From Plotosus lineatus (taxonomy: Eukaryota > Chordata > Actinopteri > Siluriformes > Plotosidae), in NCBI GenBank assembly GCA_024760905.1, contig CM045750.1:11916419-11980418 (forward strand): DNA of 64,000 bases, written 5' to 3'. Position 1 is the stretch's first letter, and every line of letters begins with the position of its first letter. The notes beneath the pieces were generated by a model. The model had not been told where the DNA came from. It saw nothing but the letters and a program-made list of their open reading frames with translations, and searched no databases. Made by a program: the position numbers and the translations under genes. This document shows, in pieces, positions 1 through 64,000 of this stretch.

Positions 1-117
1 ACAAGGTTGGGGTCCTGCTCGCCATCAAATGAAGTCGGTTCACCTCTCTCCTGTCACTCATCATGCTAAAGTCTTGTTAGTCTGTTATTTAATTTTTCCT
101 TTAATTTGGCTCTGACC
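1..117. other. Left flank, no gene seen
   Basis: AT-rich sequence with no recognisable coding or repeat signature. Its last eight bases (110-117, CTCTGACC) are the left target-site duplication of the hAT element that follows. Confidence 0.6.
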
Positions 118-401
118 CAGTGCTTCTCAAATAGTGGGGCGCGGTATGATGCTGGGGTGGGGGTACGTATGACCCTGGGAAACATATTTTCCTGGAACAG
201 TGTATGAGATTTAATTGTAATTGCACCTCCACGCCAGTAGTTGGCATTGGCGTTCTCATTTTCTTGTTTTTCGCACGAGCAAACGATATGAAGTGCCGTA
301 AACAACCCCTCAAGGAACAACACGGAAAATTTTCTAACAGGAACGTGAGAACGGTTGAGGGAGAGATCTTCTTCTTCTTCTTTTACTTTCGGCTGCTCCC
401 T

Positions 402-1841
402 TCAGGGGTCGCCACAGCAAATCATCCGCCTCCACCTCACCCTGTCCTCCGCATCTTCTTTTCTGACTCCAACAACCTTCATGTCTTCCTTCACCACATC
501 CATAAATCTCTTCTTCGGTCTTCCTCGAGGCCTTCTGCCTGGTAGTTCCAACCTCAGCATCCTACTGCCAATATACTCACTATCCCTCCTCTGTACATGT
601 CCAAACCATCTCAATCTAGCCTCTCTGACTTTGTCTCCAAAACATCTTACGTGGGCTGTCCCTCTGATATACTCATTTCTGATCCTATCCATCCTCGTTT
701 CTCCCAGGGAGAACCTCAACATTTTCATCTCCGCTACCTCCAGCTCTGCCTCCTGCCTTTTCCTCAGTGCCACTGTTTCTAAGCCATACAACATCGCTGG
801 CCTCACCACCATCTTGTACACTTTTCCCTTCATTCTTGCTGACACTCTCCTATCGCACATCACAACGGATACTTTTCTCCAACCATTCCAGCCTGCCTGC
901 ACACGCTTCTTCACCTCTTTTCCACACTCTCCATTGCTCTGGATTGTTGAGCCTAAGTACTTAAAATCCTCCACCTTCGTTATCTCTGCTCCCTGTAACA
1001 TCACCGTTCCTCTTGGGTCCTTCTCATTCACACACATGTATTCTGATTTTCTGAGGCTAACCTTCATTCCTCTCCTTTCCAGGGCATACCTCCACCTCTC
1101 GAGATTTTCCTGCACTTGTTCTCTGCTCTCACTACAGATCACAATGTCATCTGCAAACATCATAGTCCATGGAGATTCTTGTCTCACCTCGTCTGTCAGC
1201 CTGTCCATCACCATAGCAAACAAGAAGGGGCTCAGAGCTGACCCTTGATGCAGTCCCACCTCCACCTTGAATTCGTCGGTCACACCGACAGCACACCTCA
1301 CCACTGTCTTACATCTCTCATACATGTCCTGCACCACTCTAACATACTTCTCTGCCACTCCAGACTTCCTCATGCAATACCACAGTTCTTCTCTTGGCAC
1401 CCTGTCATATGCTTTTTCCAGATCCACAAAGGCACAATGTAGCTCCCTCTGACCTTCTCTGTACTTCTCTATTAACATCCTCAAGGCAAACATTGCATCT
1501 GTGGTGCTCTTTCTTGGCATGAAACCAAACTGTTGTTCACAAATGCTGACCTCTGCCCTTAGTCTAGCTTCCACTATTCTTTCCCATAACTTCATCGTAT
1601 GGCTCATCAACTTTATCCCTCTGTAGTTGCTGCAACTCTGCACGTCTCCCTTGTTCTTAAAAATGGGCACCAGCACACTTCTCCTCCACTCCTCCGGCAT
1701 CTGCTCACTCTCTAGTACCGTGTTGAATGTTCTTGTCAGAAAATCTACTGCTACCTCTCCTAGACACTTCCATACCTCCACAGGTATATCATCAGGACCA
1801 ACTGCCTTTCCATTCTTCATCCTCTTCAATGCCCTTCTCAC
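402..1841 (-). pseudogene. RTE LINE reverse transcriptase segment
   Basis: An open frame of 479 codons covering the RT palm and C-terminal region. Motifs in order are KAVGPDDIPVEVWK, FVDLEKAYDRV (first catalytic Asp), GLHQGSALSPFLF, MFADDIVI (catalytic DD box) and KYLGSTIQSNG. A Cys-poor C-terminus with RLRWFGHVQRRD and RPRGRPKK follows. The catalytic residues are all present, so the block is well preserved. The upstream frameshifts still break the element as a whole. Confidence 0.9.
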
Positions 1842-1891
1842 TTCACCCTTACTGATCTTTGCTACATCCTGCCCCTCAATGGTTACCTCTT

Positions 1892-2551
1892 CTACTCTTT
1901 TTCTCTCTCATTTTCCTCATTCATCAGCTCTTCAAAGTACTCTTTCCATCTTCCCAGCACACTTCTGTCATCAGTCAATAGAGTTCCCTCTCTGTCCTTT
2001 ATCAATCTAACTTGCTGCACGTCCTTTCCATCTCTATTTCTCTGCTGTGCCAACCTGTATAGATCATTTTCTCCCTCTTTACTATCCAACCTATCATACA
2101 AGTCATCATATGCCCTCTGTTTGGCCTTAGCCACTGCTACTTTCGCCTTACGCTGTGTCTCCCTGTACTCCTGTTTACTCCCTTCGGTCCTCTCAATGTC
2201 CCACTTCTTCTTGGCTAACCTCTTCCTTTGTACACACTCCTGCACTTCCTCATTCCACCACCAAGTCTCCTTATCTACTTTCCTTCCAGAGGACACATCA
2301 AATACTCTCCTACCTGTGTCCCTGATCACATTTGCTGTGGTTGTCCAGTCATTTGGAAGCACTTCCTGGCCACCCAAAGCCTGTTTCAACTCCTCCTTGA
2401 AGACAACACGACACTCTTCCTTTTTCAGCTTCCACCACTTTGTCTTCTGCTCTGCCTTTGCCTTTTTCACCTTTCTCACCATCAGAGTCATCCTGCACAC
2501 CACCATCCTATGCTGTTTGGCAACGCTCACCCACGATGACTTTGCAGTCAC
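1892..2551 (-). pseudogene. RTE LINE linker segment between endonuclease and reverse transcriptase
   Basis: A Lys/Glu-rich segment with WWWNEEVQ and WKEYFEELMNEE, which is the usual connector preceding the RT domain in RTE elements. It overlaps the endonuclease frame by about 45 bp. It is separated from the RT frame by a second frameshift near 1890-1915. It is not an independent protein; it is the middle of one ancestral polyprotein. Confidence 0.8.
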
Positions 2552-3395
2552 TGACTTCCTTCAAATTACATCGCCTACACAAGATGTAGTCTACCTGTGT
2601 GCGCCTACCTCCGCTTTCATAAGTCACCCTATGCTCCTGTTTCTTCTCAAAGAAAGTATTCACCACAGCCATTTCCATCCTTTTTGCAAAATCTATCAAC
2701 ATCTCTCCTTCTGCGTTCCTGTCCTCGATACCAAACCTGCCCATCACTTCCTCGTCCCCTCTGTTGCCTGCCCCAACATGTCCATTGAAGTCTGCACCTA
2801 TGACCACTCTTTCACCTCTGGGGGTACTCTGCATCACTTCATCTAAGTCACTCCAGAATCTCTCCTTCTCTTCTAGCTCACATCCTGCCTGTGGGGCATA
2901 AGCACTAACAACATTGAGCATTACACCTTCAATTTCTAACTTGAGATTCATCACTCTGTCTGACACTCTTTTCACTTTTAGAACATTCCTGACAAACTCC
3001 TCCTTCAAGATGACTCCGACTCCATTTCTCTTCCCATCCACACCGTGATAAAATAGCTTAAACCCTGCTCCTAAGCTTTTAGCTTTGCTACCTTTCCACC
3101 TGGTCTCCTGAACACACAGTATGTCCACCTTCCTCCTCTGCATCATGTCAACCAGCTCTCTACCTTTTCTGTGCATAGTTCCAACATTCAAAGTCCCCAC
3201 TCTCAGTCCTAGACTCATGCCTTTCCTCTTCTCTCTCTGCCTACGGACACGCCTCCCACCTCTCCTTCTTCGACGTCTTCGACCAACAGTAGTCCAATTT
3301 CCATCAGCACCCTGTTGATTGACAGCACTGATGGCGGTCGTTGTTAACCCGGGCCTCGACCGATCCGGTATGGAGGTAATACTTTTGATTTGCAT
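2508..3395 (-). pseudogene. RTE LINE endonuclease segment (N-terminal part of the polyprotein)
   Basis: Apurinic-endonuclease-like domain that would nick the target DNA. Visible motifs in order are TLNVGTM (Asn), QETRW (catalytic Glu), SAYAPQAG, GADFNGHVG (Asp/Asn pair) and QVDYIL (Asp). The expected final His motif (KQHRMVV, equivalent to SDHR-type motifs) lies just beyond, but in the next frame. A frameshift near 2520-2550 therefore separates the endonuclease from the rest. The reading is open upstream of the first Met, and the true start may be slightly different. Not functional in its present form. Confidence 0.85.
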
Positions 3396-3828
3396 TTTAA
3401 GTAATTGGCATTGGTTTTACGTCGGATGCCCTTCCTGACACAACCCTCTGCATTTCTCCGGGCTTGGGACCGGCATGAGGGGGAGAGACACTGGTTAGTG
3501 CCCCCCCACCTCATAAGTTGAATGAGTTTAAATAAGGTTGTTGTTCTTTTCAGGCACATTGGTGCACTTTCCATCTTTTGTGTTACAGATTAAAAAACAA
3601 TTACTGTAATGAAGTTTTTCTTTATGGTAAGTTGAACTATATTTCTTTCTTTTTTGTTTTTAATGTGAATAAAGATACAATGTTATACAGCGGTGTACTA
3701 ATAACAATTTTATAGACAAATAATACTACTGTATTTATAGTCTAGCAGGGTGGTGGGGGCATGAAATGTTTTTTCTTCTTCCTAGAGGGGGGCGCCACAG
3801 AAAATAATTGAGAAGCACTGCTCTGACC

Positions 3829-4140
3829 AAGTGCTTGCTTCAGTTCTCTCGATTATCCCTTCCAGCATTCAAGCATTTTAGATAATCCAAAATTGCAATC
3901 CTCTTATCAGATGAAGATGCACCACTGATGCATGAGCATGACTCCACTACACAGGGGCAGTGGAAGGTTGGAATGGGGTAGGGAGGCTGCATTAAACTGA
4001 AAGCATCCTGCTTTACAGCTGCACAAATGTGGAATTAGACATGCAGAGCTCAGACTGAATGAAAAATCTTCTACAGATCCATATGCTTCATAAGGATCAT
4101 ATTTTCAGTTTGAAACATTCAGAACTCTGGATTAATCCAA
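3829..4140. other. Intergenic, nothing recognised
   Basis: Mixed-composition sequence between the hAT element and a SINE. No ORF or repeat family was recognised. Confidence 0.5.
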
Positions 4141-4482
4141 GGCAGTGGTGGCCCTTGGTCAGTGGTAAGGTGTTGGATTACCGATCCCAAGGCTGGGGGT
4201 TCAAACCCACTGTCAGTGGATGTCACTGCTGTCCCCCAAGTGCAACTAACTAGGTTATCAAAGGTTTGTCTCTCAATATCTGCGGTGAGAGGCATGTAAA
4301 AGAACCATTGCTGACTTTCAAGAGAAGGCTGCATAGCCGTCAATATAGTTTCTGCCCTGCAATGACCTGGCAAGCTGTCCAGGGTGTACTCTGCCCTCGC
4401 CCAGAGTCAACTGAGATGGGCACCAACCTCCGCATGACCCTAATTAGGATTAAGCCATTAAGAAAATAAATGGATGAATGAA
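4141..4482 (+). repeat. tRNA-derived SINE (family S1)
   Basis: The head GGCAGTGGTGGCCC with an A-box-like GTGG block is followed by a degenerate B box, GGTTCAAACCC, and the family core (CTAGGTTATCAAAGG, ATGTAAAAGAACCATTGC). The tail reads TGACCCTAATTAGGATTAAGC and ends in ATGGATGAATG repeats. About a dozen copies of the same family occur in the window on both strands. Confidence 0.8.
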
Positions 4483-4548
4483 ACAAATTGATTAATCCAG
4501 AGGTATCTACTCATCCTGCTAATCTTCTGGGCTTTTGCACACACAATA

Positions 4549-5443
4549 CAGTCGGCCCTCTACTTACGAAATTAATCTGTTCCAGAGCCTTTTACATAAC
4601 CTGGAGTTTTCGTAAGTAGAAGTGCATTTTACATGTAAAACACGTGATTCGTTCCAAGGCTCCCAAGACTACCCCATAAACACTTTTAAAATTATAAAAG
4701 TACACCAATTTTGTATGAAATAATTATGAAATATGTGTTTAAAGTAAAAGAAAATTATTTACCTTTTTTAAATCTCTCAAACCACCCATGCGACGCTTTA
4801 AAGTCCGGGGGTTGCTGGTTTGAAGAACCCTCACCCCCACCCTCCTTCATGAGGACCTTAAATATGGCGGTTGCTTTTTCCAAAATAATCGCCTCCGTCA
4901 CTGTATTTCCGCTTTCACGGTCTCCTTCTGCTTAAATATCGTCCCGATTGTAGAGGGGTTTCGGCCATACTCCTTTGCAATTTCACTCAACCGCATCCCA
5001 CTTTTGTATTTTTTTATCTCCTCCTGCTTCACTTCGATTGATAACGGAGACCGCTTCTTCTTTTCGGTGTCACCGGGAATCACTTTCTTGGGGTCCATGA
5101 TGGATAATGAAATACAACGCTGCAATGATCAGTCTCAAAAAACTCATGAGTCAACAGTCCTGTTCAACTCTCCTTCACACGTGTGACAAACAGGAAGTAT
5201 GGCTACACGAAGTTTGGCTACAGTTCAGCTCCCTCCTGGCCAATGGGAGGCCAGCAGGGCGGGATGTTGGGAGACAGCCAATGAGAGAGCAACTCGCGCA
5301 TTGTTTGAATTTTTTGAATGGCGCGTTTGGCGCTTTTCGTAAGAAGAGGTTGTTTCGTGTGCAGAGGGCTAAAATTAAGAAAAATGTTTTTCGTAACCTG
5401 GATTTTTCGTGTTCAGAGGTTTTCGTAAGTAGAGGGCTGACTG
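4549..5443 (-). mobile_element. Tigger/pogo-like DNA transposon, internally deleted
   Basis: Inverted termini CAGTCGGCCCTCTACTTACG at 4549 and the complementary CGTAAGTAGAGGGCTGACTG at 5424-5443 are flanked by a TA duplication (4547-4548 and 5444-5445). TA target sites and this terminus type fit the Tigger/pogo branch of Tc1/mariner. Only the N-terminal part of a transposase remains inside (4898-5125, minus). Confidence 0.85.
4898..5125 (-). pseudogene. Tigger transposase N-terminal fragment
   Basis: A 75-codon frame containing MDPKKVIPGD and a helix-turn-helix stretch (MRLSEIAKEYGRNPSTIGTI), as in CENP-B/pogo-type transposases. It is the DNA-binding half only; the catalytic core is deleted. 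The Met in MDPKK (internal) is the likelier original start than the first Met of the frame. Confidence 0.75.
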
Positions 5444-5445
5444 TA

Positions 5446-6272
5446 ATCTAGTTTACATTGTACTCAAAAAACAGATATCACCCCATTTTTCTTTTCTGAC
5501 ACTAGTGAAGCACCACAGTATGATTCCTAATAAAAAAAAATCCTAGTTTTTCAGGAAGTTGCTTTCCCACCTCCCCCTATAATTCACATTTTGAGAGCAT
5601 GTGCTGGATGGCCTGTTTTGGCTTCCTCCTCCTATTTATCGTCTTTCCGAACTCTGTGCCTACTCTGGTTTGATTGGTAACCTTAAATATGTACTAACCT
5701 TATTATTTAACACCCTGGCATAGCCCTATCTTCTCTTAAAGGAAACTTAAGTATATGAACATCATTAAAGTTTTAAGTTTCAGTTTCTTTTGGTCAACCG
5801 TTCAGTAGCAGAATGTGTGAGCTTTTTACATGATTCTTAAACAACATCAACAACTATCTTAAAGGGTTTGGAGGGGTTCCATCAACATTAAACCCAGTAG
5901 GCTACGCAGCACCATCGTCAGCAGCACTGAGTGATTTTCAAATAAGTGAAGCTCTAAGATGAAGCTGTTCCATCAGATCCAGAGGGTCTGAGTCAGGATT
6001 ACTGGAATCTCCAGAGTAGCGTGTTGCTCAACAGTGAGCAAGAGAACATCACACCCCTGACCAAGATCAAGCAGCTATCGACGAGATATAAATGAATGAA
6101 TGAATAATCTCTTGTAAATTTTAATTGTTTAAACTTAGTGTAAACATGGCATGACCCAAGCCCATGAGAAACCAGTATTAATATATATCGTGTCGGCAGT
6201 CGGGAACAGCTGTACCCTGTTTAATGACAGTCCCACTGTTCTGGGCCTGTCTGCTATTAATGCCGCCAGGGT

Positions 6273-6275
<3 letters not shown>
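5446..6275. other. Intergenic, no gene seen
   Basis: AT-rich sequence with short ORFs only. The end carries GAATGAATGAAT repeats (near 6090), typical of a SINE or LINE tail, but no full element could be defined. Confidence 0.5.

Positions 6276-6318
<43 letters not shown>
6276..6318. repeat. (GT)n microsatellite
   Basis: About 21 uninterrupted GT units. The short ORFs running through it on both strands are by-products of the repeat. Confidence 0.95.
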
Positions 6319-6326
<8 letters not shown>

Positions 6327-6934
6327 AGTGTGAAACCTATCTGGCAAATGAGAGAGAGCTTACCACAAGCAGAGAGTGTGTGAGTGAGCTAGTAAATGAG
6401 AATGGTAGAGTGAAAGTGTACTTGAAAGAAAGAACGTGCAGGAACAAAGCAGTCTCCCGCAGCGCCGTGGTGCCAAGTCAGCTACGAGGTGGAAAACAAA
6501 GGAGCCCACCATCCTCTGATCCAAATCCTCCATACCCCAAACTCTCAGGCAACTCCATGTATTCATGTATTACTGCTTCCAAAGGGGAGGCTGGGAATGA
6601 CACAACAAAGGGCCCTGGTTTCAGACAGTAATCATGCATCACACCAAATCAACTTAAAGTAAAAGAAAGCACATGGCTCAGTGCAACCTCCCAAAGCAGA
6701 AAAATACTATTTTTTTTTTTTTTTTTTAACTGAGTGAACATCAAAATAACTGGTGGTAGGACCGACATTATGATGACTGCCATAAAATAACCTCACTATA
6801 ATTTCAGCAAATCAAAAACTTAGAAATACTGGGTGGGCCTGTCTGTGTCTGCAACCAACTATTATCAGCTGATCCACTCTAAATAAATGTGGACTGTACC
6901 ATTCATATTTTTTCTACATCATCAGTTCACAAAT
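6319..6934. other. Intergenic, no gene seen
   Basis: A 135-codon plus-strand ORF overlaps the (GT)n tract and shows no recognisable domain. A poly(T) run lies near 6710-6727. Nothing supports a gene. Confidence 0.5.
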
Positions 6935-7240
6935 GTGTGGCCTGGTGGTAAAGGTGCTGGATCACTGCTCCTAAGGTTGTAGGTTCAAGCCCCATTATCA
7001 ACAGGTTGTCACTGCCCCCCCAGTGCAGCCAACTGGGTTATCAGAGGCCGGCCATGTCTCTTACGGTCTATGGTGTGAGGTTCATGTAAAAGAACCACTG
7101 CTGACTTTTGAAAAGGGTAGCTGCATTGCCATCACCGTGTTTCTGACCTGCGATGGCCAGGGTGTATTCTGCCCTCGGCCGGAGTTGGCTGGGATGGGCA
7201 CCAACCTCCCCGCGACCCTAATTAGGACACATCCCTTTAG
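6935..7240 (+). repeat. SINE S1 copy
   Basis: Head TGTGTGGCCTGGTGG, B box GGTTCAAGCCC, core and a CCCTAATTAGGA tail. It runs directly into an inverted S1 copy, so the two form a head-out inverted pair. Confidence 0.8.
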
Positions 7241-7470
7241 CAAGGGGCAGAACCATGCTGACAGCTTTCCAGCCTACTCTTGTTGAAAGTTAGCAATGCT
7301 TCTTTAACATGAACCTCACACCATACACAGTGAGAGACATGGCCGGCCTTCGATAACCCAGTTAGTTGCACTGGGGGGACAGTGACAACCTTGTGGAGAG
7401 TGGGACTCAACCCCCCATCCAACCTTTGAATCAGCGATCCAGCGCCCTATACCACTAGGCCACCACTGCC
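7241..7470 (-). repeat. SINE S1 copy, inverted
   Basis: Read on the minus strand it has the head GGCAGTGGTGGCCTAGTGG and the family core. Together with 6935-7240 it makes a roughly 500-bp inverted repeat that could fold into a hairpin in RNA. Confidence 0.8.
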
Positions 7471-7626
7471 TTGCCCATAGGTGCGAGTGTGAACGGTTAT
7501 GTGTTCGTTGGCCCTCGGATGGACTGGCAAACTGTCAAACTGAAATAGTGATACTGAACCATGTCTTAACTTTTCCTTTCATAGGGCTGATCTTATCCTT
7601 ACAGGCAATAAAATCCACTCATTCAT

Positions 7627-7925
7627 TCATTCATTCAGTCACCAAACCTCTTTATGCTATTCGGGCTGTAGGGCGAATTAAGTCTATCACACCCGACACT
7701 GGGTGCAGGCAGGGTACACACTGAACAGCTCGCCAGACCGTTGCAGGGCAACACACACAACTATTCACACTCACACCTAGGAGCACTCTAGAGCAGCCTA
7801 ATGTGCAGGTCTTTGGCCTATATGATGAAATCTGAGTATAGGGAGGAGGTCCACACAAGAACAGTGAGAACCTGCAAACTCCAGATGGAAACACAAAACA
7901 CAAAGGCAGTGCCTTCTTCATGTGA
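7627..7925 (-). repeat. SINE-like repeat (family S2)
   Basis: Minus-strand copy of a second dispersed family. Its marks are a tRNA-like head with 'TTCGAxTCCxGGGC', then 'GTGTGGAGTTTGCATGTTCTC', 'TTTCCTCC', 'CAAATTGCCCTAGGTGTGAGTGTG' and a tail ending in ATTCATTCATTC. All are visible here with substitutions. Confidence 0.65.
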
Positions 7926-7935
7926 GGTGGGCATA

Positions 7936-8400
7936 TTAACTTCTACACCAACATGACCTCAATACAGTACAATTCAGAATACTCTTAACTCCTGTATTAG
8001 ATTTTTTTTTTTTTTTTTTGAAGGCATGAGTGAAATTTTATATGTTATATTTCTCTGGTAAACATTAGGGGATATGACATCAGACCCGGATCATGTGCGT
8101 TGTTTTGTTCGTTTCAGTAGAAGTGTATAAATGAGATAAGCCATAGTCATGCAGTGACTCTTAGTATATTGTGGTGATGCTGAAGGAACCTTTTGTTCTG
8201 ATACACCAAAAAATCTGGAACACATTACCCAAAACATGTCACACTCCATTCTTCGTTTAGATTAAACAGCTCATAATTAACATTTATTTCCCTTGCTTTA
8301 GATGCATGTAACTTTATTTTAATGCTAGAATGTGGTTTAATTTTTATACTTTTTAAATATTTTTAATAATTAATTTATCTTGTTCTGTAATATTATTCTT
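7936..8400. other. Intergenic, nothing recognised
   Basis: AT-rich stretch with a poly(T) run at about 8001-8019. No gene or defined repeat. Confidence 0.5.
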
Positions 8401-8403
8401 AAT

Positions 8404-8735
8404 GGGCAGCACAGTGGTGTAGTGGTTAGCACGTCCACAGCAAGATGGTCCTGAGTTCAAGTCCGAGCCTCAGTGAGGGCATTTCTGTGTAGAGTTTGCA
8501 TGTTCTCCCCATGCTCGAGTGGACTTCCTCTGAGTACTCAGGTTTCTTTCCACAGTCCAAAAACATGCATATTTGGGTACTTGGTTATTCCAAATTGCCC
8601 CTAGGTGTGAGTGTGTTTGATGTCCTGTGGTGGTCTGATGAGCTGTTCAGGGTGTCCTCTGCCTTCATCCCGAGTCAGCTGAGATAGGCTCCAGCCTCCC
8701 CTTGACCATGATATGATTAAGCAGTTCAGCCAATG
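8404..8735 (+). repeat. SINE S2 copy
   Basis: GGCAGCACAGTGGTGTAGTGG at the start is the tRNA-like head. It is followed by CAAGTCCGAGCC, the TTTGCATGTTCTCCCCATG block, CAAATTGCCCCTAGGTGTGAG and the family tail. One of the cleaner S2 copies. Confidence 0.75.
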
Positions 8736-8769
8736 AGAGACTGAGAGACAGAGAGAGAGCAAGTAGGAG

Positions 8770-9325
8770 ATTCATCATTCATTTTCTGTAACCGCTTAAT
8801 CCTAATTAGGGTGGCGGGTAGGCTGGCGCCCATACCAGCCAGCTCTGGGCCATCGCAGAGTACACCCTGGACAGCTCGCCAGGCCATCGCAGTGCGTAAA
8901 CACCATGACGGCTTTGTAGCTACTCTTGCTGAAAGTCAGCAATGGTTCTTTTACATGAACCCTTTTTACATGAATGAGTTGTTCCCTTCTTTTCTTTTGT
9001 TTATTAATTTATACTATTTATGTATCGATTTATTTATTTATATAATATATATGTATGTGTGTATGTTTGTATTTGTATCTATTTTTGCATACCCCCCATG
9101 GTACCTCAAGAGCCTGTAACAGTGAATTTCTCCATTGTGAGATTAATAAAGCTGTATCTTATCTTATCTTAACCTCTCACCATAGACAGTGAGAGACATG
9201 GCCGGCCTTTGACAACGCAGTTAGCTGCGCTGGGGGGGGACAGTGACAACCCATGGAGAGTGGGGCTCGAACCCCCAACCTTAAAATCAGTGATCCAGCA
9301 CCTTACCACCAGGCCACCACTGCCA
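8770..9325 (-). repeat. SINE S1 copy split by another retroelement tail
   Basis: The S1 tail and core occupy 8770 to about 8955 and the S1 head about 9172-9325, both on the minus strand. Between them lies about 215 bp of AT-rich DNA ending in ATAAAGCTGTATCTTATC-type pentamer repeats, which looks like the 3' end of an unrelated non-LTR element inserted into the SINE. Confidence 0.75.
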
Positions 9326-9395
9326 GAGTAGGAAATTGAGAGAATGAAAGAGAGAGTAGGACAGAGAGAGAGAGTGATAGCGAAAGCGTGAGAGC

Positions 9396-9397
<2 letters not shown>

Positions 9398-9434
<37 letters not shown>
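9398..9434. repeat. (GA)n microsatellite
   Basis: Uninterrupted GA repeat. The Leu/Ser-rich ORFs on the other strand are repeat by-products. Confidence 0.95.
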
Positions 9435-9439
<5 letters not shown>

Positions 9440-10026
9440 AGAATGTAACCTTCAAAATCAGGTTCCTGTAAACTCCATAAGATAAAATCAACTTTTTTAA
9501 TGAAACGCACCCACAGCCAATTTTTTTTCCCCTTATCTCAGGCCACACCGTACCGTTTGAAAGACAGTGAATTGGACATGCTTTGGATTGAGCATGCACC
9601 AGAGTGAGAGGAAAGTGTGAATTTAAATAATAATTATTACCAGACGTAGGGAAAGCAGTTTCCAGTTTTTATGCGAACCGTGATGATTAAGTGATACCAG
9701 GTCACATGGTTCATAATGCGCTGGGGCACTCATACACCGGCTTCAAGTTTCTATCCAAAATACTGTCTACAATAAAGCAAACATTTATATTCAGTGACAA
9801 AAACACACTGTATACATTTATATTCCTTATAAGGTAATTTTTTTATAATTATAGAACACCACAAATCAGGGTTGATGATTCCTCACCTTGCACCATGTAA
9901 AATTCGGGAAGGGTCATATGGTCATATCAGATATTTCAAAAAAACTTGAAGCACAGTACACTGTTCTGAGTGCAGATATTACAAATGTTTACTGTATTGT
10001 TGTACGTCTTTCAAACAGTAAACATT
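9435..10026. other. Intergenic, nothing recognised
   Basis: No ORF, repeat head or splice-framed coding stretch was recognised. Confidence 0.5.
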
Positions 10027-10395
10027 TTCATATTCATTTATTCATCTTCTAAAGCCACTTAATTCTAATTAGAGTCACGAAGAAGCTGGCACCCACCTCA
10101 GACGACTGTTGGCGAAGGCAGGGTACCTCCCAGACAGCTCACCAGGCCATCGTAAGGCCAACACTAACTCAACCATTCACACTGAATATCACACCGAGGA
10201 GTGATTTGGAACAGCCAACTAGCCTCGAGTGTATGTTTTTGGACTGGGTGGGGAAACTGGAGTACCCTGATGAAACCCACACAAACATGAGGAGAGCATG
10301 CAAACCTCCACACTGAAATGTCTGAGCTGAGAATTGAGCCCAGGCCCTCTTACTGTGAGGTGGACGTGATAACCACTAGTTCACCATGCCATCCA
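10027..10395 (-). repeat. SINE S2 copy
   Basis: Minus-strand copy from an AATTAGAAT-type tail (near 10063) to a tRNA-like head ending GGCATGGTGAACTAGTGG (minus strand, near 10375-10395). Confidence 0.7.
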
Positions 10396-10508
10396 GCATT
10401 GTCATATTTATTACAAATTTTTTTTTTTTTTTTTGGTCGTACTGCCCACCCTTGTTTAAAATCACAGCAGCAGAATCTCTCTCTCTCTTTGATTCTATCA
10501 TTGATAGA

Positions 10509-11303
10509 ACCGCTCAATCCTCCTAGTAATTAAGCTGGGGTCTATCTCAGCCGACAATGGGCGAGGGTCAACACACACACACACACACACACTCAGATTT
10601 AGGAGCCATTTGGAACAGCCGATTCGTCACATGTGCATGCCTAACCCAGTGCTTCTCAATTATTTTCTGTGGCGCCCCCTGTAGGAAGAAAAAACATCTC
10701 AACTAAACACCCCCCCCCCCCCCTCACAGGCGATTATAAATATTATTTCTAAGACATTATTTGTCTATAAAATTATTAGTTCACCTCTGCATTAACGTTG
10801 TATCTTTATTAACATTAAAAACAAACAAAAAAAAATCGAGTTCCACTTCCGGTAAAGAAAAACTTCATTAGCATTGTTTTTAATCTGTAACAGAAAAAGA
10901 TTGAAAGTGCACCAATGTGACTGAAATTAAAAAAAAAAAATCTAATTCAACTTATTTGTGTCTTAATATTTCCGTCTCTCTCCGTTCCTGTCAGAAAATT
11001 TTCCGTGTTGTTTCTTGAGGGGTTGTTTACTGTCCTGCGTTTCATATCGTTTGCTCGTGCGGAAAACCACTACGTCATAGCGCGACAATGAGAGCGCTAC
11101 TGCCAACTACTGGAGTTGAGGTGCAATTACACTTAATTCTCGTCCACAATTCACCCCCACTGTTTGAGAAGCACTGGCTTAATCCATACAAGCACAGGTG
11201 GACAACATGCAAACCCCACACAGAAACTCCCCCACCTTGCCCAGGACTCAAACCCAGGACCTTCTTGCTGTGAGGTGGATATGCAAACTGCTACACCATC
11301 CAC
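10509..11303 (-). repeat. SINE S2 copy interrupted by a hAT element
   Basis: S2 sequence occupies 10509-10646 and resumes at 11177-11303, including the GACTCAAACCCAGGACCTTC head segment. The 530 bp between the halves is a short hAT element, so the SINE is older than that hAT insertion. Confidence 0.7.
10647..11176. mobile_element. Short non-autonomous hAT element
   Basis: Termini CAGTGCTTCTCAATT and (inverted) TTTGAGAAGCACTG. The flanking 8-mers GCCTAACC and GCTTAATC match at six of eight positions, so this is a decayed target duplication. It is the same family as the element at 118-3820 in opposite orientation, without the LINE insertion. No coding capacity. Confidence 0.8.
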
Positions 11304-12028
11304 ATTTTCAATTGGTCAAAGAAATTGGTGATTTTATTGCTACAGATGATTTATAACATTAAACAGGATAAAGCTTATACAGTAAATACATGTGAAGAAA
11401 TGGAGTGGACTGTGGGAGGAAACCAGAGTACCCTGAGGAAACACATACAAGCATGGGGAGGACGTAAAAACCCAACACAGAAACACCCTTGCTCAGGAAT
11501 TGTACCCAGAGCCTTCATACATAAACCAGAAGGCCAGAAAGTCATTTTAATGTGTTTAACAGGCGACCGTTAGAATGTCATGATATGACCTGATTTTTTT
11601 TTTTTTTTTTTTTCCTTGCATGTCAGTTTAGTTTCAGTGTTTTAAAATGAATAAATAAATAAATAAATACCTCAGGCCAAAAATGATACAGATATATTTT
11701 TTAATTTCTGTAAAAATTACAGCATTTTATTGAAAAGTAATCCTGAATATAAAAGTGTCAAAGTCAATAACAAATCTGACACTAACATTATAGATTCCAT
11801 GAGCCGGACCACAAAAATCCAATTACTGGACCAACAACACATCAATCACAGCATTTAACATTTATTGGAAAAGTATACATATTCTGAATACACAAAGGCC
11901 ATAACCTGTATCACCTACCAAAGCAGCCCAAATTTTGGTTTCACCATGAATGCATACAGCTCCTCGCATAAGTATTTCGAGTCCCTGAAATGAACCTAAC
12001 TGAGATCTGACACTAAATAGATTTTAAA

Positions 12029-12029
<1 letters not shown>
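11304..12029. other. Intergenic with S2 fragments
   Basis: About 11400-11540 resembles the middle of S2 (GGAGGAAACCAGAGTACCC). A poly(T) run and an AAAT repeat follow near 11590-11670. No gene was seen. Confidence 0.5.

Positions 12030-12061
<32 letters not shown>
12030..12061. repeat. (CA)n microsatellite
   Basis: About 16 CA units. Confidence 0.95.
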
Positions 12062-12066
<5 letters not shown>

Positions 12067-12235
12067 CAGTCACACAGCCAATTAGCCTAATGTGCATTTT
12101 GTGGAGGAAACCAGAGGACCCAGAGAAATCCACAAAAGCATGGGGACGACATGTAAACACCACACAGAAACGCTCTTGCTAAGCATGGGATTTGAACCCG
12201 GAACCTTCTTGCTGTGAGGCGGCCTAACCACTGAT
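12062..12235 (-). repeat. SINE S2 fragment
   Basis: Minus-strand S2 head half with GGATTTGAACCCGGAACC and CTTGCTGTGAGGCGG. Confidence 0.65.
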
Positions 12236-12405
12236 GGCTCTGTTCTTCGAATTTGAAGATTGTGAAGAGTTATTTCTCCTCGCCTGTGCTGAGTATTTTT
12301 GTATAGCGAGAGACAGTTCGCACTGGCTGATCCCCACTCTCCAGGCCCTAGGTCCCTTCCACGGTGGCTCAGTTGGCTGAGACAGCTGTGGTGGTTCCTA
12401 GACTG

Positions 12406-12620
12406 ACAGAAACACGCTGACGGCTTTGCAGCCTACTCTTTTTACGAAAGTCAGCAATGGTTCTTTTACATGCCTCTCACCATAGACAGTGAGAGACATG
12501 GCCCGCCTTTGATAACCCAGTTAGCTGCACTGGGGGGACAGTGACAACCCTATGGGGACTCGAACCCGCAACCTTAGGATCAGCAATCCTGCGCCCTATC
12601 CACTAGACCACCACTGCCCG
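12406..12620 (-). repeat. SINE S1 copy
   Basis: Core and head on the minus strand with B-box complement GGGACTCGAACCCGCAACC. It ends with the head complement CCACTAGACCACCACTGCC. Confidence 0.8.
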
Positions 12621-14221
12621 GCCTAACCACTACACCACTATGATTGTGATTATATCCTGAATTTGATGCTCTTTTGCCCCCTAGTGGCATCACAGAGATA
12701 CATTTCTGTTTGTTTTTGCTTCAAGTTCAGCCACAATCCACAAGATGAGTATAATATTAAATATTTTAATATGGCATCTTGATTTAGTGAACCCTTTGGT
12801 GCTCTGCACTTCTACCCTAATGTCTAATTTTGACCTACTGAAACAAAACCACACAACCTGTGAAAAGAAAAGCAGCACATACAGATCCAGCATGAAGTCA
12901 AGATTGGAATCTCACAGGTCTAAGTCAATAAACAGTAAAATAAAATAATCCTGACATGACCTCATGACCTCTCACCCAGAGCCAGAATGAGAAACCCTGC
13001 ATCAATTCATTTTATACTCTTAAAACACTTACACCTGACTAAATAAACAAGTTGAAAAAATAAAATCTTATTTGAATTTAAGGTTAAAGCTCTTATTTAA
13101 CTTCTATAGTTCCCTGAATTAATAAACAAACTCAGTATTGCATATTTTACACACAGATAAAATCCTTCTGCAAACAAAGCTTGCAAATACATTTCCTCAG
13201 AAATGCCAAGTAACCCAAAAAAAAAAAAAAATCTCTCACACATTTCAAATACAAAAACAATGTTAAAGAATCTCGAACTATGATCTTCACACATGATGGT
13301 GCAGAATAGGCGGTGCTGAGGCGTGATGGAGGAGCAACTACAACTTGAATCCCTCGATGTTGAAGAAGTGGACGGGTGGTTTCAGTAAGATGGAGTCCTG
13401 GCACACACAGCTGGAAGATCATTGGAAGTGCTGGGAGAAATGTTTCCTCAGGTGCTCTTATCGCGTGGTCATGTCAGATGGCACAAAGTTCCCCTGACCC
13501 CACCCGTGGTGGGGTTTTTTGGTTCTACCATAAAACACAAGTGTCCACTCATGCATCCCGAACTCTTGAAGCTGTTAAGGTTGCTATTCAGATTGTTGCT
13601 GTTCCACCCGGAATGAACCTTCACGCCATGGCAGCCTCCAGGAATCACGTCCAAGAGCGTATAGACGACACAACATTTCGACGATCATCTTTAAATCAAG
13701 ATGAATAAAAACTTATTGAATGAAGTTTCATCTCATTTTACGTACATTAGAAATGTGGGAGGTTTTATTGGGTCACTCTGCAAATCATAACTTTAAGTTC
13801 CCTTAATAAGTTTATTTATATCGACCTTCTCAGCATTTGTTTTTGTACATTCCTGTACATTTTATCTTCAATATCTTCTGAAATATATAAAGTGCAAGAA
13901 GTAGCACAGGTTTAAAATAAACTGTTCCCAACTCTGAAATATAATCAGGTAACTCAAGAGTGGTGAGAGCGTTTCTTTTTTTTTTCTTTTCTCTTTTTTA
14001 GGCAACAGGTGTGTTGTCTGTTTCTTGAGTTCCCTCTTCTGGTAAGAGACTCTCGGTTTCACTGGTATTTTCCAACGCAAAGAATCGAAGAATGCTGAAA
14101 AAAAGGTGAAGTGAAAAATTAGTGAAACTTACAATATCAAATTAAAAGCAGGCTTTTATTATTATTATTATTAAACATGTTATTTCTATTCGTTTTATTT
14201 TAAATGGTTAAATATTTCACA
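12621..14221. other. Intergenic, no supported gene
   Basis: The longest frame is a 110-codon plus-strand ORF at 13376-13708 with no recognised domain. The opposite strand also has an unbroken 61-codon frame. The block 13290-13700 is richer in GC than its surroundings and could be an old element fragment, but I could not name it. Confidence 0.4.
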
Positions 14222-14563
14222 AATCATTCATTCATGTTCTAAATCGCTTAATTCTAATTAGGCTCACAGGGACGCTGGAGCCCTTTTCAGCCTACTCTGG
14301 GAGACTCTGGCAGAGTACACCCTCGACAGCTTGCCAGGCCATCGCAGGGCGGAAACACACTGATGCAGCTTTGCAGCTACTCTGGTTGAAAGTCAGCAAT
14401 GGTTCTTTCACAGCCTCACACCATAGACCGTGAGAGACATGGCCGGCCTTTGATAACCCAGTTAGCTGCACTGGGTGGACAGTGACAACCCGTGGAGAGT
14501 GGGGCTTGAACCCCCAACCTTAGGATGAGTGATCCAGCACCTTTACCACCAGGCTACCACTGT
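14222..14563 (-). repeat. SINE S1 copy
   Basis: Near-complete minus-strand copy from the TTCTAATTAGG tail to the head complement at 14563. Confidence 0.8.
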
Positions 14564-14565
14564 TC

Positions 14566-14815
14566 TCACCAGGCCATCGCAGGGCTAACACTCACACAAC
14601 CATTCACGCTCACACTCACGCCTAGGAGAGATTTGGAATAGCCAATTAGCTTACTGTGCTACACACTACTGTGTGTTTTGTCTATTGGCGGAAACTGGAG
14701 TACCCGGAGGAAACCCACACAAGCACGAGGAGGACACGCAAACCACACACACAGAAACCTCCAAGCTGGGAATCAAACCCAGGCCTTCTTGCTGTGAGGC
14801 ACTACACCAAATCAA
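14566..14815 (-). repeat. SINE S2 copy
   Basis: Minus-strand copy adjoining an S1 copy. It shows ACTGGAGTACCCGGAGGAAACC and the head segment GGGAATCAAACCCAGGCC. Confidence 0.7.
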
Positions 14816-15104
14816 ACAGCTTAACTCAACCTCATGCAACATGCTTCAAGTACAACCAGCGGTGCACTCAGAGAGTGTAAGGTACCTTCACCAGGCACAA
14901 ATGAATTATTATAACTCAACGTAGCAACATGGCTGTAACGGAATGTCTCCCCCTAGTGTACATGAACCTTCAAATCATTCATTCCACTTTATTTTATCAG
15001 GGTTACAGGGAGGCTGAAGTCCATCTCAGCCAACTCTGGGCAAAATTGCAGTACATTCTGAACAGTTCACCAGTCCAATTCAGGATTAATACACACACAA
15101 CCAG

Positions 15105-15430
15105 CCATAGGGGCAGCCAGGGTCTAATGGTAGGAGAGGCAGCTTTGGGACTGAGCGGTTGGTTTGATTCTCGAGCAGGCAGGAGAGCTGTGTTTTGTGG
15201 CAGAGTAAGTGAGCAGCACTTTTCATACCCCCACCACCACCACCACCACCACCACCACCACCACCCTTCACATTTATGGCTAGGGTGCCCTTGAGTGGGG
15301 AGCCTCATCCCCACCTACTCTCCAGACACTGCAATATGTGCGAAGTGTCTTTGTGCTCACTGTTTATGTGTGTGCTCACATTGGATGGGTAGAATACAGA
15401 AGTCAAAATTTCCCTTGCAGAGTTCATATG
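15105..15430 (+). repeat. tRNA-derived SINE (family S3) with internal (CCA)n
   Basis: GGGGCAGCCAGGGTCTAATGG and GGTTTGATTCTCGAGC resemble A- and B-box regions. The unit then runs through a (CCA)n expansion (about 15229-15264) to TTGGATGGGTAGAATACAGA, a tail type common in teleost SINEs. The His-rich and Gly/Trp-rich ORFs here come from the triplet repeat. Confidence 0.65.
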
Positions 15431-15639
15431 GTATTAAAAATAAATAAATAAAAATAAAAACCACATTGGGTAATTTTTAATCAGCCTAATGTACACGTAT
15501 GTGGTCTGTGGGGGGAAACCTACGCAAACACAGGAAGAATATGAAAACTCCACACAGAAACTCCCTTGTCAAGCCTGGGACTCGAACATGAACAATAGAT
15601 ATATTGGTATATGGTATAAAATGGCATCTTGAGGAATTT

Positions 15640-15830
15640 GCATTTGTAGTGGTGACTCAATGGTTTTTGTCTGGCTCACAGGTCCAAAGGTCAAGTGTTC
15701 CATCCCAATACCACCAAGCTGCCACTGTTCAGCCCTTGAGCAAGGCTTTTAACCCTCGACTGCTCAGTTATATAAAATGATAAATGTAAGTCACTCTGGA
15801 TAAGGGTGTCTGCTAAGTGCCATAAAATGT
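15640..15830 (+). repeat. tRNA-derived SINE (HE1-like tail)
   Basis: GTGGTGACTCAATGG head, CACCAAGCTGCCACTGTT middle and a GTAAGTCACTCTGGATAAGG / TGTCTGCTAAGTGCC tail. This tail is shared by HE1-type SINEs of fishes. Confidence 0.6.
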
Positions 15831-16849
15831 TTGTTTATATAATAATATTTTTGTTTTTCAGCATGATCCCTTGTCTGGATCACCCAAAATTTAATGCTTT
15901 GTTACCTGTACCCATCCTACTCTCCAAAAATAGTCACAAACCATATATGACTCTGAGCTATGCAGCACACAAACAAACAAACCAACAAACAAACAAACAA
16001 ACTATATAACACATGTGAAATCTCTACCGCCTGGTGAAGGTAATAATAAGTCTCGGCCTTCATACAGATCTGCCCATTGGTTGTGAGCCAAATCTAGTAA
16101 TTATTATAAATGTTCTTTAAAGTGTACCTCTGGTGAATTTATATTATTAGCTCTTTAAAATGATCACGCATGACATCAGTGGGTCCATCAGGCAACATCA
16201 GTCCACACTTCTTGTTAAGTGCGCACGAGTGTTGCCACATTACTACTCCTACTTACTAGTAGTCATACACAGCGACATTCCTTCTTCATTGGCTGTTACA
16301 GTCCAGGTAGTGACGCTAATTCACTGTTCCAGTCCTATTGGCTGGGCCGTGTGCAGCAGTCACCAGTCTATCATAATACGTTATTGGCCGGTTCTGAACT
16401 GTGTTGCCAGGAAAATGGCGGATTGAAAAGCAAAAAGCTGCACGAACAAGTGCAGAAATAGCAGAAACATAACATGACATCGGCACAGGCTGTAGCCTGA
16501 AATGTTTTTCGTCCAGACACAATTTCGTATTTTGTGAAATCCACTTCTTTTAGCCATTTTTTATTACCACTAGAAATATAAAATTATAAATCTGGACTGT
16601 TTGCAAGCTGTCACTCTCACGATATAGAATCAGGCATGTGATTTGACCAAACCCAAAAAGACTGAAAATTGCCAGGGGTCTGGGGCGGAGCCATGGTGGG
16701 GGGACAGGGCGGGGGCAAAGTCCCCCGAGCTCCTGGATTTTCAGCATTTTGTCATGCAAAAATAACATTACACAAAACAGCAGTAAAGAATATTTCCTAT
16801 TGATAAAGACAATATACACTGTATATAAAACTGGAGGAAATCCTTCCCC
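15831..16849. other. Intergenic, no gene seen
   Basis: Contains a CAAA repeat near 15968-16004. No coding or element signature is strong enough to call. Confidence 0.5.
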
Positions 16850-17430
16850 ATTTGTTGCTATTGTGGTAGAACATGAAACTTACACTGCCTGGCTGAAAGA
16901 AAAACAGGTCCACACACTAATATAAATGGACCTCCTTTAGCCTTGATCACAGCATGTAATTTCTATGGCATTGTTTCCGGTCGAGGCTCAGCAACATTAA
17001 TGCAGCATTAAAACAAATCAGCTGATAAGCTGAATGTACTGAATGAGGAGGTCATTACATCAACGGATTTTTTCTGTCCTGATGGCACGGATATAAAATG
17101 GGGACTCAAATAATGAAACAATAGTTCAGGGAGCATGAGGAACCATTGTCACATATGTGATACCATATATGGCACCACAGAGTTCTGACGTTAATCCTAT
17201 TTAAAGTTTTTGGGATGTGTTGGAGAAGAATTTACAGAGTGGCTCAGTTTTTTTCTTCATCAATTCAAGATGTTATTGGGAAATGAACTCCACACTGGAT
17301 GGAAATAAATGTGATGTTGCCTAACTTTGTTGGAACAATGCAATGATGATTCCCTTCTGTAATTAAGGCTAAAGGCAGATCACCAACATATGGGAGTGCA
17401 TGACCTATATGATGGTGCCGTGTATATTAT
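16850..17430. mobile_element. Tc1/mariner-type transposon remnant
   Basis: Decayed sequence with TGGACCTCCTTTAGCCTTGA near 16928. Around 17205-17224 a stretch reads like the 'PIxxLWDVLE' region of Tc1-type transposases (TTTTTGGGATGTGTTGGAGA). The frames are broken and the termini are not clearly defined. Confidence 0.5.
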
Positions 17431-17772
17431 AATACTAAAATAACCATAATCTGTCATGAGCATACACACAGTCATGCGTATAGTGACATATGTATAACAC
17501 GTTACCAGCAAAGGCTGTAGTAATATGATAAAGAAGGCGTTATGAAGAAATCCAAAACCAACATGCTAATTTCAGTTATAAGGAAGCAAAAAATGTAGAA
17601 ATCCACAAAGCTTTTTTGCATTTTTCCTTCACCCCCACTCTGTATTTCATTATTTTTCATCCTCTTTGTTGGCCATTACATTATACAGTTCCAGGCAAAA
17701 GTTTAGACACACAATGAAAAATAAAAGACGTAATAAGGCGAGTCCAATATTTAGTCTGGACCTGCAAATTAT

Positions 17773-18116
17773 CATTCATCGTTTATTTTCTGTAACCGCT
17801 TAATCCTAATTAGGGTCATGGGCAGGCTGGCGCCCACCCCAGCCGACTCCGGGCGAGGGCAGAGTACACCCTGGACAGCTTGCCAGGCCATCGCAGGGCG
17901 AAAACACTCTGATGGCTTTGCAGCTACTCTTGTCGAAAGTCAGCAAGGGTTCTTTGGTTCACCATAGACAGTGAGAGACATGGCCGGCCTTTGATAACCC
18001 AGTTAGCTGCACTGGAGGGGGGGAGACAGTGACAACCCGTGGAGAGTGGGGCTTGGACACCCAACCTTGGGATCAGTGATCCAGCACCTTTATCACTCGG
18101 CTTTATCACTAGGCTG
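17773..18116 (-). repeat. SINE S1 copy
   Basis: Minus-strand copy with an intact CCTAATTAGGGTCATGGGCAG tail and core; the head is slightly rearranged. Confidence 0.8.
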
Positions 18117-18224
18117 ACTTGATGAACAAAAGATGGTTTGGATTTTTGTCCAATGTCTCTGCCACCACAGGTACCGAAAAAGTCTGCAGGGTCACCAATA
18201 ATGAACAGATTTAATGAAACGACG

Positions 18225-18560
18225 GTAAGGTAAAAGGGGCTTCTTACAACTGAGCCATGGCGGCTGGCTCATCAGGCCAATGCTGTGTATATATTTATAA
18301 ACATATAAAAATATGTTTCCATAGCGTGAAGCGACTAGGAGTACCACTCCTCCTGGATGGGACGCTAGTCCATCACAGGTTACCGTCCCAGTATATTTTT
18401 TACTGGTACCCATTTATACTGCTGGGTGAACTGAGGCACACTTGTGGTTAAGACCTTGCCAGGGATCGTAGCACAGTGGAGGTCTAACTGGAATTTGAAC
18501 ACACAACCTCCCGATCATAAGCCCAGCACCCTAACCCCTACGCCAACGGCCCCACTGGTA
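18225..18560 (-). repeat. tRNA-derived SINE (family S4)
   Basis: Read on the minus strand it has the head CGTTGGCGTAGGGGTTAGG, then ATGATCGGGAGGTTGTG and GTATAAATGGGTACCAGTA. An AT-rich interruption sits near 18285-18312. It shares this organisation with 18964-19245. Confidence 0.7.
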
Positions 18561-18963
18561 ATGAAACTAAAACTTAAAATAATAGAGGCTCATACACCAC
18601 CACTCAGACTTGTACAGAATAAAAAACACAATTTAAGTCAGGTGGGCAAACTTCCAGATTTTTCCAGCAAAACAACATCAAACAGAAACACAGAATATGA
18701 ACTCATTAAACGGATAATTAAACTAAGAGGTCAGATGATACAAATGAAAGCGAAAATCAGAAAATGAAAGGCGGTGAGGGGACCTTTCCTCCTTACACTC
18801 CAGTCAGGAAATGCAGGGTGGCGTTATTTATTTATTTGTGTACTTATTTCCTCAATGGCTAAAGCTGAGTAAGCCCTTGAAGGAGCCGCGCTACTCTTAG
18901 AAACACCAGCTTCGGACACCTATTAGTAGGGATATTTATCAGGAGCCTGATTTGAAGCGTGGT

Positions 18964-19245
18964 GCCGGTGGCATAGTGGTTAGGGTTCTACGCTCATGAT
19001 CGGGAGGTTGTGAGTTCGAATCCCACTGAGACCCTCACTGTGCTAAGACCCCTGGGCAAGGTCTCAACCACAAGTGTGTCTCTGTTCACCCAGCAGTATA
19101 AATGGGTACCAGTAAAAATATATTGGGAAGGTAACCTGTGATGGACTAGCGTCCCATCCAGGGGGAGTTGAACTCCTCGTCGCGTCACGCTACGGAAACC
19201 AGGGATAAGCACCGGCCTGATGAGCCACAAGGCTCGGGTGTAAAA
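18964..19245 (+). repeat. tRNA-derived SINE (family S4), second copy
   Basis: Plus-strand copy: GCCGGTGGCATAGTGGTTAGG head and GTGAGTTCGAATCCC B box, followed by GTATAAATGGGTACCAGTAA. It is about 400 bp from the inverted copy at 18225-18560. Confidence 0.75.
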
Positions 19246-19735
19246 ACCCAACAGACTTACCTATCTGATTCGAAGCAGTGAATAAATCTGTATACTAATA
19301 ACTGAAAATTGTTTATACAAACTAGTTACAATTATCCGACATCTGATACATCAGCAGGCCTTTAACGGCACCTTTTTAAAATGCCAAACAATAAGGACCC
19401 TACTTGGTGTAACGGTACATTTTGTCCTGAAAAAGTGCTCAGTTGCGCTCTAGCGGCAGCCGGCTGAAAAAAAAACAACAAGACTGGCATTTGTTTACAT
19501 TTGTATGACTGAGGGTTTCACTCTAGCGCAGCCAGTTGAAATAAAACAAGAACACAGGCATATGTTCATGTTTGTATGGGAATTGTGTGTGTGTGCATCA
19601 GAGGTCTATTATTTTGTGTTGGGGCTTCTTTTTATTCTGATATTATCATTTTCTAATTTATTACTATAATTGTTGTGCATAGTCTTGTTGTTTTTTTTTT
19701 AGTCTTCTGCTATTTTTGGTAAGTAATATGTACAC

Positions 19736-20066
19736 CAGGGATCACCAACGTGGTACCATTGGGCACTAGGTAGCCTGCAAGGACGATATTAGTTGCCCGC
19801 AGACCTGTTCACTGCTATTTTTAAGACAGGCCCACGGCTCTATAGCGCCACTCTCCATTGAGTTGCATCTCATTTTTTTTTTTATATATTTTAAAATCAA
19901 ATCAATATCTTCACATAGATGAATATAATTAATTATTAATAATCACATAATTAAATGTAAATTGAGCAAATTTGTAATTCCAGAGGTGTGTATCGACCTG
20001 GTAGCCCTTTGCAATAATTGGTACACAAGAAGTAGCTCTCAGTTTCAAAAAGGTTGGTGACCCCTG
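19736..20066. mobile_element. Short non-autonomous hAT element (second family)
   Basis: The left terminus CAGGGATCACCAACGTGG and the right terminus AGGTTGGTGACCCCTG are inverted repeats. A perfect 8-bp target duplication, ATGTACAC, flanks it (19728-19735 and 20067-20074). Length is 331 bp with no coding capacity. Confidence 0.9.
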
Positions 20067-20341
20067 ATGTACACCATTTCTTTATTCTTTTACTCTAAAT
20101 TTAATTTTAATTTAATTTAAATGTATTTGTGGGAAGGTCCTGATACAGCAGCAAAATTGATTTTCCAGCACCTGCTTCGTCCCGAAGGTGTTGGATAATT
20201 GGAACCAGTCTGTATGAGGAAGTTCATTCTTTCAAAGGCACGTCAAATGAAAACAGCAGGGTTTTTCACTGAGAAAGTCGAATACGTTTACTCAACATGT
20301 TAAAATGAATAACAAAAATCCCTCATTCAGTGCAAAACAAT

Positions 20342-20583
20342 GTCTGTCTTCCTTTCGGCATTTTCCCTTTTACTCGGGAGTCGCCACAGCGAATCATCTG
20401 ATTCGCACGTTTGATTTGGCAGAGGGTTTTACGTCGGATGCCCTTCCTGTCACAACCCTTTTTTTTTTAGCAAGGGACAGAAACACGCCGACGAAAGTCA
20501 GCAATGGTTCTTTTACATGCCTCACACCATAGACAGTGAGAGACATGGCCCGCCTTTGATAACCCAGTTAGCTGCACTGGGGG
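20342..20583 (-). repeat. SINE S1 insertion, 5'-truncated, with 17-bp target duplication
   Basis: On the minus strand the S1 core runs into the RTE-derived tail (CAGGAAGGGCATCCGACGTA, then GAATCATCTGA-type flank and GGCGACTCCCGAG). The insertion is bounded by a perfect 17-bp repeat, ATTCAGTGCAAAACAAT (20325-20341 and 20584-20600). The head is missing. This copy defines the 3' end of S1 unambiguously. Confidence 0.9.
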
Positions 20584-20600
20584 ATTCAGTGCAAAACAAT

Positions 20601-21300
20601 CAGTTTCAGAAATCATGTTTTTGAAAGTTTAAATTCTTTCATTTTTCTATATTTTTTCATAAATGTGATATAAAAGAAAAAAATTTTGTTTGTCACACAA
20701 GTCCGAAAACTTCATATGGAGAACCCAAAACCAAATGAATGAAAAACATTACACTTGACTATTTATTTATTGAGATGAGACTTTAAACTTAGATCCTTCT
20801 TCCGTAAATGAAACAATGTGCCCACTTACACCTGATTGGTTATCCCATCGATTACTTAACTTTAATTTCACTGTCAAATTGCCTGCTAATACTAGAGGGT
20901 CACATACTTCACAGATATGTAATACTGGATCATTTTCCTAATAAATACATAAGTATAAATCATATTTATTTTCTCATTCGTTTAACCAGCTACTCTTTAT
21001 CTAATTATGTTTTAATGTAGAAAACTCAAGGAGTTTTAAAATGTTTGTGTATCACAATCGTGTTGAATTCCCTAATTTGATTGGTCTGAAGTTTGAAAAT
21101 ATTATACTTGCAGCATAGTTCTGAAAAAATCCAGCTGTGAAATAACATATATATTTATATCAATACCCACTTTCTATAGTCACATCTCATTCACAGGTGC
21201 TGTGGCAGATGATCTGCATAACCACTTGCTAATAACAAGGTTTTAAAAACATGGTTTCAAAGAAAACTATAATAATCTTATACAAGTTTATAAAGTTTTA
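20601..21300. other. Intergenic, no gene seen
   Basis: AT-rich, with no recognised element. Confidence 0.5.
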
Positions 21301-21332
21301 TTTTCATTAGAATGTTTTCCCCTCAATCCTGG

Positions 21333-21468
21333 AAGGAGTCTTCAGTGTCAGCATTGTGTACCAGTTCTGGAAAAACTTTCAAAACAGAGCCCTTTGCCCT
21401 CTCCAGCTTATTGACTATATGACCTAGTAGAAAGTGCAAAGTTCTTAAAGCTACAGTATTTTTATAGC
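21333..21468 (-). other. Unassigned open frame before a poly(A) signal
   Basis: A minus-strand frame running through HFLLGHIVNKLERAKG to a stop near 21333. AATAAA-type sequence follows at about 21300-21312. It lies about 2 kb downstream of the SLC46A3-like exons. It could be part of that gene's 3' end, but its phase does not fit the last identified donor (which ends in phase 2). It may be chance. Low confidence. Confidence 0.25.
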
Positions 21469-21734
21469 ATAAGCGTCTATCACGAACTAATCACTGTTTG
21501 AGGTACCGCCCTCTGCCCTCTTCCCGCCGATACTGTTCTTATTGTTAGCGCAGTAACCCAATAATTTAAAATAAATGTCTCTTTTATACCATGAAATTGA
21601 GAATTTGATTGGGAGAACAGGCCGATTAATGTTGAATAGACAGAAGTGTTTTTATCTGTCTGCTCCAAGCCTGTGTCTGCTGTGCAGTAAGAGTGCATAC
21701 ATCAGCATGTAAAGAATATAAATTCAAAAGGCAC

Positions 21735-22620
21735 TTGTTAAGGTGGTAAATGACCTACTGATGGCCTCCAGCCATGGCTGTGTATCCTTGCTTGACTTAC
21801 TTGACCTTAATGCAGCACTTTGACACTACTGATCATACGATTCTTCTTGACAGGTTTGAAAATGTTGTTGGGAGTTAAGGCAACAGTCCTCTCCTGGTTT
21901 AAATCTTATTTAACTGACCGTTATCAGTTAGTAGATCTAAATGGTGAGTTCTTTGTACATTCTAATCTTAAGTTTGGTGTTCCGCAAGGTTCTGCCCTAG
22001 GCCTGTTTCTTTTCTCTCTTTATACATGCTCCATTTGGGTAATATTATTCCTGATCACAGTAATGCTTTCATTGCTATGCTGATGATACACAGTCATATA
22101 TTTCAGCAAACCCAGATGAGGGACACCAACGTAATAAAGTTGAGAAATATCTGAAGGACATGAGACACTGAATGCTTATTAACTTCCTGATAAGACAGAA
22201 GTATTTGTACTCAGAACCCAGGCAGCTCGAAATAACTTTCTGATTATGTAGCAAGTTTTGATGGTGTTTTAGTCTCATCATGTATGTATATCAGTAAAGG
22301 ACCTTGGAGTGATTATTGATCCTGGTCTTTCATTTGAAGCTCATGTAAATAATATTACGTGGGTAACGTTCTTTCATCTCAGGAATGTTGCTAAGAAATA
22401 TGATGCCAGAACATGATGCAGGAAAAACCTGTTCATGCTTTTGTTGCTTCCAGATTAGGTTATTGTAATGCATTCCTGTCTGGTTGCTCTAATAGGTGCA
22501 TAAACAAGCTGCAGTTAGTCCAGAATGCAACAGAAAGAGTCCATACTAGAACCAGAAGACACAAGCATACCACTTCGATATTATTTACACTACACTGGCA
22601 ATAAAGTCTTCCATTTCCAT
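21735..22620 (+). pseudogene. L2/CR1-type LINE reverse-transcriptase fragment
   Basis: A decayed RT with recognisable pieces across broken frames: VVNDLLMAS, SWFKSYLTDRYQ, FGVPQGSALG, a YADD-type box around 22075-22090 (GCTGATGATAC), KDLGVIIDPGLSFEAHV, VASRLGYCNAFLSG and KLQLVQNATER. Many stops and indels. The order of motifs matches the C-terminal half of a fish L2-type ORF2. Not functional. Confidence 0.85.
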
Positions 22621-22645
22621 TACCCTATTATGAGTGTACCTAACA

Positions 22646-22649
<4 letters not shown>

Positions 22650-22690
<41 letters not shown>
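22650..22690. repeat. (CT)n microsatellite
   Basis: About 20 CT units just after the LINE fragment. Confidence 0.95.
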
Positions 22691-22694
<4 letters not shown>

Positions 22695-23375
22695 GTCTTC
22701 TTATTCTTCTTATAATAATTCACTATTCTGAATAATAATATTTCTATTCAGTTATATATATTGCTAGAGTTGTATTTTTAATACCATATGCTATATTCCT
22801 GTTGTTTTTGTGGGTACAGTCGGGTGAAGTGGATGTTGTCTGTTGGTTATAAATTCTGAATGTGTATTATATGGCTCACGTGGATTGATTATTACCATTT
22901 GGATGTAGATATGCTTTGGGCCTATAATATAGCACAGTGTACTTATGTTATTAAACATTTACAAAATATGCATGTCGAGGTTGTTGTCGTACTTTAATGT
23001 ATCTGTAGATTTTATTGTGATTACTCATTTTACAGGCCATATTTCCTTCTGTAGGGTAGATCGATGTGGCTAGTCATTAGAAGTGTGGTGATGACCTATC
23101 ATCAGTTTAGTTCATCACAACAGCCTTACAATGATTATGTAGGATGCACAAGAAGCACATTCATGTTCGCTTTGCAAATACGACACAGACATATACCTCA
23201 CAGACATATACCTCCCAATGAAGATCAGGTGACCGGAATGAGCCAGTTTGGGAGTACCAGGTTTCACTCGTGTACTCCAAGATGACTACTTCCTCCATTC
23301 ACCCAGAACACATGTTAACATTGTGTCTGAAGGAGGCATCTGAACAGTATAGAAACCACATAACCCCATGCTTAC
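22691..23375. other. Probable 3' region of the SLC46A3-like gene
   Basis: No element was recognised. On the minus strand it follows the last identified coding exon, so it is either an intron before a small terminal exon or, if the TAA at 23374-23372 is used, 3' UTR. Confidence 0.35.
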
Positions 23376-23723
23376 CCCAGCAGACTCATGGGAATGAGGC
23401 ACAAACCACCGGCAAGGAGGAAGGAGAATCCAGGGAACCAGGACACTGTGGCGGCATAGATGCTGTTAAAAGATGCACTTGCCGCCATAGTTGTTAGGTT
23501 ATCGATGGCAGTCACACAGGCAAAGAGTGCACCTTAAACAATCAGAGGAAAAGAAATATTAATCCCTCATTGTGATCAGTGCAGATTATTTAAAAGATTA
23601 CTTCTTAAATGTACTAATGCCAGTGATGCAAATGGATCCGGTCCTGAGGGCATTGTACACTAACACAGACTGAAACACACAACTTGTAGCAAACTGTGTC
23701 ACAGAGCTTTATACAGTATATAT

Positions 23724-23775
<52 letters not shown>

Positions 23776-24153
23776 TATGTACATATACATATGTATATAT
23801 ATCAGTTCATTTTCTGTAATCGCTTAATCCTAATTAGGGTCGTGGGGAGACTGGCGCCCATCCCAGCCGACTCCGAGTGTGGGCAGAGTACACCCTGGAC
23901 AGCTCGCCAGGCCATTGCAGGGTGGAAACACGCCGACGGCTTTGCAGCCGACTCTCGTTGAAAGTCAGCAATGGTTCTTTTACATGCCTCACACCATACA
24001 CAGTGAGTGACATGGCCGGCCTTGGATAACCTACTTGGTTGCACTTGGGGGTGGGGGGGCAGTAACAATCTTGTGGAGAGTGGGACTCGAACCCCCAACC
24101 TTTGGATCAGCAATCCAACGCCCTATACCACTAGGCCACCACTACCCCTACAC

Positions 24154-24226
<73 letters not shown>

Positions 24227-27200
24227 TGTATACAGGGTTCCCTCACTTTCCCCAGTTGATGGGGACTGAGACCCCCCCCGACTGCTGATTTCCGCGAAGT
24301 AGGATCGACCCTCCTGACTGACGTATACATACATATATATATGTATATAATATCAATAAATACATATTCAACGCGAGAAATGCTTATGATAATTAAACAT
24401 TCAAAAATAATGCATAAGATGTAAATAAAATATAAATACACACACATACATTTCGACATATACACAACTCACATGATCATAGTTCCAATTTGCCCTGGTT
24501 GTATTCTGATGTTACATCAGAAAACAACAGAGATCATTATAGAATTTCAGGGGAAACTTCAGGAAAGATGGAAATATTTTGGAAGTGTTGAAAAATTTGC
24601 TGAGATCTTTTTTGTGTGTTCAAAGTACATCAGGAGAATATCAGAAAAGTTTATACATTGATTCACATTGGAAGTGATCAGTGATTTTGAAAAAAATATG
24701 AGCAACACCAGGAGAGAACTGAAATGTTAGAAGAAGAAAAAACATTTTTGTGTCTAAATCTGAGGAGTAATGTTCGGTTCTGTTTAAGGAGTCCAACAGC
24801 ATGAAAGTAAGATTGTATATGGTCGGGTAAATATACACTTATGACACAGATTCTTGGCTGAGTAAGAGCTTTTAGTTTCGAAACAGTGGTTTAGGTGCTT
24901 ACACGTACCCTGCTCGGCCTTTGAAACCACCTTGGACATCATGGCACGCATGACAGGAAATGGCATGATTGCCAGGAGCATGGGAATCCTCACTAAAGAA
25001 AATCAAATCCACAAGTTATAGCAGCAAATTGTTTATAAAATTTACCATGTATAAATCTGCAGAAATCATAGAGGAGCACAATTAAAGTGTGTAAGAGGTG
25101 ATCTTATTGAGCGAAACATTCACAGAAAGGTTTAGGTGTGATGCTGCTGATAATCTCCATCGTGCATCTCCCTGGAGCTCCCTAGAGCTCTCAATGATCC
25201 CTGTGTAGACCTTTTTGGGAATTACACCACTAGAATGAACACAAACAGCCTGAATAACATGAAGTGACAGTGAAATAACTACAGATGACCCAATAAAAAC
25301 CTCCCAGATTAAAAAGTAATTTTAAAAAACCTTTGAAGATAATCTAACTATTATTTTCATACGTAGAACTGCAGCTCTGGTTCCAGTAGCTGTTCGTGTA
25401 TTAAAAGTATTCTGGCAGTTTTCTCACAATACTGATGATTATTTGTATTAAAATTTAATATTTCAAAATAATTAGTTGTGTTGTCAATAATTTAATCCTT
25501 TAATATTAGAAAATTCAACAATACATAAGATATTATATACACTATACACACATCTACTGAACTTAAAAACACAAATCTAACTGATTCAACAACAGGTTTG
25601 TTTAATAATTTACTTGGACTTCAGGGAACCATTTTGCACAACCTGTGGGTCACGCAGCTCATTTTCAGCTGAACCAACTTTGGGTCACTAGAGTCATTTA
25701 CCCGGGAACTATAAACCGGTTCCCCAAATCTTTGAAATGTCGAGGCCTGCATGGGTATATACCAAGGGTGCAATGAAAGAATTAGAGTGATCCACACAGA
25801 AAACTGACCTTAACTGGAATGAACATCTTTGGAATTAATTGTATCATCACCTACATGTCAGGGCCACCTCAGCTGACGTCATTACGAAATCTAAGCTTTT
25901 CCAGAAAAGTTGAGCATATTATTTTAGCAACAAAAAAACAAAAAAACAAAAAAAAAAAAAAAAAAGGGGGGGGGGTAACGTGCTACCTGATGATGCCCAT
26001 TGATTTGGAAGGAACACACACTGGTGTGATTGAAAGGCGTCCACATACTTTTGGCTATAGTGCATATTTCATGTTTCAGGCTCAAGCTTAAATCCTGGAT
26101 GGTTTGTAGGGTAATTTAAGCATGCAGGAACAGCACCTGACTCAAATCAATATGTAAATGGAAGCATATTTAAGAGAGAAAAAAACAAGCACACAAGACT
26201 TTGAGAGATAAAATTTTAAATCTATATGAGTTTCAAGCACGTTGACTGACCGCTGATAAGCATTTTACTCCTGTTTGACTATAAACTGAACCTAGCTGAT
26301 TTTTTTCTGGTTCAAGAAGGAAGTGATGGAGAAAAATCAACAACGTAGAGATTAGTTATTTATTTAAATGGCATGGCAGTGTATTGATTAGGACATCTGC
26401 CTCACAAAAAAAAAAAAAAAAAAAAAGTCCCGTTTCAGTATGGTGTTTTCATCCAGGTACCCCGGTTTCCTCCCACAGTCCAAAGACATGCAATTTAAGA
26501 CAACTGTCTATTCCAAATTTGCCCTAGGTGTGGATGTGAGTGTGAGTAGTTGTGTGTTGGCCCTGCAGTGGTCTGGCTAGCTGTTCAGGGTGTACCCTGC
26601 CTTCACCCAGTGACAGCTGAGATAGGCTCCAGCTTTCCTGAGACCCTAACAAGATTGAGCGGTTCAACAAATAAGTGAGAGTGAGTGATTTTTTTTTTTT
26701 TGAGTCACGTTATGCTTGTTGAGTTTGGGCAAGTTACTGTACAGATAAATTAATATTCATTTACACTCATACTTCTCTGCCTTCGCTTTCATTTTTCCAG
26801 ATGTAAGAGGAAATTTATTCATATGCTGGTGTGCAGTTCTTCTGATAAGGCTTCTCTCGCGTATCTTCGAATGTACTCGACGTATTCTACACAAAGAAAC
26901 TGAAATTCTATAATATAGGACAGGAATCCCTCACTTTCTGCGGTTAATTGGGACCGAGATCCCCACGCAACCATCAAAATCCGCGAAGTAGGATCACCAC
27001 CAACACCATCACCAACCCTCACCACCCCGACTGACATACTGTATATGTGTATATAATATCAATAAATACATATTCAATGCTATAAATGCTTATAATAATT
27101 AAACATTCAAAAATAATGCATAAGATGTAAATATAATATAAATACACACATACAGACGCACGCACTCGTGCACACACACACACAGATGTGCACCTCTCAA

Positions 27201-28199
27201 AAATGTAACAAGTTTTGATATAAGATTTTCAGTTGTCTTTTTTGGTTTTGTTTGCATAATTGGCCTTGTTTTTGTGGCTTTTTTTTTTTACTTTTTCCCC
27301 TATTCTTATTTAATTTCCTTATTTTTTAATTCGCTGAATATTAACAAAAAAAAAAAATGCGATGCACTGAAGCCACATGAATTGAAGCACGAAGTAGCGA
27401 GAGATCCCTGGATTCGATCAATACATAGCATATAATATCATATTCGATCTTGAGAAGCACGGTAGCACAGGTGCACATTCATGGGAAGGTACATGTTCAT
27501 CTCACAGCAAGAAGGTCCTAGGTTCGATTTCTGGGCTCGGGCATTTCTGTGTGGAGTCTGCATGTTCTCTCCATGTTTTGTTTGGGTTTCCTTTGTGGAC
27601 TTCGGTTTCCTTCCACCATCCAAAAACATGTACAGTTTGTTTAAAAACTGCCTGTTTTTATTAGTGTGAATGTGAACAGTCGTGTAAGTGTTGGCCCTGC
27701 GATGGCCTGCGACCTCTTAAGGGTGTACCATGGTGATGGGGGCCAGCCACCCAGTGACCCTAATTAGGTTCAAGCATCTTAGAAAATGAATGAATGGATG
27801 AATACATATTGTGTTTCAGTCAGTCATTTACTTGCACCGAACCACATAATCCTATCAGTTGGGTCGTGGGGAGGCTGAAACCTATCTCAGCAGACACAGA
27901 GCAAAAGCGGGACCCGCCCTGACCAGTACGCCAGACTATCACAGGGAAACACACACAACCATTTGCATTCACACTAATTTGGAACAACCAGTTAGACAAA
28001 TTGTCTGTTACACATCGTCCCAGGTGAGACTATCGATAGGAATGGCCGTGTACGTACTCCACTCTGATGACCTGGTAAGCTGTTCAGGGTACAACCCTCT
28101 TTTACCCAGAGTCAGCTATGACAGGCTCCACCTCACAAAATTGAATATGCGAATGATTCGCTGTGGCGACCCCTGAGAAAAAGGGAATAACCAAAAGGA

Positions 28200-28251
<52 letters not shown>

Positions 28252-30521
28252 TTGTCCACGGTCCATGGGTGTGTGTTCAGGATATAAGGAGATCATTACA
28301 AGCTCAACTTGTTCAAATTACACAGAGGGTGTGTGTGTGTGTCCAAAGACTCGGAAAAGAGAAGTTCTACAATTCAAAATTTCTACACAAATGATATAAC
28401 AACTAACGCCATGATCATCATCATCATCATAATCACATCTTATTCCCATAGGGTAGTGTAGCAATTAGTCTCTTCTTGAGAAGATTAACCGGGACGCGAC
28501 GGGAACGCTTGCTACTTGTCCCCAGAAACACGCTGACGGCTTTGCAGCCTACTCTTTACGAAAGTCAGCAATGGTTCTTTTACATGCCTCATAGACAGTA
28601 AGAGACATGGCTGCCTTTGATAACCCAGTTAGCTGCACTGGGGGGGGGGGGGGGGGGGGGGGACAGTCAAAACCCTGTGGGGACTCAAACCCAACCTTAG
28701 GATCAGCGATCCTGCGCCCTATCCACTAGACCACCACTGCCCAATGCCAATGCCATGATAGTAGTCATGTTATTAGTAGTATTACCGTAAACACAGCATT
28801 CAGGTAGCATCACATAGCCCAACATCACACCCTATTTTACAACAATTTATTTTCCTTTCAGCTTTTTCCCTTTATCAGGGGTTGCCGCAGCGAGTCATTT
28901 GATTCGCACGTTTGATTTGGGATAGGTTTTTACGTCGGATGCCCTTCCTGACACAACCCTTTAGCAAGGGACAGAAACACGCTGACGGCTATGCAGCTCC
29001 TCTTGTCAAAAGTCAGCAATGGTTCTTTTACATGAACCTCCCACCATAGACAGTGAGATACATGGCCCGCCTTTGATAACCCAGTTAGCGGCACTGGGCA
29101 GGGGGGACAAGCTTGTGAAGAGTGGGACTCGAACCTCCAACCTTAGGATCAGCAATCCAGTGCCCTTTACCACCAGGCCACCACTGCCCCTTGTATTATA
29201 CAACAACAAGGATCTAATATTACACCAGCTGGTACCACGTCAAAGATCATTGAACACGTGACTTGTTTGTATAAATGTGTCTGCCAAAAAAATACATCTA
29301 CAAAAAAAAAAAAAAAAAAAGTTTTTTTCTATTGTCACCCTGTTTAAAAGTGTGTAGGCATTAACAGATACTGTAATAAATTTACTGCAAAGTTTACCAA
29401 GAAACATCAGAAGCGTGGTCTTGATGAAGGTCATCATCACCAGACCTATTAAGACCGACAACATCCCAGTGAAGATGATGGTTGTGTCAGAGACGCAGCG
29501 TGACATCACGTACACACCAACAAAGCTGGTGACAAACACAGCTGTAGACAGTGCTGAGCCATAGCCAATGAGGATCTCGTTCCAGCACAGCGGTTCGTTC
29601 AGCTCATAAAGTGTGACCACACTCAGGCTTCCAAAGTTCACAAAGCTGAATGAGCAGAAGATTATGATCAAGAGTGTGACGAGGCAATTCCTTTGCCTGC
29701 TTCCCTTCGCAAAGAGCTGGTAGATCCCAAGGGTAAGTTTTTGTAATGAATTAGTGTTCGGCTCAGCATAAGCCACACTGTCAATCATCCTGCTCTCCTC
29801 CAAAATAAACACTGCGTAAACCAGATTAAGCAGATGGAACAGGGCGGCGGTGAAAAAGGGCCAATTAAATCCGGCAGCATGCATAAAGTAGCCACTGGAG
29901 ATTAAGGCCACGCCGGAGAGAAGCCCAAGCATCATATCCAGCCCAGCCATGCGTAGCATCTTCTGCTGTCCATCTTCAAATAAGTCAGCCACATATGAGA
30001 AGCACCCACCCAGGAGAGTTCCAATTCCACCGAAGAAGGAGGTCACTATATTAGCTGCAATTAGCAGGTAGAGGTTGAGTTCAAAAATGGACACTGCGAG
30101 GAAGCACAAGCAGTAGAGCAGGGAGCCTATAAGAGGGAGAACGATGGCAATTTTACGTCCACGCTGATCACTATAAGCCACCAAAACAAGGGTCGCCAGG
30201 AGATTGGGAATCATGGAGAAAAGTTCTGAGTACATGGAGAAGAGCGAGGCTGCTTTCTGGACTTCCTGAGGAAATAAAAAAATAATAAAAATAAAAATAC
30301 AGCAGATGAAAAACAAATAACAAAAAGGAAACTGCTAAAACCTTCCTGGGGGAAAATACACGAGATAGAAAGTGGTACAGCTGCAAACCAACCTCAAAGG
30401 TGTCAGAGCGCATGACGAAGAGAGCAAATGGAAAGAGGAAGAAAAAAAGAGAAGTTGGAAGAAGAGATAAATATAATTTGGCATAAGAACGATAATTTAA
30501 TAAAGGTCACACCAAATCATT

Positions 30522-30552
<31 letters not shown>

Positions 30553-30971
30553 ACTTTTTAAAGGAATAATCCCCAATGTATGATGTGAATAACAACTTTA
30601 ATTAATGATTATAATTACAATAAAAGTGGATTTTCTTGTGCTTAAGATTTACACACAAATATGTTTGTGCAAGAGTTTTTTTTTTTTGCTGTCAATGAAA
30701 CATGTTGCCAATTTAAAAACATTCACAACTACACTTTCTGTGTTATAATGAGGATTCACTGATTCTCAGACCAAACACAAACCTCAGCCTGGTTGGAATG
30801 GTTGCTGCTGTTGGTGTTGCACTGTGCTGAAGCGCCAGTTCCTAGGTAGGAAGTGTTGGTGATCTGCTGCCACAGACTGCGGTACACATACTGCTGTATC
30901 AGAGGATACACCAGAAAGCAGGCAAACGCATACACAGCCACCACCGGCTCCACCCAGTACAAACCCTTCAT
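23376..30971 (-). CDS. slc46a3-like: SLC46A3-like major facilitator transporter, five coding pieces, 3' end uncertain
   Basis: A multipass membrane transporter of the SLC46 family. SLC46A3 is known as a lysosomal, proton-coupled carrier in mammals; location and substrate here are inferred. Coding exons on the minus strand: 30971-30783 (63 codons from MKGLYWVEP, phase 0), 30265-29398, 24992-24909 and 23532-23376, all with GT-AG sites and matching phases (0, 1, 1). Exon 1 holds TM1 and a luminal loop with N-glycosylation sequons (NTS, NSS, NHS). The large exon holds the MFS loop motif SDQRGRK and most helices, including YELNEPLCWNEILIGYGSAL. The next two give SKVVSKAEQG and FNSIYAATVSWFPGFSFLL. 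About 432 residues are identified against about 461 in human SLC46A3. The last exon ends in phase 2 before GTAAGC, so a small terminal exon is missing or a TAA is read directly. SLC46A1/A2 fit less well. Confidence 0.85.
23731..23773. repeat. (CA)n microsatellite
   Basis: About 20 CA units in the intron between the third and fourth recognised SLC46A3-like exons. Confidence 0.95.
23801..24149 (-). repeat. SINE S1 copy in an SLC46A3-like intron
   Basis: Near-complete minus-strand copy, same strand as the host gene, from the TCCTAATTAGGGTCGTGGGG tail to the head complement. Confidence 0.85.
24164..24225. repeat. (TA)n-rich microsatellite
   Basis: TA and CATA repeats. The Tyr/Ile-rich ORFs on both strands derive from it. 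Confidence 0.95.
24233..24465. mobile_element. Tigger-like MITE fragment
   Basis: Starts with CAGGGTTCCCTCACTTTCC and continues with a GGGGACTGAGACCC / CCGCGAAGTAGGATC block. A segment (ATATAATATCAATAAATACA onward) is shared with the element at 26921-27410. The right terminus is missing. Confidence 0.65.
24466..24908. other. SLC46A3-like intron sequence
   Basis: AT-rich intron DNA immediately downstream (minus strand) of the 24992-24909 exon. No element was recognised. Confidence 0.5.
25000..25770. other. SLC46A3-like intron, nothing recognised
   Basis: First part of the roughly 4.4-kb intron between the exons at 29398 and 24992. AT-rich with no coding signal. Confidence 0.5.
25780..26066 (+). 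mobile_element. Tc1-like transposon 3' end fragment
   Basis: The end reads GATGCCCATTGATTTGGAA, then GGCGTCCACATACTTTTGGC and TATAGTG, which is the classic right end of fish Tc1-like elements. The upstream part resembles the degraded C-terminus of the transposase gene. An A/G homopolymer (about 25946-25976) interrupts it. Confidence 0.7.
26362..26685 (+). repeat. SINE S2 copy
   Basis: GGCATGGCAGTGTATTGATTAGG head with a poly(A) interruption, followed by the GTACCCCGGTTTCCTCCCAC block and CCCTAGGTGTGGATGTGAG. Confidence 0.7.
26921..27410. mobile_element. Tigger-like MITE
   Basis: The left terminus CAGGAATCCCTCACTTTCTG and the right terminus CGAAGTAGCGAGAGATCCCTG are imperfect inverted repeats. 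The interior has GGGACCGAGATCCCC and the AT-rich block shared with 24233-24465. No transposase remains. Confidence 0.65.
27452..27800 (+). repeat. SINE S2 copy
   Basis: AGAAGCACGGTAGCACAGG head, AAGGTCCTAGGTTCGATTTC, TGTGTGGAGTCTGCATGTTC and a tail ending ATGAATGAATGG. Confidence 0.75.
28138..28204 (+). repeat. RTE/SINE 3' tail fragment
   Basis: GCGAATGATTCGCTGTGGCG then ACCCCTGAGAAAAAGGG: the RTE-derived 3' tail without its head, ending at a (GT)n tract. Confidence 0.7.
28204..28249. repeat. (GT)n microsatellite
   Basis: About 22 GT units in an SLC46A3-like intron. Confidence 0.95.
28523..28742 (-). repeat. SINE S1 copy with poly(G) tract
   Basis: Minus-strand S1 core and head, interrupted by a run of about 22 G (28641-28662) where the family normally has 6-8. 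Confidence 0.8.
28853..29190 (-). repeat. SINE S1 copy, full length with RTE-type tail
   Basis: On the minus strand: head, core, then GACAGAAACACGCTGACGG complement and the RTE-derived tail (GTCGGATGCCCTTCC and GGTTGCCGCAGCG on the plus strand). One of the best complete copies of the composite SINE. Confidence 0.85.
30272..30782. other. SLC46A3-like intron 1 (coding part)
   Basis: Intron between the 63-codon first coding exon and the large exon. It contains a (CA)n tract at about 30531-30553 and no other recognised feature. Confidence 0.7.
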
Positions 30972-31038
30972 TCTGCAAAACACTGAAAAACAAAACAGCA
31001 CACAGGATTATGTACATGCTGATGAACAAACCCACCTC

Positions 31039-31074
<36 letters not shown>
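31039..31074. repeat. Poly(A) tract
   Basis: An uninterrupted A run of about 34, directly before an S2 copy, in the 5' intron of the SLC46A3-like gene. Confidence 0.9.
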
Positions 31075-31081
<7 letters not shown>

Positions 31082-31260
31082 GCTCAAATCCCAGCCTCAA
31101 TGGTTTCTGTGTGAACTTTGCAAATTCTCCCAATGCATGTATGGGTTTTCTCCGGGTTCTCCTGTTTCCTCCCACTTTCCAAAATCATGCACAGCAAGCG
31201 ACCTGACTGTTTGAAACTATCCTTGGATGTAAATGTGCATTTCAATGATTCTATGTGTTG
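31075..31260 (+). repeat. SINE S2 fragment
   Basis: GGGCTCAAATCCCAGCCTC and TTGCAAATTCTCCCAATGC blocks of S2, head truncated. Confidence 0.65.
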
Positions 31261-31261
31261 G

Positions 31262-31470
31262 CCCCAGTGGTGGTCTAGTGGTTAGGGTGCTGGATTACTG
31301 ATCCTAAGGTTGGGGGTTCGAGTCCCCAAAAGGTTGTCACTGTCTCCCCCCCCATGTGCAGCTAACTGGGTTATCAAATGCAGGCCATGTCTCTCACTGT
31401 CTATGGTAAGAGGCATGTAAAAGAACCATTGCTGACTTTCATAAAGAGTGGGCCGCAAAGCATGTTTCTA
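31262..31470 (+). repeat. SINE S1 copy
   Basis: CCCAGTGGTGGTCTAGTGG head, TTGGGGGTTCGAGTCCCC B box and an intact core; tail lost. Confidence 0.85.
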
Positions 31471-31838
31471 CGACCTCCTCCAGGCCAAATCAGCCCAAGT
31501 CTCGCCATGAAGGCTCCCTAACGACATCCTCAGATGTTAAGGGATAAGTGAAGGAGAAGATGTGTTGTCCCTGTGTTAGTCTGGCGAGCTGTTCAGGGTG
31601 GACCCTGTAATAACCCAGTTTTGGCTGAGATAAGGCTCCCTCGACCCAAAACGAATTCAGCCTGTGAGTCAGTGAGTGGGTACATACAGAACATTATAGA
31701 AATAACATCAAAGTACAAAAGCCAGAAGCTGCAGATTACGATGCACATTCGATCTCAAATCCTCTGGTGGTGAATTATTAACACAACAGATTTAATCCCA
31801 CAGTCGTCATCAAAGTATTTGTAGTATACAAGAACAGA
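31471..31838. other. SLC46A3-like 5' intron sequence
   Basis: No recognised element apart from a short S2-tail stretch near 31565-31640. Confidence 0.5.
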
Positions 31839-31845
31839 ACTTACC

Positions 31846-32265
31846 TCCCAATTCCGTTACAGGAAACACAGGAGACGGCAGACATCTGGAACAAACTCTT
31901 GAAAGCTGTGTGCGTTCCACAAGAACTCTTTGTTTTGGTTTCGTCCTGGCATCTGATTGGACAAATCTCTTAGATCCGCCCACATTCAGAGTCAGAACCT
32001 GACCATTCACACCGGTCGTGACGCTGATTGGCTCTTATGTACCACAACGGGATTGGCTTGAATGTACCAGGATGCAAATTAGATATGTGCGTCACAAGCA
32101 TCGTTGCAACGTCATGATAACGCGGCAACTCGTTCGATTTTCATCAGAAACGTTCCATTTTATGTGTATAAATACCGAGCATCGACTCAGTCAGTCTCAA
32201 TTTGTTCTCGAGCCGCCATAACGAGCACATCGCGTCTTCTCCTGCTACAGTCATTTATTCTCCAC
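31846..32265. promoter_or_regulatory. Head-to-head promoter region, SLC46A3-like / SOX30-like copy A
   Basis: Minus side: a strong donor GTAAGT (31844-31839, minus) marks the end of a probable non-coding first exon of the SLC46A3-like gene, whose coding exon begins just after an acceptor near 30983. Plus side: the SOX30-like promoter has GATTGG (inverted CCAAT) at 32026-32031 and 32051-32056, a perfect octamer ATGCAAAT at 32072-32079, CRE-like ACGTCA near 32108, and TATAAATA at 32167-32174. The ATG is at 32266. From about 32020 onward the sequence is shared with copies C-E. The upstream half is not, so copy A alone keeps the SLC46A3-like neighbour. Confidence 0.7.
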
Positions 32266-35200
32266 ATGGAAACTGTGAGCGATCTCGCTGCACCTTCTCG
32301 TGCTCAACCCTCTCCAGTGAGTCCTTTCACTGCACTGAGCGGCGAGGTGTTCACGTGCAACAACACCCTTCCCGACCAGCCAACCAGCGTCGGAGCGGCT
32401 CCCGGGGGCGGGACCGTCACGGGGCTCTTCCCTTCAGAACGAGGTAGAATTTGATTTTGGGAATGTAGATGTTCATCATTTATTTGGAAATCGCTTCCCT
32501 GTAATAAATCAGAAAATATTTATACATGAAAAATATCATCAATATTATTACACTGAACTACGAAAGAAAGTTTTTGTGGTTTCTTTTCAAATGTAATTAT
32601 ATTGAGTATCTAGGAGAACATGCATTTCGAGCTTCGGGAGGCTAGTGCCCATTTCAGCCGAGGCCGGGCGATGGCAGGGTGCACCCTGAACAGCTCGCCA
32701 TACCGCCGGCAGCCCAGGAGCCTCTTTCCCAACGACAGCAACGGTTCCTTTCCATCCCCAGAGATCCCGGACTTCCGCTATTTTTCCAGCTAAAGTGTTT
32801 TTAATCTTGTTTTTCCCTTCAAAACATATTTGGTTCCGAAAAAAAGAACAGCAGATAAGTTCTCATTCAGTGCATTGTTGAGTGAGGTGTTGGTCGAGTT
32901 AGTGTTTTTTTAACAGCTGTGTCGCGCCACTCTAGTGTTCCGTGAGATTCAGTACAGTGTATACAGTACTATAGTCAGGTGTGCCGTGGGAAATTATCCA
33001 ATTTCACCTAATTGGTCTAAAATAATGTAATAAATACACTTCGCCTGTAGGGGGAAGCAGGTAGTTAGTTGCCTTTTACTTTGAAGTGGATGAGTGACGC
33101 TGGATGATGCAGGTGGTGGCAATGACGTGAGGAAAAACTTCTTTCACGTCATTGGGTGGTGACGATTAGCAACACACAACGGTGACCATGATGGAAAAGT
33201 TTTGGAAAAGTAAAAATACGAACTCCCAACTGGACTCCGGACAAAATTCGGACCCAGATGAAGGGCTTTGTATGAGTTTAGGTCAAAAGAAAGCAGAGAC
33301 GGTGAAGCCGAGCAAAGCCTGGAGCGCGAGGCACACCGGAAGCTGTCTGTCATTTGGATTCACGTTTACCGGAGATGAAACTCCACTGGTACCGGTGTGT
33401 TTGGTGAAAGGCTATCTAACAGTGGTGTCGTACAAAGTAAGCTTTTCAAGCCTGACTTCCATGAAAACAAGAAACCGAGAGACTGAGGAAGGTCAGAGCT
33501 GTTGAGGAAGAGCTTGGTTGTGTGTCTTCGATTCCTGTCAGGATGTCAGCTCTGTTCATCCACACAGGCCCAGGATTTACACTGAGTGACGAGAAAAAGG
33601 AAAAAAAAGACATTTCTTTGTGTTTATTTGATTCTTGTTAAAGAAATTTCGACGAAATTTAACACCACCTCAAGATTTATTTCAAAGAAAAAGTGTAACT
33701 TGGCTCAAAAAAGGTTGGAAAATAATGGAGAAGAGAAAAGACGGCGCGGGCTCCAGACAAACTCCAGCTCGCGCTTTGCTTTCTAATGCACTGAACTCGA
33801 ATATTTCATGAAAAAGACATCCTCCATAAAATGGCGAGCGGAACAATGTCGCCACTCTCGGTGTTTATTTTTCAAGATCAACATCCGGGGAATGCACTTT
33901 GGCGTCTTGGGGATGGTGAATTGATTAACTATGCGGGGGCGTGGCTTTCGCTGAAAAGGCACTGCAGAGTAAGGAAACATGGAGAGAGAGAAAAAGACAG
34001 AAAACAAAACTATAAAATGCATGGGAAGCTTTGAGGATAAAATCAGTGTTATATTATGCATATTTTTCTGATTGTTTTCCACTTTTTGTTATCATAAATT
34101 TTTTTACTTGTGAATATATAATATAAGAAATGCAGTCATTTAAACACTATTCATGATATGCTGGATAAATTATTTACAGTATTAGAATATGAACTTTCCC
34201 ACCATGCCCAGATATGAGGTACAACATCAACTTTACATCAAATGTCTCCACAATAGAATTTCCATAGGACTGTGTCTACATATTCAAAATGACTGAATCA
34301 CTGACTTGTATATACAGTTCATTCATGAAGAATGATGGTTTATATCACATGACATTTTTATGAAAGCTCAAAACTGAGATGAACTGTTCTAGATTTCAAA
34401 ATATGACATCAAATGTGTTCTGCAGCATCTGTAATTGTTAAAATGTCAATAACTTGATGGTGCCTCGTCCCCTGAAACTTCACAAGAGGCCTGATTCCCA
34501 TTGCAAACAAAAAAGAGATTCAAGACTTTTGGACAGTCTCCCTCTGTTCTGTTCAGGGTTTGATTGAAAACTCTTTGATAATAATTTTTTAACGTGATTT
34601 ATAATGTTCATTTCTCACCCACAGATGAAGCAAACGAGACCCAGTGGAAGGGGAAGAAAGGCCGCATCAAGAGACCCATGAACGCCTTTCTAATTTGGTC
34701 AAGGATTCACAGGCCCATCCTGGCAAAGGCGAATCCGACGGCAAAGAGCTCCGACATCAGTGTGGAGCTGGGGAACGAGTGGAGGAAACTCACTGAAGAC
34801 CAGAAGGAGCCCTATTACAAAGACGCCAAGAGGCTTGAAATCCTCCACAGAGAGAAGTTTCCTGGTAAGGAACATAGAATTCACAGATCATGAGGAAATT
34901 CTAGACACTAACAGATCCACCCTCAGACTGTTTGTGGTTGTTCAGTGTGTTGTTGAATTCACCTGTAAACCTTTCTTTCCTGTGATGTAGAATACAGCTT
35001 CAATCCACGTGGAGAGAAAAGGAAGCACTCTGATGGAGAGACACTTCAGGCCTCCACTGCCTCATCAGCTGTCGTGCAGAGAACCCAAAGGCGGTCTGCA
35101 CCTGATAAGATCCCTGCAGCACCGCTGAGATCCTCCATCTCACAGGACTCTGCAGGACACACCAGTCTTACATCCTCCGGTACACAGCACTTTCATTCTT

Positions 35201-35861
35201 CTGCCGTCGTTCTTTTTCATCTTACTCATAAGAATAGTCTTTATTTTAATTATTATTTTATTATCTAAAAAGAAAATTATATTGTTTCAGATGTCTTCTC
35301 ACATGAGCAGTGAGATAATTCATATCACTGTTTAATTTTAGGTACTTTACAGTGTGCTGCCTACCAGTGGACTCCAGTCCTACAGGCACACCACCCTGTG
35401 ATGATGGACGGGTCAGGAGGAGTTAGACTGGTGTCTGAACCTCTTGGCCAATTCTTTGGCGATGGGAGCCTCTCACCTCAGCTCGTTTCTGGGCTAACAA
35501 CGGCTCCAGTCGACCAGATCCGGTGAGTAATCTGCACTGGGTTGACTTCAGAAGATCAGTGATTCCAATAAAGTGTTTCTGCAGCGTCTCAGGTAGTCGC
35601 TGTAATAGACATCCGATTGCTTTTTCTTATGGATGCAAATTTCTGTTTTATAGCCCCTTGAGTTCTGACCAGCTGAGCAGTGTGGCTCACCCCATGGGCG
35701 GAGACGGTGGCTCTTTCTACGAGTACAGAGACATTTTCAAATTAATAGAAGTCAACAACCATGACGTGATCAACAGCATAGAGGACCTGAATTCCTCCCT
35801 AAATCATAATCTTTATGATCTTGAAAATATAATCAACAGCCTTTTAAATGCCAAGACGTGA
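32266..35861 (+). CDS. sox30-like: SOX30 (SoxH)-like HMG-box transcription factor, copy A, 331 aa
   Basis: A predicted nuclear sequence-specific DNA-binding protein; SOX30 in mammals and fish is mainly a testis/germ-cell regulator. Exons: 32266-32443, 34625-34864, 34991-35179, 35342-35522 and 35654-35861, all GT-AG, phases 1,1,1,2, total 996 nt. Exon 1 gives a Pro/Ser-rich N-terminus ([10 protein letters not shown]). Exon 2 (residues 60-139) is the HMG box: RPMNAFLIW at 76-84, then [11 protein letters not shown], which is diagnostic for SOX30. Exons 3-4 are Ser/Pro- and Gln-rich. Exon 5 ends in an acidic, Leu/Ile-rich tail. Human SOX30 is about 753 aa, so this is a short version. It differs from C-E by NETQW in exon 2, SLSP in exon 4 and several tail residues. 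ATTAAA lies at 35931-35936. Other SOX groups lack the RIHRPxLAKAN run. Confidence 0.88.
32976..33720 (+). mobile_element. ZBED5/FAM200-type hAT fragment in intron 1 of copy A
   Basis: Starts near CAGGTGTGCCGTGGGAAATT (32976), the terminus type of hAT elements that gave rise to ZBED5/FAM200-like genes. It contains the 5' end of the transposase-like ORF. Copies B, C, D and E lack this block, so it was inserted into copy A only, or lost from the others. No right terminus was found. Confidence 0.65.
33182..33505 (+). pseudogene. ZBED5/FAM200-like hAT transposase N-terminal fragment
   Basis: The frame opens [14 protein letters not shown] (internal Met) and continues to [20 protein letters not shown], matching the 'YLxFGFTxTGDxxxPxPxCxxC' start of ZBED5/FAM200-type proteins. 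The reading frame then drifts and stops. The BED zinc finger is incomplete and the catalytic domain absent. Confidence 0.7.
33800..34000. other. CpG-rich conserved block in intron 1 (copy A)
   Basis: Contains CGCCACTCTCGG and GCGGGGGCGTGGCTTTCGC and a flanking GGAGAAGAG-AAAGACGGCGCGGGC segment. The same block recurs in intron 1 of B-E, where it carries better GC boxes and ATGGCGG motifs. It may act as an internal promoter or enhancer. Confidence 0.4.
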
Positions 35862-36062
35862 GAACACAATGTATAATCTAATAAATATTTTATATTCACT
35901 TCAAAATATTTTATAAAAATTTTACTATTCATTAAAAATATGCTTTAAAAGTTAACGTGTGTTTATTCCAACCACAAATTAATTTTTATTCAGAAGAAAG
36001 GAGCAGATTCTATTTATTTCTTTAAACCATTGAAATCATCTTTAATCACGCACTCTTTTGCT

Positions 36063-37049
36063 TCTTCTTTTACTTTCGGCTGCTCCCTTCAGGGGTCGCC
36101 ACAGCAAATCATCCGCCTCCATCTCACCCTGTCCTCTGCATCTTCTTTTCTGACTCCAACGACCTTCATGTCTTCCTTCACCACATCCATAAATCTCTTC
36201 TTTGGTCTTCCTCGAGGCCTTCTGCCTGGTAGTTCCAACCTCAGCATCCTACTACCAATATACTCACTATCCCTCCTCTGTATATGTCCAAACCATCTCA
36301 ATCTAGCCTCTGACTTTGTCTCCAAAACATCTTACATGTGCTGTCCCTCTGATATACTCATTTCTGATCCTATCCATCCTCGTTACTCCCAGAGAGAACC
36401 TCAACATTTTCATCTCCGCTACCTCCAGCTCTGCCTCCTGCCTTTTCCTCAGCGCCACTGTTTCTAAGCCATACACTTGTACACTTTTCCCTTCATTCTT
36501 GCTGACACTTTCCTATCGCACATCACACCGGACACTTTTCTCCAACCATTCCAGCCTGCCTGCACACGCTTCTTCACCTCTTTTCCACACTCTCCATTGC
36601 TCTGGATTGTTGAGCCTAAGTACTTAAAATCCTCCACCTTCGTTATCTCTCTCATTTACACACATGTATTCTGATTTTCTGAGGCTAACCTTCATTCCTC
36701 TCCTTTCCAGGGCATACCTCCACCTCTCTAGATTTTCCTGCATTGTTCTCTGCTCTCACTACAGATCACAATGTCATCTACAAACATCATAGTCCATGGA
36801 GATTCTTGTCTCACCTCGTCTGTCAGCCTGTCCATCACCATAGCAAACAAGAAGGGGCTCAGAGCTGACCCTTGATGCAGTCCTACCTCCACCTTGAACT
36901 CTTCTGTCACACCGACAGCACACCTCACCACTGTCTTACATCTCTCATACATGTCCTGCACCACTCTATCATACTTCTCTGCCACTCCAGACTTCCTCAT
37001 GCAATACCACAGTTCTTCTCTTGGCACCCTGTCATATGCTTTTGTCACT
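36063..37049 (-). mobile_element. 5'-truncated RTE LINE insertion downstream of copy A
   Basis: The 3' end of an RTE element of the same family as 367-3512, flanked by a perfect 12-bp target duplication, CACTCTTTTGCT (36051-36062 and 37050-37061). The matching position in the flanks of C, D and E (for example near 47600-47612) is an uninterrupted 'empty site'. It retains AYDRV and GLHQGSALSPFLF, but the catalytic box reads FVDD instead of FADD. An internal deletion joins 36474-36660 to the 3' part. Confidence 0.92.
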
Positions 37050-37179
37050 CACTCTTTTGCTGAACCACTTAATTTGACCAACATCACAAGGACCATCTCA
37101 AAGTCAAGGTTGGGAGAAGGGGAGGGTCATCCCCTGAACAACTTGCTCACCCCCCCCTAGACACCCACACACACACACC

Positions 37180-37193
<14 letters not shown>

Positions 37194-37237
<44 letters not shown>
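37194..37237. repeat. (AT)n microsatellite
   Basis: About 20 AT units replacing the (CA)n tract found at the same place in the C-E flanks. Confidence 0.9.
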
Positions 37238-37241
<4 letters not shown>

Positions 37242-37440
37242 CATTCACACTCATAGAGAATTATAGGAGGCATTTGCAACACTGCACTGCGTTTTTTCGA
37301 TTTTACAAAATGATTTTCCAAAAAAAAAGTAACATTTTGAGTTTAGACGTACCTACGTATTAAGTGACGTAATGACGCAATGACGCAGCATTCACTGTTT
37401 ACAAACTACAGACTGTGTGTGTGTGTGTGTTTTTGTTTGT

Positions 37441-37501
<61 letters not shown>
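37441..37501. repeat. (AT)n microsatellite
   Basis: About 30 AT units, adjoining a (GT)n tract at 37413-37430. Confidence 0.95.
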
Positions 37502-37503
<2 letters not shown>

Positions 37504-38450
37504 GTTATATAGCGTGTTACCCTTGTGTTAAGACGTCGTCTCTGTGATCTCTGTGTTTACACTGTTTTGCGGACTTTTGTAACCTACTAGCATGGGTGCA
37601 AGTCTCATACAGAGATGAATTAACTATCGCTCGGATCGTCACAATCTACCATGCATACTCAGCTCAGCAAAGAGTTGTAATATGAATAAAAACCCGAATC
37701 CACAAATTACAGAACAATTAAAGATATTTATTATCTTGTAAAAGAATCCCAAGAGTACATACTTATTTTTATATTAATATTTATTAGGATTTGTACTTGT
37801 TCTTTGAATGCATCTCTTCAATAAAGTTTACTTACTTACACAAAATAAAGAACTCTCTGCTTTGCTGGTATTCACATGACAGGCTGTGTTCTAAACGAGT
37901 TCAACGGCACCCTTGTGCACTTGAAAGACCGGAAGTCTGTATAACCCACAGCAAGTACACGACTTTCGAAAGTACACTACTTTGGGTATTGAGCGCTTCA
38001 CATATTGTAAGCGTTGATTGACTGTTTTAAGCTTCATGTGACTTATTTCAAATTAATGTTGATATGATTTGATATATTTGATATTGTTTTACAATGTTAT
38101 TTTTATAATAATTGATTCATGGGTGTTTTATGAGATACGGTTTTATGGCCATCCCTTGCCGCTTCGCGATTTGAGTGTCGCGCGCGGTCTTGGTGCATTG
38201 ATTATTAAAAAAACAAAACAAAAAAATCATTAAAATTTAAAAAATTCGCGCCGAAACTCGCAGGGACCTCCCATTCGCAAGCTGATTGGCTTAGACGCGT
38301 GACGTTGCAGCCTCACACATTAATAAATCCTCGAGGGGAGGCAGAAGACGCCGATTTCTCTCAAGCTTTGTTGGATTTCTTATCGTTCCACAGTATTTCT
38401 GTACATTTTGTTCCTTACAATATTTTTATTTTATTTTATTTATCTAAAAA
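37502..38450. other. Intergenic, possible left part of a Tigger-like element
   Basis: No gene. Near 38150-38190 CATCCCTTGCCGCTTCGCGA resembles the outer sequence of some Tigger-like elements. It may be the decayed left end belonging to the ORF at 38451, but a clean terminus was not found. Confidence 0.4.
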
Positions 38451-39515
38451 ATGGCTCCTAAACGCCCTGCACCACCTGCGGCATCCAATGAGCTCAAGAA
38501 AAAGCGAAAGATGATGACCGTGAATGAGAAGGTGAAGTTGTTAGATATACTGGCTGCAGGCAAAACTTACGCCCACGTGGCTCGCCAGTACGGCCTCAAC
38601 GAGTCCACCGTGAGGTACATCAAAAAAGACGAAGTGAACATTCGGAAAACGGCATCAATGTCCTTTTCCAAGGACACTAAGCGAGTGGTAAGCACCAGGG
38701 ATAAAAACATTGTTAAAATGGAGAAGGTGCTATTGGTTTGGATCTCGGACTGTCGGAAGAAGAAGCTCAGTCTCGATAGCAACATGATTCGAACCAAAGC
38801 GAAGGCTTTGTATGATAGCTTGGCTCCAGACGATGAAGATGAATCTCAGCCTAGTACCAGTACCGCTGAGCCACAAGGAAAACGTAGTTTTGCTGCCAGC
38901 AAGGGCTGGTTTGAAAACTTTAAGAAGAGGTACGGCCTGCAGAGTGTTTCGCTGTATGGCGAGGCCTCCTCCGCAGACCACGTGGCAGCCAAACGGCACG
39001 TCGAGGTAGAGTTCCCGAAAATAATGGAAGAGAATGGTTATCTTCTGGAACAAGTGTTCAATATGGATGAGACTGGTCTGTTTTGGAAGAGGATGCCTTC
39101 CCGGACATTTTTGTTCAAAGATGAACTGAAAAGGTCAGAGTTCAAGGCGCATCAGGATCGCCTCAGGTTCAACATGTGTGGGAATGCTGCTGGCTCAGAC
39201 ATGACGACGGAGGACGTCAACACACTGCTCGAGTGCCACTCAACCCCCCTAACTGATGAGGACCTCATTGAAATGACCAAATCTGGGAGTGAGGAAGAAG
39301 AGGTAGAGGAGGCAGAGGACGACGATGAGGATGAAGAGCGTGGTCTAACTTTGAGAAATCTGCAAGAGATTTTCAAGATGGCACGCAGTTTGCAACAAAG
39401 GGTCCAGGAGATTGATGACAACATGGTCAGAGCCATCGAATTTGGCAATTGTCTTGACAGTGTCATGTCCTTTTACAAAAACATGTTTGTAAAAAAAAAG
39501 AAACAGCAGTCATAG
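38451..39515 (+). CDS. Tigger/pogo-derived protein, 354 codons, catalytic core deleted
   Basis: An unbroken ORF derived from a Tigger-like transposase. Residues 1-60 hold a basic stretch (LKKKRKMMTV, NLS-like) and a psq/HTH domain (YAHVARQYGLNESTVRYIKK). Residues about 90-165 form a CENP-B-type second HTH ending KGWFENFKKRYGLQ. FNMDETGLFWKRMP (about 200-214) carries the first Asp of the DDE triad. At about residue 245 (MCGNAAG) the frame jumps to the family C-terminus (LTDEDLIEMTKSG), so the second Asp and the third acidic residue are missing. An acidic tract (EEEEVEEAEDDDEDEE) and a helical tail follow. It cannot transpose by itself. The frame survives the deletion, so it is either a young deletion derivative or a DNA-binding protein under selection; undecided. 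Confidence 0.6.
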   Translation: MAPKRPAPPAASNELKKKRKMMTVNEKVKLLDILAAGKTYAHVARQYGLNESTVRYIKKDEVNIRKTASMSFSKDTKRVVSTRDKNIVKMEKVLLVWISDCRKKKLSLDSNMIRTKAKALYDSLAPDDEDESQPSTSTAEPQGKRSFAASKGWFENFKKRYGLQSVSLYGEASSADHVAAKRHVEVEFPKIMEENGYLLEQVFNMDETGLFWKRMPSRTFLFKDELKRSEFKAHQDRLRFNMCGNAAGSDMTTEDVNTLLECHSTPLTDEDLIEMTKSGSEEEEVEEAEDDDEDEERGLTLRNLQEIFKMARSLQQRVQEIDDNMVRAIEFGNCLDSVMSFYKNMFVKKKKQQS

Positions 39516-39814
39516 CTCCCCATCACCATGTTCCTTGTGTGCTGAAAACCTCTCGCAGAAGCTTCTCCTGCTGCCTTGACACCTCCTCCTGCTCCTACCG
39601 TGCCTTTTGCCGCCCCTTCGACTTCCATCGATGATCCAACGCCTCTCGAATCTGACACGGCATTACCGGACTTGCAATAACCATCATCTTCATCATTTTC
39701 ACTTCATCTTCACCTTCATCGTACTGCACAGGTCTCGTCATGTCTCGTCGGCACATATCAAGCGGAGAAGAGCTTCTCAGAGGTGAGGACAGTACTTCAA
39801 GTATTTATACTGTA
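39516..39814. other. 3' sequence of the Tigger-derived unit
   Basis: Non-coding sequence after the ORF stop, with CATCATCTTCATC-type triplets. No clear right terminus before the next Tigger-like element begins. Confidence 0.4.
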
Positions 39815-40460
39815 CAGTAAAACCTCCGCTGACGAACGCTTAAGCTCACGAACTTTTCGCCTCAAGAACATTAAATTTGCGAGCATATAGTCTCTGCTGA
39901 CGAACTAGTTTTCGGCGGACGAATCAAACCACGCGGTCGAACAGCGCCACGTTGGCGGCCACGAAAAGCTGACGCACGCTCACGGCATCACAGTTCGCCA
40001 CCCCCTTTCTTTGAGTGCGGAAGTGGTTTGTGTTTGCGAGACATTTTGGACCATATTGAGTGTACTTTTATGGGACCGAAAAAGACCCCACCACAGGCGG
40101 AGGTCATTGAAAAACACGACCGAGGTGTGCGTTTGTGTGACTCAGCGTCCCAGTACCAGTACGCTAAGTCTACCATTGCTCCCATCCTTAAGAACAAGGA
40201 AGCTATTAAGGGTGCATGTGTGGCGAAGGGTGTTTCCAAACAGTAGGCGTTTCCAAACGCTCCTTCCAAACAGTAAGTCCCTCCCTCCCTCCTCCTCCCA
40301 CTCCATTCCATCAAGCCATCAACTACCATCACAAAGGTAAATAAAACGACTTTATTATACAGTACAGTTTATTTCTTTAATTACAATACAATAGACATTT
40401 ATTATACATAAAATAAGGTATATTTTTGTGTAGTTTTAAGGCTTATTAAGGAGAAAATTA
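39815..40460 (+). mobile_element. Second Tigger-like element, right end missing
   Basis: The left terminus CAGTAAAACCTCCGCTGACG begins at 39815 after TA. Inside is a short frame with a CENP-B-type N-terminus (MGPKKTPPQAEVIEKHDRGV, then KSTIAPILKNKEAIKG) at about 40070-40246. No matching right terminus was seen. The sequence stops being recognisable at the junction with inverted SOX30-like copy B near 40465. Confidence 0.7.
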
Positions 40461-40508
40461 TGCTCAGATGAAAAAGAACAGAGGCAGAAGAATGAAAGTG
40501 CTGTGTAC

Positions 40509-42576
40509 CAGAGGATGTATGACTGGCATGTCCTGCAGAGTCCTGTGAGATGGAGGATCTCAGCGGTGCTGCAGGGATCTTATAAGGTGCAGACCTCCTT
40601 TGGGTTCTCTGCACGACAGCTGATGAGGCAGTGGAGGCCTGAAGTATCTCTCCATCAGAGTGCTTCCTTTTCTCTGCACGTGGATTGTAGCTGTATTCTA
40701 CATCACAGAAAAGAAAGGTTCACAGGTGAATTCAACAACACACTGAACAACCACAAACCGTCTGAGGGTGGATCTGTTAGTCTCTATAATTTCCTCATGA
40801 TCTGTGAATTCTGTGTTCCTTACCAGGAAACGTCTCTCTGTGGAGGATTTCAAGCCTCTTGGCCTCTTTGTAATAGGGCTCCTTCTGGTCTTCAGTGAGT
40901 TTCCTCCACTCGTTCCCCAGCTCCACACTGATGTCGGAGCTCTTTGCCGTCGGGTTCGCCTTTGCCAGGATGGGCCTGTGAATGCTCGACCAGATTAGAA
41001 AGGCGTTCATGGGTCTCTTGATGCGGCCTTTCTTCCCCTTCCACTGGGTCATTTTTGCTTCATCTGTGGGCGAGAAATGAACATTATAAATCAAGTTAAA
41101 AAATTATCAAAGAGAGTTCTAGATCAAACCCTGAACAGAACAGAGGGAGACTGTGCAAAAGTCTTGAAGCTCTTTTTTTGTTTGCAAGGGGGAGCAGTTG
41201 GTTGTGAGGTTTCAGGGGACGAAGCACCATCAAGTTATTGTCATTTTAACATTTACAAATACTACAGAACACCTAAAACCTTTTTTTTTAATGAATAGGA
41301 AAATTTTCTATAAAAACATTTTGAAGTGAAATTATACATATAGTGTTCTCACGTCTTGGAATTCAAAAGGCTGTTAATAATATTTTCAAGTTCATCAAGA
41401 TTATGATCGAGGGAAGAATTCAGGTCCTCAATGCTGTCCATCCCGTCATTGTTGTCGAGTTCTTCTATTAATTCGTAAAGTTCCCTGTACTCGTAGAAAG
41501 AGCCACCGTCTCCGCCCATGGGGTGAGCCACACTGCTCAGCTGGTCAGAACTCAAGGGGCTATAAAACAGAAATTTGCATCCATAAGAAAAAGCAATCGG
41601 ATGTCTATTACAGCGACTACCTGAGACGCTGCAGAAACACTTCATTGGAATCACTGATCTTCTGAAGTCAACCCAGTGCAGATTACTCACCGGATCTGGT
41701 GGACTGGAGCCATTGTTATCCCAGAAACGAGCTGAGGTGAGAGGATCTCGTAGCCAAAGAATTGGCCAAGAGGTTCAGACACCAGTCTAACTCCTCCTGA
41801 CCCGTCCATCATCACAGGGTGGTGAGCCTGTAGGACTGGAGTCCACTGGTAGGCACCACACTGTAAAGTACCTAAAAAGAAACAGAGATATGAATTATCT
41901 CACTGCTCATGTGAGAAAACATCTGAAACAATATAATTTTCTTTTTATATAATAAAATAAGGACTATTCTTTGGCGTCAGATGAAAAAGAACGGCGGCAG
42001 AAGAATGAAAGTGCTGTGTACCAGAGGATGTATGACCGGCATGTCCTGCAGAGTCCTGTGAGATGGAGGATCTCAGCGGTGCTGCAGGGATCTTATAAGG
42101 TGCAGACCTCCTTTGGGTTCTCTGCACGACAGCTGATGAGGCAGTGGAGGCCTGAAGTGTCTCTCCATCAGAGTGCTTCCTTTTCTCTGCACGTGGATTG
42201 TAGCTGTATTCTACATCACAGGAAAGAAAGGTTTACAGGTGAATTCAACAACACACTGAACAACCACAAACCGTCTGAGGGTGGATCTGTTAGTCTCTAG
42301 AATTTCCTCATGATCTGTGAATTCTGTGTTCCTTACCAGGAAACCTCTCTCTGTGGAGGATTTCAAGCCTCTTGGCCTCTTTGTAATAGGGCTCCTTCTG
42401 GTCTTCAGGGAGTTTCCTCCACTCGTTCCCCAGCTCCACACTGATGTCGGAGCTCTTTGCCGTCGGATTCGCCTTTGCCAGGATGGGCCTGTGAATCCTC
42501 GACCAGATTAGAAAGGCGTTCATGGGTCTCTTGATGCGGCCTTTCTTCCCCTTCCACTGGGTCATTTTTGCTTCAT
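40509..42576 (-). pseudogene. sox30-like: Inverted, incomplete SOX30-like copy B
   Basis: Minus-strand exons in transcription order: 42576-42337 (HMG box), 42210-42022, 41871-41691 and 41559-41349 (with stop) form a complete type II cassette. A second cassette has exon 2 at 41063-40824 and exon 3 at 40697-40509 only. All kept exons have intact splice sites and frames. Exon 1 and the promoter are absent: intron 1 is cut near 43841, where it meets the flank of copy C. Exons 4 and 5 of the second cassette are lost at a break near 40465. The HMG boxes carry KLPEDQ (first) and SSIHRP (second). Without a start exon it is probably a non-productive relic, unless spliced to an outside promoter. Confidence 0.85.
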
Positions 42577-42599
42577 CTGTGGGCGAGAAATGAACATTA

Positions 42600-43840
42600 T
42601 AAATCAAGTTAAAAAATTACTCTCAAAGAGAGTTCTAGATCAAACCCTGAACAGAACAGAGGGAGACTGTGCAAAAGTCTTGAAGCTCTTTTTTTGTTTG
42701 CAAGGGGGAGCAGGTCTCTTGTGAGGTTTCAGGGGACGAAGCACCATCAAGTTATTGACATTTTAACATTTACAAATACTACACAACACATTTGAGGTCA
42801 TATTTTGAAATCTAGAACATCATTGGTAGAAATAATAGTTGAATCATAATAAAATTACATCAAAATGTACCTCTGAAGAATATACTTGCCTAAGTATTCC
42901 ACCAATTTTGTTTTATGAAATCATAGTTCATCTCAGTTTTTAGTTTTCAGAAAAATGTTATCTGATATAAACAATGTTCATTCTTCATAAAATCATGAAA
43001 ATATGCAGAAGTCAGTGATTCAGTCATATTGAATATGTAGACAGTACTATGGAAAGTAAATAGTGAAGACATTTGATGGAAAGTTGATGTAGTACTTCAT
43101 ATCTGGGCGGGGTGGGAAGGTTCATATTCTAATAAATAATTTATCCAGCATATCATGAATAGTGTTTGAAAGATTTCTTTTTAAATTCTTCTTCACAATT
43201 TAAATTTTTTTGTCAGACATAACATAAAACAAAGTGGGCAATAATAATCAGAAACATAAGCATAATGTAATACATGCAACACTTTTTGATTTTATGATCA
43301 AAATAACTCATGGAGTTTTGTTTTCTGTCTTTTTCTCTCGCCATATTTGTTTCCCTTTTGCTTTTTCAGCGAAAGCCCCGCCCCCGCATAGTCAATCACT
43401 TCACCGTCGCAAAGACTCCAAAGTGCATTCCCCGGATGTTGATCTTGAAAAATAAACACCGAGAGTGGCGACAGTATTTAATGCTCTCCAACCCCGACAC
43501 TGTTCCGCTATCTATTTTATGAAGGATGTTTTTTTCTCACTAAATATTCAAGTTGAGTTGATGAGAAAGTTCAGTGCATTAGAGAGCAAAGCGCGAGCGG
43601 GAGTTTGTCTGGAGCCCGCGCCGCCATATTGTTTTCTCTTCTCCAAAACACAACTCGAGCAACACCTCGCTCAACACAACATTGAATGAGAACTTATCCG
43701 CTCTTCTTATTTTTTAACAAAACAAGTTTTGAAGGGAAAAACAAGATTAAAAACACTTTGGCTGAAAAAGTAGCGGAAGTCCGGGATCTCTGGGGATGGA
43801 AAGGTTGCTGTCGTTGGGAAAGAGGCTCCTGGGCTGCCGG
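42600..43840 (-). other. Intron 1 of inverted copy B
   Basis: Homologous on the minus strand to intron 1 of C-E, including the CpG-rich block with GCGGGGGCGGGGC-type sequence (about 43360-43390) and the ATGGCGG region (about 43620). It retains the roughly 147-bp segment that C and D have lost. Confidence 0.8.
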
Positions 43841-44022
43841 CCTTTTCAATGACAAATATTACATTTTCAAGGAATACTTTCATCAACGTGCATGCAATAT
43901 CAATACAAACAAGATGTTGATAAGGATAGCGAACACATAATTCATGACATTTAAACAAAAATACTGAGAAACTGTATGTTAAATGTCATATTTAATCAGA
44001 TTCGAGCTGATAACCTCTCTCA

Positions 44023-44059
<37 letters not shown>

Positions 44060-44628
44060 AGTACAGAGACGAGCCGTGCACGCATGCGCACACACGCACA
44101 CCCCACGGTTTTTCAACACAACCGGCAGGTATATATTTATTTTTAGCCTGTGAAAGCTCAGTCGGGGTTTTTCTGTATAATTTAGTCCCAATCGGCCGTG
44201 TTCCCGCCAACAAATATATTTTTAAGGCTGGACTAAATAAAGATGGAATAATACAGTGGAATTTCTTCAAAATAAAATGGATAAGTTATTCCTCGGGTCA
44301 CGTGGTTTTGTTATTGCCATTTGAAAAAGAGACAGTTCCAAAACAAAATGGAAAAAACCCCACTAAATTGGTTTTGACGCTGATTGGTTGTACCATGCAG
44401 TTGAAAAGGATGCACAACGACGTGGATTGGCTATATACCGGGATGCAAATTAGATATGTGCGTCGACTGCAACGTCACTCATGACGCGGCAACTCGTTCG
44501 ATTTTCGTCAAAAACGTTCCATTTTATGTGTATAAAGACCGAGCATCCACTCAGTCAGTCTCAATTTGTTCTCGACCCCCATAACGAACACATCGCGTCT
44601 TCTCCTGCTCCAGTAATTTATTCTCCAC
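43841..44628 (+). promoter_or_regulatory. 5' flank and promoter of SOX30-like copy C
   Basis: Repeat-unit 5' flank from CCTTTTCAATGAC (junction with inverted copy B) through a (CA)n tract (about 44035-44060) to the ATG. Elements: TCACGTG E-box near 44298, GATTGG at 44382-44387 and 44425-44430, octamer ATGCAAAT at 44443-44450, CRE-like TGACGCGG near 44483, TATAAAGA at 44531-44538. The same layout is present in D and E. Confidence 0.65.
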
Positions 44629-47412
44629 ATGGAAACTATGAGCGATCTCGCTGCACCTTCTCGTTCTCAACCCTCTTCGGCGAGTCCTTTCACGACATTG
44701 GACGTCGAGATGTTCACGTTCGGCACCGCCCTTCCCGACCAGCCAACCACCGTCGGAGCGGCTCCCGGAGGCGGGATCTTCACGCGTCTCCCTTCAGCAC
44801 GAGGTCGGTTTCCCACCTGAAAACAGTCATTCTCGGTGGATAAACACACCCCAAGTGATTATCACATCTTTTACATTTACATACTCGGATTTATCTTTCG
44901 ACTCTCAGGCTTTCGGGTTGTGGTTTCTTTTCAAATGTAATTATATTGAATATCTCGGAGAACATTCATTCATTTTCTGAACCTAATTCGAGATTCGGGA
45001 GGCGAGTGCCCATTTCAGCCGGCGTCGGGCGATGGCAGGGTACACCCTGAACAGCTCGCCACACCGCCGGCAGCCCAGGAGCCTCTTTCCCAACGACAGC
45101 AACCTTTCCATCCCCAGAGAAGAGAAAACAATATGGCGGCGCGGGCTCCAGACAAACTCCCGCTCGCGCTTTGCTCTCTAATGCATTGAACTTTCTCATC
45201 AACTCAACTTGAATATTTAGTGGGGGGAAAAACATCCTCCATAAAATAGATAGCAGAACAGTGTCGGGGTTGGAGAGCATTAAATACTGTCGCCACTCTC
45301 GGTGTTTATTTTTCAAGATCAACATCCGGGGAATGCACTTTGGAGTCTTTGCGACGGTGAAGTGATTGACTATGCGGGGGCGGGGCTTTCGCTGAAAAAG
45401 CTTTGCGAGGGAAACAAATATGGCGCGAGAAAAGACAGAAAACAAAACTACATGAGTTATTTTGATCATAAAATCATAAAGTGTTGCATGTATTATATTA
45501 TGCCTATGTTTTTGATTATTATTTCCCACTTTGTTTTATGTTATGTCTGACAAAAAAAATTTAAATTGTGAAGAAGAATTTAAAAAGAAATCTTTCAAAC
45601 ACTATTCATGATATGCTGGATAAATTATTTATTAGAATATGAACCTTCCCACCCCGCCCAGATACGAAGTACTACATCAACTTTCCATCAAATGTCTTCA
45701 CTATTTACTTTCCATAGTACTGTGTCTACATATTCAATATGACTGAATCACTGACTTCTGCATATTTTCATGATTTTATGAAGAATGAACATTGTTTATA
45801 TCAGATAACATTTTTCTGAAAACTAAAAACTGAGATGAACTATGATTTCATAAAACAAAATTGGTGGAATACTTAGGCAAGTATATTCTTCAGAGGTACA
45901 TTTTGATGTAATTTTATTATGATTCAACTATTATTTCTACCAATGATGTTCTAGATTTCAAAATATGACCTCAAATGTGTTCTGTAGTATTTGTAAATGT
46001 TAAAATGTCAATAACTTGATGGTGCTTCGTCCCCTGAAACCTCACAAGAGACCTGCTCCCCTTGCAAACAAAAAGAGCTTCAAGACTTTTGCACAGTCTC
46101 CCTCTGTTCTGTTCAGGGTTTGATCTAGAACTCTCTTAACTTGATTTATAATGTTCATTTCTCGCCCACAGATGAAGCAAAAATGACCCAGTGGAAGGGG
46201 AAGAAAGGCCGCATCAAGAGACCCATGAACGCCTTTCTAATCTGGTCGAGGATTCACAGGCCCATCTTGGCAAAGGCGAATCCGACGGCAAAGAGCTCCG
46301 ACATCAGTGTGGAGCTGGGGAACGAGTGGAGGAAACTCGCCGAAGACCAGAAGGAGCCCTATTACAAAGACGCCAAGAGGCTTGAAATCCTCCACAGAGA
46401 GACGTTTCCTGGTAAGGAACACAGAATTCACAGATCATGAGGAAATTTATAGAGACTAACAGATCCACCCTCAGACTGTTTGTGGTTGTTCAGTGTGTTG
46501 TTGAATTCACCTGTGAACCTTTCTTTCCTGTGATGTAGAATACAGCTACAATCCACGTGCAGAGAAAAGGAAGCACTCTGATGGAGAGACACTTCAGGCC
46601 TCCACTGCCTCACCAGCTGTCGTGCAGAGAACCCAAAGGAGGTCTGCACCTTATAAGATCCCTGCAGCACCGCTGAGATCCTCCATCTCACAGGACTCTG
46701 CAGGACATGCCGGTCATACATCCTCCGGTACACAGCACTTTCATTCTTCTGCCTCTGTTCTTTTTCATCTTACTCATAAGAATAGCCTTTATTTTAATTA
46801 TTATTTTATTATCTAAAAAGAAAATTATATTGTTTCAGATGTCTTCTCACATGAGCAGTGAAATAATTCATATCTCTGTTTCTTTTTAGGTACTTTACAG
46901 TGTGGTGCCTACCAGTGGACTCCAGTCCTACAGGCACACCACCCTGTGATGATGGACGGGTCAGGAGGAGTTAGACTGGTGTCTGAACCTCTTGGCCAAT
47001 TCTTTGGCGACGAGATCCTCTCACCTCAGCTCGTTTCTGGGATAACAACGGCTCCAGTCGACCAGATCCGGTGAGTAATCTGCACTGGGTTGACTTCAGG
47101 AGATCAGTGATTCCAATAAAGTGTTTCTGCAGCGTCTCAGGTAGTCGCTGTAATAGACATCCGATTGCTTTTTCTTATGGATGCAAATTTCTGTTTTATA
47201 GCCCCTTGAGTTCTGACCAGCTGAGCAGTGTGGCTCACCCCATGGGCGGAGACGGTGGCTCTTTCTACGAGTACAGGGACATTTTTGAATTAATAGAAGA
47301 CATCAACAACCATGACGTGATGGACAGCATTGAGGACCTGAATTCTTCCCTCGATCATAATCTTGATGAACTTGAAAATATTATTAACAGCCTTTTGAAT
47401 TCCAAGACGTGA
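44629..47412 (+). CDS. sox30-like: SOX30-like HMG-box protein, copy C, 331 aa, single cassette
   Basis: Exons 44629-44803, 46172-46411, 46539-46727, 46890-47070 and 47202-47412, all GT-AG and in phase (996 nt). The protein starts [10 protein letters not shown]. The HMG box has RPMNAFLIW at 75-83 and [11 protein letters not shown]. The tail has [14 protein letters not shown], the type I form, with ATTAAA at 47494-47499. Intron 1 and the first half of exon 2 (KLAEDQ) match the type II cassettes of D and E. The end of exon 2 (YYKDAK), intron 3 and exons 4-5 match type I. The gene therefore looks like a crossover product that removed one cassette. No defect was seen; role as for copy A, inferred. 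Confidence 0.87.
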
Positions 47413-48108
47413 GAACACAATATATATCATTTCACTTCAAAATGTTTTATCTTTTGCATACTAAAAATGTTTTTATCGAAAATTTTACTTTTCATTAAAA
47501 AAGGTTTTAAAAGTTAACATGTGTATTTATTATAACCACAAATTCATTTTTATTCAAAAGAATTTTTATTTAAAACACTGAAATCATCTTTAATCGCCCA
47601 CTCATTTGCTGATCCACTGAATGCTACCAACATCACAAGAACCCTATCAAAGCCAAGGTTGGGAGGATGGGCGGTCACCACCTGAACAACTTGCTCACCC
47701 CCTCAAACACAAACACACACACACACACATTCACACTCCTCGAGAATTATAGGAGACATTTGCAGCACTTGGTTCGCTGAATGTGTTTGAGGACACCAGA
47801 CTACATGAAGAAAAATACATATAAGCACAAAGAGATCATTCAAACTCCACACAGTCACACCCACACCGAGCTCAGGAGATTCACTCATTATTTCAGTTTT
47901 TATGGGATATCACAGAATTTGGAATCATGTTCAAATCTGCATGGTGAGATTACGGATATAAACTTCCATAAAAATTTATAAATGCATCCTTATTTATTGT
48001 ATTAATCCCACAAAGTCAATTATTTCCTCTGCATTTAACCCACCCAAAGTGAAAACCCAAACACACAAGGAACAGTGGGCTGTCACACACCTTGGGGGGG
48101 CTCGGGGA

Positions 48109-48973
48109 TTCAAATAGAAGATATTTATTTCATTCTACTGTGTTTACAACATCACATACATAATATAGCATGATATATGAAAAAAATTCCCAATTAATCC
48201 CAATAACAACCATATAACCCTGTCCACCTGATCATCTAATCATCTGAAGAAATTGTGCACGGTATATTTTCTGGGCTCACCATTGAGAGGTTGTGGGTTG
48301 TGATATAAAAAGAAAATTATATTGTTTCAGATGTTTTCTTTTGCATAGTCTTCTCACATGAGCAGTGAGATAATTCATATCACTGTTTCTTTTTAGGTAC
48401 TGATTCAAACCCACAACCTCTCGATGGTGAGCCCAGAAAATATACCGTGCACAACTTCTTCAGATGATTAGGTGATCAGGTGGACAGGGTTATGTGGTTA
48501 TGATGGGTTTTTCAGGAAGATTGATCTCCAGGAAGAGGGACACCTTACTCCACCAGTACCTGAAGAGATTGTTGCAGCAGAGATTTTGACCAAACGGTTC
48601 GAAAAGTACAGATTTTAAGTAATTAACACCACCTTTACACTGAATTTCGTATTAAATGTCACACTCTGCAAAATCAGAGAAATTAAACGACTTCTGTTCA
48701 ACACCACAGCGCACGACTCGGCTTCACACAGAAATTACAAAAGTTCCACATCTTTAAGGTTCCTATTCGGTTCCCAAGGATATTAATGCCAGGCTAAAAC
48801 AATTCTTTGTTGGCAAGAACATGATTTAAAAAGATTCACCAGGGAGGGACGAAAAAAGTTTTGCATGTGCAGGCCACTCGGGATTCGCCAGGAAATTTTT
48901 TTCATATATCATGCTATATTATGTATGTGATGTTGTAAACACAGTAGAATGAAATAAATATCTTCTATTTGAA
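48109..48973. mobile_element. Palindromic element carrying a SOX30-like intron 3 fragment (copy 1)
   Basis: Outer arms beginning TTCAAATAGAAGATATTTAT (48109) and ending ATAAATATCTTCTATTTGAA (48973) are inverted repeats of about 80 bp. A second, inner inverted pair (CACGGTATATTTTCTGGGC near 48259 and GCCCAGAAAATATACCGTG near 48431) flanks a centre of about 100 bp. That centre, 48301-48400, matches SOX30-like intron 3 plus the first bases of exon 4 (compare 52517-52616), including TTTCTTTTTAG. The right arm has about 400 extra bases. It could be a foldback-type transposon or a hairpin formed by replication errors. Confidence 0.6.
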
Positions 48974-49077
48974 ATCAACATCCCGAATATCAAAGTTTAT
49001 TATTTTAATATTGTGATCAACAGAGTATCAAGGTTTCTTCATCATATCACAGTTCATGTCACATCAGAGTCACGAGG

Positions 49078-49436
49078 GCAGTGGTGGCCTGGTGGTATGG
49101 GTTCATTGGATCGCTGATCTGAAGGTTGGGGGTTCGAGTCCCACTCTCCACAAGGTTGTCACTGTGCCCCCCTCCAGTGCAGCGAACTGGGTTATCAAAG
49201 GCCGGCCATGTCTCTCACTGTCTATGGTGTGAGGCATGTAAAAAAAAAATAATAATAATAAATAAATCAAAAAACATTGCTGACTTTCATAAAAAGCAGC
49301 TCTAAAGCCGCCAGCGTGTTTCTGTCCCTTGTTAAAAAGTTGTGTCAGGAAGGACATCCGACATAAAAACCTACGCCAAATCAAAAGTGCGAAACATTCG
49401 CTGTGGCGACTCCTGATAAAGAGAAAAAGCCAAAAA
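49078..49436 (+). repeat. SINE S1 copy in the unit flank, with RTE-type tail
   Basis: Head GGGCAGTGGTGGCCTGGTGG, B box GGGGGTTCGAGTCCC, core, then TTGTGTCAGGAAGGACATCC and TTCGCTGTGGCGACTCCTGA. Full length and shared by every C-E flank. Confidence 0.9.
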
Positions 49437-49555
49437 GAAATCTCATCATGTTACATCAGAGTCAGCCATATCCCCTGGAAATTTTTACAAGACTCAAGAC
49501 CTCTTTTACAGGGTTCACAGCCCAGGCCTGATAAATTTCAAGCACTTTTTACAGA

Positions 49556-49732
49556 CTTTTCAATGACAAATATTACATTTTCAAGGAATACTTTCATCAA
49601 CGTGCATGCAATATCAATACAAACAAGATGTTGGTAAAGAAAGCGAACACATAATTCATGACATTTAAACAAAAATACTGAGAAACTGTATGTTAAATGT
49701 CATATTTAATCAGATTCAAGCCGATAACCTGA

Positions 49733-49783
<51 letters not shown>

Positions 49784-50349
49784 CAGAGACGAGCCGTGCA
49801 CGCATGCGCACACACGCACACCCCACGGTTTTTCAACACAACCGGCAGGTATATATTTATTTTTAGCCTGTGAAAGCTCAGTCGGGGTTTTTCTGTATAA
49901 TTTAGTCCCAATCGGCCGTGTTCCCGCCAACAAATATATTTTTAAGGCTGGACTAAATACAGATGGAATAATACAGTGGAATTTCTTCAAAATAAAATGG
50001 AAAAGTTATTCCACGGGTCACGTGGTTTTGTTATTGCCATTTGAAAAAGAGACAGTTCCAAAACAAAATGGAAAAAAAAAACCACTAAATTGGTTTTGAC
50101 GCTGATTGGTTGTACCATGCAGTTGAAAAGGATGCACAACGACGTGGATTGGCTATTACCGGGATGCAAATTAGATATGTGCGTCGACTGCAACGTCACT
50201 CATGACGCGGCAACTCGTTCGATTTTCGTCAAAAACGTTCCATTTTATGTGTATAAATACCGAGCATCCACTCAGTCAGTCTCAATTTGCTCTCGACCCC
50301 CATAACGAACACATCGCGTCTTCTCCTGCTCCAGTAATTTATTCTCCAC
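49556..50349 (+). promoter_or_regulatory. 5' flank and promoter of SOX30-like copy D
   Basis: Same layout as copy C: (CT)n/(CA)n tract about 49735-49780, GATTGG boxes near 50103 and 50146, octamer ATGCAAAT at 50164-50171, CRE-like TGACGCGG near 50204, TATAAATA at 50252-50259 (consensus here and in A, TATAAAGA in C and E), ATG at 50350. Confidence 0.65.
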
Positions 50350-53135
50350 ATGGAAACTATGAGCGATCTCGCTGCACCTTCTCGTTCTCAACCCTCTTCG
50401 GCGAGTCCTTTCACGACATTGGACGTCGAGATGTTCACGTTCGGCACCGCCCTTCCCGACCAGCCAACCACCGTCGGAGCGGCTCCCGGAGGCGGGATCT
50501 TCACGCGGCTCCCTTCAGCACGAGGTCGGTTTCCCACCTGAAAACAGTCATTCTCGGTGGATAAACACACCCCAAGTGATTATCACATCTTTTACATTTA
50601 CATACTCGGATTTATCTTTCGACTCTCAGGCTTTCGGGTTGTGGTTTCTTTTCAAATGTAATTATATTGAATATCTCGGAGACCATTCATTCATTTTCTG
50701 AACCGAATTCGAGTTTCGGGAGGCGAGTGCCCATTTCAGCCGGCGTCGGTCGATGGCAGGGTACACCCTGAACAGCTCGCCACACCGCCGGCAGCCCAGG
50801 AGCCTCTTTCCCAATGACAGCAACCTTTCCATCCCCAGAGAAGAGAAAACAATATGGCGGCGCGGGCTCCAGACAAACTCCCGCTCGCGCTTTGCTCTCG
50901 AATGCATTGAACTTTCTAATCAACTGAACTTGAATATTTAGTGAGAAAAAAAACATCCTCCATAAAATAGATAGCAGAACAGTGTCGGGGTTGGAGAGCA
51001 TTAAATACTGTCGTCACTCTCGGTGTTTATTTTTCAAGATCAACATCCGGGGAATGCACTTTGGAGTCTTTGCGACGGTGAAGTGATTGACTATGCAAGG
51101 CGGGGCTTTCGCTGAAAAAGCTTTGAGGGAAACAAATATGGCGCGAGAAAAGACAGAAAACAAAACTCCATGAGTTATTTTGATCATAAAATCATAAAGT
51201 GTTGCATGTATTATATTATGCTTATGTTTTTGATTATTATTTCCCACTTTGTTTTATGTTATGTCTGACAAAAAAAATTTAAATTGTGAAGAAGAATTTA
51301 AAAAGAAATCTTTCAAACACTATTCATGATATGCTGGATAAATTATTTATTAGAATATGAACCTTCCCACCCCGCCCAGATACGAAGTACTACATCAACT
51401 TTCCATCAAATGTCTTCACTATTTACTTTCCATAGTACTGTGTCTACATATTCAATATGACTGAATCACTGACTTCTGCATATTTTCATGATTTTATGAA
51501 GAATGAACATTGTTTATATCAGATAACATTTTTCTGAAAACTAAAAACTGAGATGAACTATGATTTCATAAAACAAAATTGGTGGAATACTTAGGCAAGT
51601 ATATTCTTCAGAGGTACATTTTGATGTAATTTTATTATGATTCAACTATTATTTCTACCAATTATGTTCTAGATTTCAAAATATGACCTCAAATGTGTTC
51701 TGTAGTATTTGTAAATGTTAAAATGTCAATAACTTGATGGTGCTTCGTCCCCTGAAACCTCACAAGAGACCTGCTCCCCCTTGCAAACAAAAAAAGAGCT
51801 TCAAGACTTTTGCACAGTCTCCCTCTGTTCTGTTCAGGGTTTGATCTAGAACTCTCTTAACTTGATTTATAATGTTCATTTCTCGCCCACAGATGAAGCA
51901 AAAATGACCCAGTGGAAGGGGAAGAAAGGCCGCATCAAGAGACCCATGAACGCCTTTCTAATCTGGTCGAGGATTCACAGGCCCATCTTGGCAAAGGCGA
52001 ATCCGACGGCAAAGAGCTCCGACATCAGTGTGGAGCTGGGGAACGAGTGGAGGAAACTCGCCGAAGACCAGAAGGAGCCCTATTACAAAGAGGCCAAGAG
52101 GCTTGAAATCCTCCACAGAGAGACGTTTCCTGGTAAGGAACACAGAATTCACAGATCATGAGGAAATTATAGAGACTAACAGATCCACCCTCAGACGGTT
52201 TGTGGTTGTTCAGTGTGTTGTTGAATTCACCTGTGAACCTTTCTTTCCTGTGATGTAGAATACAGCTACAATCCACGTGCAGAGAAAAGGAAGCACTCTG
52301 ATGGAGAGACACTTCAGGCCTCCACTGCCTCACCAGCTGTCGTGCAGAGAACCCAAAGGAGGTCTGCACCTTATAAGATCCCTGCAGCACCGCTGAGATC
52401 CTCCATCTCACAGGACTCTGCAGGACATGCCGGTCTTGCATCCTCCGGTACACAGCACTTTCATTCTTCTGCCTCTGTTGTTCTTCATCTGACGCCAAAG
52501 AATAGTCCTTATTTTATGATATAAAAAGAAAATTATATTGTTTCAGATGTTTTCTTTTGCCTAGTCTTTTCACATGAGCAGTGAGATAATTCATATCACT
52601 GTTTCTTTTTAGGTACTTTACAGTGTGGTGCCTACCAGTGGACTCCAGTCCTACAGGCACACCACCCTGTGATGATGGACGGGTCAGGAGGAGTTAGACT
52701 GGTGTCTGAACCTCTTGGCCAATTCTTTGGCTACGAGATCCTCTCACCTCAGCTCGTTTCTGGGATAACAACGGCTCCAGTCCACCAGATCCGGTGAGTA
52801 ATCTGCACTGGGTTGACTTCAGGAGATCAGTGATTCCAATAAAGTGTTTCTGCAGCGTCTCAGGTAGTCGCTGTAATAGACATCCGATTGCTTTTTCTGA
52901 TGGATGCAAATTTCTGTTTTATAGCCCCTTGAGTTCTGACCAGCTGAGCAGTGTGGCTCACCCCATGGGCGGAGACGGTGGCTCTTTCTACGAGTACAGG
53001 GACCTTTATGAATTAATAGAAGAACTCAACAACAATGACGGGATGGACAGAATTGAGGACCTGAATTCTTCCCTCGATCATAATCTTGATGAACTTGAAA
53101 ATATTATTAACAGCCTTTTGAATTCCAAGACGTGA
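50350..53135 (+). CDS. sox30-like: SOX30-like HMG-box protein, copy D with type II cassette (D1), 331 aa
   Basis: Exons 50350-50524, 51893-52132, 52259-52447, 52613-52793 and 52925-53135; GT-AG and in phase, 996 nt. HMG box with RPMNAFLIW and [11 protein letters not shown], then KLAEDQ and YYKEAK. Exon 4 has GYEILSP and exon 5 [14 protein letters not shown], the type II signature. A stop and an AATAAA (53215-53220) follow directly, so a complete transcript can end here. One substitution (MDRIED for MDSIED) lies in the tail. A second cassette with its own exons 2-5 lies about 300 bp downstream. Confidence 0.87.
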
Positions 53136-53443
53136 GAACACTATATGCATAATTTCACTTCAAAATGTTTTCTTTTGCATACTTAAAATGTTTTTATCGA
53201 AAATTTTCCTATTCAATAAAAAAGGTTTTAGGTGTTCTGTAGTATTTGTAAATGTTAAAGTGCCAATAACTTGATGGTGCCTCGTCCCCTGAAACCTCAC
53301 AAGAGACCTGCTCCCTCTTGCAAACAAAAAAGAGCTGCAAGACTTTTGCACAGTCTCCCTCTGTTCTGTTCAGGGTTTGATCTCGAACCCTCTTTGATAA
53401 TAATTTTTGAACTTGATTTATAATGTTCATTTCTCGCCCACAG

Positions 53444-54683
53444 ATGAAGCAGAAATGACCCAGTGGAAGGGGAAGAAAGGCCGCATCAAGAGACCCATGA
53501 ACGCCTTTCTAATCTGGTCGAGGATTCACAGGCCCATCCTGGCAAAGGCGAACCTGACGGCAAAGAGCTCCGACATCAGTGTGCAGCTGGGGAACGAGTG
53601 GAGGAAACTCACTGACGACCAGAAGGAGCCCTATTACAAAGACGCCAAGAGGCTTGAAATCCTCCACAGAGAGACGTTTCCTGGTAAGGAACACAGAATT
53701 CACAGATCATGAGGAAATTATAGAGACTAACAGATCCACCCTCAGACGGTTTGTGGTTGTTCAGTGTGTTGTTGAATTCACCTGTAAACCTTTCTTTCCT
53801 GTGATGTAGAATACAGCTACAATCCACGTGCAGAGAAAAGGAAGCACTCTGATGGAGAGACACTTCAGGCCTCCACTGCCTCATCAGCTGTCGTGCAGAG
53901 AACCCAAAGGAGGTCTGCACCTTATAAGATCCCTGCAGCACCGCTGAGATCCTCCATCTCACAGGACTCTGCAGGACATGCCGGTCATACATCCTCCGGT
54001 ACACAGCACTTTCATTCTTCTGCCTCTGTTCTTTTTCATCTTACTCATAAGAATAGCCTTTATTTTAATTATTATTTTATTATCTAAAAAGAAAATTATA
54101 TTGTTTCAGATGTCTTCTCACATGAGCAGTGAAATAATTCATATCACTGTTTCTTTTTAGGTACTTTACAGTGTGGCGCCTACCAGTGGACTCCAGTCCT
54201 ACAGGCACACCACCCTGTGATGATGGACGGGTCAGGAGGAGTTAGACTGGTGTCTGAACCTCTTGGCCAATTCTTTGGCGACGAGATCCTCTCACCTCAG
54301 CTCGTTTCTGGGATAACAACGGCTCCAGTCGACCAGATCCGGTGAGTAATCTGCACTGGGTTGACTTCAGGAGATCAGTGATTCCAATAAAGTGTTTCTG
54401 CAGCGTCTCAGGTCGTCGCTGTAATAGACATCCGATTGCTTTTTCTGATGGATGCAAATTTCTGTTTTATAGCCCCTTGAGTTCTGACCAGCTGAGCAGT
54501 GTGGCTCACCCCATGGGCGGAGACGGTGGCTCTTTCTACGAGTACAGGGACATTTTTGAATTAATAGAAGACATCAACAACCATGACGTGATGGACAGCA
54601 TTGAGGACCTGAATTCTTCCCTCGATCAGAATCTTGATGAACTTGAAAATATTATTAACAGCCTTTTGAATTCCAAGACGTGA
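53444..54683 (+). CDS. sox30-like: Second (type I) exon 2-5 cassette of SOX30-like copy D (D2)
   Basis: Exons 53444-53683, 53810-53998, 54161-54341 and 54473-54683, with intact splice sites, the same phases as D1 and a terminal stop; AATAAA at 54743-54748. There is no first exon of its own: the 220 bp upstream matches only the 3' end of intron 1 (CAAGAGACCTGCTCCC to CTCGCCCACAG). It can be expressed only if exon 1 of D splices past D1 to 53444, or if D1 exon 3 splices to it in frame. HMG-box changes [12 protein letters not shown] and KLTDDQ set it apart from every other copy. The tail is [14 protein letters not shown]. Either a functional alternative cassette or a decaying one. Confidence 0.75.
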
Positions 54684-55346
54684 GAACACAATATATATCA
54701 TTTCACTTCAAAATGTTTTTATCGAAAATTTTACTTTTCATTAATAAAGGTTTTAAAAGTTAACATGTGTATTTATTATAACCACAAATTCATTTTTATT
54801 CAAAAGAATTTTTATTTAAAACACTGAAATCATCTTTAATCGCCCACTCATTTGCTGATCCACTGAATGCTACCAACATCACAAGAACCCTATAAAAGCC
54901 AAGGTTGGGAGGATGGGCGGTCACCACCTGAACAACTTGCTCACCCCCTCAAACACACACACACACATTCACACTCCTCGAGAATTATAGGAGACATTTG
55001 CAGCACTTGGTTCGCTGAATGCGTTTGAGGACACCAGACTACATGAAGAAAAATACATATAAGCACAAAGAGATCATTCAAACTCCACACAGTCACACCC
55101 ACACCGAGCTCAGGAGATTCACTCATTATTTCAGTTTTTATGGGATATCACAGAATTTGGAATCATGTTCAAATCTGCATGGTGAGATTACGGATATAAA
55201 CTTCCATAAAAATTTATAAATGCATCCTTATTTATTGTATTAATCCCACAAAGTCAATTATTTCCTCTGCATTTAACCCACCCAAAGTGAAAACCCAAAC
55301 ACACAAGGAACAGTGGGCTGTCACACACCTTGGGGGGGCTCGGGGA

Positions 55347-56204
55347 TTCAAATAGAAGATATTTATTTCATTCTACTGCGTTTACAACATCACATACATA
55401 ATATAGCATGATATATGAAAAAAAATTCCCAATTAATCCCAATAACAACCATATAACCCTGTCCACCTGATCATCTGAAGAAATTGTGCACGGTATATTT
55501 TCTGGGCTCACCATCGATAGGTTGTGGGTTGTGATATAAAAAGAAAATTATATTGTTTCAGATGTTTTCTTTTGCATAGTCTTCTCACATGAGCAGCGAG
55601 ATAATTCATATCACTGTTTCTTTTTAGGTACTGATTCAAACCCACAACCTCTCGATGGTGAGCCCAGAAAATATACTGTGCACAACTTCTTCAGATGATT
55701 AGGTGATCAGGTGGACAGGGTTATATGGTTATGATGGGTTTTTCAGGAAGATTGATCTCCAGGAAGAGGGACACCTTACTCCGCCAATACCTGAAGAGAT
55801 TGTTGCAGCAGAGATTTTGACCAAACGGTTCAAAAAGTACAGATTTTAAGTAATTAACACCACCTTTACACTGAATTTCGTATTAAATGTCACACTCTGC
55901 AAAATCAGAGAAATTAAACAACTTCTGTTCAACACCACAGCGCACGACTCGGCTTCACACAGAAATTACAAAAATTCCACATCTTTAAGGTTCCTATTCG
56001 GTTCCCAAGGATATTAATGCCAGGCTAAAAAAATTCTTTGTTGGCAAGAACATGATTTAAAAAGATTCACCAGGGAGGGACGAAAAAAGTTTTGCATGTG
56101 CAGGCCACTCGGGATTCGCCAGGAAATTTTTTTCATATATCATGCTATATTATGTATGTGATGTTGTAAACACAGTAGAATGAAATAAATATCTTCTATT
56201 TGAA
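55347..56204. mobile_element. Palindromic element carrying a SOX30-like intron 3 fragment (copy 2)
   Basis: Same arms and centre as 48109-48973, with the intron 3 fragment at about 55534-55630. Small differences (loss of one ATCTAATC repeat unit near 55470, single-base changes) show normal divergence after duplication of the whole flank. Confidence 0.6.
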
Positions 56205-56305
56205 ATCAACATCCCGAATATCAAAGTTTATTATTTTAATATTGTGATCAACAGAGTATCAAGGTTTCTTCATCATATCACAGTTCATGTCACATCAGAG
56301 TCACG

Positions 56306-56815
56306 AGGGCAGTGGTGGCCTGGTGGTATGGGGCGTTGGATCGCTGATCTGAAGGTTGGGGGTTCGAGTCCCACTCTCCACAAGGTTGTCACTGTGCCCC
56401 CCTCCAGTGCAGCGAACTGGGTTATTAAAAGGCCGGCCATGTCTCTCACTGTCTATGGTGTGAGGCATGTAAAAAAAAAAAACATTGCTGACTTCGAGAG
56501 GGTTCGAGTCCCACTCTCCACAAGGTTGTCACTGTGCCCCCCCCCCCCCCCCAGTGCAGCGAACTGGGTTATCAAAGGCCAGGCCTCATGTCTCTCACTG
56601 TCTATGGTGTGAGGCATGTAAAAATAAATAAATAAATAAAAAAAAACCATTGCTGACTTTCATAAAAAGCAGCTCTAAAGCCGCCAGCGTATTTCTGTCC
56701 CTTGTTAAAAAGTTGTGTCAGGAAGGACATCCGACATAAAAACCTACGCCAAATCAAAAGTGCGAAACATTCGCTGTGGCGACTCCTGATAAAGAGAAAA
56801 CGCCAAAAAGAAATC
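56306..56815 (+). repeat. SINE S1 with internal head duplication
   Basis: The B-box-to-core stretch occurs twice (about 56352-56470 and 56503-56622), the second with a longer C run. The equivalents at 49078-49436 and 63839-64000 begin with a single copy. The duplication therefore arose in this unit only. Confidence 0.85.
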
Positions 56816-56940
56816 TCATCATGTTACATCAGAGTCAGCCATATCCCCTGGAAATTTTTACAAGACTCAAGACCTCTTTTACAGGGTTCACAGCCCAGGC
56901 CTGATAAATTTCAAGCACTTTTTACAGACTTTTCAATGAG

Positions 56941-57102
56941 AAATATTACATTTTCAAGGAACACTTTCATCAACGTGCATGCAATATCAATACAAACAAG
57001 ATGTTGATAAGGATAGCGAACACATAATTCATGACATTTAAACAAAAATACTGAGAAACTGTATGTTATATGTCATATTTAATCAGATTCAAGCCGATAA
57101 CC

Positions 57103-57137
<35 letters not shown>

Positions 57138-57704
57138 GTACAGAGACGAGCCGTGCACGCATGCGCACACACGCACACCCCACGGTTTTTCAACACAACC
57201 GACCGGATATATTTATTTTTAGCCTGTGAAAGCTCAGTCGGGGTTTTTCTGTACAATTTAGTCCCAATCGGCCGTGTTCCCGCCATCAAATATATTTTTA
57301 AGGCTGGACGAAATAAAGATGGAATAATACAGTGGAATATCTTCAAAATAAAATGGAAAAGTTATTCCTCGGGTCACGTGGTTTTGTTATTGCCATTTGA
57401 AAAAGAGACAGTTCCAAAACAAAATGGAAAAAATCCCACTAAATTGGTTTTGACGCTGATTGGTTGTACCATGCAGTTGAAAAGGATGCACAACGACGTG
57501 GATTGGCTATATACCGGGATGCAAATTAGATATGTGCGTCGACTGCAACGTCACTCATGACGCGGCAACTCGTTCGATTTTCGTCAAAAACGTTCCATTT
57601 TATGTGTATAAAGACCGAGCATCCACTCAGTCAGTCTCAATTTGTTCTCGACCCCCATAACGAACACATCGCGTCTTCTCCTGCTCCAGTAATTTATTCT
57701 CCAC
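56941..57704 (+). promoter_or_regulatory. 5' flank and promoter of SOX30-like copy E
   Basis: Same layout as C and D: (CT)n/(CA)n tract about 57101-57137, CACGTG near 57377, GATTGG boxes near 57458 and 57500, octamer ATGCAAAT at 57519-57526, TGACGCGG near 57557, TATAAAGA at 57607-57614, ATG at 57705. Confidence 0.65.
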
Positions 57705-60627
57705 ATGGAAACTATGAGCGATCTCGCTGCACCTTCTGGTTCTCAACCCTCTTCGGCGAGTCCTTTCACGACATTGGACGTCGAGATGTTCACGTTCGGC
57801 ACCGCCCTTCCCGACCAGCCAACCACCGTCGGAGCGGCTCCCGGAGGCGGGATCTTCACGCGGCTCCCTTCAGCACGAGGTCGGTTTCCCACCTGAAAAC
57901 AGTCATTCTCGGTGGATAAACACACCCCAAGTGATTATCACATCTTTTACATTTACATACTCGGATTTATCTTTCGACTCTCAGGCTTTCGGGTTGTGGT
58001 TTCTTTTCAAATGTAATTATATTGAATATCTCGGAGAACATTCATTCATTTTCTGAACCTAATTCGAGTTTCGGGAAGCGAGTGCCCATTTCAGCCGGCG
58101 TCGGGCGATGGCAGGGTACACCCTGAACAGCTCGCCACACCGCCGGCAGCCCAGGAGCCTCTTTCCCAATGACAGCAACCTTTCCATCCCCAGAGATCCC
58201 GGACTTCCGCTACTTTTCCAGCCAAAGTGTTTTTAATCTTGTTTTTCCCTTCAAAACTTGTTTTGTTAAAAAATAAGAAGAGCGGATAAGTTCTCATTCA
58301 ATGTTGTGTTGAGCGAGGTGTTGCTCGAGTTGTGTTTTGGAGAAGAGAAAACAATATGGCGGCGCGGGCTCCAGACAAACTCCCGCTCGCGCTTTGCTCT
58401 CTAATGCATTGAACTTTCTCATCAACTGAACTTGAATATTTAGTGGGGGGGAAAAACATCCTCCATAAAATAGATAGCAGAACAGTGTCGGGGTTGGAGA
58501 GCATTAAATACCGTCGCCACTCTCGGTGTTTATTTTTCAAGATCAACATCCGGGGAATGCACTTTGGAGTCTTTGCGACGGTGAAGTGATTGACTATGCG
58601 GGGGCGGGGCTTTCGCTGAAAAAGCTTTGCGAGGGAAACAAATATGGCGCGAGAAAAGACAGAAAACAAAACTACATGAGTTATTTTGATCATAAAATCA
58701 TAAAGTGTTGCATGTATTATATTATGCTTATGTTTTTGATTATTATTTCCCACTTTGTTTTATGTTATGTCTGACAAAAAAAAATTTAAATTGTGAAGAA
58801 GAATTTAAAAAGAAATCTTTCAAACACTATTCATGATGTGCTGGATAAATTATTTATTAGAATATGAACCTTCCCACCCCGCCCAGATACGAAGTACTAC
58901 ATCAACTTTCCATCAAATGTCTTCACTATTTACTTTCCATAGTACTGTGTCTACATATTCAATATGACTGAATCACTGACTTCTGCATATTTTCATGATT
59001 TTATGAAGAATGAACATTGTTTATATCAGATAACATTTTTCTGAAAACTAAAAACTGAGATGAACTATGATTTCATAAAACAAAATTGGTGGAATACTTA
59101 GGCAAGTATATTCTTCAGAGGTACATTTTGATGTAATTTTATTATGATTCAACTATTATTTCTACCAATGATGTTCTAGATTTCAAAATATGACCTCAAA
59201 TGTGTTCTGTAGTATTTGTAAATGTTAAAATGTCAAACACTTGATGGTGCTTCGTCCCCTGAAACCTCACAAGAGACCTGCTCCCCCTTGCAAACAAAAA
59301 AAGAGCTTCAAGACTTTTGCACAGTCTCCCTCTGTTCTGTTCAGGGTTTGATCTAGAACTCTCTTAACTTGATTTATAATGTTCATTTCTCGCCCACAGA
59401 TGAAGCAAAAATGACCCAGTGGAAGGGGAAGAAAGGCCGCATCAAGAGACCCATGAACGCCTTTCTAATCTGGTCGAGGATTCACAGGCCCATCTTGGCA
59501 AAGGCGAATCCGACGGCAAAGAGCTCCGACATCAGTGTGGAGCTGGGGAACGAGTGGAGGAAACTCGCTGAAGACCAGAAGGAGCCCTATTACAAAGAGG
59601 CCAAGAGGCTTGAAATCCTCCACAGAGAGACGTTTCCTGGTAAGGAACACAGAATTCACAGATCATGAGGAAATTATAGAGACTAACAGATCCACCCTCA
59701 GACGGTTTGTGGTTGTTCAGTGTGTTGTTGAATTCACCTGTGAACCTTTGTTTTCTGTGATGTAGAATACAGCTACAATCCACGTGCAGGGAAAAGGAAG
59801 CACTCTGATGGAGAGACACTTCAGGCCTCCACTGCCTCACCAGCTGTCGTGCAGAGAACCCAAAGGAGGTCTGCACCTTATAAGATCCCTGCAGCACCGC
59901 TGAGATCCTCCATCTCACAGGACTCTGCAGGACATGCCGGTCATACATCCTCTGGTACACAGCACTTTCATTCTTCTGCCTCTGTTCTTTTTCATCTGAC
60001 ACCAAAGAATAGTCCTTATTTTATTATCTAAAAAGAAAATTATATTGTTTCAGATGTTTTCTCACATGAGCAGTGAGATAATTCATATCACTGTTTCTTT
60101 TTAGGTACTTTACAGTGTGGTGCCTACCAGTGGACTCCAGTCCTACAGGCACACCACCCTGTGATGATGGACGGGTCAGGAGGAGTTAGACTGGTGTCTG
60201 AACCTCTTGGCCAATTCTTTGGCTACGAGATCCTCTCACCTCAGCTCGTTTCTGGGATAACAACGGCTCCAGTCGACCAGATCCGGTGAGTAATCTGCAC
60301 TGGGTTGACTTCAGGAGATCAGCGATTCCAATAAAGTGTTTCTGCAGCGTCTCAGGTAGTCGCTGTAATAGACATCCGATTGCTTTTTCTGATGGATGCA
60401 AATTTCTGTTTTATAGCCCCTTGAGTTCTGACCAGCTGAGCAGTGTGGCTCACCCCATGGGCGGAGACGGTGGCTCTTTCTACGAGTACAGGGACCTTTA
60501 TGAATTAATAGAAGAACTCAACAACAATGACGGGATGGACAGCATTGAGGACCTGAATTCTTCCCTCGATCAGAATCTTGATGAACTTGAAAATATTATT
60601 AACAGCCTTTTGAATTCCAAGACGTGA
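57705..60627 (+). CDS. sox30-like: SOX30-like HMG-box protein, copy E with type II cassette (E1), 331 aa
   Basis: Exons 57705-57879, 59400-59639, 59766-59954, 60105-60285 and 60417-60627; GT-AG, in phase, 996 nt. The HMG box is as in D1 (KLAEDQ, YYKEAK); exon 4 has GYEILSP and the tail [14 protein letters not shown] with [15 protein letters not shown] at 60707-60712. Exon 1 differs from C and D by SGSQP for SRSQP. Intron 1 keeps a roughly 147-bp segment (about 58194-58340) missing from C and D. Predicted nuclear transcription factor, function inferred from the family. Confidence 0.87.
58340..58660. promoter_or_regulatory. CpG-rich block with GC box and YY1-like motifs in intron 1 of E
   Basis: AATATGGCGGC at 58353-58363 and AATATGGCGCG near 58641 resemble YY1 sites (AANATGGCGGC). 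GGGGCGGGGC at 58601-58610 is a canonical GC box. The block is repeated in C (about 45130-45440), D (about 50850-51150) and inverted B. It is a candidate internal promoter that could make transcripts lacking exon 1. Motif evidence only. Confidence 0.4.
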
Positions 60628-60935
60628 GAACACTATATGTATAATTTCACTTCAAAATGTTTTCTTTTGCATACTTAAAATGTTTTTATCGAAAATTTTC
60701 CTATTCATTAAAAAAGGTTTTAGGTGTTCTGTAGTATTTGTAAATGTTAAAATGCCAATAACTTGATGGTGCCTCGTCCCCTGAAACCTCACAAGAGACC
60801 TGCTCCCTCTTGCAAACAAAAAAGAGCTGCAAGACTTTTGCACAGTCTCCCTCTGTTCTGTTCAGGGTTTGATCTCGAACCCTCTTTGATAATAATTTTT
60901 TAACTTGATTTATAATGTTCATTTCTCGCCCACAG

Positions 60936-62175
60936 ATGAAGCAAAAATGACCCAGTGGAAGGGGAAGAAAGGCCGCATCAAGAGACCCATGAACGCCTTT
61001 CTAATCTGGTCGAGGATTCACAGGCCCATCCTGGCAAAGGCGAACCCGACGGCAAAGAGCTCCGATATCAGTGTGGAGCTGGGGAACGAGTGGAGGAAAC
61101 TCACTGAAGACCAGAAGGAGCCCTATTACAAAGACGCCAAGAGGCTTGAAATCCTCCACAGAGAGACGTTTCCTGGTAAGGAACACAGAATTCACAGATC
61201 ATGAGGAAATTCTAGAGACTAACAGATCCACCCTCAGACGGTTTGTGGTTGTTCAGTGTGTTGTTGAATTCACCTGTGAACCTTTCTTTCCTGTGATGTA
61301 GAATACAGCTACAATCCACGTGCAGAGAAAAGGAAGCACTCTGATGGAGAGACACTTCAGGCCTCCACTGCCTCATCAGCTGTCGTGCAGAGAACCCAAA
61401 GGAGGTCTGCACCTTATAAGATCCCTGCAGCACCGCTGAGATCCTCCATCTCACAGGACTCTGCAGGACATGCCGGTCTTACATCCTCCGGTACACAGCA
61501 CTTTCATTCTTCTGCCGCCGTTCTTTTTCATCTTACTCATAAGAATAGCCTTTATTTTAATTATTATTTTATTATCTAAAAAGAAAATTATATTGTTTCA
61601 GATGTCTTCTCACATGAGCAGTGAAATAATTCATATCACTGTTTCTTTTTAGGTACTTTACAGTGTGGCGCCTACCAGTGGACTCCAGTCCTACAGGCAC
61701 ACCACCCTGTGATGATGGACGGGTCAGGAGGAGTTAGACTGGTGTCTGAACCTCTTGGCCAATTCTTTGGCGACGAGATCCTCTCACCTCAGCTCGTTTC
61801 TGGGATAACAACGGCTCCAGTCCACCAGATCCGGTGAGTAATCTGCACTGGGTTGACTTCAGGAGATCAGCGATTCCAATAAAGTGTTTCTGCAGCGTCT
61901 CAGGTAGTCGCTGTAATAGACATCCGATTGCTTTTTCTTATGGATGCAAATTTCTGTTTTATAGCCCCTTGAGTTCTGACCAGCTGAGCAGTGTGGCTCA
62001 CCCCATGGGCGGAGACGGTGGCTCTTTCTACGAGTACAGAGACATTTTTGAATTAATAGAAGACATCAACAACCATGACGTGATGGACAGCATTGAGGAC
62101 CTGAATTCTTCCCTCGATCATAATCTTGATGAACTTGAAAATATTATTAACAGCCTTTTGAATTCCAAGACGTGA
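60936..62175 (+). CDS. sox30-like: Second (type I) exon 2-5 cassette of SOX30-like copy E (E2)
   Basis: Exons 60936-61175, 61302-61490, 61653-61833 and 61965-62175, with intact splice sites, phases and stop; ATTAAA at 62257-62262. As in D2 there is no private exon 1, only about 220 bp of intron-1-like sequence upstream. HMG box: [24 protein letters not shown]. Tail [14 protein letters not shown]. Unlike D2 it has no unusual HMG substitution, so it looks fully usable if joined to exon 1 of E. Confidence 0.77.
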
Positions 62176-64000
62176 GAACACAATATATATCATTTCACTT
62201 CAAAATGTTTTATCTTTTGCATACTAAAAATGTTTTTATCGAAAATTTTACTTTTCATTAAAAAGGTTTTAAAAGTTAACATGTGTATTTATTATAACCA
62301 CAAATTCATTTTATTCAAAAGAATTTTTATTTAAAACACTGAAATCATCTTTAATCGCCCACTCATTTGCTGATCCACTGAATGCTACCAACATCACAAG
62401 AACCCTATCAAAGCCAAGGTTGGGAGGATGGGCGGTCACCACCTGAACAACTTGCTCACCCCCTCAAACACAAACACACACACACACACACATTCACACT
62501 CCTCGAGAATTATAGGAGACATTTGCAGCACTTGGTTCGCTGAATGTGTTTGAGGACACCAGACTACATGAAGAAAAATACATATAAGCACAAAGAGATC
62601 ATTCAAACTCCACACAGTAACACCCACACCGAGCTCAGGAGATTCACTCATTATTTCAGTTTTTATGGGATATCACAGAATTTGGAATCATGTTCAAATC
62701 TTCATGGTGAGATTACGGATATAAACTTCCATAAAAATTTATAAATGCATCCTTATCTATTGTATTAATCCCACAAAGTCAATTATTTCCTCTGCATTTA
62801 ACCCACCCAAAGTGAAAACCCAAACACACAAGGAACAGTGGGCTGTCACACACCTTGGGGGGGCTCGGGGATTCAAATAGAAGATATTTATTTCATTCTA
62901 CTGCGTTTACAACATCACATACATAATATAGCATGATATATGAAAAAAATTCCCAATTAATCCCAATAACAACCATATAACCCTGTCCACCTGATCATCT
63001 AATCATCTGAAGAAATTGTGCACGGTATATTTTCTGGGCTCACCATCGAGAGGTTGTGGGTCGTGATATAAAAAGAAAATTATATTGTTTCAGATGTTTT
63101 CTTTTGCATAGTCTTCTCACATGAGCAGTGAGATAATTCATATCACTGTTTCTTTTTAGGTACTGATTCAAACCCACAACCTCTCGATGGTGAGCCCAGA
63201 AAATATACCGTGCACAACTTCTTCAGATGATTAGGTGATCAGGTGGACAGGGTTATATGGTTATGATGGGGTTTTCAGGAAGATTGATCTCCAGGAAGAG
63301 GGACACCTTACTCCACCAATACCTGAAGAGATTGTTGCAGCAGAGATTTTGACCAAACGGTTCGAAAAGTACAGATTTTAAGTAATTAACACCACCTTTA
63401 CACTGAATTTCGTATTAAATGTCACACTCTGCAAAATCAGAGAAATTAAACGACTTCTGTTCAACACCACAGCGCACGACTCAGCTTCACACAGAAATTA
63501 CAAAAATTCCACATCTTTAAGGTTCCTATTCGGTTCCCAAGGATATTAATGCCAGGCTTAAACAATTCTTTGTTAGCAAGAACATGATTTAAAAAGATTC
63601 ACCAGGGAGGGACGAAAAAAGTTTTGCATGTGCAGGCCACTCGGGATTCGCCAGGAAATTTTTTTCATATATCATGCTATATTATGTATGTGATGTTGTA
63701 AACACAGTAGAATGAAATAAATATCTTCTATTTGAAATCAACATCCCGAATATCAAAGTTTATTATTTTAATATTGTGATCAACAGAGTATCAAGGTTTC
63801 TTCATCATATCACAGTTCATGTCACATCAGAGTCACGAGGGCAGTGGTGGCCTGGTGGTATGGGTTCATTGGATCGCTGATCTGAAGGTTGGGGGTTCGA
63901 GTCCCACTCTCCACAAGGTTGTCACTGTGCCCCCCTCCAGTGCAGCGAACTGGGTTATCAAAGGCCGGCCATGTCTCTCACTGTCTATGGTGTGAGGCAT
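62176..64000. repeat. Intergenic flank of the array unit after E (runs off the window)
   Basis: Third copy of the flank: 3' UTR, (CA)n, SINE tail fragment, palindromic element (62874-63734), spacer and the start of the S1 SINE (63839-64000). It ends in mid-SINE at the window edge, at the point that lies about 800 bp before the promoter-proximal flank of D. Confidence 0.9.
62874..63734. mobile_element. Palindromic element carrying a SOX30-like intron 3 fragment (copy 3)
   Basis: Same organisation as 48109-48973, with the intron 3/acceptor fragment at about 63065-63163. Confidence 0.6.

Follow-up and report, generated by a model that had tools for sequence, protein, structure and literature searches.

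SOX30 is a germ-line gene that is usually met alone. Excerpts of PMC5524304 describe group H as the sole SOX group of vertebrates with a single gene, and state that six teleost genomes yielded no sox30. As far as the available parts of the following papers go, the tilapia gene has five exons and gonad-restricted expression (PMC3004900) and is positively regulated by Dmrt1 (PMC6862701), SOX30 has been reported as up-regulated in male channel catfish (PMC6173838), and Sox30-null male mice are sterile, the gene being needed for sperm formation (PMC5732304). What, then, are the SOX30-like genes that lie side by side in a 64,000-nucleotide stretch of contig C23 of the catfish Plotosus lineatus (the window), and how did they arise?

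The original prediction placed five SOX30-like loci in the window, A, inverted B, C, D and E, and spoke of at least five copies. All five loci were found at the positions claimed, but as a count of HMG boxes the figure is too low. The window contains eight boxes (34672, 46219, 51940, 53491, 59447 and 60983 on the plus strand, 41016 and 42529 on the minus strand), since exons 2-5 occur twice in D and E, and B has a truncated second set. The features are as follows.

14001-30971, minus strand: SLC46A3, head-to-head with copy A and 1.3 kb from it, located by tblastn with the Ictalurus protein
32266-35861, plus strand: copy A, SOX30-like gene, open for 331 amino acids with GT/AG sites; exons 32266-32443, 34625-34864 (HMG box), 34991-35179, 35342-35522 and 35654-35861
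40509-41063, minus strand: copy B set 2, only exons 2 and 3 (40824-41063, 40509-40697)
41349-42576, minus strand: copy B set 1, exons 2-5 (42337-42576, 42022-42210, 41691-41871, 41349-41559)
43842-49555, plus strand: array unit C, 5.7 kb, head-to-tail with unit D (from 49556) and unit E (from 56929)
44629-47412, plus strand: copy C, a single set, recombinant between set 1 and set 2; exons 44629-44803, 46172-46411 (HMG box), 46539-46727, 46890-47070 and 47202-47412
45977-47509, plus strand: segment of copy C from intron 1 to just past exon 5, the equivalent of which is doubled in D, E and G
50350-53135, plus strand: copy D, exon 1 (50350-50524) and set 1 (51893-52132 with the HMG box, 52259-52447, 52613-52793, 52925-53135)
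53444-54683, plus strand: copy D set 2, without its own exon 1 (53444-53683 with the HMG box, 53810-53998, 54161-54341, 54473-54683)
57705-60627, plus strand: copy E, exon 1 (57705-57879) and set 1 (59400-59639 with the HMG box, 59766-59954, 60105-60285, 60417-60627)
60936-62175, plus strand: copy E set 2 (60936-61175 with the HMG box, 61302-61490, 61653-61833, 61965-62175)

The start codons of A, C, D and E lie at 32266, 44629, 50350 and 57705, respectively, and the resulting distances of 5,721 bp from C to D and 7,355 bp from D to E agree with the 5.7 and 7.4 kb anticipated. The open 331-residue protein foreseen for these four copies was recovered in each, spliced via five exons with GT/AG sites. 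For copy B no exon 1 was found; the inverted block ends at 43643, in sequence matching intron 1 of C, and the homology of its second set stops at 40466. The second set of D is open and gives 331 amino acids when joined to exon 1 of D, and in both D and E the phases of set-1 exon 3 and set-2 exon 2 match, such that a join with two HMG boxes is open for 474 residues.

Membership of SOX30 (SoxH) was supported by structure match, box identities and phylogeny. The box matches Pfam HMG_box with 73.7 bits, and its best PDB match is SOX30 (7jjk, 110 bits) against 82 and 80 bits for the single-box chains of SRY and SOX2, respectively; a fused SRY/HMGB1 chain scored 105 bits, spread over two boxes. Named SOX30 boxes share 58-65% identity with the box of copy C, against 36-48% for the other SOX boxes of the tree. 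In that tree, based on 70 alignment columns and with an uncertain inner order, the Plotosus boxes group with siluriform SOX30 and not outside SoxH: 27 of them make up a single clade (99/97) next to catfish SOX30 (99/99), and the latter branch has these 27 and four siluriform SOX30 on one side, with the non-SOX30 boxes beyond the tetrapod SOX30s. With midpoint rooting, the 11 named SOX30 rows fall short of a single exclusive clade (three changes). Hits that were short or not of SOX type were excluded from the tree, as were a SOX30-like fragment at C7:56.817 Mb and P0011, in which the pattern missed the motif. The five-exon structure of group H genes is also present.

The neighbourhood was compared as well. 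SLC46A3 is covered by five tblastn pieces spanning residues 1-464 of the Ictalurus protein, at 69-97% identity each, and this gene marks the host as a siluroid catfish. Linkage of SOX30 with Thg1l and Adam19 is described in human, mouse, chicken, anole and frog but not in teleosts, in the available part of PMC3004900. Thg1l is located at C15:30.17 Mb and the SOX30-like boxes elsewhere, the boxes compared being those that were read, with one weak C15 HMG match (33.93 Mb) among the unread. Since this linkage is documented outside teleosts, its absence is no bar to membership of group H. A pair of boxes on C3 was considered as the tetrapod-type SOX30 locus and rejected, as Thg1l sits on C15.

Copy C is 97.0% identical in DNA to D over 3.7 kb, 96.0% to B over 2.35 kb and 92.7% to A over 1.6 kb (C positions 45947-47562), and matches of this length and identity exclude chance as the source of the likeness. 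The near-identical promoters attributed to C, D and E are indeed 96.6-98.7% identical over the 600 bp before the ATG, and those of C-G are 96.6-99.5% alike; the same region of A is merely 62-63% like those of C, D and E. With up to two mismatches to the consensus, a DMRT1-like site was found once each in the A and H promoters and in none of C-G, and a conserved promoter site of this kind was thus rejected.

The doubled exon 2-5 segments meet at 53230/53232 in D and 60722/60724 in E. Across the array, exon 2-5 segments differ pairwise by 0.2-7.6%, and are 96.7-99.8% alike when A and set 2 of G are set aside. Sites of set-1 and set-2 type recur in order along the array. Copy C switches from set 1 to set 2 between segment positions of about 545 and 603, and the segment of F is 99.8% like set 2 of E. 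The locus is therefore an ampliconic gene array, with near-identical tandem and inverted copies and recombination between them.

The array extends past the window with copies F, G and a broken H, adding four boxes for a total of 12 on contig C23. Full 331-amino-acid open frames and splice sites are present in A, C, D, E, F and, with its first set, G, six copies in all, and each of the 11 complete array boxes shares 94-100% identity with the box of C. The second set of G has stops and has lost its exon-4 acceptor. The original prediction of a local amplification holds, but the amplification is not merely local. A survey of this assembly by HMG box, covering exons that carry it, gave 72 matches, of which 53 were read; at least 28 are SOX30-like, on five chromosomes (C1, C3, C7, C23 and C24), a lower bound because 19 matches are unread. 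The dispersed copies at C7:49.77, C7:56.86 and C24 have all five exons and introns, although the C24 relative has GTG at the position of the array ATG and a disturbed exon-1 frame; others have the box exon and further exons, and for most just the box and gene parts were recognised. Retrocopies were rejected in view of these introns. Among the matches listed, the four longest per pair of loci, no common carrier transposon appeared; those between dispersed loci were gene body, within-cluster likeness or sequence recurring elsewhere. Our literature searches found no description of a SOX30 multigene family.

Strong purifying selection acts on the divergent boxes (n=16; omega 0.246, 2dlnL about 123 against omega 1 in the codon model). 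Within the young array, constraint on the HMG exon is weak or marginal (omega 0.36, 2dlnL 4.1), and exons 3-5 are indistinguishable from neutral (omega 0.85, 2dlnL 0.5); the latter being the highest array omega, positive selection was rejected. Between C and D1, exons 2-5 show 12 nonsynonymous and 0 synonymous codon differences, nine of the 12 in exons 4-5, past the switch of C to the set-2 type.

Taken together, these data probably reflect a stepwise amplification, at the DNA level, of a gonadal transcription factor whose copies were retained as DNA-binding paralogues and include a recent recombining array. SOX30 would have been copied as genomic DNA, introns included, to several chromosomes in the Plotosus catfish lineage, where most dispersed copies appear to have retained an open, constrained box. 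One lineage beside SLC46A3 would then have amplified head to tail on C23, the exon 2-5 segment presumably doubling inside a gene before the whole unit multiplied, and recombination between set 1 and set 2 may afterwards have collapsed units C and F to single sets. The most likely products of the array units are several short, predicted SOX30-like transcription factors, nearly identical to one another and under one promoter type; in D and in E, exon 1 serves both sets and could be joined to the second exon of one or the other, giving two variants. Against this reading count the near-neutral exons 3-5 and the marginal constraint on the HMG exon in the array, the damage to H, set 2 of G and B, the state of the C24 relative, the partial recognition of most other dispersed copies, and the lack of a DMRT1-like site in the C-G promoters. 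That SOX30 has become a diversified catfish multigene family of putative germ-line transcription factors with recurrent turnover of the conflict or sex-linkage type, of which the C23 array would be the active front with interchangeable exon 2-5 sets and possibly a two-HMG-box protein, is a wider reading that we regard as doubtful.

It is equally unlikely, in our view, that the C23 array is a neutral, recent gain in copies of a redundant SoxH paralogue, most of them without expression and decaying, with only some dispersed copies of importance. The near-neutral tail exons, the damage to H, set 2 of G and B, and the C24 relative without ATG would fit such decay, but six array copies keep complete frames and splice sites, the C-G promoters are near-identical and the 11 complete boxes remain close to that of C. 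Less probable still is an array that has unequal copy numbers in males and females and acts in sex determination or sex-chromosome conflict: the ampliconic architecture, the gonadal expression of tilapia SOX30 (PMC3004900) under Dmrt1 (PMC6862701) and the copy-number variation described as common in fish sex-determining genes (PMC9917144), each as given in the accessible parts of these sources, favour it, whereas no feature seen here links C23 to sex, and members of the wider family occur on five chromosomes.

Inflation of the array by haplotype copies or misjoined repeats is very improbable. Exon 2-5 segments that are 92.4-99.8% alike are in the range where assemblers can err, but since the segments differ in sequence, the units differ in structure and no N occurs in the 128.6 kb read, an assembly duplication is not expected; the orderly recurrence of set-1 and set-2 types and the older, divergent relatives on other chromosomes argue in the same direction. 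The stepwise amplification remains our preferred reading, and with it a young recombining array amid at least 28 boxes offers a natural experiment on the dosage and divergence of a sperm-formation factor, and the C23 array is a clear candidate locus for sex linkage.

The Plotosus copies resemble known SOX30 in HMG box class and in their five exons, with the box within one exon, but a gene described as single in other vertebrates (in the available part of PMC5524304) has here become a family. The nearest named relatives of the array are SOX30 of Pangasianodon, Pangasius, two Tachysurus and Hemibagrus, with 363-544 amino acids against 331 for the array copies and one entry per species among the matches listed (90%-identity clusters, in which close copies could hide). 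Hemibagrus P0001 can be aligned with the array protein through the exon 4 product, and in Hemibagrus wyckioides the SOX30-like gene lies on another contig than SLC46A3, whereas here the array adjoins SLC46A3. Ampliconic germ-line gene families exist elsewhere, for example on mammalian sex chromosomes. The C23 array shares with these its tandem and inverted near-identical units and signs of recombination between units, but differs in that the wider Plotosus SOX30 family is spread over five chromosomes.

Reading the window in six frames revealed eight HMG boxes of the SOX class, distributed over the two strands, which exon-level alignment placed in five SOX30-like loci, as the original prediction had it. 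Exon 1 is present in A, C, D and E; exons 2-5 follow it once in A and C but as two complete sets (set 1 and set 2) in D and E, and the inverted copy B is without exon 1 and has one complete set and a second that ends after exon 3. The spliced proteins of A, C, D (either set) and E (either set), joined at GT/AG splice sites, are open over 331 residues, in agreement with the reading proposed for copies with a first exon; the coding capacity of these copies is thus intact, and their box is of the SOX30 class. The start-codon spacings of C, D and E had been read correctly and the near-identity of their promoters holds for these three, but does not extend to A, whose promoter is only 62-63% like theirs. 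Beyond the window, in a joined stretch of 128.6 kb over the array that contains no N bases, copy F has one exon set, G has two, of which set 2 has lost the exon-4 acceptor and contains stops, and H is broken.

The window spans C23:11916419-11980418. Searched with the Pfam HMG-box model, the whole genome (1.33 Gb in 30 contigs, about 24 of them chromosome-sized judging by observed lengths) gave 72 matches, and 28 of the 53 that were read are SOX30-like:

C23:11.951-12.009 Mb, the whole array, 12 boxes
C23:24.22 Mb, three boxes
C23:3.17 Mb, one box
C7, six boxes, one a fragment
C1:123.02 Mb, three boxes
C3:40.14-40.18 Mb, two boxes
C24:18.96 Mb, one box

In a tree of 52 boxes over only 70 columns, the check proposed for the original SOX30 assignment, the 27 usable boxes formed a single clade (99/97), next to SOX30 of Hemibagrus, Tachysurus, Pangasius and Pangasianodon on a common branch (99/99), with the C24 copy closest to the array (100/98). 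The named SOX30 rows form no exclusive clade, tetrapod SOX30 falling between the catfish boxes and other SOX boxes. All five exons were seen in three dispersed genes (C7:49.77, C7:56.86 and C24), the box and later exons were recognised in the C3 pair, and in the remaining dispersed copies the box is accompanied by no more than portions of adjoining exons. The copies thus arose from genomic DNA, although not every one need be a working gene.

One C3 gene (positions 1-1721 of C3:40172000-40178999) has a last exon with a 66-bp coding tandem repeat of 26.1 copies, its frame staying open for 693 codons until the retrieved sequence stops. In the other C3 stretch (L022) a comparable repetitive tail is likewise open across the 400-odd codons read; these genes likely encode SOX30-like proteins with a very long tail of 22-residue repeats. 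On C1 (C1:123017000-123026999), 4,702 N bases directly follow the second box and the gene there is unreadable.

Introns included, the exon 2-5 segment is of two types, set 1 in B, D, E and G (B1 to G1) and set 2 in D, E and F, with F 99.8% identical to set 2 of E. The segment of C is type 1 until about position 545 and type 2 from about 603. The simplest order of events would be a doubling of a 1.53 kb segment (45977-47509 in C; junction 53230/53232 in D), multiplication of the whole unit, and recombination that collapsed C and F to single sets. At synonymous sites of exons 2-5, B1-G1 differ from one another by 0-3.9% and from A by 7.7-8.8%. Mobile and repeat elements also lie in the window:

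402-3395, minus strand, LINE-type endonuclease and reverse transcriptase frames (class by eye)
38451-39515, between A and B, reading frame that encodes a Tc5 transposase DNA-binding domain and a CENP-B N-terminal domain
24072-24145, short dispersed repeat resembling a tRNA and matched by the Rfam tRNA model

The tRNA-like repeat also includes 49077-49246, and sequence resembling that interval occurs at ten window places outside the array units and also in dispersed loci.

In codon models, with omega-1 likelihoods taken over a grid of six kappa values, 16 divergent boxes gave an omega of 0.246, far from 1 (2dlnL about 123 versus omega 1), so these boxes have been maintained. Within the array, where inter-copy recombination also disturbs the models, omega was 0.69 for exons 2-5 of nine copies (2dlnL 2.2), 0.36 for the HMG exon (2dlnL 4.1) and 0.85 for exons 3-5 (2dlnL 0.5). 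The young array holds too few changes to reveal anything stronger than a weak constraint on the box.

Published work describes group H as one gene in vertebrates, with sox30 not found in six teleost genomes (PMC5524304), tilapia SOX30 as gonad-restricted with exon-skipping isoforms that depend on sex (PMC3004900), SOX30 as up-regulated in channel catfish males (PMC6173838), and male mice without Sox30 as sterile (PMC5732304). The array would presumably raise or diversify germ-line SOX30-like output. In D, E and G, set 1 still has its stop codon and an AATAAA or ATTAAA, with the duplication joint 16 bp further on and the sequence downstream of the signal unlike C; because of this altered sequence, we would guess that read-through from set 1 to set 2 may be favoured. 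No SOX30 multigene family (duplicates, tandem, SoxH expansion or ampliconic) was found among the listed matches in the open-licence literature, and one may be reported elsewhere.

The origin of the outermost copies is suggested by their SLC46A3 neighbours:

14001-30971, minus strand, SLC46A3, adjoining copy A head-to-head
82706-82558 of the joined stretch (C23:11998976-11999124), another, diverged fragment of SLC46A3 exon 1, facing the decayed copy H head-to-head

The second arrangement mirrors the first, and the A and H promoters are 75% alike; A and H would thus go back to one SLC46A3-SOX30-like pair that was duplicated long ago, with C-G arising later between the two. Among the best 120 of 317 matches, the SLC46A3 exon has 82-84% identity over 85% of the query in Pangasianodon gigas, Ictalurus, Tachysurus, Hemibagrus, Clarias and Silurus, 72% in Trichomycterus and 67-72% in characiforms and electric fishes, with further entries reaching 78-84%. 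These identities place the host among the siluroid catfishes, probably outside the genera compared. The SOX30-like gene and SLC46A3 of Hemibagrus wyckioides lie on contigs that differ in length (24,815,393 and 24,083,722).
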